Shown: positions 1-64,000 of the stretch, piece after piece
How positions within the stretch are numbered: the stretch's first letter is position 1
How the letters are laid out: each line of letters starts with the position of its first letter
Position numbers and translations under genes: made by a program
Assembly (NCBI RefSeq): GCF_026151205.1
Contig: NC_087074.1
Location: forward strand, 1,364,001 to 1,428,000
Direction of reading: 5' to 3'
Source of the DNA: Bolinopsis microptera
Taxonomy: Eukaryota > Ctenophora > Tentaculata > Lobata > Bolinopsidae
Length of the DNA: 64,000 nt
Notes under the pieces: generated by a model
The model's database searches: none
What the model saw: the letters and a program-made list of their open reading frames with translations, nothing else
What the model was told of the DNA's origin: nothing

Positions 1-785
1 GACAGACCGGTGATGTCATTAGAGTCTCAGCCAACTGTCATCATACTCATAGGAGACCTGGACAAACTTTAAAGTGTTTCATCAGAAGAGGGATAAAATG
101 AATTGTATTAGGTGGGAATCCTGCACCGTCGATGGCATATTTTGCGACGTTATCTCTGATGTCAAGTTCACCTTAATTAACCCGTTATCAATTTAACATC
201 TTTCGTGTAATTAGTTCAGAATAAAGTTTGTAAGAATGGAAATACTTTAAGCTTTATTAATGGAAAGTTTCACGATGTTCTAGAGTCTACATCATCCATT
301 TAAACAACAACTACATCACAGAATGACTTGATTTTCCGTTAAAAGTAGCTATAAACATTTGTCATGGAGTTGTAGAGGGAGTTATGTGCCTCGCCGGGCT
401 AAAGTAGTGGATGACCTTGCTGTACGGCAAGTTAAACAAGGATCTGAAACTACTAGGTTCCGTACAGACTCAACTCTGCACCCGTGTCAATATGTTCATT
501 ATATGCAAGCCTCTTGATTTATAAAATACATCATGCCCTTAGCGATGTTTTCTTCAAAAATTTTAAAATTTTATCAGATATGTGAATTGTTTGCAATAAC
601 CTATTCTCAAAATATTATGTCACTGTCAACATATTAAAAGAAATATACTGATACTAGATTTGCCCATCCATTGGAATTTCATCGTAAGTGAACGGTTCAT
701 CAATTAGCTTTTAAGTTCGACAGAATTCGAAATGGAACAGATCTGAAAGACTAGATATTAAAAATTCACTGAAACCGCTTAAATC
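1..785. other. intergenic, no gene seen
   Basis: AT-rich sequence. I see no convincing coding frame, splice-linked exons or repeat here. Confidence 0.5.
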
Positions 786-1148
786 TTAAAACCTTCGAGC
801 ACGATCATGATCACTTAGTTTAGAACTCATGGGGCAACGAAAAATAGTTACCAAAAACAGAACTACCGATAATCCAATAAAAAATAGAACTCCTAAAACA
901 ATAACATCGTTTCTCTCTTCATTGTCGATCTCTTTATCAGGCTCTTCCACGATCTTCTCTCCAGTTCCATCCAAAGTTGCAGATCCTTGGTCGGGCTTAT
1001 TTTCGGTGATCTCGTTATTAGACTCCGAATCTAGCCCTTGCAACGGGTCATGCTGATCAGTTTTGCTCAGATTTTCATCAGTTTCTAAGCCAAAACATGG
1101 TTTTAATATCAAAGTGGACCAGGCAAGACAATATAGGAGAAAAAACAT
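786..1148 (-). CDS. small type I single-pass membrane protein
   Basis: A 120-aa frame opens at the first ATG (1146-1148); the frame is open further upstream but has no earlier ATG. Residues 1-20 look like a signal peptide (MFFLLYCLAW followed by STLILKPCFG). Residues 21-80 are a short, strongly acidic, Asp/Glu/Asn-rich ectodomain without cysteines. Residues 81-103 form one hydrophobic segment ending in TIFRC, followed by a 17-residue tail with basic residues (DHDRARRF at the end). No family is recognised. The signal peptide plus transmembrane layout in a compact frame makes a real gene plausible, but it could also be the last exon of a longer gene. A diverged 50-bp echo of part of it lies at 1581-1630. 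Confidence 0.5.
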   Translation of the reverse strand: MFFLLYCLAWSTLILKPCFGLETDENLSKTDQHDPLQGLDSESNNEITENKPDQGSATLDGTGEKIVEEPDKEIDNEERNDVIVLGVLFFIGLSVVLFLVTIFRCPMSSKLSDHDRARRF

Positions 1149-1580
1149 CGCCCAACAATAATTTAAATAGCTATGAAGTAAGACATGACTACTGCGGTAG
1201 TCATGTTTCAAATGTATTGTTTCATATGTACTGTATCAAATGTATTGCGGTGTTTACATCGACTTAATCATTTTTTAAATGAGTTTAACACACATAAAAC
1301 GCATCAGCGTTGAAGTGCCATTTTTCAATATGACGTTCACGTCCTCCGGACCCGGACCTGCTCTCTGTATGAAGATTATCAACACCGCGTTAAATTATTA
1401 TATTCGCACTTATTTCTTTTTCGATAAAGATGTGCCGAAGTTCAATTTTAATAATTTTTTAAATTTAAAGAACATTCTTGCACAATAGTTATTTTTTACT
1501 GATGTATAGTCAATATAGGAGTGTTAGGGCTCTCATTTACAAATTTTTGTTTAATTTCTATTTAATACATAACAATAATT

Positions 1581-1630
1581 TATGCTGATCAGTTTCGCTC
1601 AGAATTCCATTAGTTTCAAAGCCAAAATAT
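1581..1630 (-). repeat. partial duplicate of the membrane-protein gene
   Basis: About 50 bp matching 1052-1101 in the same orientation (shared TGCTGATCAGTTT, then a GTTTC-AAGCCAAAA segment) with several substitutions. No open frame continues from it, so it is a broken tandem fragment. Confidence 0.5.
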
Positions 1631-1697
1631 CTTACTATATATATAGCGTTACGATATGTATTTATATCTGTTGTTAATCGAAACAAGGAAGATATAA

Positions 1698-2486
1698 TTG
1701 GAAATCAGGTGCTCAGGGACATTGTGTAACCAATTGTGGTTTGTGGATAAGTTAAGAGATATAAACTGTCTTTTCGTTAACCTGGAGGGGCTATTGACAG
1801 ATGCTAGCCTCATAAGAGAGACAGCGAAGTTCCTGGTGAGAGCAAACAGCAGGCGTTTCCTGAAGAAGGAAGTCACTAAGAAGGAAGTCACTAAGAAGGA
1901 AGTCACTAAGATGGAAGTCACTAAGAAGGAAGTCACTAAGAAGGAAGTCACTAAGAAGGAAGTCACTAAGAAGGAAGTCACTAAGAAGGAAGTCACTAAG
2001 AAGGAAGTCACTAAGAAGGAAGTCACTAAGAAGGAAGTCACTAAGAAGGAAGTCACTAAGAAGGAAGTCACTAAGATGGAAGTCACTAAGAAGGAAGTCA
2101 CTAAGAAGGAAGTCACTAAGAAGGAAGTCACTAAGAAGGAAGTCACTAAGATGGAAGTCACTAAGAAGGAAGTCACTAAGAAGGAAGTCACTAAGAAGGA
2201 AGTCACTAAGAAGGAAGTCACTAAGAAGGAAGTCACTAAGAAGGAAGTCACTAAGAAGGAAGTCACTAAGAAGGAAGTCACTAAGAAGGAAGTCACTAAG
2301 AAGGAAGTCACTAAGAAGGAAGTCACTAAGAAGGAAGTCACTAAGAAGGAAGTCTCGAAGAAGGAAGTCACTAAGAAGGATCCGCTGAAGGCCAGCTGTA
2401 AAGTCCCCGCTACACCTCAACAGGACTCATCTGCGGAGTGCGGATACGTGACGGCCAAGTTGAACTTAAAGTTAATTAGAAACTGA
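1698..2486 (+). CDS. possible exon with a (KKEVT)n repeat
   Basis: One open frame of about 262 codons ends at TGA 2484-2486. About 55 non-repetitive codons (ending RRFLKKEVTK) lead into about 34 copies of a Lys-Lys-Glu-Val-Thr pentapeptide, then a unique tail (DPLKASCKVPATPQQ through NLKLIRN). No ATG lies upstream of the repeat in this frame, so a real protein would need an upstream spliced exon. The 15-bp unit is a multiple of three and stays open on both strands, so an open frame alone is weak evidence. In favour of coding is the absence of indels across all units. A highly charged repetitive protein is possible; non-coding minisatellite is equally possible. Confidence 0.3.
   Translation: MEIRCSGTLCNQLWFVDKLRDINCLFVNLEGLLTDASLIRETAKFLVRANSRRFLKKEVTKKEVTKKEVTKMEVTKKEVTKKEVTKKEVTKKEVTKKEVTKKEVTKKEVTKKEVTKKEVTKKEVTKMEVTKKEVTKKEVTKKEVTKKEVTKMEVTKKEVTKKEVTKKEVTKKEVTKKEVTKKEVTKKEVTKKEVTKKEVTKKEVTKKEVTKKEVTKKEVSKKEVTKKDPLKASCKVPATPQQDSSAECGYVTAKLNLKLIRN
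1862..2383 (+). repeat. 15-bp minisatellite, about 34 copies
   Basis: Unit AAGAAGGAAGTCACT, nearly invariant. Three units carry AAGATGG (Lys-Met instead of Lys-Lys) and one near the end carries a TCG change. The array is homogeneous and has no frame-breaking indel. Confidence 0.95.
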
Positions 2487-3341
2487 ACTAGGAACCGACC
2501 GGGTACCCGGCTGAATCCAGCTTAAATATCCAGGTCCAGTTCCGGACTCCGGTCCGGTTTCCAAGAATTTGGCCGGATATTCAACCGGAAGTTTCTTTTT
2601 TATATGTTCCTGAAATAAAAAAATCCTTGCTAAGGGGCATCCAGTCAATGCTTTCAGTGAACAGTGAATTCATGGTAGATTTTAATCTGTCAGCTACCTA
2701 ACTGCTTAAAACCCCTTTATGTGAGATTCTGTGTAACACAAAGAAGCAGCTATCCAGATCAACGACAAAACATTACTCATGAGCATTGCGAGCAGAGGGT
2801 TCCTGCTTTATTGTGGTAAAAACACAGGCCTTTATGCCATTTAAAAAATACGGACATTATCCTCGGTTAAATCGACGCCACAAACTTGTGAGAGCTGAAT
2901 TTTGGGTTTTACTTTTGTCTTCTAGAGGCAGAGCAATCTCTACGTTTGGTACGCAAAATGCAGTGAATTCTTGAAATGTGCGTTTTGATTTTATCCCAAC
3001 TCTGAGCTCGCTTGAGATAAGGCATGAAGACAGTTAGTCCGGCAGCCAAAACCCCAGACCTACACTGAACTGTTGATATATACGGTTACTCATATTTATC
3101 ATTATGCATGCACATGGACTTTTGGAAAATTGGGAGTTGCATGGTACCTCTAAAAATCTTCTTTTTTCGTATTATTTTCCAATCAGTCTTCACATAGTAT
3201 ATTTCCAGGTACTTTTTCACACTTTTAAGGTTTTTTAGGCTATTTTACACTACACCTTTTTACACTACACTTTTGCCTTTTTTTATGTATGGTGTAAAAA
3301 AGTGTAGCTAGACAGTATAGTAGTAAGTTCAATCCAATTTC
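2487..3341. other. intergenic, no gene seen
   Basis: No supported coding frame. Contains short TTTTTACACTACAC-type low-complexity sequence near 3240-3300. Confidence 0.4.
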
Positions 3342-3343
3342 AC

Positions 3344-3350
3344 TATAAAA
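3344..3350 (+). promoter_or_regulatory. TATA box of mini-gene copy A
   Basis: TATAAAA lies 54 bp before the ATG at 3404, with a CCAAT motif just upstream at about 3334-3338. The same TATAAAA occurs at 3763-3769 in the duplicated copy, so the duplication includes the core promoter. Confidence 0.5.
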
Positions 3351-3403
3351 TGGTGGGCTGTTCTTAGTGTTCAATTCTCTCTGTGCAGGTCTATTTAAAT
3401 GCC

Positions 3404-3631
3404 ATGTTAACGCACAAAACCTTGCTACTATCTATATGGAGCATAGTACTCAGCCTTCTAAGGACCAATAACGGACATGGAATCAAGTCACGTGACTCAG
3501 TGAATGGGTTCTATTGGACAGATATTCTGAATAAATCAAGTGCACCTCCCCGGCCCCGGCTACCATTGATGTCAAAAACTTCTACCACAGTTAGACGCCT
3601 CAAATTGCTTATTTCAATTCGACCTAGTTAA
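3404..3631 (+). CDS. 75-aa putative secreted peptide, intact copy A
   Basis: A short gene with a TATA box 54 bp before the ATG and AATAAA at 3634-3639 just after the stop. The N terminus (MLTHKTLLLSIWSIVLSLLR) is signal-peptide-like, followed by a short chain with SSAPPRPRLP and several basic residues. No family recognised. The compact promoter-ORF-polyA arrangement, repeated almost exactly 419 bp downstream, is the main argument for a real transcription unit. An alternative is the last exon of a longer gene, because TCTCTCTGTGCAG just before the ATG resembles a 3' splice site. Confidence 0.35.
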   Translation: MLTHKTLLLSIWSIVLSLLRTNNGHGIKSRDSVNGFYWTDILNKSSAPPRPRLPLMSKTSTTVRRLKLLISIRPS

Positions 3632-3633
3632 TC

Positions 3634-3639
3634 AATAAA
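3634..3639 (+). terminator. polyadenylation signal, mini-gene copy A
   Basis: AATAAA begins two bases after the stop codon. An equivalent AATAAA is at 4037-4042 in copy B. Confidence 0.45.
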
Positions 3640-3822
3640 ACATTAAAAGTAAAGTCCCTCTAAGTTAGACTCCCCTGGCCCTAGAGTATCGTGTATTTTA
3701 AGAGGCACAGTATGATGCACTGCCCGTTACTCAGTCTGACTAACAGTCTGCTCATTGTTCACTATAAAATGGTGGGCTGTTCCTAGTGTTCAGTTCTCTT
3801 TGTGTAGGTCTATTTAAATGCC

Positions 3823-4035
3823 ATGTTAACGCACAAAACCTTGCTAATATCTGTATGGAGCATAGTACTCAACCAATAACGGACATGGAATCAAGTCACG
3901 TGACTCAGTGAATGGGTTCTATTGGACAGATATTCTGAATAAATCAAGTGCACCTCCCCCGGCTACCATTGATGTCAAAAACTTCTACCACAGTTAGACG
4001 CCTCAAATTGCTCATCTCAATTCGACCTAGTTAAT
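3823..4035 (+). pseudogene. broken copy B of the secreted mini-gene
   Basis: The ATG and the start of the signal peptide are retained, but the deletion after ATAGTACTC shifts the frame to a TAA at 3877-3879, leaving 18 codons. TATA box and AATAAA remain. Confidence 0.5.
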
Positions 4036-4163
4036 CAATAAAACATTAAAAGTAAAGTTCCTCTGAGTTTGAGTCTCCTGGCCCTGGATTAACGCGTATT
4101 TTAAGAGGCACAGTAGGTTGCACTGCCCGTTACTCACTCTGACTAACAGTCTGCTCATTGTTC

Positions 4164-4699
4164 ACAAGGCTTTGACCAATGGGTCACTTCTTCTAGAGTA
4201 ATTACGCACCGCATACAAGACCCATACTTTAACCAAGCCGAGTAGTTTGCCACCCAACGGTGTCACACCGGCACAGAGTTATAATGTTATTATCCCAACA
4301 CCAGCTCCAATGTTCAACATTACCCGATATATTTCCAATAAGCATGCGATAATGATTATCGCGAAGTACATTAAGTATATAATATAAGTTTAACCTGCCA
4401 AAGCTATAAGAGAGCCATAGCAAGGCTGTCAGGCGAAGTAATGCCATTATTACATGGTGGGTAAAGCCAGCCAGAGGTCTAATTGTGCTTGCTGCTCCCG
4501 TGTCTTAAATTACATTGTTCTAAAAATTAACTTTGTTCTTTATACCCACCGTCGTGTTAGGTGCTGGGATTTTTCTTGATTTCACAAAATATTACCAGTT
4601 TGTCATTTTGTGTCAATTGTGTACAACATCACACAGAAATAACTGCGTGAAGGTCTGATATTTTTCTCATTCTTAGTGATTATACGACTCCGATAGTAG
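4164..4699. other. intergenic, no supported gene
   Basis: A 72-codon minus-strand frame (4229-4447) starts with a hydrophobic stretch but has no promoter, splice or similarity support. It is not called. Confidence 0.35.
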
Positions 4700-4723
4700 A
4701 TGACAACGCGTGACTGTCACGTG

Positions 4724-6419
4724 ATGAAGCCAGTGATACTGTTAACACTGTTCATTTGGTTTACAAGTACAGCTCACGCACAACCTTCTAAAGGTAGGGG
4801 AAATATAATGCACATAATGCACAACAGCTTCTAATTAGATATGATATGAACAGAAGAGCGCATGCTAGTCAGGAATCATTGTCTGGTCTAACATAGTCTG
4901 TAAATCTAGCATATTAATAATAGGATGTCATAAATAAAGTTATAAATTTATTTATTTCAGTTCGTGATCAGAAGATAGCAGAGATAACTCCAACAAAAAT
5001 AACAAAAGGATCCGCTTATCTAAATGACGAGGAAAGGTTGAGTTTTGCTGCTGAACATGCAATTGATAAGGATCTCTCAACAGTAGCAGTAACTGTAGGT
5101 AGCGCAGATAACGCAGATAACGGTGCAGTCTGGATAAAGTTAGAGTTTGATAGGACCTACTTTATCCACAAGGTCCTTATCTACTACATGTTCTACACTA
5201 ACTGGTATGATCCAGAGCATTGGTGTGCACAAACTGCAATTAAATTTAGGGACTGTGTCAACAGCGATAACAACGTGGATGTGTCAGTATACCAGGGAGG
5301 GGTAAAACAGAAGTCTTGTGGAACACTCCAACTAACATACGCACTAGAGCAGGCAGACCAGATCTACACACTGATCTGTAACACTGAAGGAGATACTGTA
5401 AAACTCAGTAAGAGTACTGGAAACATAGCGGTCTATGAAATAGCAGTTCAGAGTAGAGGTACTGTTTTTCTAATTATCAAATAATTAAGAAGCCCTTTAC
5501 TTGCTTCAGTGTATTTATCGTGTTTAGTACTACTGGTTACCTGATAGTATCCATAACATTCTATGTGGCCCTGAGCTTGACAAAGTGAATGGAGTATTTA
5601 TTTTTAAACCTCATATCCTCCGTCAAGTGTGCTTCAATGGCCGCTGGTAGAGCTGACTACGAAGTTATGAAAATGACCTTTCCTTCTCAGAATGCGACAA
5701 CTTCGTCAGTTCTGATTTCCCGGGAATGTTGGATCTATCACCGTGGTTACCAGTATTAACAGGAACAGTTCTTACGGTGGAATGTGGCAGATCTCATAGA
5801 TTTGCCGTGGTGTCCGGGGACAAAACCCTGACTTGTGTCCACGGTTAGTACAACACTTGCTTATCTGTTTAGTTACATAATCTATATAATTTACATGATT
5901 TACATAATTTAAAATTATTATTATTATTGCAGTATAACGAAATAACGATAACGATAATTCTTCAGGATCTACCTTCGCCTACTACCAGATTCCTAAATGT
6001 GAAAAAATAGGTAAGTGAGATTAATAAACCATGATTGATCCTTTGATATTTGATACTGTTCATCAAAGACATGAAATAATTGGGAGTTATACTTTGTCTT
6101 TGCATGACCAGTTATCACTGAATTTTCTCCATTCACGCTGTTAATAACATACCAGCTAAGATAAAGAGATAGCCGCCACCTCCTCATCAGAATCCGGGTA
6201 TAATAAGTATAGAATTGTTGTATTTTATATAATTAATTGCACTGTTAATTGCAATGTACGATCTGTTCGTTAAGCTGAGAAACTTTCCACTATTTTATCT
6301 TTCATGTACGCCCATTTAATGCGGCCCTTTAATTGGAAAATTAAGGAGTTCACTTATTTTTAATACTATCCTTTTTAATATCTGTTTCAGAAACCTCAAT
6401 ACTCCATCTTGAGATTTAA
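4724..6419 (+). CDS. secreted F5/8C (discoidin)-CCP protein, five exons
   Basis: Exons 4724-4793, 4961-5458, 5691-5843, 5966-6010 and 6391-6419 give 264 aa. Every intron is GT-AG and phase 1, as usual for shuffled extracellular domains. Exon 1 encodes a signal peptide (MKPVILLTLFIWFTSTAHAQ); an in-frame ATG eight codons upstream is less likely. Exon 2 encodes a galactose-binding-like domain resembling F5/8 type C (discoidin), with the typical opening in which the substrate-exposed chain is followed by AAEHAIDKD, then WIKLEFD and a YYMFYTNWYD strand. Exons 3-4 look like one CCP/sushi module: TVECGRS, LTCVHG and IPKCEKI give the spaced cysteines. Exon 5 ends with a nine-residue tail. Likely a secreted carbohydrate- or lipid-binding recognition protein. 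The ligand is unknown. The mirrored copy at 48243-49720 differs mostly at amino-acid-changing sites. Confidence 0.75.
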
Positions 6420-6497
6420 GAGTAATTTCAGATTAACAGTGTGGAAATATCTTTGGACTACGTATCGTTGAAGTTCATTCTATATCATAATTGAGTA

Positions 6498-7192
6498 CCT
6501 TAGGGCCAAAAAATTTGGGTCACAATAAATTTTGTTACTATAATTTTGGTTTTCCATAATTTTGGGCACAAATTTCGCAAATTTTTAGTCTACAACAATT
6601 TTAGTCGAATTTTTAGACTTTTCGAGACCATGTTCTATTCCATTTATTTGATTTTTCCATCATTAAGCTAGTTTTTTTTTCAATTTCGCATATAAAGTCT
6701 TACTTTATAGTGAACTAAGTACAGACAATGGAACACATGTATTAGAAATTTCCCATGGCCCACGTGCACACCGCGCGCCAAACGGTCACGTGGACAAATT
6801 ATCAACCTCGTGATCCTGTAACTTATATATTACACCATACGCCCGTATTTTGGTAAGGAGGAATATTCTCGATCTGGGAACATTCCAACGAAAGGCCAAC
6901 ATTACATACATTGCATTAGTTACATATCATAGGCCATAGCATACAATTTCTTATTACACGCAGTAGGGACCTGTGTACAGTTAGCGATATTTAATTAACT
7001 GTTTATCATAAACATAATATGATAAAGTCAAAGAATGTAAGCTCAATAAAATTTAATTCATAGATGCTCTATTAAAATTTTGGTCTACTTCAAAATTAGT
7101 CGCCGAAAAATTTAGTCACGTGAAATTTGGTTTACAACAATTTAAGTCAAAAGTTTGACTAAATTTATGGTAGACTAAATTTGTCGTTAAGG
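6498..7192. mobile_element. 695-bp DNA element with TA target duplication
   Basis: Inserted at a TA (6496-6497 and 7193-7194). Ends are CCTTAGGGCC and GTCGTTAAGG, so terminal inverts begin CCTTA with AAATTT-rich subterminal sequence. The mirrored allele shows the empty site with a single TA at 48164-48165 and matching flanks (ATTGAG and a TTTTATTATGG stretch). No coding capacity seen. A non-autonomous TA-specific element, plausibly Tc1/mariner-like. Confidence 0.8.
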
Positions 7193-7318
7193 TAATCATT
7201 TTATTATGGTATGTAACACGACTTATTTCCTGGGGCCAGAATGTTGCAAATACCTTAAACACTGAATAAAGTTAAATCAATAAAACAACATAACGAAGCT
7301 AGACTCTATAGCGTGTAC

Positions 7319-10278
7319 CTGATAATCAAGAATCATCTGCTCGAGGTGCGTGCTCTTCATGAAGAAGTTGTATTTAGAGCCGGGGTCGGTACTAGCCAGG
7401 AACTTCTTGCTCATTTCCTGGTTCAGGATGCTCACTGGGTTGTTCACCTGAGTTGGGGAGTTAATTGTTAATTGGTTAATTGGTTAAGTGGTGAGCTGAG
7501 ATTAAAGAGGGGGTTTACTAGCTGCATGACATGCTCATAAGGATTATAAGTATTGGTTTTGTGACTGAATAATGGCATTCGAGGGAGTGATCACAGAGTT
7601 TGAGGAATTAGAGTTCGCCTCATGAAGTTTAATGAAGGAGTAAGTAACCTTAAATGTTGCTATTGACCACATATAATTGACTCTAACATTTTTTTTGGAA
7701 ATGAAGCTGTCTTTCACTTTAGTTCTTGTTCCTCTAAAACATAATAATATAGATCTCAGACAAAGGAAACTTATTTTGGTACAAATCCAGTTTAATAATT
7801 GAATACCTTACTCGGGATTATTATGACCGGGATAAAGTGGTGGGTTTAGGGTAATTTCGCCATATTTTTCCCGAACCACATTTTCACCGGTCGTTAATAA
7901 ACCCGCCTACTCAGCTTTTAGGGTTCCCAAGGGGTATGGGTGCTCATATTTTAATCGTTGTCTTATATTCACTAAAGAAGACTATTGGGACACTTGTTGT
8001 AGGTTTTTCGACTTCATTTGGCTAAAATTGCAAAAAATTCACCTTTTTGCCCAATTCTTGTCATATATCCTTATTGTCAAATTTGATTTAAATAGGCCAA
8101 TTTTTAATTTCTTAGGTATTGACTATCTCTACATAATGAAATAGGACTCAAAGTAAAAGTAACAGTTAAATTAAAACTTGAATTAATTAAAACTGATGAA
8201 AGGGATGATCCAGATGAAGATAACGAAGATGATTACAACTTATTGGAAGACTAAACAGCTCTCCCTTTATCTTAATATCGATCTGGTTGTTACGCTTCAA
8301 ATGTTAAAAATTATTTTCCATCTAGTTTGATTAACCACGAGTCATTATTTCTGTCTACTTTCAACAATTATTGATAATTCGACTTGTTTCACAAGTTTTA
8401 GCAATGCGAAAATTTCTAAACTTGTTTATCTCTAATAAGGAAATTTACATCTGAGACAAAATTTTTGAATCTAAAATTGAAAGGTTGGACACCGGTAAAA
8501 TGGCGACCGGGAAAATGTGGTGGGTTTTGAGCAATTTCGCCATATTTTTCCCGAACCATATTTTAACCGGTCGTTAATAAACCCGTCGTAATAATCCCGA
8601 GTAAGGTAATAGTTCAATACCTTACTCGGGATTATTACGACGGGTTTATTAACGACCGGTTAAAATATGGTTCGGGAAAAATATGGCGAAATTGCTCAAA
8701 ACCCACCACATTTTCCCGGTCGCCATTTTACCGGTGTCCAACCTTTCAATTTTAGATTCAAAAATTTTGTCTCAGATGTAAATTTCCTTATTAGAGATAA
8801 ACAAGTTTAGAAATTTTCGCATTGCTAAAACTTGTGAAACAAGTCGAATTATCAATAATTGTTGAAAGTAGACAGAAATAATGACTCGTGGTTAATCAAA
8901 CTAGATGGAAAATAATTTTTAACATTTGAAGCGTAACAACCAGATCGATATTAAGATAAAGGGAGAGCTGTTTAGTCTTCCAATAAGTTGTAATCATCTT
9001 CGTTATCTTCATCTGGATCATCCCTTTCATCAGTTTTAATTAATTCAAGTTTTAATTTAACTGTTACTTTTACTTTGAGTCCTATTTCATTATGTAGAGA
9101 TAGTCAATACCTAAGAAATTAAAAATTGGCCTATTTAAATCAAATTTGACAATAAGGATATATGACAAGAATTGGGCAAAAAGGTGAATTTTTTGCAATT
9201 TTAGCCAAATGAAGTCGAAAAACCTACAACAAGTGTCCCAATAGTCTTCTTTAGTGAATATAAGACAACGATTAAAATATGAGCACCCATACCCCTTGGG
9301 AACCCTAAAAGCTGAGTAGGCGGGTTTATTAACGACCGGTGAAAATGTGGTTCGGGAAAAATATGGCGAAATTACCCTAAACCCACCACTTTATCCCGGT
9401 CATAATAATCCCGAGTAAGGTACTTCATTTACCTGGATGTTGTAATGGTCGAGAAGAAGCGTTAAATCGTTCTTCTTTGTTGATATGGTCTTCCCTTCAA
9501 AGTTCTTCAGTTTGTACTTACTGCCCTGCTTCGTTATTTTCCTCTCCACCAGCACGGCAGATCCATATAGCTGGACATTTCACAATTTAACTTACAATTC
9601 AACAAAAATGGGACTAACTACTAAGTGAAAGTAATACACCGCGCCGTGATACTAATTTTTTAAAACATGAACAACTGTCCAATTTTCATTTCCCCTCAAT
9701 AATAAATAACACAAAAACTGCACTCACCTCAACTTCCCAAGCATCGTGATTATGATTAGAGTTGCAGATTGTGATGGTAACTTGGCCCCAACTCGAACCT
9801 TGCTTGATGAACTCTGTCATGTTTGGAGCTCGGTTTGTAGCGGAACTTTTTCCGCCAAGTCCAATGACAAGCGCCATCAAGATAGCTGATTTACCGCCTG
9901 GTGGTAATGGGATGATTGACTAGCTAATTAATTAATTAATTAGCTAATGGAACATGGTGTTCCTTGTTATCAGTACTCAGAGCGAAAATCTCAATTCGAG
10001 CAATTTAATTCATGAACAAATATTGAAATTACAGTGCTTACTTAAAAATACAACAAAACCAAACTGCACTACAAGATAAACTTACTTCCATTTCTTCCGA
10101 CGACAAAGTTGACGGTGGAACAAAACTCGACCTCAAAAAATGTGTGGCACATAAAGTTCTGAAGCTCAATCTTCATGATCCCGCCGGGGACTAGGGCTCC
10201 CTCTCCCAGCCCCTCAGGGTCTGCTCTACCCCTCTTACTTCCTGGCCCCGGCCTATCGGGGGCTCTCTTCTGGGACAT
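7319..10278 (-). CDS. SMC6: SMC6 5' exons (ATPase head N-lobe), incomplete
   Basis: Four exons (10086-10278, 9728-9897, 9433-9570, 7319-7447) splice GT-AG into exactly 210 codons in frame. SMC6 is the ATPase core of the SMC5/6 complex in chromosome repair. The N terminus carries a short basic tail, then [11 protein letters not shown], and a Walker A motif split across the first intron (GRNG + SGKSA). Next come the R-loop/GLGGKSS region, LVERKITK, and the SMC6-typical [16 protein letters not shown] with [11 protein letters not shown]. Coiled coils, hinge and C-lobe are absent from the window: reading past the last donor hits a stop after about 14 codons. The rest may lie left of position 1, with the F5/8C gene nested in a long intron, or may be lost. 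Two transposons sit in the third intron. Confidence 0.8.
7806..8606 (+). mobile_element. 801-bp TA-flanked MITE, copy 1
   Basis: Terminal inverted repeats CCTTACTCGGGATTATTA / TAATAATCCCGAGTAAGG, flanked by TA at 7804-7805 and 8607-8608. A subterminal direct repeat of about 80 bp (GACCGGG through GTTAATAAACCCG) lies near both ends (about 7827-7905 and 8505-8586). Near 8196-8254 a short open frame ends in an acidic tail ([16 protein letters not shown], stop at 8252-8254), possibly a relic of a parent element's protein. Lies in an SMC6 intron. Confidence 0.9.
8620..9420 (-). mobile_element. 801-bp TA-flanked MITE, copy 2 (inverted)
   Basis: Same element in opposite orientation, TA duplications at 8618-8619 and 9421-9422. 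Only 9 bp of host sequence (ATAGTTCAA) plus the TAs separates it from copy 1, making a 1.6-kb near-perfect palindrome. The mirrored allele carries both TA targets unoccupied (47564-47565 and 47553-47554). Confidence 0.9.
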
Positions 10279-11255
10279 ACTGGGGGTGCTATTGGAGATG
10301 TTGAGATTAGAAACTAGTTTAACACAGTTTGCTTATTTCTTGTTTGTTTTTGATAGGTGGTTTTTAGATTATTACCACGTAATGAAAAGGTATACGGTGT
10401 TTTGAAGTCCATTTTTACTTGCGATGTTTTGAAGTCCATTTTAATTGCTATGTTTAAAAAAGAGATTTTTGAAGGTATACAAAATTTGACTGATGTGGAA
10501 AATTTGAGAACTTCGGTGTATTAACTGAAAACGAATAAATCACAGAGCTTCAATCTATTAGAAAGTATTAGTTTAACAAACGTAAACTGTCATTCGAATT
10601 AAGAATGAGCTAGAATTTCGATATAATAATAAGCAAATCCATTATAGAACTTATTATTAACATATCATGATTAAAAAATCGAGAATAAAAAATCTATAAA
10701 AGTATAAAAAATCTGATCAATAAATCAAATCTCTAAAAACCAAAAATAAGGTGCTAAAAATTACATTTAATTCGGTCATTAGTCAAAAACAATTGAAAAT
10801 GGAATTTCTCATAATATGATCGATTTCAGCATATACGTTTCTATATCGAAAGATAAAACAACTATCCCTCATGATACATGAAAATGATCACTAAACTATA
10901 AACTTTCGTTAACAATGCTAAAAGAGTAAGCAAATCGTCAATCTACATCTATATGAAATCACAAACAAACCGGTCGACCACCGACAAAAACAATAGCTAA
11001 AAATTTGATAAAATATCGAAGATATTATAAAATGATATAAAATTAGGAGACTAAAGTCAAAAAATTGCCTAAATAAATTAAAAGATTCCTAACTTAACAA
11101 GTCATGAGGGGATACAAATTAATGACGCATAAAACCAAATGAATCTAATCAGAAGTGGTCCAACAACAAATTCGACCCCTCTAAAAAACTTACTCTAGAA
11201 TGCAAATTATCACGAGGGTAATTCCGGAAAGTTCTACCAAATTCTTACAAGTGAT

Positions 11256-14200
11256 CTAAAAGTTACCGTTGTTAAAATAACTTGACGGTTGAGAGAAATA
11301 CATGTCGTGTCCCTGTACCGGTGAGCCCTGAGCGGTGGAGGGACTGAGAGGGGCCGGTGGTTGGAGGTATATGTCGGGTGGCTGGAGAGCAGGTGTTGAG
11401 AGTGGGTAAGGGGTCAGACTCGGCAATTCAGTCGACCACTGAAACTAAGGATGCGTTATGTTTGGGGTTAAATGCACGTCCAGCTATGAGAACACATCCC
11501 TCCGAGCTAGCGATACTAAATAATTCATCACAGGAATGAACTAAATCCAAGTGGGCTTGGTTAAATTACCTGGTAGCCAGGGTATAGGATACGAGGAGGG
11601 CTTGGTTAAATTACCTGGTAGCCAGGATATAGGATACGAGGAGGGCTTGGTTAAATTACCTGGTAGCCAGGGTATAGGATACGAGGAGGGAGAGCGTACA
11701 AGCTGCCGAGAGGAACATGGGTTACTGCTGGGGTAGTGTTGTCACCCCAGCTACTCCTGCTCGGTTTATCAGCTGTGTTGTTATCCTCACTGACCTGCCC
11801 CATCCCTGTAATGGATGAAAAACGTTTTGTTGTGGATCTCAAATGTAGAAATGGATATTTTGGGAAATACCGGAATATTGTGTTTCTATGATGGAATACA
11901 AAGATTCTTGCATTGGGGGGGGGGGGGGGGGGGGGGGGGCCAATGGCATAAAATGGCATAAAATGGCATAAAATGGAGACTTTTTCTATGGAGAAAATGG
12001 AAAAACCCATGAGTAATTCTCCATTTTCTCCATTTTATGCCATGAATTTTGTCTTCGAAATTTCATCTTTAACACCATTTAACACCTAAATTGGACATCC
12101 TAACATGTTTATTTACGCTTACTAGGGGCGTAAGAAGCTTATGAAAGCTCATAGTAGGCTACTAGATGCTTATACTAAGTTAGTAGAGGCACACTTCAGG
12201 CAAACTCATAATTACTCAAGCCTAATGTAAAGTTATTTCTACAGGCTACAGCAGGAGTGAGTAATAGGGGAGAGTAATAGGCACTGAGAAGTGAGACCTA
12301 CATCCTCGACAGTCGAAACAAGCTCGCACTGCAAAGGGGAGGCCTGCTTTCCGAGATCGCATTACCAGGGGGAATCCTCGAGTCCAAAATTGTGTACCGA
12401 GGGGTAATTTTCTAAGTCAAAATTTTTCAAAGTTTTTCTGAAAAACACTTTTCTCCACGTTTCATGCTACCTTGTTCATTTTAAGCCGAAAATATTTTTT
12501 CGGTCAACATTTTTCAAATTTTTTCTGAAAACCGCTTTTCTCCACGTTTCATGCTACTCTGTTCATTATTTGCCGAAAATATTTTTTCGGTTTTTCGAAG
12601 TCCACACCTTCCCCTAGATACACAATTTTGGACTCGAAGTAATGCGATCTCGGAAGGCAGGCCTCCCCTTTGCAACACGAGCTCGGAATCGGGAGCTCTC
12701 GATACGAGAGGTACGTATCGAGAATGACTTGGGCCGAAAATTTTCTCAGTCAAAATTTTTCAAAGTTTTTCTAAAAACCACTTTTCTCCACGTTTCATGC
12801 TACCCTCTTCATTATTAGCCGAAAATATTTTTTTTTAAAATACTTTTTCTCGAAATTTTAAATTTTTCAGGTTTTCAATGGCATAAAATGGCATAAAATG
12901 GCATAAAATGGAGACTATTTCTATGGAGAAAATGGAAAAACCTATGAGTAATTCTCCATTTTCTCCATTTATGCCATTGGCCCCCCCCCCCACCCCCCCC
13001 CCCTTGCATTTTTATATTATATTATTCTATAAGAATATGCTTTAAAAATGTTTACAGACCCATACAAAAATAAAGATCATAAACATGTGATTCATCTGTA
13101 CGGAAACCAAACCAGTTTTTCTAATGTAAACATAAATTAAGAAGACTGACCGTAGAGAGAGTACAACATGGACGGAGGTTGTGGAGGAGGGGGAGGTCGG
13201 ACAAAGTTGGGAGCTGACAGCTTAGCAGCCAATACTGGGGTGAGTGGTGGGGACAAGGGGTGGAGACTGTTACCAGAACCAGGACTTCTGGGAACATGCA
13301 GTTACTATCAATAACAATTACAAGCTGGTTCAACCCACATGAAAAAGGCACAGTCATCGTGCAATTTTCATCTTTTAGAACTATGTCATGTCAATAAATG
13401 ATTTTATTTATAAAACCGGCAAAACTTACAAATTCACAGGTTTAGGGGAGGATGTGTAACAGGGCTGGATGGTATGATAGGTTCTGTTCCCCTGTTGCCC
13501 CTGACAACCACTCGGAATCTTTATAACAGTTGTACTGGGTTCACATTCCGGAGCTGATTTTTCAGGAGTTGAGCTCGTCACTGCACCATCTAGACTGCTA
13601 CAACCACTTGACAGCTGGTCAGATTGCACAAATTGTGGGCTGTGAGGAGTTGAGATGGTACCGGGCGTGGAGATGAAGTTGTCTGCGTACTTCATTATAT
13701 CTTTATCAACGTGATCAACAAGATCACTCGTCATGTCAAGGTTTATCTGAAAGAAATGGTTCCGGTTATCGATTAGAATCGTCAAAAATTGATTAAATTA
13801 ACTTTAGGCAATCCTCAATCTTCATGTTTTAAATATGATTACAAATTGTTACTTTCTCATAAATTGTCACAACTGAAAGGAGTAATAATTGATACAGTTT
13901 TGAAAATACTTACAAAAATTTTGAAAAATACTAACAATAGTTTTGAAAGTACTTACAACAGTTTTTGAGGCAAACATTTGTTTGAATTGTTCCGTTTCCT
14001 TCTTCATGAATTTAGAACACTTGTTCCGTAGAGTAGCTATGACGGGGTCTGACCCCACCCTGCCAGGATATCCCAGGTCCAGGATAAACTGGTTCTGCTT
14101 GTACCACTGCCAATGTAGGGAATATTAATTCAAGTATTTGTAATACTAATAGAAGTACTCGAAAATTTAAGAAGCACATAAACTGAACCAGATGAACGTA

Positions 14201-17200
14201 GATGTTTTTATAATTATTTAACCTCGTTATCATATAGTTTCTCAGTTACCTTAAGTTACCATTAGAAATTAGAAAAATCCCTACCTTGTAGAGACTCTTG
14301 AATAGCATATTCATACAGCGACTCTCTTCTATCCTTACAGGAGGAAGAGGGAAGCCATGTCTCAGATGTACTGCTATCATTGTCTCTAGGAATGTGGACT
14401 TCTCTTCAGCTGTCTGTCTTCTGTACTCCTGGGTGATTGGCAAGTTTAGAATGTTTTCGTTTTAAGTTTCCTTGTGGATCGGGCTAATGCTACATTTTAT
14501 TTCGATAATATGCCTCATTCCATTTAATCATTTTGTCGATAGGATTACTGAAAAAAGAATCGGCTTCTGTTCCGACATTTGATCTTGATCAATTACATTT
14601 ATTAAAACCCCATCGCGTGTCAGGACTCAGGAAAGATATGGATCATCAATTTAATAATATTCAAATTTATGACAAGTTTTCGTAGAAAATCACTGATAAT
14701 CGCTGATAATCACGAATCAAGGAGTTACGGAGAATCAACAGGCATGCTACACAGCAAATTCCCCACAAGCATTACATATTAGTGCACAGCAACCGCAAGA
14801 GATAATATGGCAGATGCATACAGGATGGGTGCTTACAGCGTTAACTCACCTGGTCACATGATCGTGTCACGTGATCTGGTCACATGATCGTACACAACTA
14901 GATGTTTATATGGTACCTGGTACCGGTCAGTTTAAAAATATTAACATTTTATTTAACAAATTCCACTCGATTTTATAGTACATTCTTTAAATATTTCTTA
15001 TACTTTTTGACGTTTATACCACTAAAAATTCAAATCACAGGACCAAACTTACTTCCTTCAGGTCACTATCGCAGGAAGCCCATTTCTCACTGATAATTTT
15101 GCTCATAAAACCGATTATCCTTCCCTGGCGCTCTCTGGTGTAGGAGCCTGGTGAGGTCCTGACATCAACCGTCTGCGAAGAAAATATTTATTTAAACTAA
15201 TTACAACATTACTCATTTATTACATTTATTGAGGACGTTACAGAAGGAATGTATTTAATGTAGTTTGAGGAGTCCTCACTCTTCTAACGTCCGATAATGG
15301 CATTTCTCTTGGACTCGCTAATATGAATAGTTTTTGTAAAGTCTCAGCAGTAGAGTTTGAATATTATTGGGGGGTTGTTTTCAGGATAAAATGTCAGTAT
15401 GTTTAGTAAACCCAATGGTTGTATCCACAGTCCGACTACCACAACTCGGTCAGATATTTCCCAGAAAGTAACGCCTCATCATTTGTTTCTTGGGAGAAGC
15501 TTTCTAATCTTTAGCTATGGCTTCAACTTTTGAGTAATTTGTTGCACGTATGATAAAAAATGTTTTTCTGTGTCTCCTCACAAAAAATAAGTTAAGACAA
15601 AGTTAGGTGACATTTTTAACACTGACCAGAAGTGGGAGGTTTCACACAGGTGGATAACAGATTATGAGTAAATCAAAAGGAGAACTAACAGATTCTCGAA
15701 TTAGCCTTTCAACAAATGATTGGCGTGAAATCGTCTGTAGGACTACGCCCCTAAACAATAAACCCTTTATAAAGTTTACATATAATGCTTACTCGACACA
15801 TCTACAGCACCATCGACTATATAGGATTTTTTTAAAGCATACCGCGGTCTTGATCTTAGTTGCTTCTGGAATGTAAATGTAAAGTAACATGAAACATCTG
15901 TTCTCAAATATGTTTTCGCTTTTTACCATTCAGTGTCGATCAACTGTTAAATATTCAACAAATGATTGGTGTGAAATGTTTGAAAGGGTTTATTGTTTAC
16001 GCCCCTAAACAATAAACCCTTTCAAACAGAGAAACTGAAGGTGGTATAAAGTTATACAGGGTGATTCAAAAATAATGTTTGGATTGTAAAAAATAATTTT
16101 TTATGAAGGAGCAAAAAATTTTTTTATGAAGGAGCAAATTTTGAAAGATGAGTTTCTATCAATTCATAAACGTTATTAATTTCATTCTGACTTTTCATTT
16201 GATCCTGCCTCATGATTCTAGGATAAATCACCAAACTGCTCGACTCAACTCCAAGATGAAATACTTTCTTGTGTTTGCCTTGTTTGCACTTGCCACCGCC
16301 GGGCCCGCCCAGCGTGATGGAAACGACATAAAACCAAAATCTCCGCATCAAGTACCAGCAATCTTTGTAAGAAACCTCCACAGAGCCAATCAGAGCGAGC
16401 CCTATGACTTCAAGTTCAGAGTGATCGGAATGAAACCTCTCATAGAATCTGAGGTGCATCTGTATAAAGTAGAGAAGGGAGAGGAGGGTCCAGAGCTCAA
16501 GGTAACAGATTTTGATATCTCTTTGAAGACACTGTCTGAGGAAGATATCATGCAAATGATTAGTGAGAAACGTCCCAAACCTGAAGACAAGGTTAATAAG
16601 TATGACTCAATTTGGTAAATACCAATTTTGAGGGATTTTAAGTGTGACACTTAAAAATTAAGGGTGACACTTAAAAGAGAATTTCGTGAATACCATTTGT
16701 AGAGTTGCCACTTAAACTCCTTTTTAAGTGCGACCTCATCCTTAAACTGCTGTTTAAGTGTGACCTAAAGGTTGGTAAATAAGAGACGTTCCAAAACTAG
16801 TGAGAAGGATGAAATTGAAGAGAGACGTCTTAGATCTCACGGCAAAGATGATAAGAGACGCCCCAGAGCTGACGACAAGGACGATAAGAGACTTCCCAAA
16901 CCGAAGCACGTTATCATTGGGAGTGTGAGCGTTGCTAATGTAAGCTGTGATGAACAGGGATCATATCTGGTGTACTACGGAACACTGCCTCATGTCAGTC
17001 ATGTGTCCCGTAATGTCAGGGAGGTTGGTAGTAACAAAAAACATCCAAAACCGCGAGGTACATTCGTTCTCATGGTGAACGGTTGTGAAAATCAGGACGA
17101 ATAGGAGATGAAGAAAAATACACACCTAATAAAGCTTGTAGCATAATATATTATTCTGATTTATCATTTTTGACAAAAGAAAAATATGTCTTTCATTTTC

Positions 17201-18057
17201 GTTGGACCAGGATTACTAAACAATTGTTGAATTTGACGGACAACCGTGTACAATTACAAATGTATCTAGCGAAATTGAATAATTTAGGTAATAAATGGAC
17301 AACCTAGCTGATTTGTCAGTCCCTATATTGTTTAACTGTCTATCGTGCTAAAAACCGTCGTACGTATAATTACATAACTTGTGACTTTGAATTAAAATAT
17401 AAATACCTGGCCGGAAGAAGGAACATTCTGATCAGGATCAGGTAAAATGTCCACCTCATCATCTATCTGGTGAACAGGGAGAGGATGTAGATTAAGGGGT
17501 TCCAGTGGTGCACAAGTAGGAGCTGTGAGAGTCAGTTTAGTAGTGTTACAGGGGCTGTTATCAGTTCTGGGACTCTTGAAGCCAATATCTGGACTCACTG
17601 CCTGTGACACAGACGGAGCTGGGTTGTGAACTGTAGAGTCGGATACAGGAACTGGTTTTGTATCTTTACAGAAGTCAAATAGAGCACTCCGAGCGGAAGG
17701 ACTGCAGACTGCTAGGTTACTGTCTCTTAATATTAATCCAGTGTTGTGTTTCGCTTTGATATCTTCAAAAAACTCGAACAGAATCTTCCTCTCTGTTCGG
17801 TCAAACCGAGGTTTCGAAATTACAGCCTTGTGATGTCCGTAAGCCTGAACAGATATGTCAAGAGTTAAATCGAGTATTAGTGACTTCATCAGTTGAAGAG
17901 TTGAACCAACCATGTTCAGGAGACAATTTAGTTTTAAAATGTAAGTTCTACAATTGATTGAACTAACCTTGTAGCAGGCCCAAAAGTCACTAGCGAATCT
18001 AGTGTAAGGAGTCCTTATTCGTAGATGAGGATTAACAATACCCTTTCGCTTCCCCAT
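11256..18057 (-). CDS. unrecognised 574-aa protein, nine exons, Pro/Tyr-rich C-terminus
   Basis: Exons (high to low): 17968-18057, 17407-17844, 15053-15172, 14285-14428, 13957-14106, 13430-13746, 13151-13287, 11660-11805, 11256-11438. They total 1725 nt and stay in frame across all eight introns; acceptors are AG and donors GT, one being GTCAGT. The start MGKRKGIVNPHLRIRTP is basic. Exons 1-2 contain an aromatic/basic block (FASDFWACYK, FDRTERKILFEFFEDI). Exons 3-5 form a folded-looking helical region (RIIGFMSKIISEKWASCDSD, RRQTAEEKSTFLETM, GYPGRVGSDP). Exons 6-9 are Ser/Thr/Pro-rich, with a PPPPPQPPS run and a tail ending YFNNGNF. The FMSKIISEKW...AEEKSTF pattern faintly resembles an HMG-box helix pair, and the tail resembles an activation domain, so a nuclear regulator is a guess only. 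A secreted-precursor gene is nested in intron 2 on the other strand. Confidence 0.7.
11554..11688 (-). repeat. 45-bp exon/donor junction, three tandem copies
   Basis: Each unit carries the end of exon 8 of the 574-aa protein gene (coding YPGYQ), its GTAATT donor and the following intron bases. Candidate exon ends are therefore 11660, 11615 and 11570. Only the first keeps the frame; using either distal donor reads GTA ATT TAA and stops. The mirrored allele has a single copy near 45340-45390. Confidence 0.85.
11915..13002. mobile_element. 1.09-kb poly-G-capped element, 8-bp target duplication
   Basis: Begins with a run of about 24 G, then CCAATGGCATAAA, and ends TTTATGCCATTGG followed by a C-run. 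It is flanked by CTTGCATT at 11907-11914 and 13003-13010. The mirrored allele has one CTTGCATT (45065-45072) with matching flanks, an exact empty site. Inside, a block with GAGACT-TTCTATGGAGAAAATGG and its near-reverse repeats at both ends, and an approximately 85-bp AT-rich block (around TTTCATGCTACC) occurs three times (near 12420, 12510 and 12760). No ORF. The 8-bp duplication suggests the hAT superfamily. Lies in an intron of the 574-aa protein gene. Confidence 0.85.
15978..16027. repeat. short perfect-stem palindrome
   Basis: GTTTGAAAGGGTTTATTGTTT mirrors its reverse complement around ACGCCCCT. A diverged half (CGCCCCTAAACAATAAACCC) occurs at about 15747-15766. Retained in the mirrored arm near 42080-42120. 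Confidence 0.7.
16256..17104 (+). CDS. secreted precursor with dibasic sites, two exons
   Basis: Exons 16256-16614 and 16771-17104 (GTAAAT donor, TAAAG acceptor, phase 2) give 230 aa; AATAAA follows at 17128-17133. The frame is open 36 codons upstream of the chosen ATG, but MKYFLVFALFALATAGPAQ is a textbook signal peptide. The middle (about residues 35-100) looks like a compact domain (YDFKFRVIGM, HLYKVEKGEEG, LKVTDFDISLK). Across the splice junction lies a lysine/arginine-rich stretch with three related units (EKRPKPEDK, DKRRPRADDK, DKRLPKPK), resembling processing sites. The last part (HVIIGSVSVANVSC ... FVLMVNGCENQDE) carries two cysteines. Without splicing the product would stop after DSIW. 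No family recognised; a secreted peptide precursor is possible. Nested within intron 2 of the minus-strand 574-aa protein gene. Confidence 0.55.
17128..17133 (+). terminator. polyadenylation signal of nested secreted gene
   Basis: AATAAA 24 bp after the stop codon at 17102-17104. Confidence 0.5.
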
Positions 18058-19311
18058 TCTATAATCTAATTTCCTTGAAAAATACTCGGTCAGTTCAACT
18101 GTTTAGGCTTAGTTATTGCTTAACTTGTAAAAGCAAACCACCGAACAATACAGCAAAGATCAAGAAGCTGAGTAGAGAATAACTTCCTAGTGATTAATGT
18201 AAACTTCCGGTCAAATGTATCAAATAGGGGTCTACAGGAATGTTCACATTTTAGAGGCCATGTTTGTACACGTGCTTATCATAATTGCCGATTAGCGCGC
18301 GTGTGACGCGCATCAGTTTTCTGCGCGAAAATCGAAACACTTGTTACACAAAGTTATTATTCGCGCGTTCCGTTAACTAAGTGCGAAGACCCTTCCAGCG
18401 GTATTCTTGCCAAATTTAGTAACCGAAAGACAGTTACTATTTTAGGATCGTACGCCATATGTATTATCCATATGTATAATTATACATGTGAATTGTAAAG
18501 AGTCAATACCTATCTGTGCCGGTATTTGCTCTCCCTAGTGTGGCTACAAGGTGGCCGCGGATAATAACCTGGTGAATATCAGTGCACCCTGATAGCCAAA
18601 CTAATTTTATTTTTGCTTTTGACGGTTGGCTCTCGAACATTCGTTGACTGTGTAAATATTCGCGTTAAAATGACGAAAGTCAGACGTTCCGTTTGAAAGT
18701 GTGAAGAGGACATAAAAGTTTGAACTGAAAATGCAGATTCTCTACTCAGCGCCTTATTTAAAATGTGTGAACAATTTCGGTACATCAACTTTGATTTTAA
18801 TATTTGCATTTTAGACCGAAAGTTTGATTTCTAACAAAATTTGTTAAGTTCGACCAGGAATTTAATTCCGATTTTTTTAATAAATACTTGACAAATAAGC
18901 AGTAACCACAAAGACATTATATATACACATGTAAATATTATTTGTGAGTTTCAAAAATAATATCCAATTATGACAAATTCGGATAAATAATCCTGTACGA
19001 CAGCGGACAAATATAATGGTTTATTTTAAGAGAACACATATTTTAGTTGTAATAATTATGTACATATCATCTAGCTTCATACCAATCATATTATAAGCTA
19101 TTGAATAATAGCTTGTACATTTTCATAGAACTTTGTTGGATCAAGAATACTTCAGTATAGATTTCAAGGTTAATTGTGATCACTTCATGTTATGCAACAT
19201 ATATACCACCTCCAATGGTGTGTTTTTTGACCAAGTAAACAAAGGTAAAACTGTAGGTGTATGAAGTGAATTACTTAACGCATCACACAATCATGAATGA
19301 AACATAAAACT
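18058..19311. other. intergenic, promoter side of the 574-aa protein gene
   Basis: No coding frame supported. Contains a GCGCGC-rich patch near 18290-18370, unusual for this AT-rich DNA, about 250-300 bp upstream of the start codon; possibly a CpG-rich promoter. Confidence 0.35.
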
Positions 19312-19315
19312 TTAA

Positions 19316-19965
19316 GGGGAGATACACCAAAAACGTTTTTGCTCCGAACATCGATTTTATTTTATATTATGGTTAAATAGACAAAAAGAATAAGATTGCA
19401 CACCTTCAAAATTTTCTAAAAATATTCCCTCATCGAGAAAAAAAAAATTTTTCTTTTTCGAAAATTTTTAAAATTTGGAGAAGTCTGTCACTGTAATATC
19501 GATAGTTCGGCCATTTTAAAAGTTTTTTGGCTGATTTTTTTACTGAAGATCACTTACACTCCGTACAAGACAACCCTTTAAAGGATTATTTCATTGAACA
19601 ATAAATGACCAAGTTACAGACCGAACAAGGTGAAAAAAGAAAAATTGGGATTTTTGCCTACCACCAAAGTTGTACATTTTACCACTCGCCCAGGTCATCA
19701 GATATCGCTTCAAAAATTCTTGTGAGTGTAGTTGATGATAATATCAAACTTTTTGGAACAGGATTTCTCTCAGTTTTGAGTTTTAAGGTATGAAATATGG
19801 CCTCAAACGACTTAGTAAAATTCATCGTAAAAAAGGGCTAAACATGGCAGATTTAAGGCTTAAAATGCCTATAACTCAAAAAGTGTCAGTTTTTTTCGAA
19901 ATAATTTTTACAGAATCGTAATCAGCTTGAAAAGACTAATCTTTTAGTTTTTGGTGTATCTCCCC
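19316..19965. mobile_element. 650-bp piggyBac-type MITE (TTAA target)
   Basis: Bounded by TTAA at 19312-19315 and 19966-19969, with inverted ends GGGGAGATACACCAAAAAC / TTTTTGGTGTATCTCCCC. TTAA duplication with G/C-starting inverted ends is the hallmark of piggyBac elements. No transposase frame, so non-autonomous. The mirrored arm appears to lack it near 38600-38650, though sequence there is noisy. Confidence 0.75.
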
Positions 19966-19969
19966 TTAA

Positions 19970-20950
19970 TCCTCACTAATTTATAGGATTCACAGAGCAT
20001 GCAACTTTAGGGGCCGAGCTTACGCTTATAAACTATAATTGTTGATTAAAAACAGTGCTTTTTGCCTCAAGAGAAGAAAACTTGAAAATAAAATGCTCTC
20101 AAAATGGTAGAAACGCTAACCCATCTATTATTGGTGATATAATGTACAATCTATGCACAAATCAAATAGTTCTGTCCTTTCCTGTTTAAACCAATGTTAC
20201 TTTGTAGTAAAATAAAAAGAAAATAACAATAATTGGAATTATAATATTATCATAGTCATCAAATCTTTTTTGGAGTAGATTTCCAATAGTTGATATTGAA
20301 GTTAAATTCCTTTCCTTACAAACTTTTCAAGATTTTAAAGTTATTTAGCAATAAAAAGTGCAGTTCGTTAAATCTTGTTTGAAAATCATATTTAAACGGG
20401 TTTTCTTGTTCCAATTAAAAAGCTTGTGGCAAAATAATCAAAATTATAACGCTCCATGAGCGACTGTAAACATTTCTTTTTTAAGCACCATCTCAAAATA
20501 CAGGTTTTCCAAAAACCATTCATCATTGATCTACAATCAAATATAAGCCGCCATAACAGCCTCAAAAACAGATAACAACAACACAAATCCCTCTAAGAAA
20601 ACTGTCGTTGTTCATCCACCCAGAGGGCATCATCTGCTGGCAATCGCACACAAATAACATTAATTTTTCTGACAAACCATTTTATCTGTTCACTGACCAG
20701 TGCTACCACCATGACCACGATATCTCTTCACCATGGTCAGCAACAAACCTTAAATCAAACATGATCACATCATGTCGTCTCACTTGTGTCTCAAGTGTTT
20801 AACTTGTGTGAGGATGAGTGTCCCACAGTTAGAGAGAATAGCGAGCCTGTCTCACTTGTAGAGTGTGAGAGAGGGGCGTGTTGACCCCTAACTTGTAAGA
20901 GAGGGGCGTGTCCCCCCTCACTTCTCTGCAGAGTGAAAGCAGTAAGGGCC
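19970..20950. other. intergenic / 3' flank of MARCH gene
   Basis: No supported coding frame. Contains short direct repeats around GAGAGGGGCGTGT near 20870-20910, just past the MARCH stop codon. Confidence 0.4.
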
Positions 20951-22072
20951 TCACTTCTCACACTGCGTGGCTGCTGACTCGTTAAGTTTACCAGTCTCCA
21001 GCAACTCCTGCTCCTCCCCTTCCTCCCCCCACAACACTATCTGATTACTTTCCCGCAGCTTCAAATAGAAGTACTTTAGTGTGGGGTACTGGAATGCCAG
21101 GATGAACAAGCCGAACACAATGAACAATAACTTGGTCCAGAATCCCCAGTTCATGTATATATTGGTAACCTGAATGTTCTGAACAAGGTCGTTAATAGAC
21201 CACAACACTATGAGCACAGCCAGGACACATATGACAACGAGACAGGTGGCGCGGCGTTGCTCTGTCACCGACAGCGCCGGCATACGCCACTCCATCCACG
21301 GCTTAGGCTTCAGTTTAAACTCGTACGTACACAGCTCACAGTGATGCTTGTTGACACAGTCGTACGCTTTAAGCCATTTCAGGAGGCAACTCTGATGAAC
21401 ATACTGTAGAGAACCAGCACAGTAACAGGGAGATATTATCTTCTCAGAGCCAGGTTCAGATCTACAAATCCGACACATGATATCAGGGGTGGTGGATACT
21501 GTGCTGTCTGTGTCGGATAACATTGAGAACTGGTTTATATCTGAAGCGGGTGCTAGTGTTACTGATGTGTAGCATGATTCGTTAGGTGGAAGAGGGTAAA
21601 CTGGAGGTGGTATGGTGGGGTAGTGGGACAGATCACACCCAGTAACTGGAGGTGTGGACTGATATACAGGGGGCGCTGATTCGTGCGCAGTGGGCGCTGA
21701 TTCATACACAACAGGCCCAGTATTCCAATCAGAAGGGAGCGAAGTTTCAGGGTAAGTTTGGCGAACAGGTGAACAAACAGCTACAAGCGGTACCGCGGAG
21801 GTCTGCTGCTCATCTCCCTCGCGAACAGGTGAACAAACAGCTACAAGCGGTACCGCGGAGGTCTGCTGCTCATCTCCCTCGCGAACAGGTGAACAAACAG
21901 CTACAAGCGGTACAGCGGAGGTCTGCTGCTCCTCTCCCTCGGAATCACAGCTGGTCACGTGGTCACTGCTGGTCCCGTGGTCACTGCTGGCCACGTGGTC
22001 ACTGCTGGCCACGTGGTCACAGCTGGTCACGTGGTCACAGCTGGTCACGTGCTTTATATCTGAATACCTCAT
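20951..22072 (-). CDS. MARCH1/8-type membrane RING-CH E3 ubiquitin ligase
   Basis: A single 373-codon exon. RING-CH finger at residues 200-248 (CRIC, CYC, HQSC, CELC spacing, i.e. C4HC3), followed by a DIRT-like segment (KPKPWMEWRM, LSVTEQRRA), two transmembrane segments at about 275-293 and 312-330 (separated by MNWGFWTKL, very close to vertebrate MARCH1/8 WPFWTKL), and an acidic tail. These ligases ubiquitinate cell-surface and endosomal membrane proteins to send them to lysosomes. The N-terminal 195 residues are unlike vertebrate MARCH8: short DHVTSC/DHVASS repeats (about residues 13-42), three 20-residue repeats containing AVPLVAVCSPVR (45-104), then a Pro-rich stretch with YESAPTAHESAPPVYQS. 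The start ATG is at 22070-22072; upstream non-coding exons cannot be excluded. Confidence 0.85.
   Translation of the reverse strand: MRYSDIKHVTSCDHVTSCDHVASSDHVASSDHGTSSDHVTSCDSEGEEQQTSAVPLVAVCSPVREGDEQQTSAVPLVAVCSPVREGDEQQTSAVPLVAVCSPVRQTYPETSLPSDWNTGPVVYESAPTAHESAPPVYQSTPPVTGCDLSHYPTIPPPVYPLPPNESCYTSVTLAPASDINQFSMLSDTDSTVSTTPDIMCRICRSEPGSEKIISPCYCAGSLQYVHQSCLLKWLKAYDCVNKHHCELCTYEFKLKPKPWMEWRMPALSVTEQRRATCLVVICVLAVLIVLWSINDLVQNIQVTNIYMNWGFWTKLLFIVFGLFILAFQYPTLKYFYLKLRESNQIVLWGEEGEEQELLETGKLNESAATQCEK
21763..21942 (-). repeat. 60-bp in-frame coding repeat, three copies
   Basis: Three almost identical 60-bp units in the MARCH N-terminal coding region, each encoding a 20-residue unit containing AVPLVAVCSPVR. 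The mirrored copy has only one unit (about 36655-36715), so copy number varies between arms. Confidence 0.9.
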
Positions 22073-22205
22073 AACAATCTTACAGGATCTGTTACATGGC
22101 TGAGCTTGCTGCTTCTACAAAATATAACGGTTAGTTTCACTGAGAGAGCGTGTTATTACATTGTATGTGACTTTTGAGATCCCGCCTCGCAATGTAGATA
22201 AATGC

Positions 22206-22347
22206 ATAAGGGGGGGGGGGGGGTTTCCGAATGATTACGCTAGTGTAATTTTGACACAATAGCTATGTGTAAAACCGATTACGGAGGGGAGGGGGGGGGC
22301 GTAAAAATGTTCCAAAAAATGATTACGTAATATGTGAACGACCCCTA
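22206..22347. mobile_element. short G/C-run-capped repeat
   Basis: Runs of G at 22210-22224 and 22283-22300 bracket TTTCCGAATGATTACG and CCGATTACGG segments; the other end reads GTGAACGACCCC. Present in both arms (about 36320-36460 in the right). Resembles a small palindromic insertion such as those seen in many invertebrate genomes. No target duplication defined. Confidence 0.4.
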
Positions 22348-22822
22348 ATTTGTATGATAATGTAATTTGTATTATATGTAATTTGTATGATGTGTAGACG
22401 TTGTGTGCCGGCGTCAATATTTTCTTGGGATAATTTATCCGTAAAGTTGACGCTCCTTAATCATGCTTAATTTAAGTCACACTTTATGCGGTACACCATG
22501 TACATAGTATGATCAGATAAATCAACGGGACAATTATATAATGGGTAATTCGGCAACAGATAATTACAAATTTCTCTGAGATTGAAAGCAACGTAATACA
22601 TGAAAGTGTGACACAAACACAATACTCAAACTATTATAAAATGTCAAGCAGTGAAACGAACATCATATACATTTAAACTTCACAATATCACAATATAGTA
22701 CAATACGCATCATGTATAAATGTTCAACAATAGATCTCGAGGGGAGGAGGTGAACCATATTTTGACACGTGATAGTGGTTCCTGGTTTTGATTGGTAACT
22801 ATGGTAACTGCTGAAAGCTAGT

Positions 22823-22910
22823 TGGTTAATCACTGGTTAATCACTGGTTAATCACTGGTTAATCACTGGTTAATCACTGGTTAATCACTGGTTAATCACT
22901 GGTTGATCAC
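22823..22910 (+). repeat. 11-bp minisatellite GGTTAATCACT x8
   Basis: Eight units, the last with G for A. A shorter, diverged version is at about 35750-35825 in the right arm. Confidence 0.95.
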
Positions 22911-24883
22911 TGTCACGCGTCAGATATGGTTCATCTCCTCATCAGTACGCAACCAGATCGTCACAAACCGCATAGATCCAGAAAACTAATGCAGTGATGA
23001 GTCCTTAGTTCTACTATATAACAACACGGCGCATAGTTAGTAGCTTATATAACTAACAAAAATGTAAAGTATTTAGTTGGAGAGAGTAAAGACTGGGGAG
23101 GATTTCAGAAAGGACCTCTGTAATAACCTATTCTTTTAAAACTGATATTTTAATGGCATTTAGAGTAGCCTAAATCGGACCCACGGCACACATCATGGCG
23201 TGCTGAAGTTCATCATTGTTATTTCAGGGGATTTGAACCAAAAGTAAAAGAAACGTTTGTTAAAGAACGGTGCGTGTAATACACAAGACAATACATCACG
23301 CTAGCAAATGAGGGGCCTTGTTTTTAAGATGAAGACTGAAGGGACTGAAGGATGACATGCAGCAATCAATATCAACAATCAACACCATCAATATCAACAA
23401 TCAACAATATAGTATACAATCATCTCTTTTACTTGACCTTCAGTAATATTACGTGTGTAAGAAAAAGGCAGAAAGAGAGACAGAGGGTAAAGGACAGCAA
23501 CAATAAACATCAGCATCACGAGATCACGGCTCGAAATCAATTCAATCTGGTGGTTATCATAGACATTCCGTTGTAACGTCACTTACTCCGCAAGCATTCC
23601 GTTGTATTCCCTGTATTATGTACTGGCAGTGCATTTTATCAGATCATACACGTACGAATATCAATATACAGTTCAAGAACGTGTCACATAACAATAATAA
23701 CATGTCTACTAGTGTAACCCGGCCATATTATAAACCAGGATAATATTTATGTGGACCACAAAGCAGGGCGATCATCAAAACAGACGATAACATTGAATTG
23801 TTAACAGTTACACTGCACAACAACAGAAGTGAGCTATCATTTCTACATTCCTGACGAGATGTGGCGCAATTTCGTGCATTCCACAGCAGAACTGCGGTGT
23901 TCTACTTACAGCTGCAGAGGTGATCTAGCTACAGCTGCTCAATAATGGGTTCCGATGACTCATCAAGCTCACACATACTGTATGCGGGCGTGGTCCTAGC
24001 AATTATTGTGAACTATAACATTAGTCACTTTAGTGGTCACACTCCTGGTAACTAATCAGTTAAGATTTCCGCAGAAAAGGAGAGTTTGTGTTGATGGAGT
24101 TTTCTCTAGAACGTCAAAAAACCACAAAAGGTTGTCATGTGCTACCTAGCTACCAATCAGTGGACGAGACAGTTTCATGTGACCACAGAGCTGAACAAAT
24201 TGCAAATATGGCAGAGGTGAAATAGGAATACTCATTACTCAGCTGTAAAAGTATGTTGAGTAGTGTGGTAACTTGCAGCAAGGTATTACTGGGGTACTGA
24301 CGTGAGAATCGCACAGAAGTCAAAATATGCACGCGAATATTATAATTATTATCATTCTTTACTAAATCTGTTGGTTCAATTCCCTGCACAATGATCAACT
24401 ACAACCTCAGCCAAGAAAAGCGTACTTCAGAGAAAATAACGTAAAAATAGAAATCGCGCTCTTAATTAATCAAAATATAATCATCGATTAAGGTAAGTCA
24501 TAGTTTCTCATGACTATTATCTTAATCATTAATAATTCTAAATTTTAATAGAAATTAAATTTAAATACTCTCTGAACTGATTAAATTCAATTTTCGCAAA
24601 CTACTAAATACAAACGTAATAAACTAATAATACTCAAATTATCAAAAACTAAAGAGGTCAAATATACATAATAATATTTATAATTAGTTAAATAACTAAT
24701 TAATCAATAATCACCGAGCAATTTCTTCATAAATACTACAAATTTTGTCATAATGTGAACGTTCAAATATCTTAATCAAGTTATAATTTGTGTTTTCTTT
24801 AAATCGATTGTTACATTTTACTTAATCGTTAATTAGATAATTATCGAGATATAAGCAAACAAATTACAGAGTCTTAGTGACAC
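22911..24883. other. intergenic, no gene seen
   Basis: AT-rich with no frame that I can support. Mirrored in the right arm (about 33750-35750). Confidence 0.45.
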
Positions 24884-25083
24884 ACAGCAACGTCACATAA
24901 ACGTCACCGCAACGTCACAGCAACGTCACATAAACGTCACAGCAACGTCACAGCAACGTCACAGCAACGTCACAGCAACGTCACAGCAACGTCACAGCAA
25001 CGTCATAGCAACGTCACAGCAACGTCACAGCAACGTCACAGCAACGTCACAGCAACGTCACAACAACATCACAACAACGTCAT
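24884..25083 (+). repeat. 11-bp minisatellite ACAGCAACGTC, about 18 copies
   Basis: Tandem CACAGCAACGTC units with a few ATAAACGTC variants. A degraded version is at about 33480-33690. Confidence 0.95.
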
Positions 25084-25268
25084 AGCCATTGTTTGACCAA
25101 TCAACTGAGTTAATTGAAAAGTAAGGCGCAGTGTGTCATCTGCATATAATGCTCATCCAATTCTCTCCACGAAACGGTAATTAATCAATTAATTAATTAA
25201 CAAATCAAGGTCACTTAAAGACCTGCGGACACGTGACCAGCACGGTTATTTCACTTCTCTGCACTTCT

Positions 25269-28262
25269 TCATGCTATGGCCCTGATCTTCTCCATCTTAC
25301 GGGGCAGGAAGTGAGCCATTTCCCTCGCCACATCAATCTCCTCCTTCAGATCCATTCCCTTGCACTGGTCCCAGTGTGAGTCGTAGTACTCCAGCGCCTT
25401 CTTGAAGTGAGTCTCTGCCTTGGCCAGGAAAGCTAACTTCTGCATGGTATCAGTGGGCCGGAACTTGCCGTAAAGCCTCGCTATGTAAATCTGTGAGATC
25501 ACGTAGGGACGGACCGTTTCGTCGGATAAAACATCAGGGAAGTTATCACTTGGATCCCGGAGGAGATCACAGAAGTTCTCAAACTCCTGGATAGCTCCAA
25601 AACACAAGTTGTTGATCTTCTTCCAGTTCTGTTGGTCAGGAGGTAGCTCTGCAGCTATGGAGTACTTGAGGGAAACCATTGTGTTCTTCACTTCCCCCAA
25701 CTCAAACCTCAACTGTCTACACAACTGAAACAAACAAAATGTGAGCTGCAAATTGGGGAGCTAAGTACTTTTTTAGAAGTTTTGATGAGAGAGCTTTTTG
25801 ACAAAATCCCACATTTCATGCAAAAGATAATATAAAACAGAAACAGAAACAGACAAACTGTTAGTAACACTACTGAAACAAAGCTCATTAACGTAACCGA
25901 AACAAAGCTCATTTAGTCATTAACTTTTCATTTGTCTGTATAGGAAACTGCTATTAGAGAGCAATTTTAAATGGCTAATAGCTCTGTGCACTACAGTTAC
26001 AACACTATAGTACAGCTACAACAAGTTATATTGTATGTACTGTGTTTAGTGCCGGAAACCATGATCAGGTAACAGTTTTCATGACTGTTATCACCAGCTT
26101 CAAGGTAAATCAAATATTCATTATTGGGAGCGAACATTTTTTTAAAGAATAGAATCCTTCGATGAATGTTCATTTATTTTTTTAACAATAAATTATGCAA
26201 TTTAAAAGAAGAGTAGACTATATATTTGTGCTACACAGTACACAGTGCACAGTACACAGTACACAGTGCACAGTACACAGTACACAGTACACAGTACACA
26301 GTACACAGTACATAGTACATAGTACACAGTGCACAGTACACAGTACACAGTACACAGTACACAGTACACAGTACACAGTACACAGTGCACAGTACACAGT
26401 ACACAGTACACAGTGCACAGTGCACAGTACACAGTACACAGTGCACAGTACACAGTACACAGTACATAGTACACAGTACACAGTGCACAGTACACAGTAC
26501 ACAGTACACAGTACACAGTACACAGTACACAGTACACAGTACACAGTACACAGTACACAGTACACAGTAGTCGAGTCCTATTAGTAGACAGTAACAACAG
26601 TGTTAGAACTAAAGGAAATGTAGCAGGAGCTCAAATATTCGAATGTTTTATAGGAATATAGGCACGGGCTCATTATTGACTGTCTCGCGGATAGCTCTAA
26701 AAGCCTCACTTTGCTTGCCAATACCGCAATACATACTCGGATAATGTGCCAGGTTTTATGAGACAGATATGGTTATATTATATATCTACTGTATATACAA
26801 TACAAAGGATCTGTCTCATCAGTGATTGTGAGGGATTATTGGCATAATTTAAAATACAGCACGTAAATTACAGTGGCAAGCAATAACACACACAGACAGA
26901 TACACACATAAGTATTATTATCATTATTAGATCTAATAATGATGATCTCCGAGCAGAGCACTCATATAATATGAAATTAAAGGAGGCCAGTTTGTAATAT
27001 CAAGCCCAGGAAGGAGAGAGAACAAGGTGTAGTTTTGATGGAAACTAGTGGTGAGAGGTGACTGGTGAGAGAGAGTTCAGAGCTGAGCAGTCACGTGATT
27101 TGTGAGCGGTCACGTGCCTTGTGAGTACTTAAGCTGTCATGTGGTTTTTGAGCGGTTACGTGATTAATCTGAGAGTTTAGGGTTACAGGGTTATGAAATA
27201 AGGGAGGATGATGGTTAGGGTTACGTGACTGAGTTAATGAAAGTTACTCTGGAGTCACGAGGTCACGTGACTGCTCTACGAGGTCACGTGACTGCTCTAC
27301 GAGGTCACGTGACTGCTCCACGAGGTCACGTGACTGCTCTACGAGGTCACGTGACTGCTCTACGAGGTCACGTGACTGCTCCACGAGGTCACGTGACTGC
27401 TCTACGAGGTCCCGTGACTGCTCTACGAGGGACGGTTATACCAAAACAGAAGCTCAGAAGTAATATCGGGGAAGTAATCATGAAATGGGGCTGAACACGC
27501 GGGCAATACCTAGGCATATCTATTATTAGAATATTAAAGAATCGTTAAAAGGTCTAAGTAGAACATTATGGGATGGGATTAGTATCAAAAGCAAAAACTC
27601 CAGATGGTTGTCTGTGAGCTTCTGAGCTTGGTATGCGAAAGAAAATGGACAAAACCATTTACAAGATGAAGGATACAAATTTATGCGATGTATTATTATG
27701 TATAATTATGTATAATTAATAACTATTAGATCCATGTAAATTAAAAAGCAGTAATGATTAAAAGCTTTTATGAGAGGATTTTCTGGACAAATCCCTCGAC
27801 ACCCATAAAGAGAGAATATGATGCAGTAACAATTACAACAACGTGTTATTTAGACCTTCCAAGTAACGACTATATCTCCCGAGTCAAGTGACCACAAACC
27901 TTCCTTTCCCCTGATAACCCCCTTATAATAACCTAATTACCCCCTAATCGCCTAATTACCTAATTACCCCAGGGTCCTACCTGACGGAAGTGCTGGATGT
28001 TGAGTGGAGATACTAGCTCAGTAAGAGTGTAGACCCCCTTATAACAACCTAATACTACTACTACTACCACTACTACTACTACTACTACTACTAATTACCC
28101 CCTAATTACCTAATTACCCCAGGGTCCTACCTGACGGAAGTGCTGGATGTTGAGTGGAGAGACTAGCTCGGTGAGCGTGTCAATGCGTCTCTTGTGCATT
28201 TTACACTGTCTGGTCTCATCCTTGTCGTACACTGCTAGGTTCTTGTACATTAGAGACAGGTC
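25269..28262 (-). CDS. KIFBP: KIF-binding protein, 3' exons
   Basis: Two exons, 28131-28262 (44 codons, phase 0) and 25269-25724 (stop at 25269-25271). The first contains CKMHKRRIDTL, almost identical to human KIFBP; the second carries RQLRFELGEV, KINNLCFGAIQEF, DLLRDPSDNFP, RLYGKF and the terminal MAHFLPRKMEKIR. KIFBP is a TPR-like cytoplasmic protein that binds kinesin motor domains and blocks microtubule binding. The intron between these exons is about 2.4 kb and hosts two minisatellites. The 5' exons are at 50608-52914 on the same strand, and the one or two exons in between (about 45-60 residues, judging by human KIFBP) are missing. A noisy mirrored copy is at 30188-33295. Confidence 0.9.
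26233..26569 (+). repeat. 7-bp satellite ACAGTAC, about 48 copies
   Basis: Long run of ACAGTAC with scattered G or T variants, inside a KIFBP intron. All frames appear open because the unit lacks stops. The right-arm counterpart (about 31930-32300) is shorter and broken. Confidence 0.95.
27259..27426 (+). repeat. 21-bp repeat with CACGTG, eight copies
   Basis: Units GAGGTCACGTGACTGCTCTAC (21 bp, two variant positions; the last has CCCGTG), each bearing a palindromic GTCACGTGAC E-box-like core. In a KIFBP intron; mirrored at about 31040-31225. Confidence 0.9.
27951..28030 (-). repeat. partial tandem copy of a KIFBP exon end and donor
   Basis: Matches 28101-28180 (offset 150 bp), including the exon end, GTAGGACC donor and following intron, but without the rest of the exon or an acceptor. 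Also present in the right arm near 30430-30500. Confidence 0.8.
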
Positions 28263-29200
28263 CTGAAATATGAGGGGTATTGAAGAGCAGTGAGGGGTAG
28301 TGGGGGGTTATGTGGGGTAGTGAGGGTTGTTAATTGGCGGGGGGGTACAGGGGGGCATTTATTGAGGAATAAATGGGCATCATTTTCCGGGCAAAATCGA
28401 AAAACATAGTAAATTATATTTACTAATCAGAGGACGGCGAACACGAAGGTGATATCGATTTTGATCATAAATCAAGATTTAGCGATGCCCATGCCCATTT
28501 GAGGAATAAATATGCATCGGGGTGGCGTAATTACGGGGCGTTAACTAGTGACGTACCATTTTAATAATGATGAGGTGATGTCATGTGTATTAGACGAGAA
28601 ATTGTAGACAAATTGTGTATTATATCGGTGAGGGTTATTGAACTGAGGCATTGTGAAATGTAGGGATATACAGTCAGAACTCTTACAACAAAACAGCAGT
28701 TGCACTGTTCTAATTGGCGAGGCCAGTTCATTGCCCACATCGAGTTTAAAGCTAATACACAATACTGACTACTAGGCAATACTTCGTGGACAGGTATTCT
28801 CTGGAAGTACGTTAGCGTAGTCACTGGTTTCGCGAGAAATTGTAAATCGACATAAATTGTTAATTTCACGCGAGAATCATAGCTTAATTTATACTTCATA
28901 ATTAGCCTAAATCTCGTCGTACCTGGGAAGGGTTGTAAATCTAAAAACAGAGATAAGGAATATGACTGAAATTTAACTAATAATTAGATCATAGCCTTTG
29001 AACATAAGTTTCCGGCGATTGCGAAAAATTCTAAAAATTGTGTACCTATTATAACAGTAGTACCTGTACTACAGCTCAAGAACGCAAAGGTAAAAGCTAG
29101 TAAAATAAATGAAAAGTGAGGCCGGCCAACTTTTCAACGAACAAACTGTCAAGACAAAATGAAAATACAATCAATCCATCAAACATGGGAAACTTCTCAT
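28263..29200. other. KIFBP intron up to the fold point
   Basis: No KIFBP exon or other coding frame is visible on either strand before the inverted-repeat centre. Confidence 0.5.
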
Positions 29201-30187
29201 AAGTTTTTCTAGTTTTTTATTTAATGAGAAGTTTCCCATGTTTGATGGATGATTGTATTTTCATTTTTGGTCCCTTGACATTTTGTTCGTTTGAAACTTG
29301 GCCGGCCTCACTTTCATTATTTACGAGCTTTTACCTTTGCGTTCTTGTGCTGTAGTAACAGGTAACACTGTTATAATAGGTTACAGCGCGATTTTTTAGA
29401 AATGTTTTCGCAATCGCCGGAAACTTATGTTCAAGGCTATGATCTAATATTATTAAATTTCAGTCATATTCCCCTTATCTCTGTTTTTAGATTTACAACC
29501 TTCCCAGGTACGAACGAGATTTAGCCTACTTATGAAGTATAAATTAAGCTATGATTCTCCGCGTTGAAAGTACAGTTTATGTCAGATTTTACAATTTCTC
29601 GCGAAACCAGTGACTACTCTTAACTAACTTCCAGAGAATACCTGTCCACGAAGTATTGCCTAGTATCATATTGTTGTATTAGCTTTAAACGCGATGTGGG
29701 CAATGAAATGGCCTCCCATTTAGAACAGTGCAACTGCTGTTTTTTGTAAGAGTTCTGACTGTATATCCCTACATTTCACAATGCCTCAAGTTTCAATAAC
29801 CCTCACCGATATAATACACATTTTGTCTTACAATTTCGCCGTCTAATACACATGACACACCTCATCATTATTAAAAATGTACGTCACTAGTTAACGCCCC
29901 CGTAATTACGCCACCCCGATGCATATTTTATTCCTCAAATGGGCAATGGGGCATCGCTAAATCTTGAATTTTTATGATCAAAATCCGATTATCACCTTCG
30001 TGTTCGCCGTCCTCTGATTAGTAAAATATAAATTTTACTTATGTTTTTCGATTTTGCCCGGAAAAATGATGCCCATTTATTCCTCAATAAATGCCCCCCC
30101 TGTACCCCCCCCGCCAATTAACAACCCTCACTACCCCACATAACCCCCCACACCCCTCACTCTCTTTCAATACCCCTCATATTTCAG

Positions 30188-33100
30188 GACCTGTCCTCTA
30201 AATGTACAAGAAACCTAGCAGTGTACGACAAGGATGAGACCAGACAGTGTAAAATGCACAAGAAGAACCATTGACACGCTCACCGAGCTAGTCCTCCTTC
30301 CACCAACATCCAGCACTTCCGTCAGGTAGACCCTGGGTTAATTAGGTAATTAGGGGTACTTAGTAGTAGTAGTAGAAGTAAGTAAGTGGTAGTAATTTAG
30401 TAGTATTAGGGTTTGTAAAGGGGGGTTTACACTCTTACTGAGCTAGTAATCTCCACTCCAACATCCCTGCACTTCAGTCAGGTAGGACCCTGGGGTAATT
30501 AGGTAATTAGGCGATTTAGTGGGTAATTAGTTTTATTATAAGGGGGTTATTCAGGGGAAAGGAAGGTTTTGTGGTCACTTGACCGGAAATTTAGTCCGTT
30601 TTACTTGGAAGTCTAAATAACACGTTGTTGTAAATGTTTACTGCTTCATATTTCTCCCTTTATGGGTGGTCGAGGGATTTGTCCAGAAAATCCTCTCATA
30701 AAAACTTTTTAATCATTACTTGCTTTTTAATTTACATGGAATCAATAGTTATTAAGTATACATTAAGTTTACATAATATACATCGCATAATTTGTATCCT
30801 TCATCTGTAAATTTTTTTTGTCCATTTTCTTTCGCATACCAAGCTCAGAAGCTCACCAGACAACCATCTGAGTTTTTGCTTTGATACTAAATCCCATCCC
30901 ATAATGTTCCTACTTAGCCCTTGTCACGATTCGTTAATATTCCTAATAAAAGATATCTAGGTATTGGCCAGCGTGTTTCAGCCCCATTTCATGATGTAAT
31001 TCCCCGATATACTTTCTGAGCTTCTGTTTTGGTATAACCCCCCTCGTAGAGCAGTCACGGACCCTCGTAAAAAGCAGTCACGTGACCTCGAGGGAGCAGT
31101 CACGTGGACTCGTAGAGCAGTCACGTGACCTCGTAAGCATTCCCACGTGACCGCGTGAGCAAGTCACGTGACCTCGTAGAGCGTCACGTGACCTCGAAGA
31201 GCAGTCACGTGACCTCGTGACCCACTCCAGAAGTATCTTTCATTAACTCAGTCACGTAACCCTAACCAGCATCCTCCCTTAATTCAGAACCCTGTAAGCC
31301 CACGCCACACCTAAACTCCAATTAATCACGTACCCGCTAAAAACCACATGCAGCTTAAGTACTCCACAAGGCACGTGCCGCTCACAAACATCGTGACTGC
31401 TCAGACTCTGAACCCTCTCTCTCACCAGTCACCTCTCACCACTAGTTTTTCCATCAAAACCTACACCTTGTTCTCTCTCCTTCCTGGGCTTGATTATTAG
31501 CAATCGGCCTCCTTTAAATTCATATTTTAATGAGTGCTCTGCTCGGAGATCATCCTTATTAGATCTAATAATGATAATAAATTTGCATATGTGTGTAATC
31601 TGTCTTGTGTGTGTTATTGCTTGCCACTGTAATTTACGTGCTGTAATTTAAATTATGCCAATAATCCCTCACAATCACTGATTGAACAGATCTTGTATAG
31701 TATAATACTGCAGATAATTATATAACCATAATCTGTCCTCATAAAACCTGGCACATTATCCGAGTAGAATTGCCGGTATTGGGCAAGCAAAGTGAGCTTT
31801 AGAGCTAGCCGCGAGACAGTTTTTCAATTATGAGCCCGTGCCTATATCCTATAAAACATTTCGAATATTTGAGCTCCGGCTACATTTCCTTTAGTTCTAA
31901 CACTGTTGTTTACGTCTACTAATTAGGACTCGACACTGTACTGTGGTACATGGTGTACTGTGTACTGTGGGAAACTGTGTCTGTGTGTACTGTGTACTGT
32001 GTACTGTGTACTGTGTCCTGAGCACTTGTGTACTGTGTTTATCGGGTGTCTGTACTTGAGGGGGGGTATATGTACTGTGTACTGTTTACTGTGCACTGTG
32101 TACTGTGTACTGGGGTGGCACTGTGCACTGTATACTGTGTACTGTGTACTGTGCACTGGGTACTGTGTACTGTGTAGTGTACGTGTACTGTGTACTGTGT
32201 ACTGTGCACTGTGTACTTTGTACTATTACTGTGTACTTGTACTGTGTAACTGTGTACTGTTAAAGGTGCACTGTGTACTGTTGACTGTCACTGTTACTGT
32301 AGCACAAAAATATAGTTCCTACTCTTCTTTTAAATTGCATAATTTATTGTTAAAAAAATAAATGAACATTCTCGAAGGATTATATTCTTTAAAAAAATGT
32401 TCGCTCCCAATAATGAAATATTTGATTTACTTGAAGCTGGTGATAACAGGCCCATGAAAACTGGTTACCTGATCATGTTTTTCCGGCACTAAACACAGTA
32501 TCATACAATATAACATGTTAGCTGGTACTAAGTGTTGTAACTGTATGCACAGAGCTTTTAGCCCAATTTTTAAAATTGCTTCTCGAATAGCAGTTTTCCT
32601 ATAAGACAAAGAAATTTAATGACAAATGACTTGTTTCGTTACGTTTAATGAGCTTTGTTTTATTCAGTAGTGTGTACTAAACAGTTTGTCGGTTTCTGTT
32701 TCTGTTTTTATATTATCTTTTGCAATGAAATTGTGGGATTTTGTCAAAAAGCTCTCTCATCAAAACTTCCTAAAAAAGTACTTAGCTCCCAATTTTTGCA
32801 GCTCACATTTTTGTTTGTTTTCATTGTGTAGACAGTTGAAGGTTTGAGTTTGGGGGAAGTGAAGAACAACAATGGTTTTTTCCCTCAGACTCCATAGCTG
32901 AGAGGCTACTCCTGAACAACAGAACTGGAAGAAGATCAACACTTGTGTTTTGCAGCTATCCAGAGTTTTGAGAAACTTCTGTGATCTCCTCCGGATCCAG
33001 TGATAACTTCCCTATGTTTTATCCGAACGAAACGGCCGTCCCTTAACGTGATCTCACCAGATTTACATAGCGAGGCTTTACGGCAAATTTTCCCGCCCAC

Positions 33101-33295
33101 TGATACCATGCGAAGTTAGCTTTCCTGGCCAAGGCAGAGACTCACTTACAAGAAGGCGCTGGAGTACTACGACACCACACTGGGACCAGTGCAAGGGAAA
33201 TGGATCCCGAAGGAAGGAGATTGATGTGGCGAGGGGAAATGGGCTCACTTCCTGCCCGTAAGATTGGAAAAGAAGATCAGGGCCATACATGAAGA
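30188..33295 (+). pseudogene. KIFBP: frameshifted mirror copy of KIFBP 3' exons
   Basis: Equivalents of the left-arm exons at 30188-30325 and about 32826-33295, each with several small insertions and deletions. The acceptor TTTCAG and GTAG donor are kept. Likely low-quality sequence rather than genuine decay. Confidence 0.75.
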
Positions 33296-36200
33296 AGTGG
33301 CAGAGATTTGAAATAACCGTGCTGGTCACCGTGTCCGCAGGTCCTTTAAGTGACCTTGATTTGTTAATTATTAATTGATTAATTACCGATTCGGTGGAGA
33401 GAATTGGATGAGCTATATGCAGATGACACCACTGCGCCTTACTTTTTCAATTAACTCAGTTGATTGGTCAACAATGGCTATGACGTTTGTTGTGATGTGT
33501 TGTGACGTTTGCTGGACGTTGCTGTGACGTTGCTGTGACGTTGCTGTGACGTTTGGCTATCCGTTCTGTGACGTTTGCTGTGACGTTGCTGGTGACGTTT
33601 GCTGTGACTTTGCTGTTGACGTTGCTGTGGACGTTTTATGTGACGTTGCTGTGACGTTTGCCGGTGACGTTTATGTGAAACGTTGCCTGTGTGCACTAAG
33701 ACTCGGTAATTTGTTTGCTTATATCTCGCTAATTATCTAATTACGATTAAGTAAAATGGTAACAATCGATTAAAGAAAACACAAATTATAACTTGAATTA
33801 AGATATTTGAACGTTCACATTATGACAAAATTTGTAGTATTTAAGAAGGAAAAATTTTTTTGCTCGGTGACTTATTGATTAATTAGTTATTTTAACTAAT
33901 TATAAATAGTATTTGTATTATTGGAACTCTTTAGTTTTTGATAATTTGAGTATTATTTGTTTATTACGTTGTGGTATTTTGTAGATTTTGCGAAAATTAT
34001 GAATTTTAATCAGTTTCAGAGAGTATATTAAATTTAAATTTCTACTTAAAATTAAGAAATATTAAGAGTTAAGGATAATAGCCATGAGAAATTATATGAC
34101 TGACCTTAATCGACTGATATTATATTTTGATTAATTTAAGAGCGCGATTTCTAGTTTTTACGTTATTTTCTCTGAATACGCTTTTCTTGGCTGAGGTTGC
34201 GTGATCATTGTGCAGGGAATTGAAACCAACAAATTTTGTAAAGAAGATCATAATTTAATATTCGCACATAATTTGACTCTGTTTGATTCTCACGTCAGTA
34301 ACCTTACGACCAAGTAAATACATTGCTGCAAGGTACCACACTACTCAACATACTTTTTACACTGAGTAATGAGTATTCCTATTTCTACCTCTCATATTTG
34401 CAACTTTGTTTCAGCTCTGTGGTCACATGAAACCGGTCTCGTCCACGATTGGTAGCCTAGGTAGCACATGACAACCTGTTGTGGTGTTTTTGAACGTTCT
34501 AGAAAAACTCCATCAACACAAACTCTCCTTTCTGCGGAAATCTTAACTGATAGTTACCAGGAGTGTGACCACTAAAGTGACAATGTTATAGTTCACAATA
34601 ATTGATAGGACCACGCCCGCATACAGTATGTGTGAGGCTTAGTTTACGTCCATCGAACCATTTATTTGAGCATCTGTAGCGAATCACCTCTGCAGCTTGT
34701 AAGTAGAACACCGCAGTCTGCTGTGAATGCAACGAAAATGCCCGAGCCCACATCTCCGTCAGGAATGGTAGAAATGATAGCTCACTTCTGTTGTTGTGCA
34801 TGTAACTGTTAACAATTCAAGTTTCTCGTCCCTGTTTTGATGATCGCCCGGCTTTGTGGTCCACAAAAATATTACCTGGTTTATAAGATGGGCCGGTTAC
34901 ACTAGTAGACATGTAATTATTGTTAAGTGACACGTTTCTTGAACTGTAATATTGATATTCGTACGTGTATGAACTGAAAAAGCCTGCCAGTACATAATAC
35001 AGAATACAACAATGCTTGCGGAGTAAGTGACGTTTCTACAACGAATGTCTATATAACCACCAGATTGAATTGATTTCGAGCACCGTGATCTCGTGATGCT
35101 GGATGTTTATGGTTTGCTGTCCGTTACCCTCTGTCCCCTCTCTTTCTGCCTTTTTTCTTACCCAACGGTTAATATATACTGAAGGTCAAGTAAAAAGAGA
35201 ATGATTGTATACTATATTGTTTGATTTGTTGATATTTGATTGTGTTTGATTTGTTGAATATTTGAGTGCTGCATAGACATCCTTCAGGTCCCCTTAGTCT
35301 TCATCTTAAAAAACAAGGCCCCTCAAATTGCTAGCGTGAGTATTGTCTTGTGTATTACACGCCCCATACTTTAAACAAACGTTTTTCTTTTACTTTTGGT
35401 TTCAAATCCCCTGAAATAACCAATGATGAACTTCAGCCGCCAGTGTGTGCCGTGGGTCCGATTTAGGCTACTCTAAATTGCCATTAAAATATCAGTTTTT
35501 AAAAGAATAGGTTATTACAGAGGTCCTTTCTGAAATCCTCCCCAGTCCTTTACTCTCTCCAACTAAATACTTTTACATTTTTGTTAGTTTTATATAACTA
35601 CTAACTATGGCGCCTGTTGTAATAAAGTAGAACTAAGGCCATCACTGCATTAGTTTTTTCTGATCTATGCGGGTTTTGTGACGATCTGGTTGCGTAAACT
35701 GAATGAGGAGATGAACCTTATCTGACGCGTGACTGTGGAATCAACCAGTGTGGATTAACCAGTGATTAACCAGTGATTAACCAGTGATAACCGGTGATTA
35801 ACCAGTGATTTAACCAGTGAATAACCAACTAGCTTTCAGCCAGTTACCATAGTTACCAATCAAAACCAGGAACCAACTATCACGTTCCAAATATGGTTTC
35901 AACCCCTCCCCTCGAGATCTATTGTTGAACATTTATACTTGATGCGTATTGTACTATATTTGTTGATATGTGAAGTTTAAATGTATTGATGTTTCGTTGC
36001 ACTGCTTTGACATTTTATAATAGTTTTTTTGAGTATTGTGTTTGTGTCAGCACTTTTTTCATGTATTACGTTGCTTTCAATCTCAGAGAAAGTTTGTAAT
36101 TATCTGTTGCCGAATACCCATTATATAATAGTTCCGTTGATTTATCTGATCAGACTATGTTACATGGTGTACCGCATAAAGTTGTGACTTAAATTACAGA

Positions 36201-36594
36201 TTAAGAGCGTCAACTTTACGGATTAAATTATCCCAGAAAATATTGACGCCGGCAACACAACGACCTACACATCAACAAAAATTACATATAAATACAATTA
36301 CATTATCATACAAATTAGGGGTCGTTCATCATATTCGTAATCCATTTTTTGGAACATTTTTTACGCCCCCCCCCCCCCCTCCCCCTCCGTAATCGGTTTT
36401 TACACATACTATTGTGGTCAAAATTACACTACGTTAATCATTCGGAACCCCCCCCCCCCCTTATGCATTATCAACATTGCGAGGCTGGATCTCAAAAAGT
36501 CCACATACAATGTATAATACGCTTCTCAGTGAAACTAACCGTTATATGTTGTAGAAGCAGCAAGCTCGCCATGTAACAATCCCTGTAAATTGTT

Positions 36595-37580
36595 ATGAGG
36601 TAATTCAGATATAAGGCACGGGACCAGCTGTGACCACGTGACCAGCAGTGATTCCGAGGGAGATGAGCAGCAGACCTCGCGGTCCGCTTGTAGCTGTTTG
36701 TTCACACTGTTACGCCAAACTGGACCCTGAAACGTCCGCCCCCTTCTGATTGGACAACCTGGCCTGTTGTGTAATGAATCAGCGCCCACTGCGCACGAAT
36801 CAGCGCCCCCTGTGTATCAGTCCACACCTCCAGTTATTGGATATGATCTGTCCCACTACCCCACCGTACCACCTCCAGGGTGTGATCTGTCCCACTACCC
36901 CACCGTAACCACCTCCAGTTTTACCCCCTTCCACCTAACGAGTTCCCCATGCGACCATCATAACACAGCCCCCGCTTCAGAATAATAACCAATTGTCTCA
37001 ATGTTATCCGACAACAGACAGCACAGTAGTCCACCACCCCTGATATCATGTGTCCGTTATATGTAGATCTGAACCTGGCTCTGAAAGATAATATCTCCCT
37101 GTTACATGTGCTGGTTCTCTACAGTATGTTCATCAGAGTTGCCTCCTGAAATGGCTTTAAAGCGTACGACTGTGTCAACAAGCATCACTGGTGAGCTGTG
37201 GTAACGTACGAGTTTAAACTGAAGCCGAAGCCGTGATGGAGTAGGCGTAAGCCGCGCTGTCCGGTTGACAGAGCAACGCCGCGCCACTGTCCCCTCCGTT
37301 GTCATATGTTCCTGGCTGTGCTCATCGTGTTATGGGTCCCTAGTAACGAAACCTTGTTCAGAACATTCAGGTTAACAATATATACATGAACTGGGGATCC
37401 TGGACCAAGTTATTGTTCATTGTGTTCGGTTTGTGCATCTGGCATACCAGTACCCCACACTAAAGTACTTCTTTTGAATTGCGGGAAAGTAACCAATTGT
37501 GTTGTGGGGGAGGAAGGGGAGGAGCAGACGGCTGGAGACTGGTAAACTTAACGAGTCAAGCACGCAGGTGGGAGAAGTGA
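36595..37580 (+). pseudogene. frameshifted mirror copy of the MARCH-type gene
   Basis: Matches 20951-22072 in reverse with many indels. One 60-bp repeat unit instead of three, fewer DHVTSC-type repeats, and an altered Pro-rich segment (a CCCACTACCCCACCGTA block duplicated at about 36851-36906). RING-CH and transmembrane codons are recognisable but out of frame. Confidence 0.75.
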
Positions 37581-40500
37581 ACCTTGCTACTCCACTCATG
37601 TGCGGCGGGATGCGAAAGCACGCTGTGGGGATGGAGGTGGGTTAAGGGTGTTTGTGTGTGTGCCAGTCGGGTGACTACATAATGGAGGGGTGACGGAGCG
37701 CACGCCCCTCTCTCACAAGTGAGGGGTTGAACCCGCTCTCTCAGACTCACTCCTCGTCGAGAGCAAGTGAGACTAGAGCTATTCTCCCTAACTGTAGAAC
37801 TCCTACTCACATAAGTTTTAAACACTTGAGACACAAGTGAGACGACATATGAGATGTGATCATGTTTGAATTTAAGGTTGTTGCTGAACCATGGTGAAGA
37901 GACATCGTGGTCTTGGTGGTAGCACTGGTCAGTGAAAACAGATAATATAGTTTTCAGAAAAAATTAATGTTATTTGTGGTGCGATTGCCAGCAGATGATG
38001 CCCTCTGGGTGGATGTACAACGACAGTTTTCTATTGGGATTTTGTGTTGTTGTTATCTGTTTTTGAGGCTGTTATGGCGGCTTATATTTGATTGTAGATA
38101 ATGAATGAATGGTTTTTGAAAACCTGTTTTTTTGAGATGTGTTTTAAAAAAGAAATTTTACAGTCGCTCATGGATCGTTATAATTTAGATTATTTTGCCA
38201 CAAGCTTTTTTAATTGGAACAAGAAAACCCGTGTTAAATATGATTTTTCAAACAAGCTTTAACGAACTGCAACTTTTTAAATTGCTAATTAATTTAAACC
38301 TTGAAAAGTTGTATAGGAAAAGAATTTAACTTCAATATCAACTATTGGAAAGATCCTACTCCAAAAAAGATGTGATGAACTATGATAATATTATAATTCC
38401 AAATACTGTTTTTTTTCTTTTTATTTTTAGTACAAAGTAACATTGGTTTAAAACAGGAAAGGACAGAACTATTTTGATTTTGTGCATAGATTGTACATTA
38501 ATCTCGCCATTATAGTTGGGTTAAGCGTTTCTAACCAATTTTTGAGAGCAATTTATTTTCAAGTTTGCGTCTCTTTCAAAGTTTATAGGTGGTAGCCTGC
38601 TGTAGAGCATGATGGAGTTGTGCGAATGTCGTTAAGTAAATTCGCGGTCTGCTCTGGTCATACACCTACGTTTTTACCCTTTGTTTACTTGTCAAAAACA
38701 CACCATGGGAGGTGTATAGTGGTTGCAGTAACGTTGAGTATTCATAATTAACTTTGAAATCCGGGACAAGACACTGAAGTTTTCTGATCCAAAAAAGTTT
38801 ATGAAAATGTACAATAAGCTATTATTCAATAGCATAATATGAATTGGTATGAACTAGATGATATGTACATATTATACAACTAAAATATGTGTTCTCCTGA
38901 AAATAAACCATTCTATTTGTCCGCTGTCCCGTACAGGATTATTTATCCGAATTTGTCAATAATTGGATATTAATTTTTTGAAACTCACAAATAATATTTA
39001 CATGTGATATATAATGTCTTTGTGGTTACTGCTTATTTGTGCAAGTATTTATTAAAAAAATCGGAATTAAACTCCTGGTCGAACTACAAAAAATTTTGCT
39101 AGAAATCAAACTTCTGGGGGGGTGGGGTGGGGTCTCAAAATGCAAATATTAAAATCAAAAGGTTGATGTAACCGAAATTGTTTCACACATTTTAAACGTT
39201 AAGGCGCTGAGTAGAGAATCTGCAGTTTCTGTTCAAACTTTTAAGTCCTCTTCACCACCTTTCCAACGGAATCGTCTGACTCTCCGTGGCTTTCCGTCTT
39301 TTAACTCGAATATTTACACAGGCAACGAATGTTTTCGAAGAGCCAACCGTCAAAAGCAAAAATAAAATTAGTTTGGCTATCAGGGTGCACTGATATCACC
39401 AGGTTTATATCCGCGGCCACCTTGTAGCCACACTAGGGAGAGCAAAATACCGGACCGACAGGTATTAACTCTTTACTATTCACATGTATAATTATACATA
39501 TGGGATAATACATATTGGCGTACGAATCCTAAATAGTAAACTGTCTTTCGGTTTTACTAAATTGGCAAGAATACCGCTGAAAGGGTTCCTTCGCACTCGT
39601 TCACGGAACGCGCGAATAAGAACGTTTGTGTAACAAGTGTTTCCGATTTTCGCGCAGAAACCTGATGCGCGACACACGCGCGCTAATCGGCAATTAATGA
39701 TAAGCACGATCGTGTACAAACATGGCCTCTAAAATGTGAACCTTTCCTGTAGACCCCTAATTGATACATTTTGAGCCGGAAGTTAACCATTAATCCTAGG
39801 AAGTTATTCTCTACGCAGCTCTTGATCTTTGCTGTATTGGTGTCGGTGGTTTGCTTTTAACAAAGTTTAGCAATAACTAGCACTAAACATTTGAACGACC
39901 GAGTATTTTTCAAGGAAATAGAATATAGAATGGGGAAGCGAAAAGGTATTGTTAATCCTCATCTACGAATAAGGACTCCTTACACTAGATTCGCTATGAC
40001 TTTGGGCCTGCTACAAGGTTAGGTTCAATCAATTGTAGAAACTACATTTTAAAACTAAATTGTCCTCCTGACATGGTTTGGTTCAACTCTCAACTGATGA
40101 AGGTCACTAAATACTCGAATGTAACTCTTGGACATATCCTGTTCAGGCTTACGGACATCACAAGGCTGTTATTTCGAAACCTCGGTTTTGACCGAAACAG
40201 AGAGGGAAGATTCTGTTCGAGTTTTTTGAAGAATCTAAAGCCGAAACACAACACTGGATAATATTAAGAGACCGTAACCTATCAGTCTGCAGTCCTTCCG
40301 CTCGGAGTGCTCTAATTTGACTTGCTTAAAGGATACAAAACCATTCCTTGGTATCCCGACTCTACAGACTCTCGCTCTGCTCTGCGCCCCGCTCCGTCTT
40401 ATAGAGTCCTGGCGCGTCGGGAGTGCAGTGAAGTCCAGGGAGTCACTGTGGCTACAAGAGTCCCAGAAGCGAGATCTATGGCGACAGCCCTGTAACACTA

Positions 40501-40977
40501 CTAAACTGACTCTCACGCGGTGTATCGTTCCTACTTTGTGCACCACTGGAACCCTTAATCTACATCCCTCCCGGTTCCCAATAAGATGATGAGGTGGACA
40601 TTTTACCTGATCCTGATCATAAAAAAAAAAAAAAAAGAAAGAAAAAATTGTGCCTTTCTTCCGGCCAGGTATTTATATTGTAATTCAAGTCACAAAGTTA
40701 TGTAATTATACGTACGACGGTTGTTTAGCACGATAGAACAGTTTAAACAAATATAGGGACTGTACAAATCAGCTAGTTCCATTTAGTCCCAAATAGCAAT
40801 TTCCCGCTAGATACATTTGTAATTGTAACACGGTTGTCCGTCAAATTCAACAATTGTTTTTAGTAATCCTGGCCAACGAAAATGAAAGAACATATGATTC
40901 TTTTGTCAAAAATGATAAATCAGAATAAGATATTAATGCCTACAAGCTTTATTAGGTGTGTATTTTTCTTCATCTCC

Positions 40978-41845
40978 TATTCGTCCCTGATTTTCACACC
41001 GTCACCATGAGACACGGATGTACCTCGCGGTTTTGGATGTTTTTTTTGTTACTACCAACTCCCTGACATTACGGGACACATGACCTGACATGAGGCAGTG
41101 TTCCGTAGTACACCAGATATGAGCCCCTGTTCATCACAGCTTACATTAGCAAACGCTCACACTCCCAATGATAACGTTGCTTCGGTTTGGGAAAGTCTCC
41201 TTATCGTCCTTTGTCGTCAGCTCTGGGGCGTCCCTCTTACATCTTTGCCGTGAAGATCTAAGACGTCCTCTCTTCAATTTCATCCTCTCACTAGTTTTTG
41301 GAACGTCTCTATTACCAACCTTTAGGTCACACTTAAACAGCAGTTTACGGTGATGTTCGCACTTAAAAAGGAGTTTAAGTTGCAACTCAACAAATGGTAT
41401 TCCCACGAAATTCTCTTTTAAAGTGTCACCCTTAATTTTTAAGGTGTCACACTAAAAATCCCTCAAAATTTGGTATTTACCAAATTGAGTCATACTTATT
41501 AAACCTTGTCTTTCAAAGGTTTGGGACGTTTTCACAACGAATCATTTGCTGATATCTCCTCAGACAGTGTCCTTCAAAGAGAATCAAAATCTGTTACTTG
41601 AGCTCTGAACCCTCCTCTCCCTTCTCTACTTTATACAGAATGCCCTCAATTCTATGAGAGGTTTTTCATTCCGATCACTCTGAACTTGAAGACATAGGGC
41701 TCGCTCTGATTGGCTCGGTGGAAGGTTCTTACAAAGATTGCTGTAACATTGATGCGGAGATTTTGGTTTTTATGTCGTTTCCATCACGCGGGCGGGCCCG
41801 GGCGGGTGCAAGTGCAAACAAGGCAAACACAAGAAAGTATTTCAT
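40978..41845 (-). pseudogene. frameshifted mirror copy of the secreted precursor
   Basis: Counterpart of 16256-17104. Signal-peptide codons near 41790-41845 and the dibasic region near 41200-41320 are recognisable, but several indels break the frame. Confidence 0.7.
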
Positions 41846-44800
41846 CTTGAGTTGATTCGCATTTTGGTGATTATCTAGAATCATGAGGCCAGGATCAAAT
41901 GAAAATTCAGAATGAAATTAATAACGTTTATGACTTGATAGAAACTCCCATCTTTCAAAAATTTGCTCCTTCATAAACAATTTTTTTGCTCCAATCATAA
42001 AAATATTGTGTACTACAATCCCAAACATTATCCTTGAATCACCCTGATAACTTTATACCACCTTCAGTTTCTCTGTTGAAAGGTTTTATTGTTTAGGGCG
42101 TAAAACAATAAACCCTTTCAAACATTTTTCACCACAATCACAATGTTGAATATTTTAACAGTGATCGACACTGAAATGTAAAAATCCGAAAACATATTTG
42201 AGAACAGATTTTCATGTTACTTTACATTTACCTTCCAGAAGCAACTAGGATCAGACCGCGGTATGCCCTTTAAAAAAATCCTATATAGTCGATGGTGCTG
42301 TAATGTGTCGAGTAAGCATTATATGGAAAACTTTATAAAGGGATTATTGTTTTAGGGGCGTAGTCCTACAGACGATTTCACGCCAATCATTGTTGATAAT
42401 GCGCATCGAGAATCTGTTAGTTCTCCTTTGATTTACTCATCATCTTTTATCCACCTGCGTGAAACCTCCCACTTCTGGTACAGTTTAAAAAATGTCAACC
42501 TAAACTTTGTCTTTAACTTAAATTTGTAGTGAGGAGACACAGAAATAACATTTTTTATATACGTGCAACAAATTACTCAAAAGTTGAAGCCATAGCTAAA
42601 GATTAGAAAGCTTCTCCCAAGAAACAATGATAGCGGTACTTTCTGGGAATCTCTGACCGAGTTGTGGTAGTCGGACTGTGGATACAACCATTGGGTTTTA
42701 CTAAACATCCTGACCATTTTTATCCTGAATACAACCTCCCAAATATATTCAAACTCTACTGCTGACACTTACAAAAACTATTCAATATTAGCGAAAAGAG
42801 AAACGCTATTTTCGGACGTTAGGAGAGTGAGGACTCCTCAACAACATTTAAATAATTCCTCTGTAACGTCTCAATAAATGTAATAGGTGTGTAAATGTTT
42901 AATTAGTTTTAAATAAATATTTTTCTTCGCAGCACGGTTGATGTCAGGACCTCCCCAGGCTCCTACACCAGAGAGCGCCAGGGAAGGATAATCGGTTTTT
43001 ATGAGCAAAATTTATCAGTGAGAATGGGCCTTCCTTGCGATAGGTGACCTGAAGGAATACGTTTGGTCCTGTGGATTTGAATTTTAGTGGTATACACTCA
43101 AAAAGTATAAGAACATATTTAAAGAATGTACTATAAAATCGAGTGGAATTTGTTAAATAAAAATTAATATTTTTAACTGACCGGGTACCAGGTACCAATA
43201 AACATCTAGTTGTGTAACATCATGTGACCAGATCACGTGACACGATCATGTGACCAGGTGAGTTAACGCTGTGAAGCACCCATCCTTAATGCATCTGCCA
43301 TTATTATCTCTGAGGTTGCTGTCACTAATTATTAATGCTTGTGGGGAATTTGGCGGTAGCAAATGCCTGTTGAATTCTCCGTAACTCCTTGATTCGTGAT
43401 TATCAGCGATTATCATGATTTTCTACGAAAACTTGTCATAAATTTTGAATATTATTAAATTGATGATCCATATCCTTTCCTGAGGTCCTGAACACGCGAT
43501 GGGGTTTTAATAAATGTAATTGATCAAACAAATGTCGTAACAGAAAGGCCGATTCTTTTTCAGTAATCCCTATCGCCAAAATGATTAAATGGAATGAGGC
43601 ATATTATTCGAAAATAAAATGTTAGCCATTAGCCCGATCCACAAGGAAACATAAAACGAACACATTCTAAACTTGCCAATCACCCAGGAAGTACAGAAGA
43701 AAGACAGCTTGAAGAGAAGTCCCCACATTCCAGAGACAATGATAGCAGTACTTCTGGAACATGGCTTCCCTCTTCCTCCTGTAAGGATAGAATAGAGTCG
43801 GCTGTATAATATGCTATTCAAGATCTCTACAAGGTAGGGATTTTTCTAATTCTAATGGTAACTTAAGGTAACTGAGAAACTATGATAATGATAACGAGTT
43901 AATTAATTATAAAAACATCTAACGTTCATCTGTTTCAGTTTATGTGCTTTCTTAAATTTTTTCGAGTACTTTCTATTATATTACAAATACTTTGAATTAA
44001 TATTCCCCTAACATTGGCAGTGGTACAAGCAGAACCAGGGTTATTCCTGGGGACCTGGGGAATCTCCTGCAGTGGGGCAGACCCCGTCATAGCTACTCTA
44101 CGAACTAGTGTTCTAAATTCATGAGAAAGGAAACGGAACAATTTCAACCAATGTTTGCCTCAAAAACTGTTGTAAGTACTTTCCAAACTATCAATTATTG
44201 CTCCTCTCAGTTGTCACTATTTAGGAGATAAGTAAGTAACAATTTGTAATCATATTTAAAACATGAAGATTGAGGATTGCCTATGGTTAATTTAATCAAT
44301 TTTTGACGAGTCTAATCGCTAACCGGAACCATTTCTTTCAGATAAACCTTGACATGACGAGTGATCTTGTTGATCACGTTGATAAAGATATAATGAAGTA
44401 CGCGGACAACTTCATCTCCACGCCCGGTACCATCTCAACTCCTCACAGCCCACAATTTGTGCAATCTGACCAGCTGTCAAGTGGTTGTAGCAGTCTAGAT
44501 GGTGCAGTGACGAGCTCAACTCCTGAAAAAGCAGCTCCAGAGTGTGAAGCCAGTACACCTATTATCAAGATTCCGAGTGGTTGCCAGGGGAATAGAACAT
44601 ATCATACCATCCAACCCTGTTACACATCCTCCCCTAAACCTATTAATTTGTAAGTTTTGCCGTTTTTATAAATAAAATCATTTATTGACATGACTATGTT
44701 CTAACAGATGAAAATTGCACGATGACTGTGCCTTTTTCATGTGGTTTGAACCAGCTTGTTATTGATAGTAACTGCATGATCCCAGAAGTCCTGGTTCTGG

Positions 44801-45168
44801 AAACAGTCTCCACCCCTTGTCCCCACCACTCACCCCAGTATTGGCTGCTAAGCTGTCAGCTCCCAACTTTGTCCGACCTCCCCCTCCTCCACAACCTCCG
44901 TCCATGCTGTATTCTCTCTACGGTGAGTCTTCTCAATTTATGTTTACATTAGAAAGACTGGTTTGGTTTCCGTACAGATGAATCACATGTTTATAAGATA
45001 TTTTTCGTTTTTGTTTGGGTCTGTAAACATTTAAGCATATTCTTATAGACTAATATAATATAAAAATGCAAGAACCTTTGTATTCCATCATAGAAACACA
45101 ATATTCCGGTATTTCCCAAAATATCCATTTCTACATTTGAGATCCACAACAAAACGTTTCTCAACCAT

Positions 45169-45219
45169 TACAGGGATGGGAATATCTAATCTAATAACTG
45201 TTAAACTACAGGGATGGGG
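45169..45219 (+). repeat. duplicated 3' splice site of exon 8
   Basis: TTACAGGGATGGG occurs at about 45168-45180 and again as CTACAGGGATGGGG at about 45207-45220, giving two candidate acceptors. The left arm has one. Confidence 0.7.
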
Positions 45220-46678
45220 CAGATCAGTGAGGATAACAACACAGCAGCTGATAAACCGAGCAGGAGTAGCTGGGGTGAAAACACTTCCTCCCCTGCAGTA
45301 ACCCATGTTCCTCTCGGCAGCTTGTACGCTTTACCTCCTCGTATCCTATATCCTGGCTACCAGGTAATTTAACCAAGCCCACTTGGATTTAGTTCATTCC
45401 TGTGACGAATATGCCGTATCTGCGGTGATTCAAAATCTAAGTCGATATTTTTCTTATTTAGTATCGCTAGCTCGGAGGGATGTGTGCTTATAGCTGGAAG
45501 TGTATTTAACCCCAAACATAACTCAACCATAGTTTCAGTGGTCGACTGAATTGCCGAGTCTGACCCCTTACCCCCTCTCAACACCCGCTCTCCAGCAACC
45601 CGACATATACCTCCAACCACCGGCCCCTCTTAGTCCCTCCACCGCTCAAGGCTCACCGGTCCAGGGACACGACATGTACTTCTCTCAACCGTCAAGTTAT
45701 TTTAACAACGGTAACTTTTAGATCACTTGTAAGAATTTGGTAGAACTTTCCGGATTACCCTCGTGATAATTTGCGTTCTAGAGTAAGTTTTTTAGTGGAG
45801 GGGTCGAATTTGTTGTTGAACCACTTCTGATTAGATTCATTTGGTTTTATACGATCGTCTTTAATTTGTATCCCCTCATGACTTGTTAAGTTAGGAATGT
45901 TTTAATTTATTTAGGCAATTTTTTGACTTTAGTCGCCTAATTTTATATCATTTTATAATATCTTCGATATTTTATCAAATTTTTAGCTATTGTTTTTTGT
46001 CGGTGGTCGACCGGTTTGTTTGTGATTTCATGTAGAATGTAGATGTAGACTGACGATTTGCTTACTCTTTTAGCATTGTTAACGACAATTTATAGTTTAG
46101 TGATCATTTTCATGTATCATGAGGGATAGTTGTTTTATCTTTCGATATAGAAACGTATATGCTGAAATCGATCATATTATGAGAAATTCCATTTCCAATT
46201 GTTTTTGACTAATGACCGAATTAAATGTAATTTTTAGCACCTTATTTTTGGTTTTTAGAGATTTGATTTATTGATCAGATTTTTTATACATTTATAGATT
46301 TTTTATTCTCGATTTTTTAATAATGATATGTTAATAATAAGTTCTATAATGGATTTGCTTATTATTATATCGAAATTCTAGCTCATTCTTAATTCGAATG
46401 ACAGTTTACGTTTGTTAAACTAATACTTTCCAATAGATTGAAGCTCTGTGATTTATTCGTTTTCATTTTTCAGTTAATACACCGTTCTCAAATTTTCCAC
46501 ATCAGTTCAATTTTTTATACCTTCAAAAATCTCTTTTTTAAACATCCCAATTTTAAAGTAAAAATGAACTTCAAAACATCGTATTTCATTACGTGGTAAT
46601 AATCTAAAATCCACCTATCAAAAACAAACAAGCAAACTGTGTTAAACTAATCTCAACATCTCTAATAGCTGTTCCAGT

Positions 46679-48036
46679 ATGTCCCAGAAGAGAGCTCCCG
46701 ACAGGCCGGGACCAGGAAGTAAGAGGAGCAGAGCAGACCCTGAGGGGCTGGGAGAGGGGGCCCTAGTCCCCGGCGGCATCATGAAGATTGAGCTTCAGAA
46801 CTTTATGTGTCACACATTTTTTGAGGTCGAGTTTTGTTCCACCGTCAACTTTGTCGTCGGAAGAAATGGAAGTAAGTTTATCTTGTAGTTCAGTTTGGTT
46901 TTGTTGTATTTTTAAGTAAGCACTGTAATTTCAATATTTGGTCATGAATTAAATTGCTCGAATTGAGATTTTCGCTCTGATTACTGATAACAAGGGACAC
47001 CATATTATGTTCAATTAGCTAATTAATTATCCCATTACCACCAGGCGGTAAATCAGCTATCTTGATGGCGCTTGTCATTGGACTTGGCGGGAAAAGCTCC
47101 GCTACAAACCGAGCTCCAAACATGACAGAGTTCATCAAGCAAGGTTCGAGTTGGGGCCAAGTTACCATCACAATCTGCAACTCTAATCATAATCACGATG
47201 CTTGGGAAGTTGAGGTGAGTGCAGTTTTTGTGTTATGTATTATCGAGGGGGGGGGGGGGGGGGGGGGAATTATCGAGGGGAAATGAAAACTGGACAGTAG
47301 ATTGTTCATGTAAACAAATTTAGTATCACGGCGCGGTGTATTGCTTTCACTTAGTAGTTAGTCCCATTTTTGTTGAATTGTAAGTTAAATTGTAAACTGT
47401 CCAGCTATATGGATCTGCTGTGCTGGTGGAGAGGAAGATAACAAAGCAGGGCAGTAAGTACAAACTGAAGAACTTTGAAGGGAAGACCATATCAACAAAG
47501 AAGAACGATTTAACTCTCCTTCTCGACCATTACAACATCCAGGTAAATGAAGTATTGAACTATTATTCAATTATTAAACTGGATTCGTACCAAAATAAGT
47601 TTTATTTGTCTGAGATCTATATTATTATGTTTTAGAGGAACAAGAACTAAAGTGAAAGACAGCTTCATTTCCAATAAAATTATTAGAGTCAATTATATGT
47701 GGTCACTAGCAACACGTAAGGTTACTTACTCCTTCATTAAACTTTATGTTGCGATCATTCCCTCGAATAAGTCAGTCACACAACCAATACTTATAATCCT
47801 TGGCCTTATGAGCATGTCATGCAGCTAGTAAACCCCCTCTTTAATCTCAACTCACCACTTAAACCGATTAACCAATTAACCAATTAACAATTAACTCCCC
47901 AACTCAGGTGAACAACCCAGTGAGTATTCTGAACCAGGAAATGAGTAAGAAGTTCCTGGCTAGTACCGACCCCGGCTCTAAATACAACTTCTTCATGAAG
48001 AGCACGCACCTCGAGCAGATGATTCTTGATTATCAG
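46679..48036 (+). CDS. SMC6: SMC6 5' exons, second allele
   Basis: Exons 46679-46871, 47045-47214, 47405-47542 and 47908-48036 have exactly the lengths of the left-arm exons, with all splice sites intact. Across 630 bp I count 16 synonymous and 2 nonsynonymous base differences (one codon, Gly to Ser in the basic N-terminal tail). Walker A (GRNG + SGKSA) and the [14 protein letters not shown] block are unchanged. The 801-bp element pair is absent from its third intron. Downstream exons are missing here too. Confidence 0.8.
47239..47280. repeat. G-run with a 12-bp flanking duplication
   Basis: ATTATCGAGGGG at 47239-47250, a run of about 21 G, then ATTATCGAGGGG again at 47269-47280, in an SMC6 intron. 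The left arm has a single ATTATTGAGGGG. Looks like a small duplication or the footprint of a G-capped element. Confidence 0.7.
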
Positions 48037-48242
48037 GTACACGCTATAGAGTCTAGAGTCTAGCTTCGTTATGTTGTTTTATTGATTTAACTTCAGTGTT
48101 TGAGGTATTTCCAACATCCTGGCCCCAGGAAATAATTCATGTTACATACCATAATAAAATGTTTACTCAATTATGATATAGAATGTTTCAATGATACGTA
48201 TAAGTCCAACAATATTTCCACACTGTTAATCTGGAATTACAC

Positions 48243-49720
48243 TTAAATCTCAAAATGCTCAAGATAGAGTATTGAGGTTTCTGAAACAGATATTAAAAAG
48301 GATAGTATTAAAAATAAGTGAACTCCTTATTTTTTCAATTAAAGGGCCGCATTAAAAGGGCGTACATGAAAGATAAAATAAGTGGAAAGTTTCTCAACTA
48401 AACGAACAGATCGTACATTGCAATTAACAGTGCAATCAATTACATAAAATACAACAATTCTAAACTTATTATACTCGGATTCTGATGAGGAGGTGGGGGT
48501 TATCTCTTTATCTTAGCTGGTATGTTATTAACAGTGTGAATGGAGAAACTTCAGTGATAACTGGTCATGCAAAGACAAAATATAACTCCCAATTATTTCA
48601 TGTCTTTGATGAACAGTATCATATATCAAACATTGTTTATTAATCTCACTTACCTATTTTTTCACATTGAGGAATCTGGGAGTAGGCGAAGGTAGATCCT
48701 GAAGAATTATCATCATCGTTATTTCGTTATATTGCAATAATAATAATAATAATTTTGAATTATGTAAATCATGTAAATTATATAAATTATGTAACTAAAC
48801 AGTGTAGATAAGCACGACGTGTTCTACTAACCGTGAACACAAGTCAGGGTTTTGTCCCCGGACACCAGTGCAAATCTATGAGATCTCTCACATGTCACCG
48901 TAAGGACTGTTCCTGTTAGTACTGGTAACCACGGTGATAGATCCAACATTCCCGGGTAATTAGAACTGACGAAGCTGTTGCATTCTGAAAAGGAAAGGTC
49001 ATTTTCATAACTTCGTAGTCAGCTCTACCAGCGGCCATTGAAGCACACTTGACAGAGGATGAGAGGATATGGGGTTTAAAAACAAATACTCCATAGTCCA
49101 TTCACTTTGTCAAGCTCAGGGCCACATAGAATGTTATGGATACTGCCAGGTATCTAGTAGTACTAAACACGATAAATACACTGAAGCAAGTAAATGGCTT
49201 CTTAAATATTTGATAATTATAAAAACATTACCTCTACTCTGAACTGCTACTTCATAGACCGCTATGTTTCCTGTACTCTTACTGAGTTTTACAGTATCTC
49301 CTTCAGTGTTACAGATCAGTGTGTAGATCTGGTCTGCCTGCTCTAGTCTATATGTTAGTTGGAGTGTTCCACAAGTCCCCTGTTTTACCTCTCCCTGGTA
49401 CACTGACACATCCACGTTGTTATCGCTGTTTACACAGTCCCTAAATTTAATTGCAGTTTGTGCACACCAATGCGCTGAATCATACCAGTTAGTGTAGAAC
49501 ATGTAGTAGATACGGACCTTGTGGATAAAGTAGGTCCTATCAAACTCTAACTTTATCCAGCCTGCACCGTTATCTGCGCTACCTCCAGCTAGTGCTACTG
49601 TTGAGAGATCCTTATCAATTGCATGTTCAGCAGCAAAACTCAACCTTTCCTCGTCACTTAGATAAGCTGATCCTTTTGTTATTGTTGTTGGAGTTATCTC
49701 TGCTATCCTCTGATCACGAA
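48243..49720 (-). CDS. F5/8C-CCP secreted protein, second allele (exons 2-5)
   Basis: Exons 49232-49720, 48832-48984, 48654-48698 and 48243-48280, all with intact GT-AG phase-1 junctions. Exon 2 is 9 bp shorter than the left allele (one Asp-Asn-Ala unit missing) and exon 5 is 9 bp longer (tail ends LEHFEI). Substitutions are mainly amino-acid changing, for example HKVR for HKVL, YDSAHW for YDPEHW, VTCERS for VECGRS. The domain cysteines are retained. The signal-peptide exon is not seen: the sequence enters a 61-bp repeat array and an N gap first. Confidence 0.75.
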
Positions 49721-50157
49721 CTGAAATACAAAGCTTTTGTTATTTTTGTTGGAGTTATCTCTGTTATTGTTGTTGGAGTTATCTCTGCTATCTTCTGATC
49801 ACGAACTGAAATACAAAGCTTTTGTTATTTTTGTTGGAGTTATCTCTGCTATCTTCTGATCACGAACTGAAATACAAAGCTTTTGTTATTGTTGTTGGAG
49901 TTATCTCTGCTATCTCTGATCACGAACTGAAATACAAAGCTTTTGTTATTTTTGTTGGAGTTATCTCTGTTATTGTTGTTGGAGTTATCTCTGCTATCTT
50001 CTGATCACGAACTGAAATACAAAGCTTTTGTTATTTTTGTTGGAGTTATCTCTGCTATCTTCTGATCACGAACTGAAATACAAAGCTTTTGTTATTGTTG
50101 TTGGAGTTATCTCTGCTATCTTCTGATCACGAACTGAAATACAAAGCTTTTGTTATT
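49721..50157 (-). repeat. 61-bp array carrying an exon start and 3' splice site
   Basis: About seven units, each containing (on the minus strand) CTTTGTATTTCAG then TTCGTGATCAGAAGATAG and AACTCCAAC, that is the acceptor and first bases of F5/8C exon 2. Some units have an internal partial repeat of about 25 bp. The array runs straight into the N gap, so its true length is unknown. Confidence 0.9.
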
Positions 50158-50257
50158 NNNNNNNNNNNNNNNNNNNNNNNNNNNNNNNNNNNNNNNNNNN
50201 NNNNNNNNNNNNNNNNNNNNNNNNNNNNNNNNNNNNNNNNNNNNNNNNNNNNNNNNN
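50158..50257. other. 100-N assembly gap
   Basis: Exactly 100 N, the usual placeholder for a gap of unknown size, following a repeat array. Confidence 0.99.
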
Positions 50258-50607
50258 GTGAATAGTTGATTGGTTACCAGACCATATGACCGCAAATGTT
50301 ATGAAATTGAATGGTATGATTGGATTTATGTCCCACTTTGGATATACCAGTTACACTACATGATTGATAGTTAGTTTCTACAGAAGTTTGAACAGGATTA
50401 AATGATACATATCTTAGAGGATAAATATCTAGGAGAGTGTAGAGCGCGCTAATCTATGGGTAATAGTTTGCAGTACCTAGAACAAAAATATATAAACTGT
50501 ATTGACTATACTCTCTAACTCTTTCGTTTTCTGACTTATGGTTATGTGCTAAAGTCACATTTTTGAAAATTCTTTTAGATAAAGGCAGAATTTGTAGTGC
50601 ATCTCAC

Positions 50608-52914
50608 CTCATCACCATCGTAATCCTTTTCATTAAACTCGATCTTCTTTTCACCAGCCTCCAAATCTTCCACCTTCTCCTCCTCTTTCTTCTCTTCCTC
50701 TTTCTCCTCTTCCTTTTCTTCTTCTTTCTCTTCTTTATCTTCTTCGTCCTCGAACGTGTTCTTCATTTCTGTAATTTTGGAGACTTTCTCCGTCAGGTCA
50801 CTTTCTTCAAGATCCTTTACTGAGTCCTTTAACAAGTTCACACAGAACTTTATCCAGCAACGCTCAACATCTGCCCTCGCCTTTACTATCTGAAAATTTT
50901 TAATTGACGAACGTTTTTTAATGATTTTATTCACATCAACTACAGTAAGAGTGAAATAAAAGCTTGAACTCTCTACAAAAAACACGTTTGTTTCGAATGA
51001 GATTATCATTTTTCAGATCAAAAGTAAACACCAAATACATTTAAAAAGGAACCTTCTCGTTATCGTAAGACTCATCACTGTAGATAGCATTCTCAGCGCT
51101 TTCCTGCACGTTACTCATGACGCTGGACGCGCACGCAAGCGTGTGGCGTGCTGATTGGTAGTTGTTCATTGTAACGTAGTACTGGGACAGTGTGGCGCAG
51201 TTCAAACTCCAGTCAAGGGGATCAAAGTCCTGCGGGGAATTACAGAGTTAGTTTCAGCGCTTACCTTCCAAACTAGACAGACAGGAATTAAAGAAATAAG
51301 ATAGCTCCTGTATTATAAAGGTAAGATCAACTATTTCCTGTCTAATCCTACTGTAGTTTTTGCCAAATAATCGGGGGAAAAATAATCCTTGCAAACAATT
51401 AACACACTCCCTACATCAGCCTCAAGTTGTCTCTGCAGTGTAATGTGACAATGTGCAGCAGCCTGCTTGTTATCGCCCTTCACTCCGTACACTTGAGCCA
51501 GGTAGAACAGAGTGTTTGTGTACAGTTTCTCAAACATTACGTTTCTCTCATCCGAGCTGAACTTCTGAAACGATTGCGGAGTTAAGGGTGCTTTAAATGA
51601 GGATATCGTCTGTACAGTTGTACTGTACGCTTACTGTACACTTACTGTGCACTTACTGTACACTTACTGTACACTTACTGTACACTTACTGTACACTTAC
51701 TGTACACTTACTGTACACTTACTGTACACTTACTGTGCACTTACTGTACACTTACTGTACACTTACTGTGCACTTACTGTACACTTACTGTACACTTACT
51801 GTACACTTACTGTACACTTACTGTAACACTTACTGTACACTTACTGTACACTTACTGTAACACTTACTGTACACTTACTGTACACTTACTGTACACTTAC
51901 TGTACACTTACTGTACACTTACTGTACACTACTGTACACTTACTGTGCACTTACTGTAATCTGGATTAAAATCAATGTACGTGGTTTTAATTTCCACTAA
52001 ACACAAGCAATGTAAACTTTAGAGAATCTATAAAACTGCCGGTGATGTTCACGGTATAACAGATTTATAAAGTAAAATTGGAAAACTTCATTAAAAAAAG
52101 CAGTAACTAATAACCTCATCCATGAATATTTCGTCGTAAGATTTAGGAGGGGGTTCCTTGCTGTGGAGGAATCCCGCGTGAAGCTCTTTAGCCCTCTCAA
52201 GCAGCTTATACGCTTTGTCATGATCACCACGGCCGCTCCATACCGTGGCTGAAAGTACGAAACGTTAACAATAGATACTCTTAAATTCCTGCAGTGTAAG
52301 GTATTTAAATGTCATAATAAACTGTGTGAGGTTTAAGTAGTCTTACCCTTGACATTGTGCACATGGAGGAGTAAGCTTATGTTATATTTGTTGACCGGTT
52401 CCAGAGCCAGAACGTCCACACAAGACTGGAAACTCTTGACAGCTTCCTTTGGTTCCTCGACCTCCACACCGACTTGTCCTGTAAATAATAGTGTTTACAG
52501 CTGTGACGTATCAATATCAGAGTGTAGGTATTATATAACAGTAACATTATATATTCGTAGGGTTCATATTGTCATATTGATTGTGCACCCTTGTCTTGGA
52601 AACGTTATGAAGTTTCTAAAGAATAAACAAGATGAAATAAAAAGGCACACACCGATGTAGAACATTATTGTAGCTTGAGCACATCTTATTCTAGAAATCT
52701 CCTGATCGGTTGAGGGATTGAAAGACTGAGCTCTCTGCAGTGCTGACTGAAGCATGCTCCTCCCTGCATATTTAGATTTGAAGGGTTCTGTAGGAGGATC
52801 CTCTTTGGACAGCTCCTCAATAACCCTCCTTGATTCAGCCACGTGGGAGCAGATTGACAGGAACCATTCGTTAATGTTCTGAGGAGCTTTAGCAAGCTCA
52901 TCCAGGGACGGCAT
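50608..52914 (-). CDS. KIFBP: KIF-binding protein, 5' exons 1-6
   Basis: Exons 52653-52914, 52347-52478, 52115-52248, 51415-51564, 51053-51229 and 50608-50889 are in frame throughout (379 codons). Recognisable KIFBP blocks are FKSKYAGRSML, AYKLLERAKEL, VMFEKLYTNTLFYLAQVYG, HCHITLQRQLEAD, WSLNCATLSQYYV and RCWIKFCVNLL. Exon 6 adds a lysine/glutamate-rich stretch (repeated EEEKEE) that replaces a charged linker of human KIFBP. The exon 5 donor is weak (GTTCCT). The 3' exons are at 25269-28262; adding them gives about 574 residues, against 621 in human, with one block missing. An 11-bp satellite lies in the third intron. Confidence 0.9.
51618..51958 (+). repeat. 11-bp satellite ACTTACTGTAC, about 30 copies
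   Basis: Tandem ACTTACTGTAC units with a few GC and +1 A variants, in a KIFBP intron. All frames lack stops by chance of the unit. Confidence 0.95.
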
Positions 52915-54220
52915 TTAGTCAGCAGTAGTACTTTCTATAGCTATAAAAGGGAGTTTTATTACTCTGATGCAATAATTATTCGAGATAACAGGAATTGTGA
53001 TAACTATGTGATAAATATGTTTTGAAAATATAGCAAAGTTCAAAAGAAATTAGATTAGACAAAGGTTAGCTAATTTTCACAAGACAGTAACTGAATGCAC
53101 GAGAATTGTCAATACTATAACCAATAGTAATTTAAAGAATGCTTTACTCAATGTAAGGAAACCTTATTTTTTCAATAATTTTTCTGCCTTCAGAGCTTTA
53201 AGTCACAACTTAATTCTCTATCACATTATATTTATAGAAACTGAAATTCCAAGAAATAAAGTACGACGCAAACCCGGAAGTACGAGAATTCTCCACAGAA
53301 AAAGCAAAATAAACGACCTGTAAGCTCAAAGAGAAAAGACGGTGCAATGACAGCAAAGCATGTAATACACTGTTAGAACTACCCAACAGATCACCTCTAT
53401 ATATATTTATATACAGTAAGTATCATTGCATTATGTCCATGTTAGGCCTGATTTACCTCGCTAATTAAAGCTATGTGACCATTATGTATTTCCTACACAC
53501 GATCCAAACATTCTAACATTACTCTGAAGCACCAGTAGTAGTAGTAGTAAAGCACCAGTTACGAAAGCAACAGACGTAAGTGGTATGAGGTTAGCTGATG
53601 ATGCTATCAGTTTGTGGTACAGCAGAATGGGAGTAACAGTAATTACAGTATATTCTTAGTAATTAGTACAGTAATTACAGTACATTCTTAGTGCATGCAC
53701 CGTGTGGGAATATTATTGTGTAACTTTAAAAGCTTTTAAATTATTACAATAAGTTACTTTGTACTGTGTAGTACTTACAACATTGGGGAGTTTCAATTAT
53801 GCAATTAACGGTTCATCTGAGCCAGTTTGTAGTCAACATCATTGTTTAAGCTTATGTTTTGTCGATTAAAAACTTAATTGTTAACAATTATACATGAATG
53901 AGAGGCTATGGTTTGGTTGATTTGATTGAATATTAATAACAGGTAATTTATTGTTCCAGTAACTTATGCTTGTTCAGATACCTTTCTGTAAATGTACATT
54001 AATAACTGCATTAAAGCAATAAGCTAGATCTTTGATAAAAACCAACGCATTACAGAAGACAGAATACCGCGCCGGAAATGAAAAATTATTATCAACGCAA
54101 CATGATCCTAAAACATAAGTACAAAATCGCAAGCACACATAAATAGTTATAACTAGTATAAATACTATTATTTAAATACTAAAATAGACCAGTAATTTCT
54201 GCTCTGAGATGTCATTATTT
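52915..54220. other. intergenic between ALKBH7 and KIFBP
   Basis: No coding frame. Short AGT microsatellite near 53536-53550, and a partly duplicated AATTAGTACAGTAATTACAGTA stretch near 53640-53690. Confidence 0.5.
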
Positions 54221-54895
54221 TCACGGATCAGTAACACTGTGATCTGACTCCAAGGATCGTTTCATAACAGTTATTCTTCTCGTCCTATTGACTTTCTGCC
54301 CACAAATTTCAGCAACATTAGGCAAAATTTCATGAGTGTATTTGTACCTTATATCATCAGACATGATGTACACAGAAAAGCGAGGAATTAATACATCTGC
54401 ATAATTACCTTCATCAAGCTGTAGTCTCATTACTGCATCTGATAAAAGGGACAAACCACTAACAAGGGCACCACAGAACTTGATACTGTCAATGTGTGGT
54501 TTAATGTAACCTTCTTCAGAAAGATCAAGTACATGTGTAGCGGAAATAGAACTGTCTTTACGCCCAAAAACATGCTCCTCAAATTTGTTCATGATGGTGG
54601 TGTTGGGTGTGTTCCACTCCAATTTTTCCATTTCCCGGTATAATACTATTGCTCCATCCCAGTGGCCAGAGTTGTATTTCCTTCTGAGGAACCTATGATT
54701 CACCTCACCAAGTATTTGTTCTTCCTCTTCTTCTGTGAGGAAATTTTCTTTCAGATTAAACCCTTGTTTAAGCTGAGATTCAACAAGCTCAGATGAGGCT
54801 TCATAAAGAAGATTACGGGATTGAATATATGATTTCAGGCAGTGATTACAAGAGTTTTTGTTGAGCTTAGAAAGCAATCTTCCAGCTAGATACAT
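54221..54895 (-). CDS. ALKBH7: ALKBH7, mitochondrial AlkB-family dioxygenase
   Basis: Intronless frame of 224 aa from ATG 54893-54895. The N terminus (MYLAGRLLSKLNKNSCNH) is basic and hydroxylated without acidic residues, as in a mitochondrial presequence. The AlkB-type Fe(II)/2-oxoglutarate fold shows GHWDGAI, then HVLDL, GYIKPHIDSIKFCG (iron ligands His134 and Asp136), GLSLLSDAVMRL, RYKYTHEILP (second His188) and RTRRITVMKRS (2-oxoglutarate-binding Arg). These match human ALKBH7, which acts in mitochondria in programmed necrosis and mitochondrial RNA demethylation. Lies upstream of KIFBP on the same strand. CAG just before the ATG could mark an upstream non-coding exon. Confidence 0.9.
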   Translation of the reverse strand: MYLAGRLLSKLNKNSCNHCLKSYIQSRNLLYEASSELVESQLKQGFNLKENFLTEEEEEQILGEVNHRFLRRKYNSGHWDGAIVLYREMEKLEWNTPNTTIMNKFEEHVFGRKDSSISATHVLDLSEEGYIKPHIDSIKFCGALVSGLSLLSDAVMRLQLDEGNYADVLIPRFSVYIMSDDIRYKYTHEILPNVAEICGQKVNRTRRITVMKRSLESDHSVTDP

Positions 54896-55772
54896 GGACC
54901 TGAACACGGTTAAATTAATGACAGGGAATAGAATTAACCAGGTTTGTATATAATATTAACAAATATTCAAATAATCACAATAGAGAATTGATTTTTCAAA
55001 TTGATTTATTATTGATATAAATAATGCTTCGACATTAAAATATACCCAACAAAGATGTACATTAAAGTCATTCAAGCAAGACTTAGTGTGGAAATATCAG
55101 GATTATGCACTTCTTAAATATTAATTTATTAGTTCAGAATTTATGGACAAATATTGGTATAAAATAACCAAAATTATGCACTTTCATATCAGTTCAGACA
55201 TTATAGACAAATATTAGGAATATTGTCAAAAGCTAGGTGGAAATAAAATGTCTTTAGGGCATTTGGTTTTATAAAGGGGCAGTTGTGATGTTGAATTGTA
55301 TAATATTGATTGATTGTATTTTTGACTGATGTTACATATCAATATGATTATATGTACATTTTGGCTTCAGTTATGTTGCCCCACTAAAAGAACAGGATTC
55401 TTATAGGAAGCATCTTGGAACATGAGCACCATTTTATTTCTAAACTATTGAATATTCATCCCTGCTGGGAAGTTTAATAATTTCATTCAATTCGAATAAA
55501 GTATATGTTTCAATTCGACAAATTAGAACATATACTGTAGGAATTCTTAGGTTGATCTCTTAAAAGATGTTAGATTGGTCCCCTTGAAGGTGGTTTGATT
55601 ACAAGGTTTCCATGATTCCAAGATAAAACTTATAGTCAGCAGTGTTTAATCTAAAGATCCCAGAAAAGTGCTTGAATAAGATAAGGACTGGTAATGTATG
55701 CTTGAAACATATCTAATGACAGAAAATGATACTAATATGTAAAAATCAAACACCAATATTGACCAAAATAAG
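54896..55772. other. intergenic / LINE 3' flank
   Basis: AT-rich, no coding frame. Part is probably the 3' untranslated region of the minus-strand LINE that ends at 55773. Confidence 0.4.
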
Positions 55773-56336
55773 TTATCGATAAAGTTTTTCAAGTTCATGA
55801 AGGGGCAGTTTAAACAGAAAAGTTTTTAGAAGAGCTTTAAATGATTCCAGTGATTGAGCAGATGAAATGGTATCAGGCAGACGATTGTAGATCTTTGCAG
55901 CCACCACAGAGAAGCTACGCTCACCAAACTTAGAGTTAGTAAAACAAAATTTTTTTTTTTAGTAAAACAAAATTTTTATTTACCACAAAACAATCAATAC
56001 ATATTTAATATTATTATACATTTACAAATAAATCTAAATTTAAATTCAGCTATATACACAATACACAGCCCGCCGCGCAGACAGCCACACATTGCTGAGA
56101 GATTCTCAGGTGCAGATGTAAGCGCCGCGCGCGCGAGGTTTGTTATCTTACAATTACATGTCACGATATATTATTAATTATCAGAGAATTTTAGAAGCAA
56201 AATAAGTTAAAAGATGGTACAATTAGTTTGAATGTTTGACCATGATGTAAGTACCTAAACATGTCCTGCAGATAATGTGGTGCCAATCCTAGCAATGCCT
56301 TGTGAGACAGCAGTAAGATTTTGAAAAGTTTAAATT
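55773..56336 (-). mobile_element. 3' end of a non-LTR retrotransposon ORF, interrupted
   Basis: Reverse-strand codons at about 56207-56336 give FKILLLSHKALLGLAPHYLQ and KLIVPSFN. Those at 55773-55936 give SKFGERSFSVVAAKIYNRLP, then SFKALLKTFLFKL and a stop. Joined without the intervening DNA these form the conserved C-terminal block of CR1/L2-type LINE reverse transcriptases. Truncated at the 5' side. Confidence 0.75.
55937..56208 (-). mobile_element. SINE-like insertion inside the LINE
   Basis: About 270 bp breaking the LINE codons between PSFN and SKFG, flanked by a short TAACT repeat. On the minus strand it ends with duplicated AAATTTTGTTTTACT tails. A second copy of the same 3' end (ATGTATTGATT, then AAATAAAAATT and TTTTACT repeats) is at about 61352-61430, so it is dispersed. 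Confidence 0.6.
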
Positions 56337-56802
56337 ATATGTATCATGATTTGATGCTTGAAAAGAACAATACAACAAATGAGAGCAGAAATCAAGAACG
56401 ACAAAGAGAAAAGATTTTGTGAGCAGCTTAGGTTGTAGAGAAATCTGATTCCTTGACCAAAAGATGTCTTAAAGCAACTCAACAAAGGGGAGCATCATTG
56501 TTGGCGACAGCCTTGTCACTAAAACAAATTTGGTTTATTCTTAACAAACAAGAATTTCGAGATACTGTTCAATGGAATAATAAGTTTTATTGCTTATATC
56601 TAAGGTAAAATTGGTGCATTCCAGACATATCAAAATTTTGTGGCTGTGGAGAAAAGAATGATTACTAACCATATATTCTATCCTGTAAAAAGGAAAGCTA
56701 CAATGAGGCTTAACTCTTTGAGAGAAGCAATGTGTTCAGATAAAACCTCCTGCTCCCTGTCAATACAAATGATTTCCGTGCTAGAACCAATGCAATACAG
56801 CA

Positions 56803-58646
56803 GATGGTGCTAGACTGGATATATTTGCTGACGTTCTGATATCACATCTGCTGTGGGCTGACGATCTTGTCCTTCTTGCTCTAAGTCCCGAGGCCTTGCA
56901 AGTCAATATCAACATTCTATTTGATTTCTGTAACTCCATGGGCCTTGAAGTAAATATTAAGAAAACTAAGATTGTAATATTCAGCCCTCCCAAACGAAAG
57001 CAGTCCTATGAAACATTCACATTGGGAGGTCAGCCCATCCAGCACACCGATAAATACTGCTATCTTGGCATAATATTCCACAGAAATGGATCGTTTACAG
57101 CAGCAAATATTGAGCTGAGGGCCAAGGCTCTCCGTGCTCTCTATGGCCTCAAAGGCAAAATAGTTAAGGATGCCCTCTCACACCGTGCCCTTAATATTCT
57201 ATTTGACTCCTTAATAAAACCAATCCTGCTTTATGGCTGTCAAGTCTTATGCCCCCACTCAAAAACCATGAGATACCTTTCAAAAATAGATGACAAAGCA
57301 AACCCCCAGCATACCTTGAAGTACATTGCACAAGACCACTATGAAAAATTCCACCTAAAGTTTATCAAGTGGTCTTTGTCTGTACATTCTAAAGCATCAA
57401 ATATAGGTTGCTGGGGCGAAAGCGGGCGCCACCCTCTATTCTTTGAAGCCTGCAAACTTGCAATAGATTACTATAGTCGCCTTGAAAACACTGAAAACGA
57501 ACTTCTCTGCGCTGCATTTCACGAACAAATCATGTTGGGACTTCCTTGGTATACCAACATCTCAAAGCTGCTCACCAAATACAACTACACCCCCTCATCT
57601 TCCTCAAAATCTAAGCTCTCCACCCAAATCAGTCATAACATGAGGGAAGAATTCGTGAATACCTGGAAAGCTGCCAAGGCCTCCTCGCCAAAACTAGAAT
57701 TCTATAACTTAATTAAACATGATTTCGAACCAGAGGCATACCTACGAATTATCAAAATACCGGATGTTCGAAAAAGTCTGACAAAGTTTCGTATCAGCTG
57801 CCACAACCTCTACATTGAAAGGGGCAGATACGAAACCCCCCTTGTACCAAGAGAAGAACGTTGGTGCACCTACTGCTTTTTCAGCAAAGGGCTCAAGCCT
57901 ATTGAGGACGAAAGTCACGTATTGATTGACTGTCTGCTCTACTCCTCAGTTAGGGAAAAATTCAATTTCCATCCCCTAAACATTACTGACCTAGTCGGTT
58001 TGCTCTCCAACAAAACTCTAGATCCTACCACACTCACTGCCACAGCAAGAGCAATCCATTCAATTCTCTCTGTGAACGAAAATTATACAGCCTACTATAA
58101 GAGCCAGTGGCGTAACGAAAGGCCCTGCTGACCCCGCTGTGCAGGGGGGCGCCGTCTTAGGGGGGCGCCAAATCGTCGTTTGAATGTGGGACAATTTCGA
58201 AAACTTAACTAAAGTACTAGCAAAACTGCGCGTTTTGCTCTAGATACACACTTTTTTAGAGATTTTACCGGCGTATTCTCTAAAATCACCTAATTTGTTC
58301 AATTTTAGGGAGGAGCACCAAAAAGGGAGGGGCGCCAACAGGGGGGCGCTTTTTTCGGCAGGGGGGCGCCAACAGGCAACGTTACGCCACTGATAAGAGC
58401 CAAGATTTCCACTCAAATACTGGCAAGTGCATAATGCTATAGGACCTTAAAATAAGATTGAACCATACAAACTCGATTTATCTATTTTTCTAAAACTAGC
58501 ATTATATAACATTTCTAAATTATCCCTACACACTTGTAAATAATTAGAATTGTGTAACTTAAATTATTTCAGAATTACAACTATTGTGTACTCAATAAAG
58601 TAATTATCACTTTTGTATCCTTGTATCCTTGTATCCTTGTATCCTT
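56803..58646 (+). mobile_element. 5'-truncated LINE: RT catalytic core to 3' tail
   Basis: An open frame from about 56803 contains the reverse transcriptase box LWADDLVLLA, the thumb region (GLEVNIKKTK, DKYCYLGIIFHRNG, KPILLYGCQVL) and a C-terminal zinc-finger-like segment (WCTYCFF ... ESHVLIDC). It is interrupted at 58105 by a 288-bp insertion and resumes at 58401 to a TAG at 58440-58442. The 3' end is a short tandem TTGTATCC tail (58612-58646), a common LINE terminus. The N-terminal part of the element is missing. Confidence 0.85.
58105..58392. mobile_element. 288-bp hAT-like MITE nested in the LINE
   Basis: Terminal inverted repeats CAGTGGCGTAACG / CGTTACGCCACTG and a perfect 8-bp target duplication ATAAGAGC (58097-58104 and 58393-58400). 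The interior is GGGGGGCGCC-rich. Removing it restores the LINE frame. The CAGTG-type ends and 8-bp duplication fit hAT. Confidence 0.92.
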
Positions 58647-58699
58647 AGAAGAGTCGAATTTCTTTGGGGTCAAAATGATGCTCTCCAGGATTTATCCAA

Positions 58700-58993
58700 C
58701 TAAACTAGAAAGATCATAAAATAAAGACTCTGCAAACATCTCAGAGAAATAACACCACCGTAAAGATTAAAGAGGGAGGATCCTGGACCCCGAAATCCAC
58801 CACTTTTCTGTACTTTCAGAGGTACCAATGTGGCAGGAAACCAGGGCTCATGCTGCCGCTGAGCTAAAGCAGTAGAGGGGATGGCGGCTTCTCTAGGATC
58901 TAACACGTCCTGAAGCAGACCAACACTATGTCCCAACGCACTGGTGTTGGGATGTCTGCCCCCGGTGCCTGTCCGGGTCAATAAAGCAGTCAA
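58700..58993 (-). other. unassigned 97-codon open frame
   Basis: Better base composition than its surroundings, with a Gly/Pro/His-containing sequence (RTGTGGRHPNTSALGHSVG). No family recognised. Sits between two retroelement fragments and may be part of one. Confidence 0.25.
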
Positions 58994-59309
58994 GCATCAT
59001 GTATGTTATGTTGAGCATTCTCAACCAACAAATGTGGGAACTCCCACAAAACACCAAAACAGATCTAAAGAGACACTTAACAACATTGGAAAAATAGACT
59101 GCAATTTGTTTATATAATTAATAAAGCGTATATTATTGCCCACGTTAAGGGGCCTGTTAATAATTTATTAAATTATTAGCTATTTTAGATTTAATAATAA
59201 TAATAATGTACTAAATAATAAATTTACAATAATATTCGAAATTAAAACAACTTTCAAACAACTTTCAAAAAAAATTAAAATTTATATATAAATAAAAGCT
59301 ATACCAGCA
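58994..59309. other. no gene seen
   Basis: AT-rich, with AATAAT microsatellite-like sequence near 59190-59230. Confidence 0.4.
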
Positions 59310-59636
59310 ATGTACCTGTCCCATGAAAATGAGAAAAAGCGATGTTACAATGCAAGGGTTCTTGAAGTGGAGAAAGGAAGCTTCACACCTTTAGTGTTCT
59401 CGACTTCTGGTGGAATGGGTGGTGAAGCTGAGAGACTGGTCAAGAAGCTGGCCAGTAAGATGGAGTCCCACACTGGCCAGAGATACTCAGACGCCGTAGG
59501 ATACATAAGAAAGCGCCTTCGCTTTGAAATTCTCAGAACAACAGTGATTTCTCTCCGTGGAGACAGAGGTGCGAGAAAAAACATTGTTGATATAAACAGT
59601 CTAGATCTTAACTTGGAGCCACAAGGCCAAGGGTAA
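59310..59636 (+). mobile_element. retroelement C-terminal coding fragment
   Basis: A 108-codon frame with FTPLVFSTSGGMGGEAERL, RYSDAVGYIRKRLRFEILR and a final basic segment. From memory this segment recurs at the end of multicopy retroelement-type predicted proteins in marine invertebrates; I cannot name the family. No catalytic domain remains, and the flanks are AT-rich. Confidence 0.5.
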
Positions 59637-60420
59637 TTTTTAATTGTTAAGGGAATTTTTTGAATCCTTAAAGGGTTGATTTTATATAGGGTCATTGCTA
59701 TATTATTATGTGTATATTGTTTGAATAATTTTATATAAAAAAAAAATAAAAGCTATTGAGTGTTATTATATATTGTATTAATGCTTTTCTAACAACGTTA
59801 CAACAAATTCATCATGTAGTGCATCCGCTGGGTATATATATATAAATATATTTTATGTTCATGTTCGGGTAAACAAATTTTATTTCTTTAATGTTTAATA
59901 TCTGATAATATTGGTTTTTAAAATAAAGTATAATAATCATCATTACGTTGGTGTTAATTTGGAGGACTTCGCCGCTTCGACGCGCCACGCGAACTAGCAT
60001 TCTTGCTTCGCATCGTCGATCGTTGCTCTGCTTCGCAGAGCAACGATCTCGATGGGTTAACATCGTCAACCAAGTATTAATTAGCATGCTGTTCTATGGC
60101 TCATTTCTCAAAATATACATATTCACCTGTTTATAAAAAAATCTATGCATTTTTAGAAAACTTTTGGTACAACAAATGTTGTGCCAACTTTTATTATGCT
60201 ATTTCTTCCGGTCGCATTTAGTAACCGGTAATACGATTGTAAAATATTTTTCCAATTATCTGATTTCCATTTCAATGGTAAGTATTTAAAATTAAATGTT
60301 CAGGTACACAAATTTGTGCTTCAAATCTTAAAACCAAAACTAAATAAATCCTAGCTAAAGCATAAATAGCTCAAATATCGTTTTACAAGCCTGTGGCGTG
60401 CGCGCGTCTGACAAAAACGG
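59637..60420. other. retroelement flank with a short hairpin
   Basis: AT-rich sequence around a patch of GC-richer short inverted repeats (GAAGC / GCTTC and CGACGATGCGAAGC motifs, 59960-60060). No gene. Confidence 0.4.
60018..60048. repeat. perfect 14-bp-stem hairpin
   Basis: GATCGTTGCTCTGC and its exact reverse complement separated by TTC. Confidence 0.9.
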
Positions 60421-60799
60421 TTATTTGCTTGATTCACGATGTCAATCCTTCGCATCTCGCCGATCTGCATAAACATTATTACATGCGCGGCGCGGCCCAG
60501 TAGTGCATCGCGCTACATTATTATTTGACGGATGTTACTCGTCTAAATTTCTTCGAAGTAGCGCGCCGCTTTCTTCTCGAAATGTTGGCACGAAATGTTG
60601 GCACGAGCTACGAAGTAGCGCGCGCCGGGTCAGATCATTAACAATGGTCAACAAGTTATTTGTAGCGCGATGCACTACTGGGTCGCGCGCGCATCAAATA
60701 ATGCTTCTCGCAACCACAGAAGCAGATCACAGAAGCAACCACAGAAGCAGATCGGCGAGATGCGAAGGATTGACATCGTCAATCAAACAAGTTATTTGC
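60421..60799. mobile_element. fold-back element
   Basis: Outer arms 60421-60468 and 60747-60799 (ATGTCAATCCTTCGCATCTC against GAGATGCGAAGGATTGACAT). Inner arms about 60485-60517 and 60661-60692 (CCCAGTAGTGCATCGCGCTA against TAGCGCGATGCACTACTGGG). GC-rich core with CGAAGTAGCGCG repeats. No coding frame or clear target duplication. Confidence 0.75.
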
Positions 60800-61034
60800 T
60801 CATTACTCGTCAAAAAATGAATTTCATGCTATGTAATAGGTCTTATTCGAAATCAGCGTAAAAATAAATTGGTATAATTATAACTTACTTTTACATTCCC
60901 ACAACTTACTCATATGAGCTCTTAAAACAAAAACGTATACGCATTAGCATGTACAAAAACGGTTAAAATCTAACTTAATCGCGCCCAGGTTTTCATGGGA
61001 CTATGGCGTGCCAGGTAACTAGTTGTATCACGTG

Positions 61035-61288
61035 CACAGGGGGGCCTGAAACCAGGTTTTCGATCAAACGCTACCATTTGTAGTCAAACGTCGCCAACAG
61101 TTGCTCTCGTCCAATGAAATCGCTGCATTCTGCAAGTCATTATGCTTAATTGAATTACATATATTCGTATGCGAAGCTTGGCTTACATAATGCAGCGAAT
61201 TCATTGGACGAGAGCAACTGTTGGCGACGTTTGACTACAAATGGCAGCGTTTGATCGAAAACCTGGTTTCAGCTCCCCCTGTGCGTGG
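61035..61288. mobile_element. long-arm palindromic element
   Basis: Arms of about 100 bp: CACAGGGGG-GCCTGAAACCAGG through GTTGCTCTCGTCCAATGAA on the left, reverse-complemented on the right to AGCTCCCCCTGTG, with a spacer of about 50 bp. Near-perfect, so recent. No target duplication found. Confidence 0.8.
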
Positions 61289-61351
61289 TGATGCAGGGGG
61301 AGCCGCGCACTCGTGCGCGGCGGGTCATACAATGTATGACAAGTAACTAGA

Positions 61352-61430
61352 AGTAAAATACAATTTAAGTAAAATACAATTTTTATTTTCCACAGAAGAA
61401 TCAATACATATTGAATTATAAATATCCGAT
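61352..61430 (-). mobile_element. 3' end of a second SINE-like copy
   Basis: Shares with 55960-56010 a conserved segment (ATCAATACATAT, then TTTTTATTT and repeated AGTAAAATACAATTT). The upstream part cannot be aligned confidently. Confidence 0.5.
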
Positions 61431-61639
61431 AATTCCATTAATAACCATTAAAAGTTGCTTTGTCATTTGTAAAATCAAAAACGAAAAGCCCTACGCTGAA
61501 CGCGCGCGGCATTTTTTCTGTCATCGTTTGTCGTACTCAAAACGTTTCGCGGTTGCGAATGCCGGCCAATCGAGGAAAATCTTTTTACTTTGTATTTTAA
61601 CCATTATAAAGTGTGATTAGTCGGATATGGTACTGAGTT

Positions 61640-62911
61640 CAAACAGTCCCCGAAACGAAAAAGCAAACATTTGATTTTTGTTTCGGCGACTGAATCGTTG
61701 ATGGGCCGGCAAATATTTGTTGTCGAGTAGTGTTGAATACTCATATTAACATGATTATTGATTTAGTTTAGGAATTGTATATAAATATCTTCGACCAAGT
61801 TTAATTGTTAATGAGACTGCACCCCAGCACTGGGCGCGCGCGGCGGCTTTGATGTTAGCGGCTACAAGCTTGAAGCTAGGCAGCTGCAGAAAGATTGTAT
61901 TTTATCTAAAGAACACGATCGTTGCTTATTTTCATTTCAGCAAGTTTGGATCGTACGCGAACATTTAACATTTGTAAGTTGTTTGGTTCTCCTCTTGAAT
62001 GTTTTCAATTGTTTCTTGTTGATGCATGACAGAAATGTAACCTTAAACCTGTAATTTGGGAAGTTCCCAGTGTGGACTCTAGATGTTATTTGTAGATGGA
62101 CATAATAATAATAATAATAATAAATTAATGTTATTTTGATACAGCACCAAAAGGTTAAATAATTTAAATTTAACCCTTATGCTCAGCTGTAAATGATACT
62201 TAAATGACAGTAGAGATCGTGCATCTCGCCTTGGACTGGAGTAAAAACGGAAGTTTATAGCTGCAAGTTAAATCCTGACTAAATAAGGCAGAAACACCTT
62301 TAACAAGAAGATATCCAAGAAAGGTTAGCAGGTTTTCTAACAAAACATATGAAAAATAGATGATGACCACAAGAAATCTATGTATGAGACTCAAGAGACT
62401 AACAAAAAGATATACAAGATAATAAAGATGAAAAATCATAAAATATTAAAATTTCTGTAAGAATCTATAGAACTCCAAATATACAAACAATCTGAATACT
62501 TCAATATACAATACAAAATTATTAAAAAAGCTTACTGCAGAACAGTAACTGATGTTACAGAAAATCCAATACAGTCATGTTAAATTATCTGGGCAACATA
62601 CAAGTCTAGAGACGGTGAAATAAACAGAGTGGTAGAAGACGCTAAAATACTTGAGACAAAATACAAAGAATAAGGCAGCTTTCTCCTGGGTGCCAACCCA
62701 AAAAATGTTGGTGTCCCGGGATAGAGCCTCCTTTTCTGACCTACACTACAATTTTGTTGGCAGAAACAGTGAAACACGGAAAATAATAATATCTCGAATG
62801 TTGCCCGAAAATCCTGAAAAATTAGTAGCCTAAAATAATTTAATTTAAAGCGTAAAATTGACCTGCTATAGGATGAAGATTTTAAAAATCTTCTGATAAT
62901 GTATTATTTAC
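61640..62911. other. LINE 3' flank, no gene seen
   Basis: Contains a GCGCGCGCGG patch near 61830 and an (AAT)n microsatellite at about 62103-62126. Part of 62200-62911 is probably the 3' untranslated end of the LINE to the right. Confidence 0.4.
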
Positions 62912-64000
62912 TCAGTACATATCAAAGGACTTTCTAAACAGATGAGCTTTTAGTTTTCCCTTAAAGTCATTGATGTTTACACATTTCCTGATTTCTTGAG
63001 GAAGGTTGTTCCATAATCTTGGAGCAGATGAAGAGAAGGCTCTTGGTGGTCTGTTTATAGGGCAATGAAGAGACACATCTCTGCCACCACTGGGATTGTA
63101 CTTGACAAGGTTTGACAGGTATGAAGGTGCTAGTCCATGGAGCAATTTGAAAGTTAGCAGGAGTATTTTAAATTCAATACGTTCTTGTACCTTGAGCCAA
63201 TGAAGTTCTTTTATGTAGGGCTCAACTTCTTCTCTCCTCTTTAGACCTTTAACTAAGCGACATGCTCTGTTTTGCAGAGATTGTAGCTGTTTCAAAACAG
63301 AATGATTAGTACCATAGTAAAGTGCATTGCAGTAGTCAAGGGAACTAATAACAAGAGATTGTACGATGATTTGCATTTGATCTTCAGAGAGGAATGGTTT
63401 CATCTTTGCAATATTCCGCATCTTGTGGCAGTTTGCAGCTTTAAGCTTCTTTATCTGAGGATTTAGAGTCAGAGAGGAATCCAATGTAAAGCCAAGGTTT
63501 TTGGTAACGTTAACAAGTCTTTTACAGACAGAAGATTTTAGGAAGACACCACCAATTTCTAATTCTGACAATAAACGTTTTGAACCAAAAACAATAATTT
63601 CAGTTTTAGTTGGATTCAGAAGAAGGAAGTGATTCGTCATCCAGGTCTCGATTTCTCTAAAACAGGAGGGCAGGTCTTCGCTGAGGACTTGATATTCTGT
63701 AGCGGATGAAAATGACTTGTAGATCTGGTGATCATCAGCATAGCCATGGATCAGAAATTGCTTTGATTTTACAGAAGAGTAAATTGAGCGGATGTAGATA
63801 TTGAACAACACAGGGCCAAGGACAGAGCCCTGTGGGACACCAAACTTTATTACAATTTCTTCAGATTCTAGGTCACCTATCTTGACTTTTTGACAACGAC
63901 CACGGATGAAGCTGGTGAACCATTTCAAGGCTGTTCCCGCAATCCCAATCTCACACTTCAATATATTGATCAGTTTGATATGGTCAACTGTGTCGAATGC
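62912..64000 (-). mobile_element. non-LTR retrotransposon reverse transcriptase, partial
   Basis: Open frame running off the right edge. It begins (at 64000) with AFDTVDHIKL (RT motif A), then GVPQGSVLGPVLFNIYI (motif B), HGYADDHQIY (motif C with YADD), FLLLNPTKTEIIVFG and LGFTLDSSLT, and ends with the C-terminal block LLTFKLLHGLAPSYLS, FSSSAPRLWNNLP, FKGKLKAHLF. Typical of CR1/L2/Jockey-clade LINEs. No frameshift in the visible part, so possibly a young copy; the endonuclease half lies outside the window. Confidence 0.9.

Follow-up and report, generated by a model that had tools for sequence, protein, structure and literature searches.

A 45-kb mirror image interrupting KIFBP in the Bolinopsis microptera assembly is best explained as an assembly artefact

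Introduction

Is the near-complete palindrome of about 45 kb in the assembled genome of the ctenophore Bolinopsis microptera part of the animal's DNA, or was it made when the sequence was put together? The window analysed here (64,000 nucleotides; positions 1,364,001 to 1,428,000 of contig NC_087074.1, assembly GCF_026151205.1) had been read from its letters alone as two mirrored arms, most likely two haplotypes folded together at assembly. A true palindrome at this position would be a large one of autosomal type and of interest to genome biologists; the evidence presented below is against it.

Results

An inverted repeat that ends at a scaffold gap

Self-comparison of the window confirmed the inverted repeat, with a left arm at 4953-29200, a right arm at 29224-49728, and between them a loop of 23 bp that is flanked by a perfect match of 27 bp, the arms meeting at 29200/29224. 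Inverted matches chain from 4953-6497/49728-48164 through to a central self-match at 22017-36651 and, because the chained blocks cover the whole length from 4953 to 49728, chance is excluded as the origin of the repeat. The palindrome is thus present much as the sequence-only reading had described it, around a spacer of 23 bp (29201-29223) and with exons and satellites mirrored in both arms (Table 1).

Self-searches, in which same-strand pairs within 300 bases were unlisted, found no match of at least 60 bp between the arms and the flanks at 1-4950 or 50,160-64,000. The right arm is tied to the rest of the window only via a stretch of uncorrected quality and a gap of 100 N. A genuine palindrome would have each arm joined to a unique flank by clean sequence, which is not so on the right: no such sequence links the right arm to the right flank, because its outer end meets a minisatellite and the gap. 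This gap (50158-50257), just outside the right arm, does not appear in the sequence-only account of the locus.

Table 1. Features of the window. Positions are those of the window; + and - denote strand, and a dot denotes no strand.
Feature	Position	Strand	Evidence or remark
Main contig, clean sequence, holding the left arm (4953-29200)	1-29200	+	Left-arm exons open where the right mirror is broken; 0% indels in left mirrored arrays
Loop of 23 bp between the arms	29201-29223	.	Single occurrence in the window
Inner right arm, the reverse complement of 13945-29200; most likely an uncorrected long-read stretch of ~15 kb	29224-44185	-	Indel counts, ts/tv, broken exons, alignment boundary
Outer right arm, clean; looks like the inverted alternate allele of 4953-13945	44186-49728	-	Few indels, ts/tv 1.08, three left-arm insertions of at least 690 bp absent
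206-bp/61-bp minisatellite where the inverted piece ends	49673-50157	.	
Scaffold gap of 100 N closing the inverted piece	50158-50257	.	
Next contig, with the upstream KIFBP segments	50258-64000	+	No match of at least 60 bp to the arms
KIFBP segment, human residues 192-242	51331-51630	-	phmmer E 1.7e-8 to 6zpg
KIFBP segment, human residues 244-281, KBP_C positions 1-51	51041-51247	-	E 4.4e-5 to 6zpg; Pfam
KIFBP segment (weaker), human residues 307-361, KBP_C 56-128	50575-51012	-	phmmer E 0.047
KIFBP segment, human residues 422-468, KBP_C 167-215	28110-28307	-	E 3.5e-6 to 6zpg; Pfam
KIFBP C-terminal segment, human residues 469-615, KBP_C 214-361	25269-25760	-	E 1.1e-23 to 6zpg; Pfam
Inner right-arm counterpart of the KIFBP C-terminal exon, broken up by frameshifts	32823-33287	+	Compared with 25275-25726
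Left-arm insertion, TA duplication, clean empty site	6498-7193		Right-arm site differs by substitutions only
Left-arm element of 1,615 bp, itself a near-perfect palindrome	7806-9420		Right-arm site carries ~9 extra bases
Left-arm insertion, 8-bp target duplication CTTGCATT, clean empty site	11915-13002		
Left-arm difference of 804 bp, not a clean transposon insertion	19265-20068		

A sharp switch in quality divides the right arm in two

The arms were compared by chained global alignment, with one aligner for the inner and outer parts, and composition was counted over left-arm positions 5050-13880 (outer) and 13970-29190 (inner). The inner right arm carries 706 single-base indels in 13,894 aligned bases (about 51 per kb; 422 insertions and 284 deletions relative to the left arm) together with 444 substitutions (3.20%) at a transition/transversion ratio (ts/tv) of 0.31, and the outer right arm 13 single-base indels in 5,206 aligned bases (about 2.5 per kb) with 202 substitutions (3.88%) at a ts/tv of 1.08. 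Differences of one allele-like kind all along the arms, as the locus had been described, are not supported by indel rates of about 51 vs 2.5 per kb.

Per kb of the left arm, single-base deletions and single-base insertions in the right arm each number 0-2 as far as about 13.9 kb. Between 14 kb and the centre they rise to 13-28 deletions and 17-39 insertions, apart from two bins that are partial or rich in indels (7 deletions and 6 insertions at 19 kb; 4 and 5 at 29 kb). The switch is abrupt, with 9 single-base indels over left-arm positions 9,000-13,945 vs 28 over 14,026-14,584, and the boundary sits at a 21-bp minisatellite near 13894-13965/44183.

Raw PacBio reads are rich in insertions, and the excess of insertions and transversions in the inner right arm would fit a raw single-molecule read of that type, a comparison for which a literature search found no figures. 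One arm at the error level of uncorrected reads, with insertions outnumbering deletions, is the property looked for in a fold-back fill, and the right arm has it. For the inner right arm, about 15 kb long, uncorrected long-read sequence is the most likely identity, and most of its differences from the left arm are probably sequencing errors.

The errors can be assigned to the right arm because the left-arm exons are open and their right-arm mirrors frame-broken. The left KBP_C exon (25269-25760) is one open frame of 163 aa; in its mirror, 31 of the 33 gaps break the frame and the longest open stretch is 69 aa. Likewise frame-breaking are 24 of 25 gaps in the mirror of a stretch of the RINGv ORF (longest open stretch of the whole ORF: 387 aa left, 84 aa right) and all five gaps in that of the KIFBP exon at 28.2 kb. 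Outside the inner part, ORF 5009-5484 stays open to the same extent on either side (157 aa left, 155 aa right), and a second outer-arm ORF has two gaps only, of 8 bp and 1 bp.

The tandem arrays were compared in the same way. Tandem Repeats Finder listed six inner mirrored arrays for both arms. In four of them the left copy has 0% indels and the right copy 6-15%; the other two, both short pairs (14853-14891/43219-43257 and 21945-22051/36617-36651), have 0% in both arms and count against a raw-read fill. One of two outer array pairs has 0% indels in both arms, and the other 3% vs 7%.

Second allele in the outer part, mostly the same haplotype in the inner part

Alleles were separated from errors by counting substitutions with three matching bases on either side, positions 13890-13960 being dropped. 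Isolated transitions occupy 71 of 3,929 columns in the outer arm (about 1.8%), 7 of 2,373 at 13.96-18.2 kb (about 0.3%), 16 of 1,520 at 18.2-22.1 kb (1.05%) and 12 of 3,778 at 22.1-29.2 kb (about 0.3%). The ts/tv of the outer arm differs from that of 22.1-29.2 kb (Fisher p = 5.7e-11; p = 3.8e-7 and 1.8e-6 with flanks of 5 and 8). Given the low transition rate over most of it, the inner right arm looks for the most part like the same haplotype as the left arm plus read errors, as a fold-back would give.

The outer right arm looks like a second allele. Over 5.5 kb it differs from the left arm as an allele, and thus a misplaced haplotig, would (3.9% substitutions, ts/tv 1.08, three insertions of at least 690 bp absent). 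Coding constraint is not evident from the codon changes in its ORFs (4 synonymous and 14 nonsynonymous in one, 7 and 5 in another), so its standing as an allele is drawn from the substitution spectrum and the insertions; it may instead be a diverged paralogue. The differences at 18.2-22.1 kb also look allele-like (an 804-bp insertion, minisatellite changes and raised transitions), which would be explained if the left contig were a haplotype mosaic or heterozygosity patchy. The proposal that the arms differ as two alleles would suits the look of the outer 5.5 kb and of about 18.2-22.1 kb, and is not supported at 14.0-18.2 and 22.1-29.2 kb, where transitions are at about 0.3% and the differences have the make-up of sequencing errors.

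In the arm alignment, four insertions of at least 690 bp set the left arm apart from the right (Table 1). The arms had been said to differ by transposon insertions with exact empty sites, a description that suits two of the four, at 6498-7193 and 11915-13002, and does not suit those at 7806-9420 and 19265-20068.

KIFBP segments are colinear once the insert is left out

With 29.2-50.26 kb left out, the KIFBP segments of the next contig (human residues 192-242, 244-281 and 307-361) and of the main contig (422-468 and 469-615) are colinear, and the break falls between residues 361 and 422. The weakest of these segments is ORF 50575-51012, whose phmmer match ranks below two matches to eIF3d through an acidic stretch and whose KBP_C match (E 1e-5) scores 25.5 bits, short of the curated threshold of 29.5. 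In seven ORFs tested beside the break (two by phmmer, five by Pfam), no match to residues 362-421 turned up. An N-terminal-looking ORF at 52564-52914 was considered as a KIFBP exon and dropped, as it has no KIFBP match and no Pfam family.

The inserted piece thus has the two further properties looked for in a misplaced haplotig, in that it is bounded by a gap (100 N) and interrupts a gene that is ordered on both sides. The interruption of KIFBP by the right arm, from which a fold-back had been argued, is confirmed; taken alone it is not decisive, because an inverted duplication within an intron would also keep the exon order. Taken together, the order of KIFBP, the N gap and the uncorrected fill point to a false insert.

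The loop carries no convincing adapter remnant

The arms meet at the same position of the locus with only the 23-bp loop between them, as expected of a fold-back. A search for the loop elsewhere in the window, to see whether it stems from the right-hand contig, gave no other copy even when up to 3 mismatches were allowed. A comparison of the centre with the SMRTbell adapter gave no convincing remnant: the score of 26 was equalled or beaten by 70 of 1000 random left-arm windows. Higher adapter scores at 50681, 44181 and 49561 look like low-complexity or genomic sequence. A remnant is not a required feature of a fold-back, because it is expected only if the adapter was read through.

Discussion

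The 45-kb mirror image is almost certainly an assembly artefact, all versions of that explanation taken together, and we give a probability of nearly 0.8 to a version in which the main contig was linked to an inverted haplotig through a long read that folds back. The main contig, a haplotype consensus, would run to about 29.2 kb, inside an intron of KIFBP. A molecule would then have been read to its end and back along the other strand, owing to a missed or absent hairpin adapter or to an amplification chimera, and the resulting read taken as a link from the main contig to a small one that represents the alternate allele. The raw sequence of this single read would have been pasted in as a fill of about 15 kb (29224-44185), whereby the small contig (44186-50157) became inverted, and scaffolding would afterwards have placed the 100-N gap before the next contig. 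The sequence-only reading had likewise named an assembly fold-back with alleles involved; the artefact and the involvement of a second allele are both supported, and the chimeric read and the joined haplotigs, offered there as alternatives, are probably both needed.

Could the artefact have arisen without such a read? Two haplotigs may have been joined head to head, the second having been extended from 13.95 to 29.2 kb (positions of the left arm) by an ordinary uncorrected read from the other haplotype; the allelic look of the outer right arm, and the allele-like differences at 18.2-22.1 kb, are in keeping with this. However, the fill is not visibly a second allele at 14.0-18.2 and 22.1-29.2 kb (transitions at about 0.3%, the outer arm having 1.8%), and only coincidence would bring the ends of the two arms to one and the same base, 23 bp apart. 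We regard an artefact without a fold-back read as unlikely; that both arms turn at the same base speaks for such a read.

Explanations in which the duplication is real fare worse. An inverted duplication of about 20-24 kb in the KIFBP intron, with one arm diverged and badly sequenced, would account for a long and continuous inverted repeat and would leave the KIFBP exon order unchanged, but it would have to place an inner right arm of uncorrected quality between clean sequence on both sides, and to allow that the right arm is linked only through this poor stretch and the 100-N gap, and that allele-like differences mark the clean outer part but are missing from most of the inner one. We consider such a palindrome highly improbable. 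The frameshifted exons of the right arm could also be read as a pseudogene copy, left by an old inverted duplication that is decaying by mutation; decay, however, would not come to an end over a span of about 100 bp at 44.1-44.2 kb, nor give 51 single-base indels per kb at a ts/tv of 0.31 beside an outer part at 1.08, and we give this reading next to no weight.

True large palindromes, such as those of Y chromosomes (mentioned in PMC6218980), are like this locus in being large inverted repeats with a short spacer. Their arms are near-identical, unlike the arms here, one of which is of draft-read quality over 15 kb. PMC6218980 traces palindromic reads to missed or missing SMRTbell adapters, with 0.5% of reads flagged in an unamplified PacBio set (a mixture with false positives) and 43.6% and 47.8% in two amplified Arabidopsis sets, and PMC6324547 has LR_Gapcloser and PBJelly filling gaps with raw reads; that palindromic reads and raw-read gap filling combined at this locus is our own inference. 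Fold-back reads from missed adapters or whole-genome amplification, as PMC6218980 and PMC13265396 describe them, share with this locus the mirrored arms, the short loop, the single genomic position and the uncorrected inner right arm; in contrast, the left contig here is clean, the right arm runs into a clean, allele-like contig, and no adapter remnant was found. False haplotypic duplication (PMC9516828) likewise makes what appear to be two alleles show up as separate copies within one scaffold, with a gap as boundary, but at this locus the copy lies inverted and is attached through a 15-kb uncorrected stretch.

A simple test for such joins needs no reads: in any inverted repeat, the indel rate and the ts/tv can be followed along the arms and compared. 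Taken as an artefact, the mirror image puts about 21 kb of spurious sequence into an intron of KIFBP and burdens the assembly with false copies of KIFBP and RINGv exons that are frameshifted, which its users could misread as a palindrome or as duplicated pseudogenes.

Insertions and minor repeats

The left-arm insertion that is palindromic to itself (self-match 99.4% identity), with termini CCTTA...TAAGG flanked by TA at either side, is a fold-back transposon-like element present only in that arm of the large inverted repeat. The 1.1-kb insertion, which the right arm lacks, has G-run/C-run termini as well as inverted ends of the AATGGCATAA type and a target duplication of 8 bp (CTTGCATT); we take it to be hAT-like.

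The peptide LTELVSPLNIQHFRQVGPWGN of the KIFBP segment (minus-strand match to human KIF-binding protein) is present twice, in the ORFs at 28110-28307 and 27960-28094, and this repeat is a small tandem duplication about an exon end. The 15-bp repeat array (98% matches, 0 indels) sits within a stop-free frame of 262 codons that reads KKEVT. A further stop-free frame matches reverse transcriptase (PF00078, E 2.2e-7), and is presumably the remnant of a non-LTR-type retroelement. The right flank also contains a hairpin-like self-inverted repeat (self-match 86.8%).

Coordinates of insertions, repeats and frames in the window
Feature	Position	Size
15-bp tandem repeat	1863-2380	34.5 copies
Fold-back element	7796-9431	1.6 kb
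hAT-like (presumed) insertion	11915-13002	1.1 kb
KIFBP exon-end duplication	27960-28307	
Reverse-transcriptase frame	56785-58131	448 codons
Hairpin-like repeat	61034-61284	250 bp
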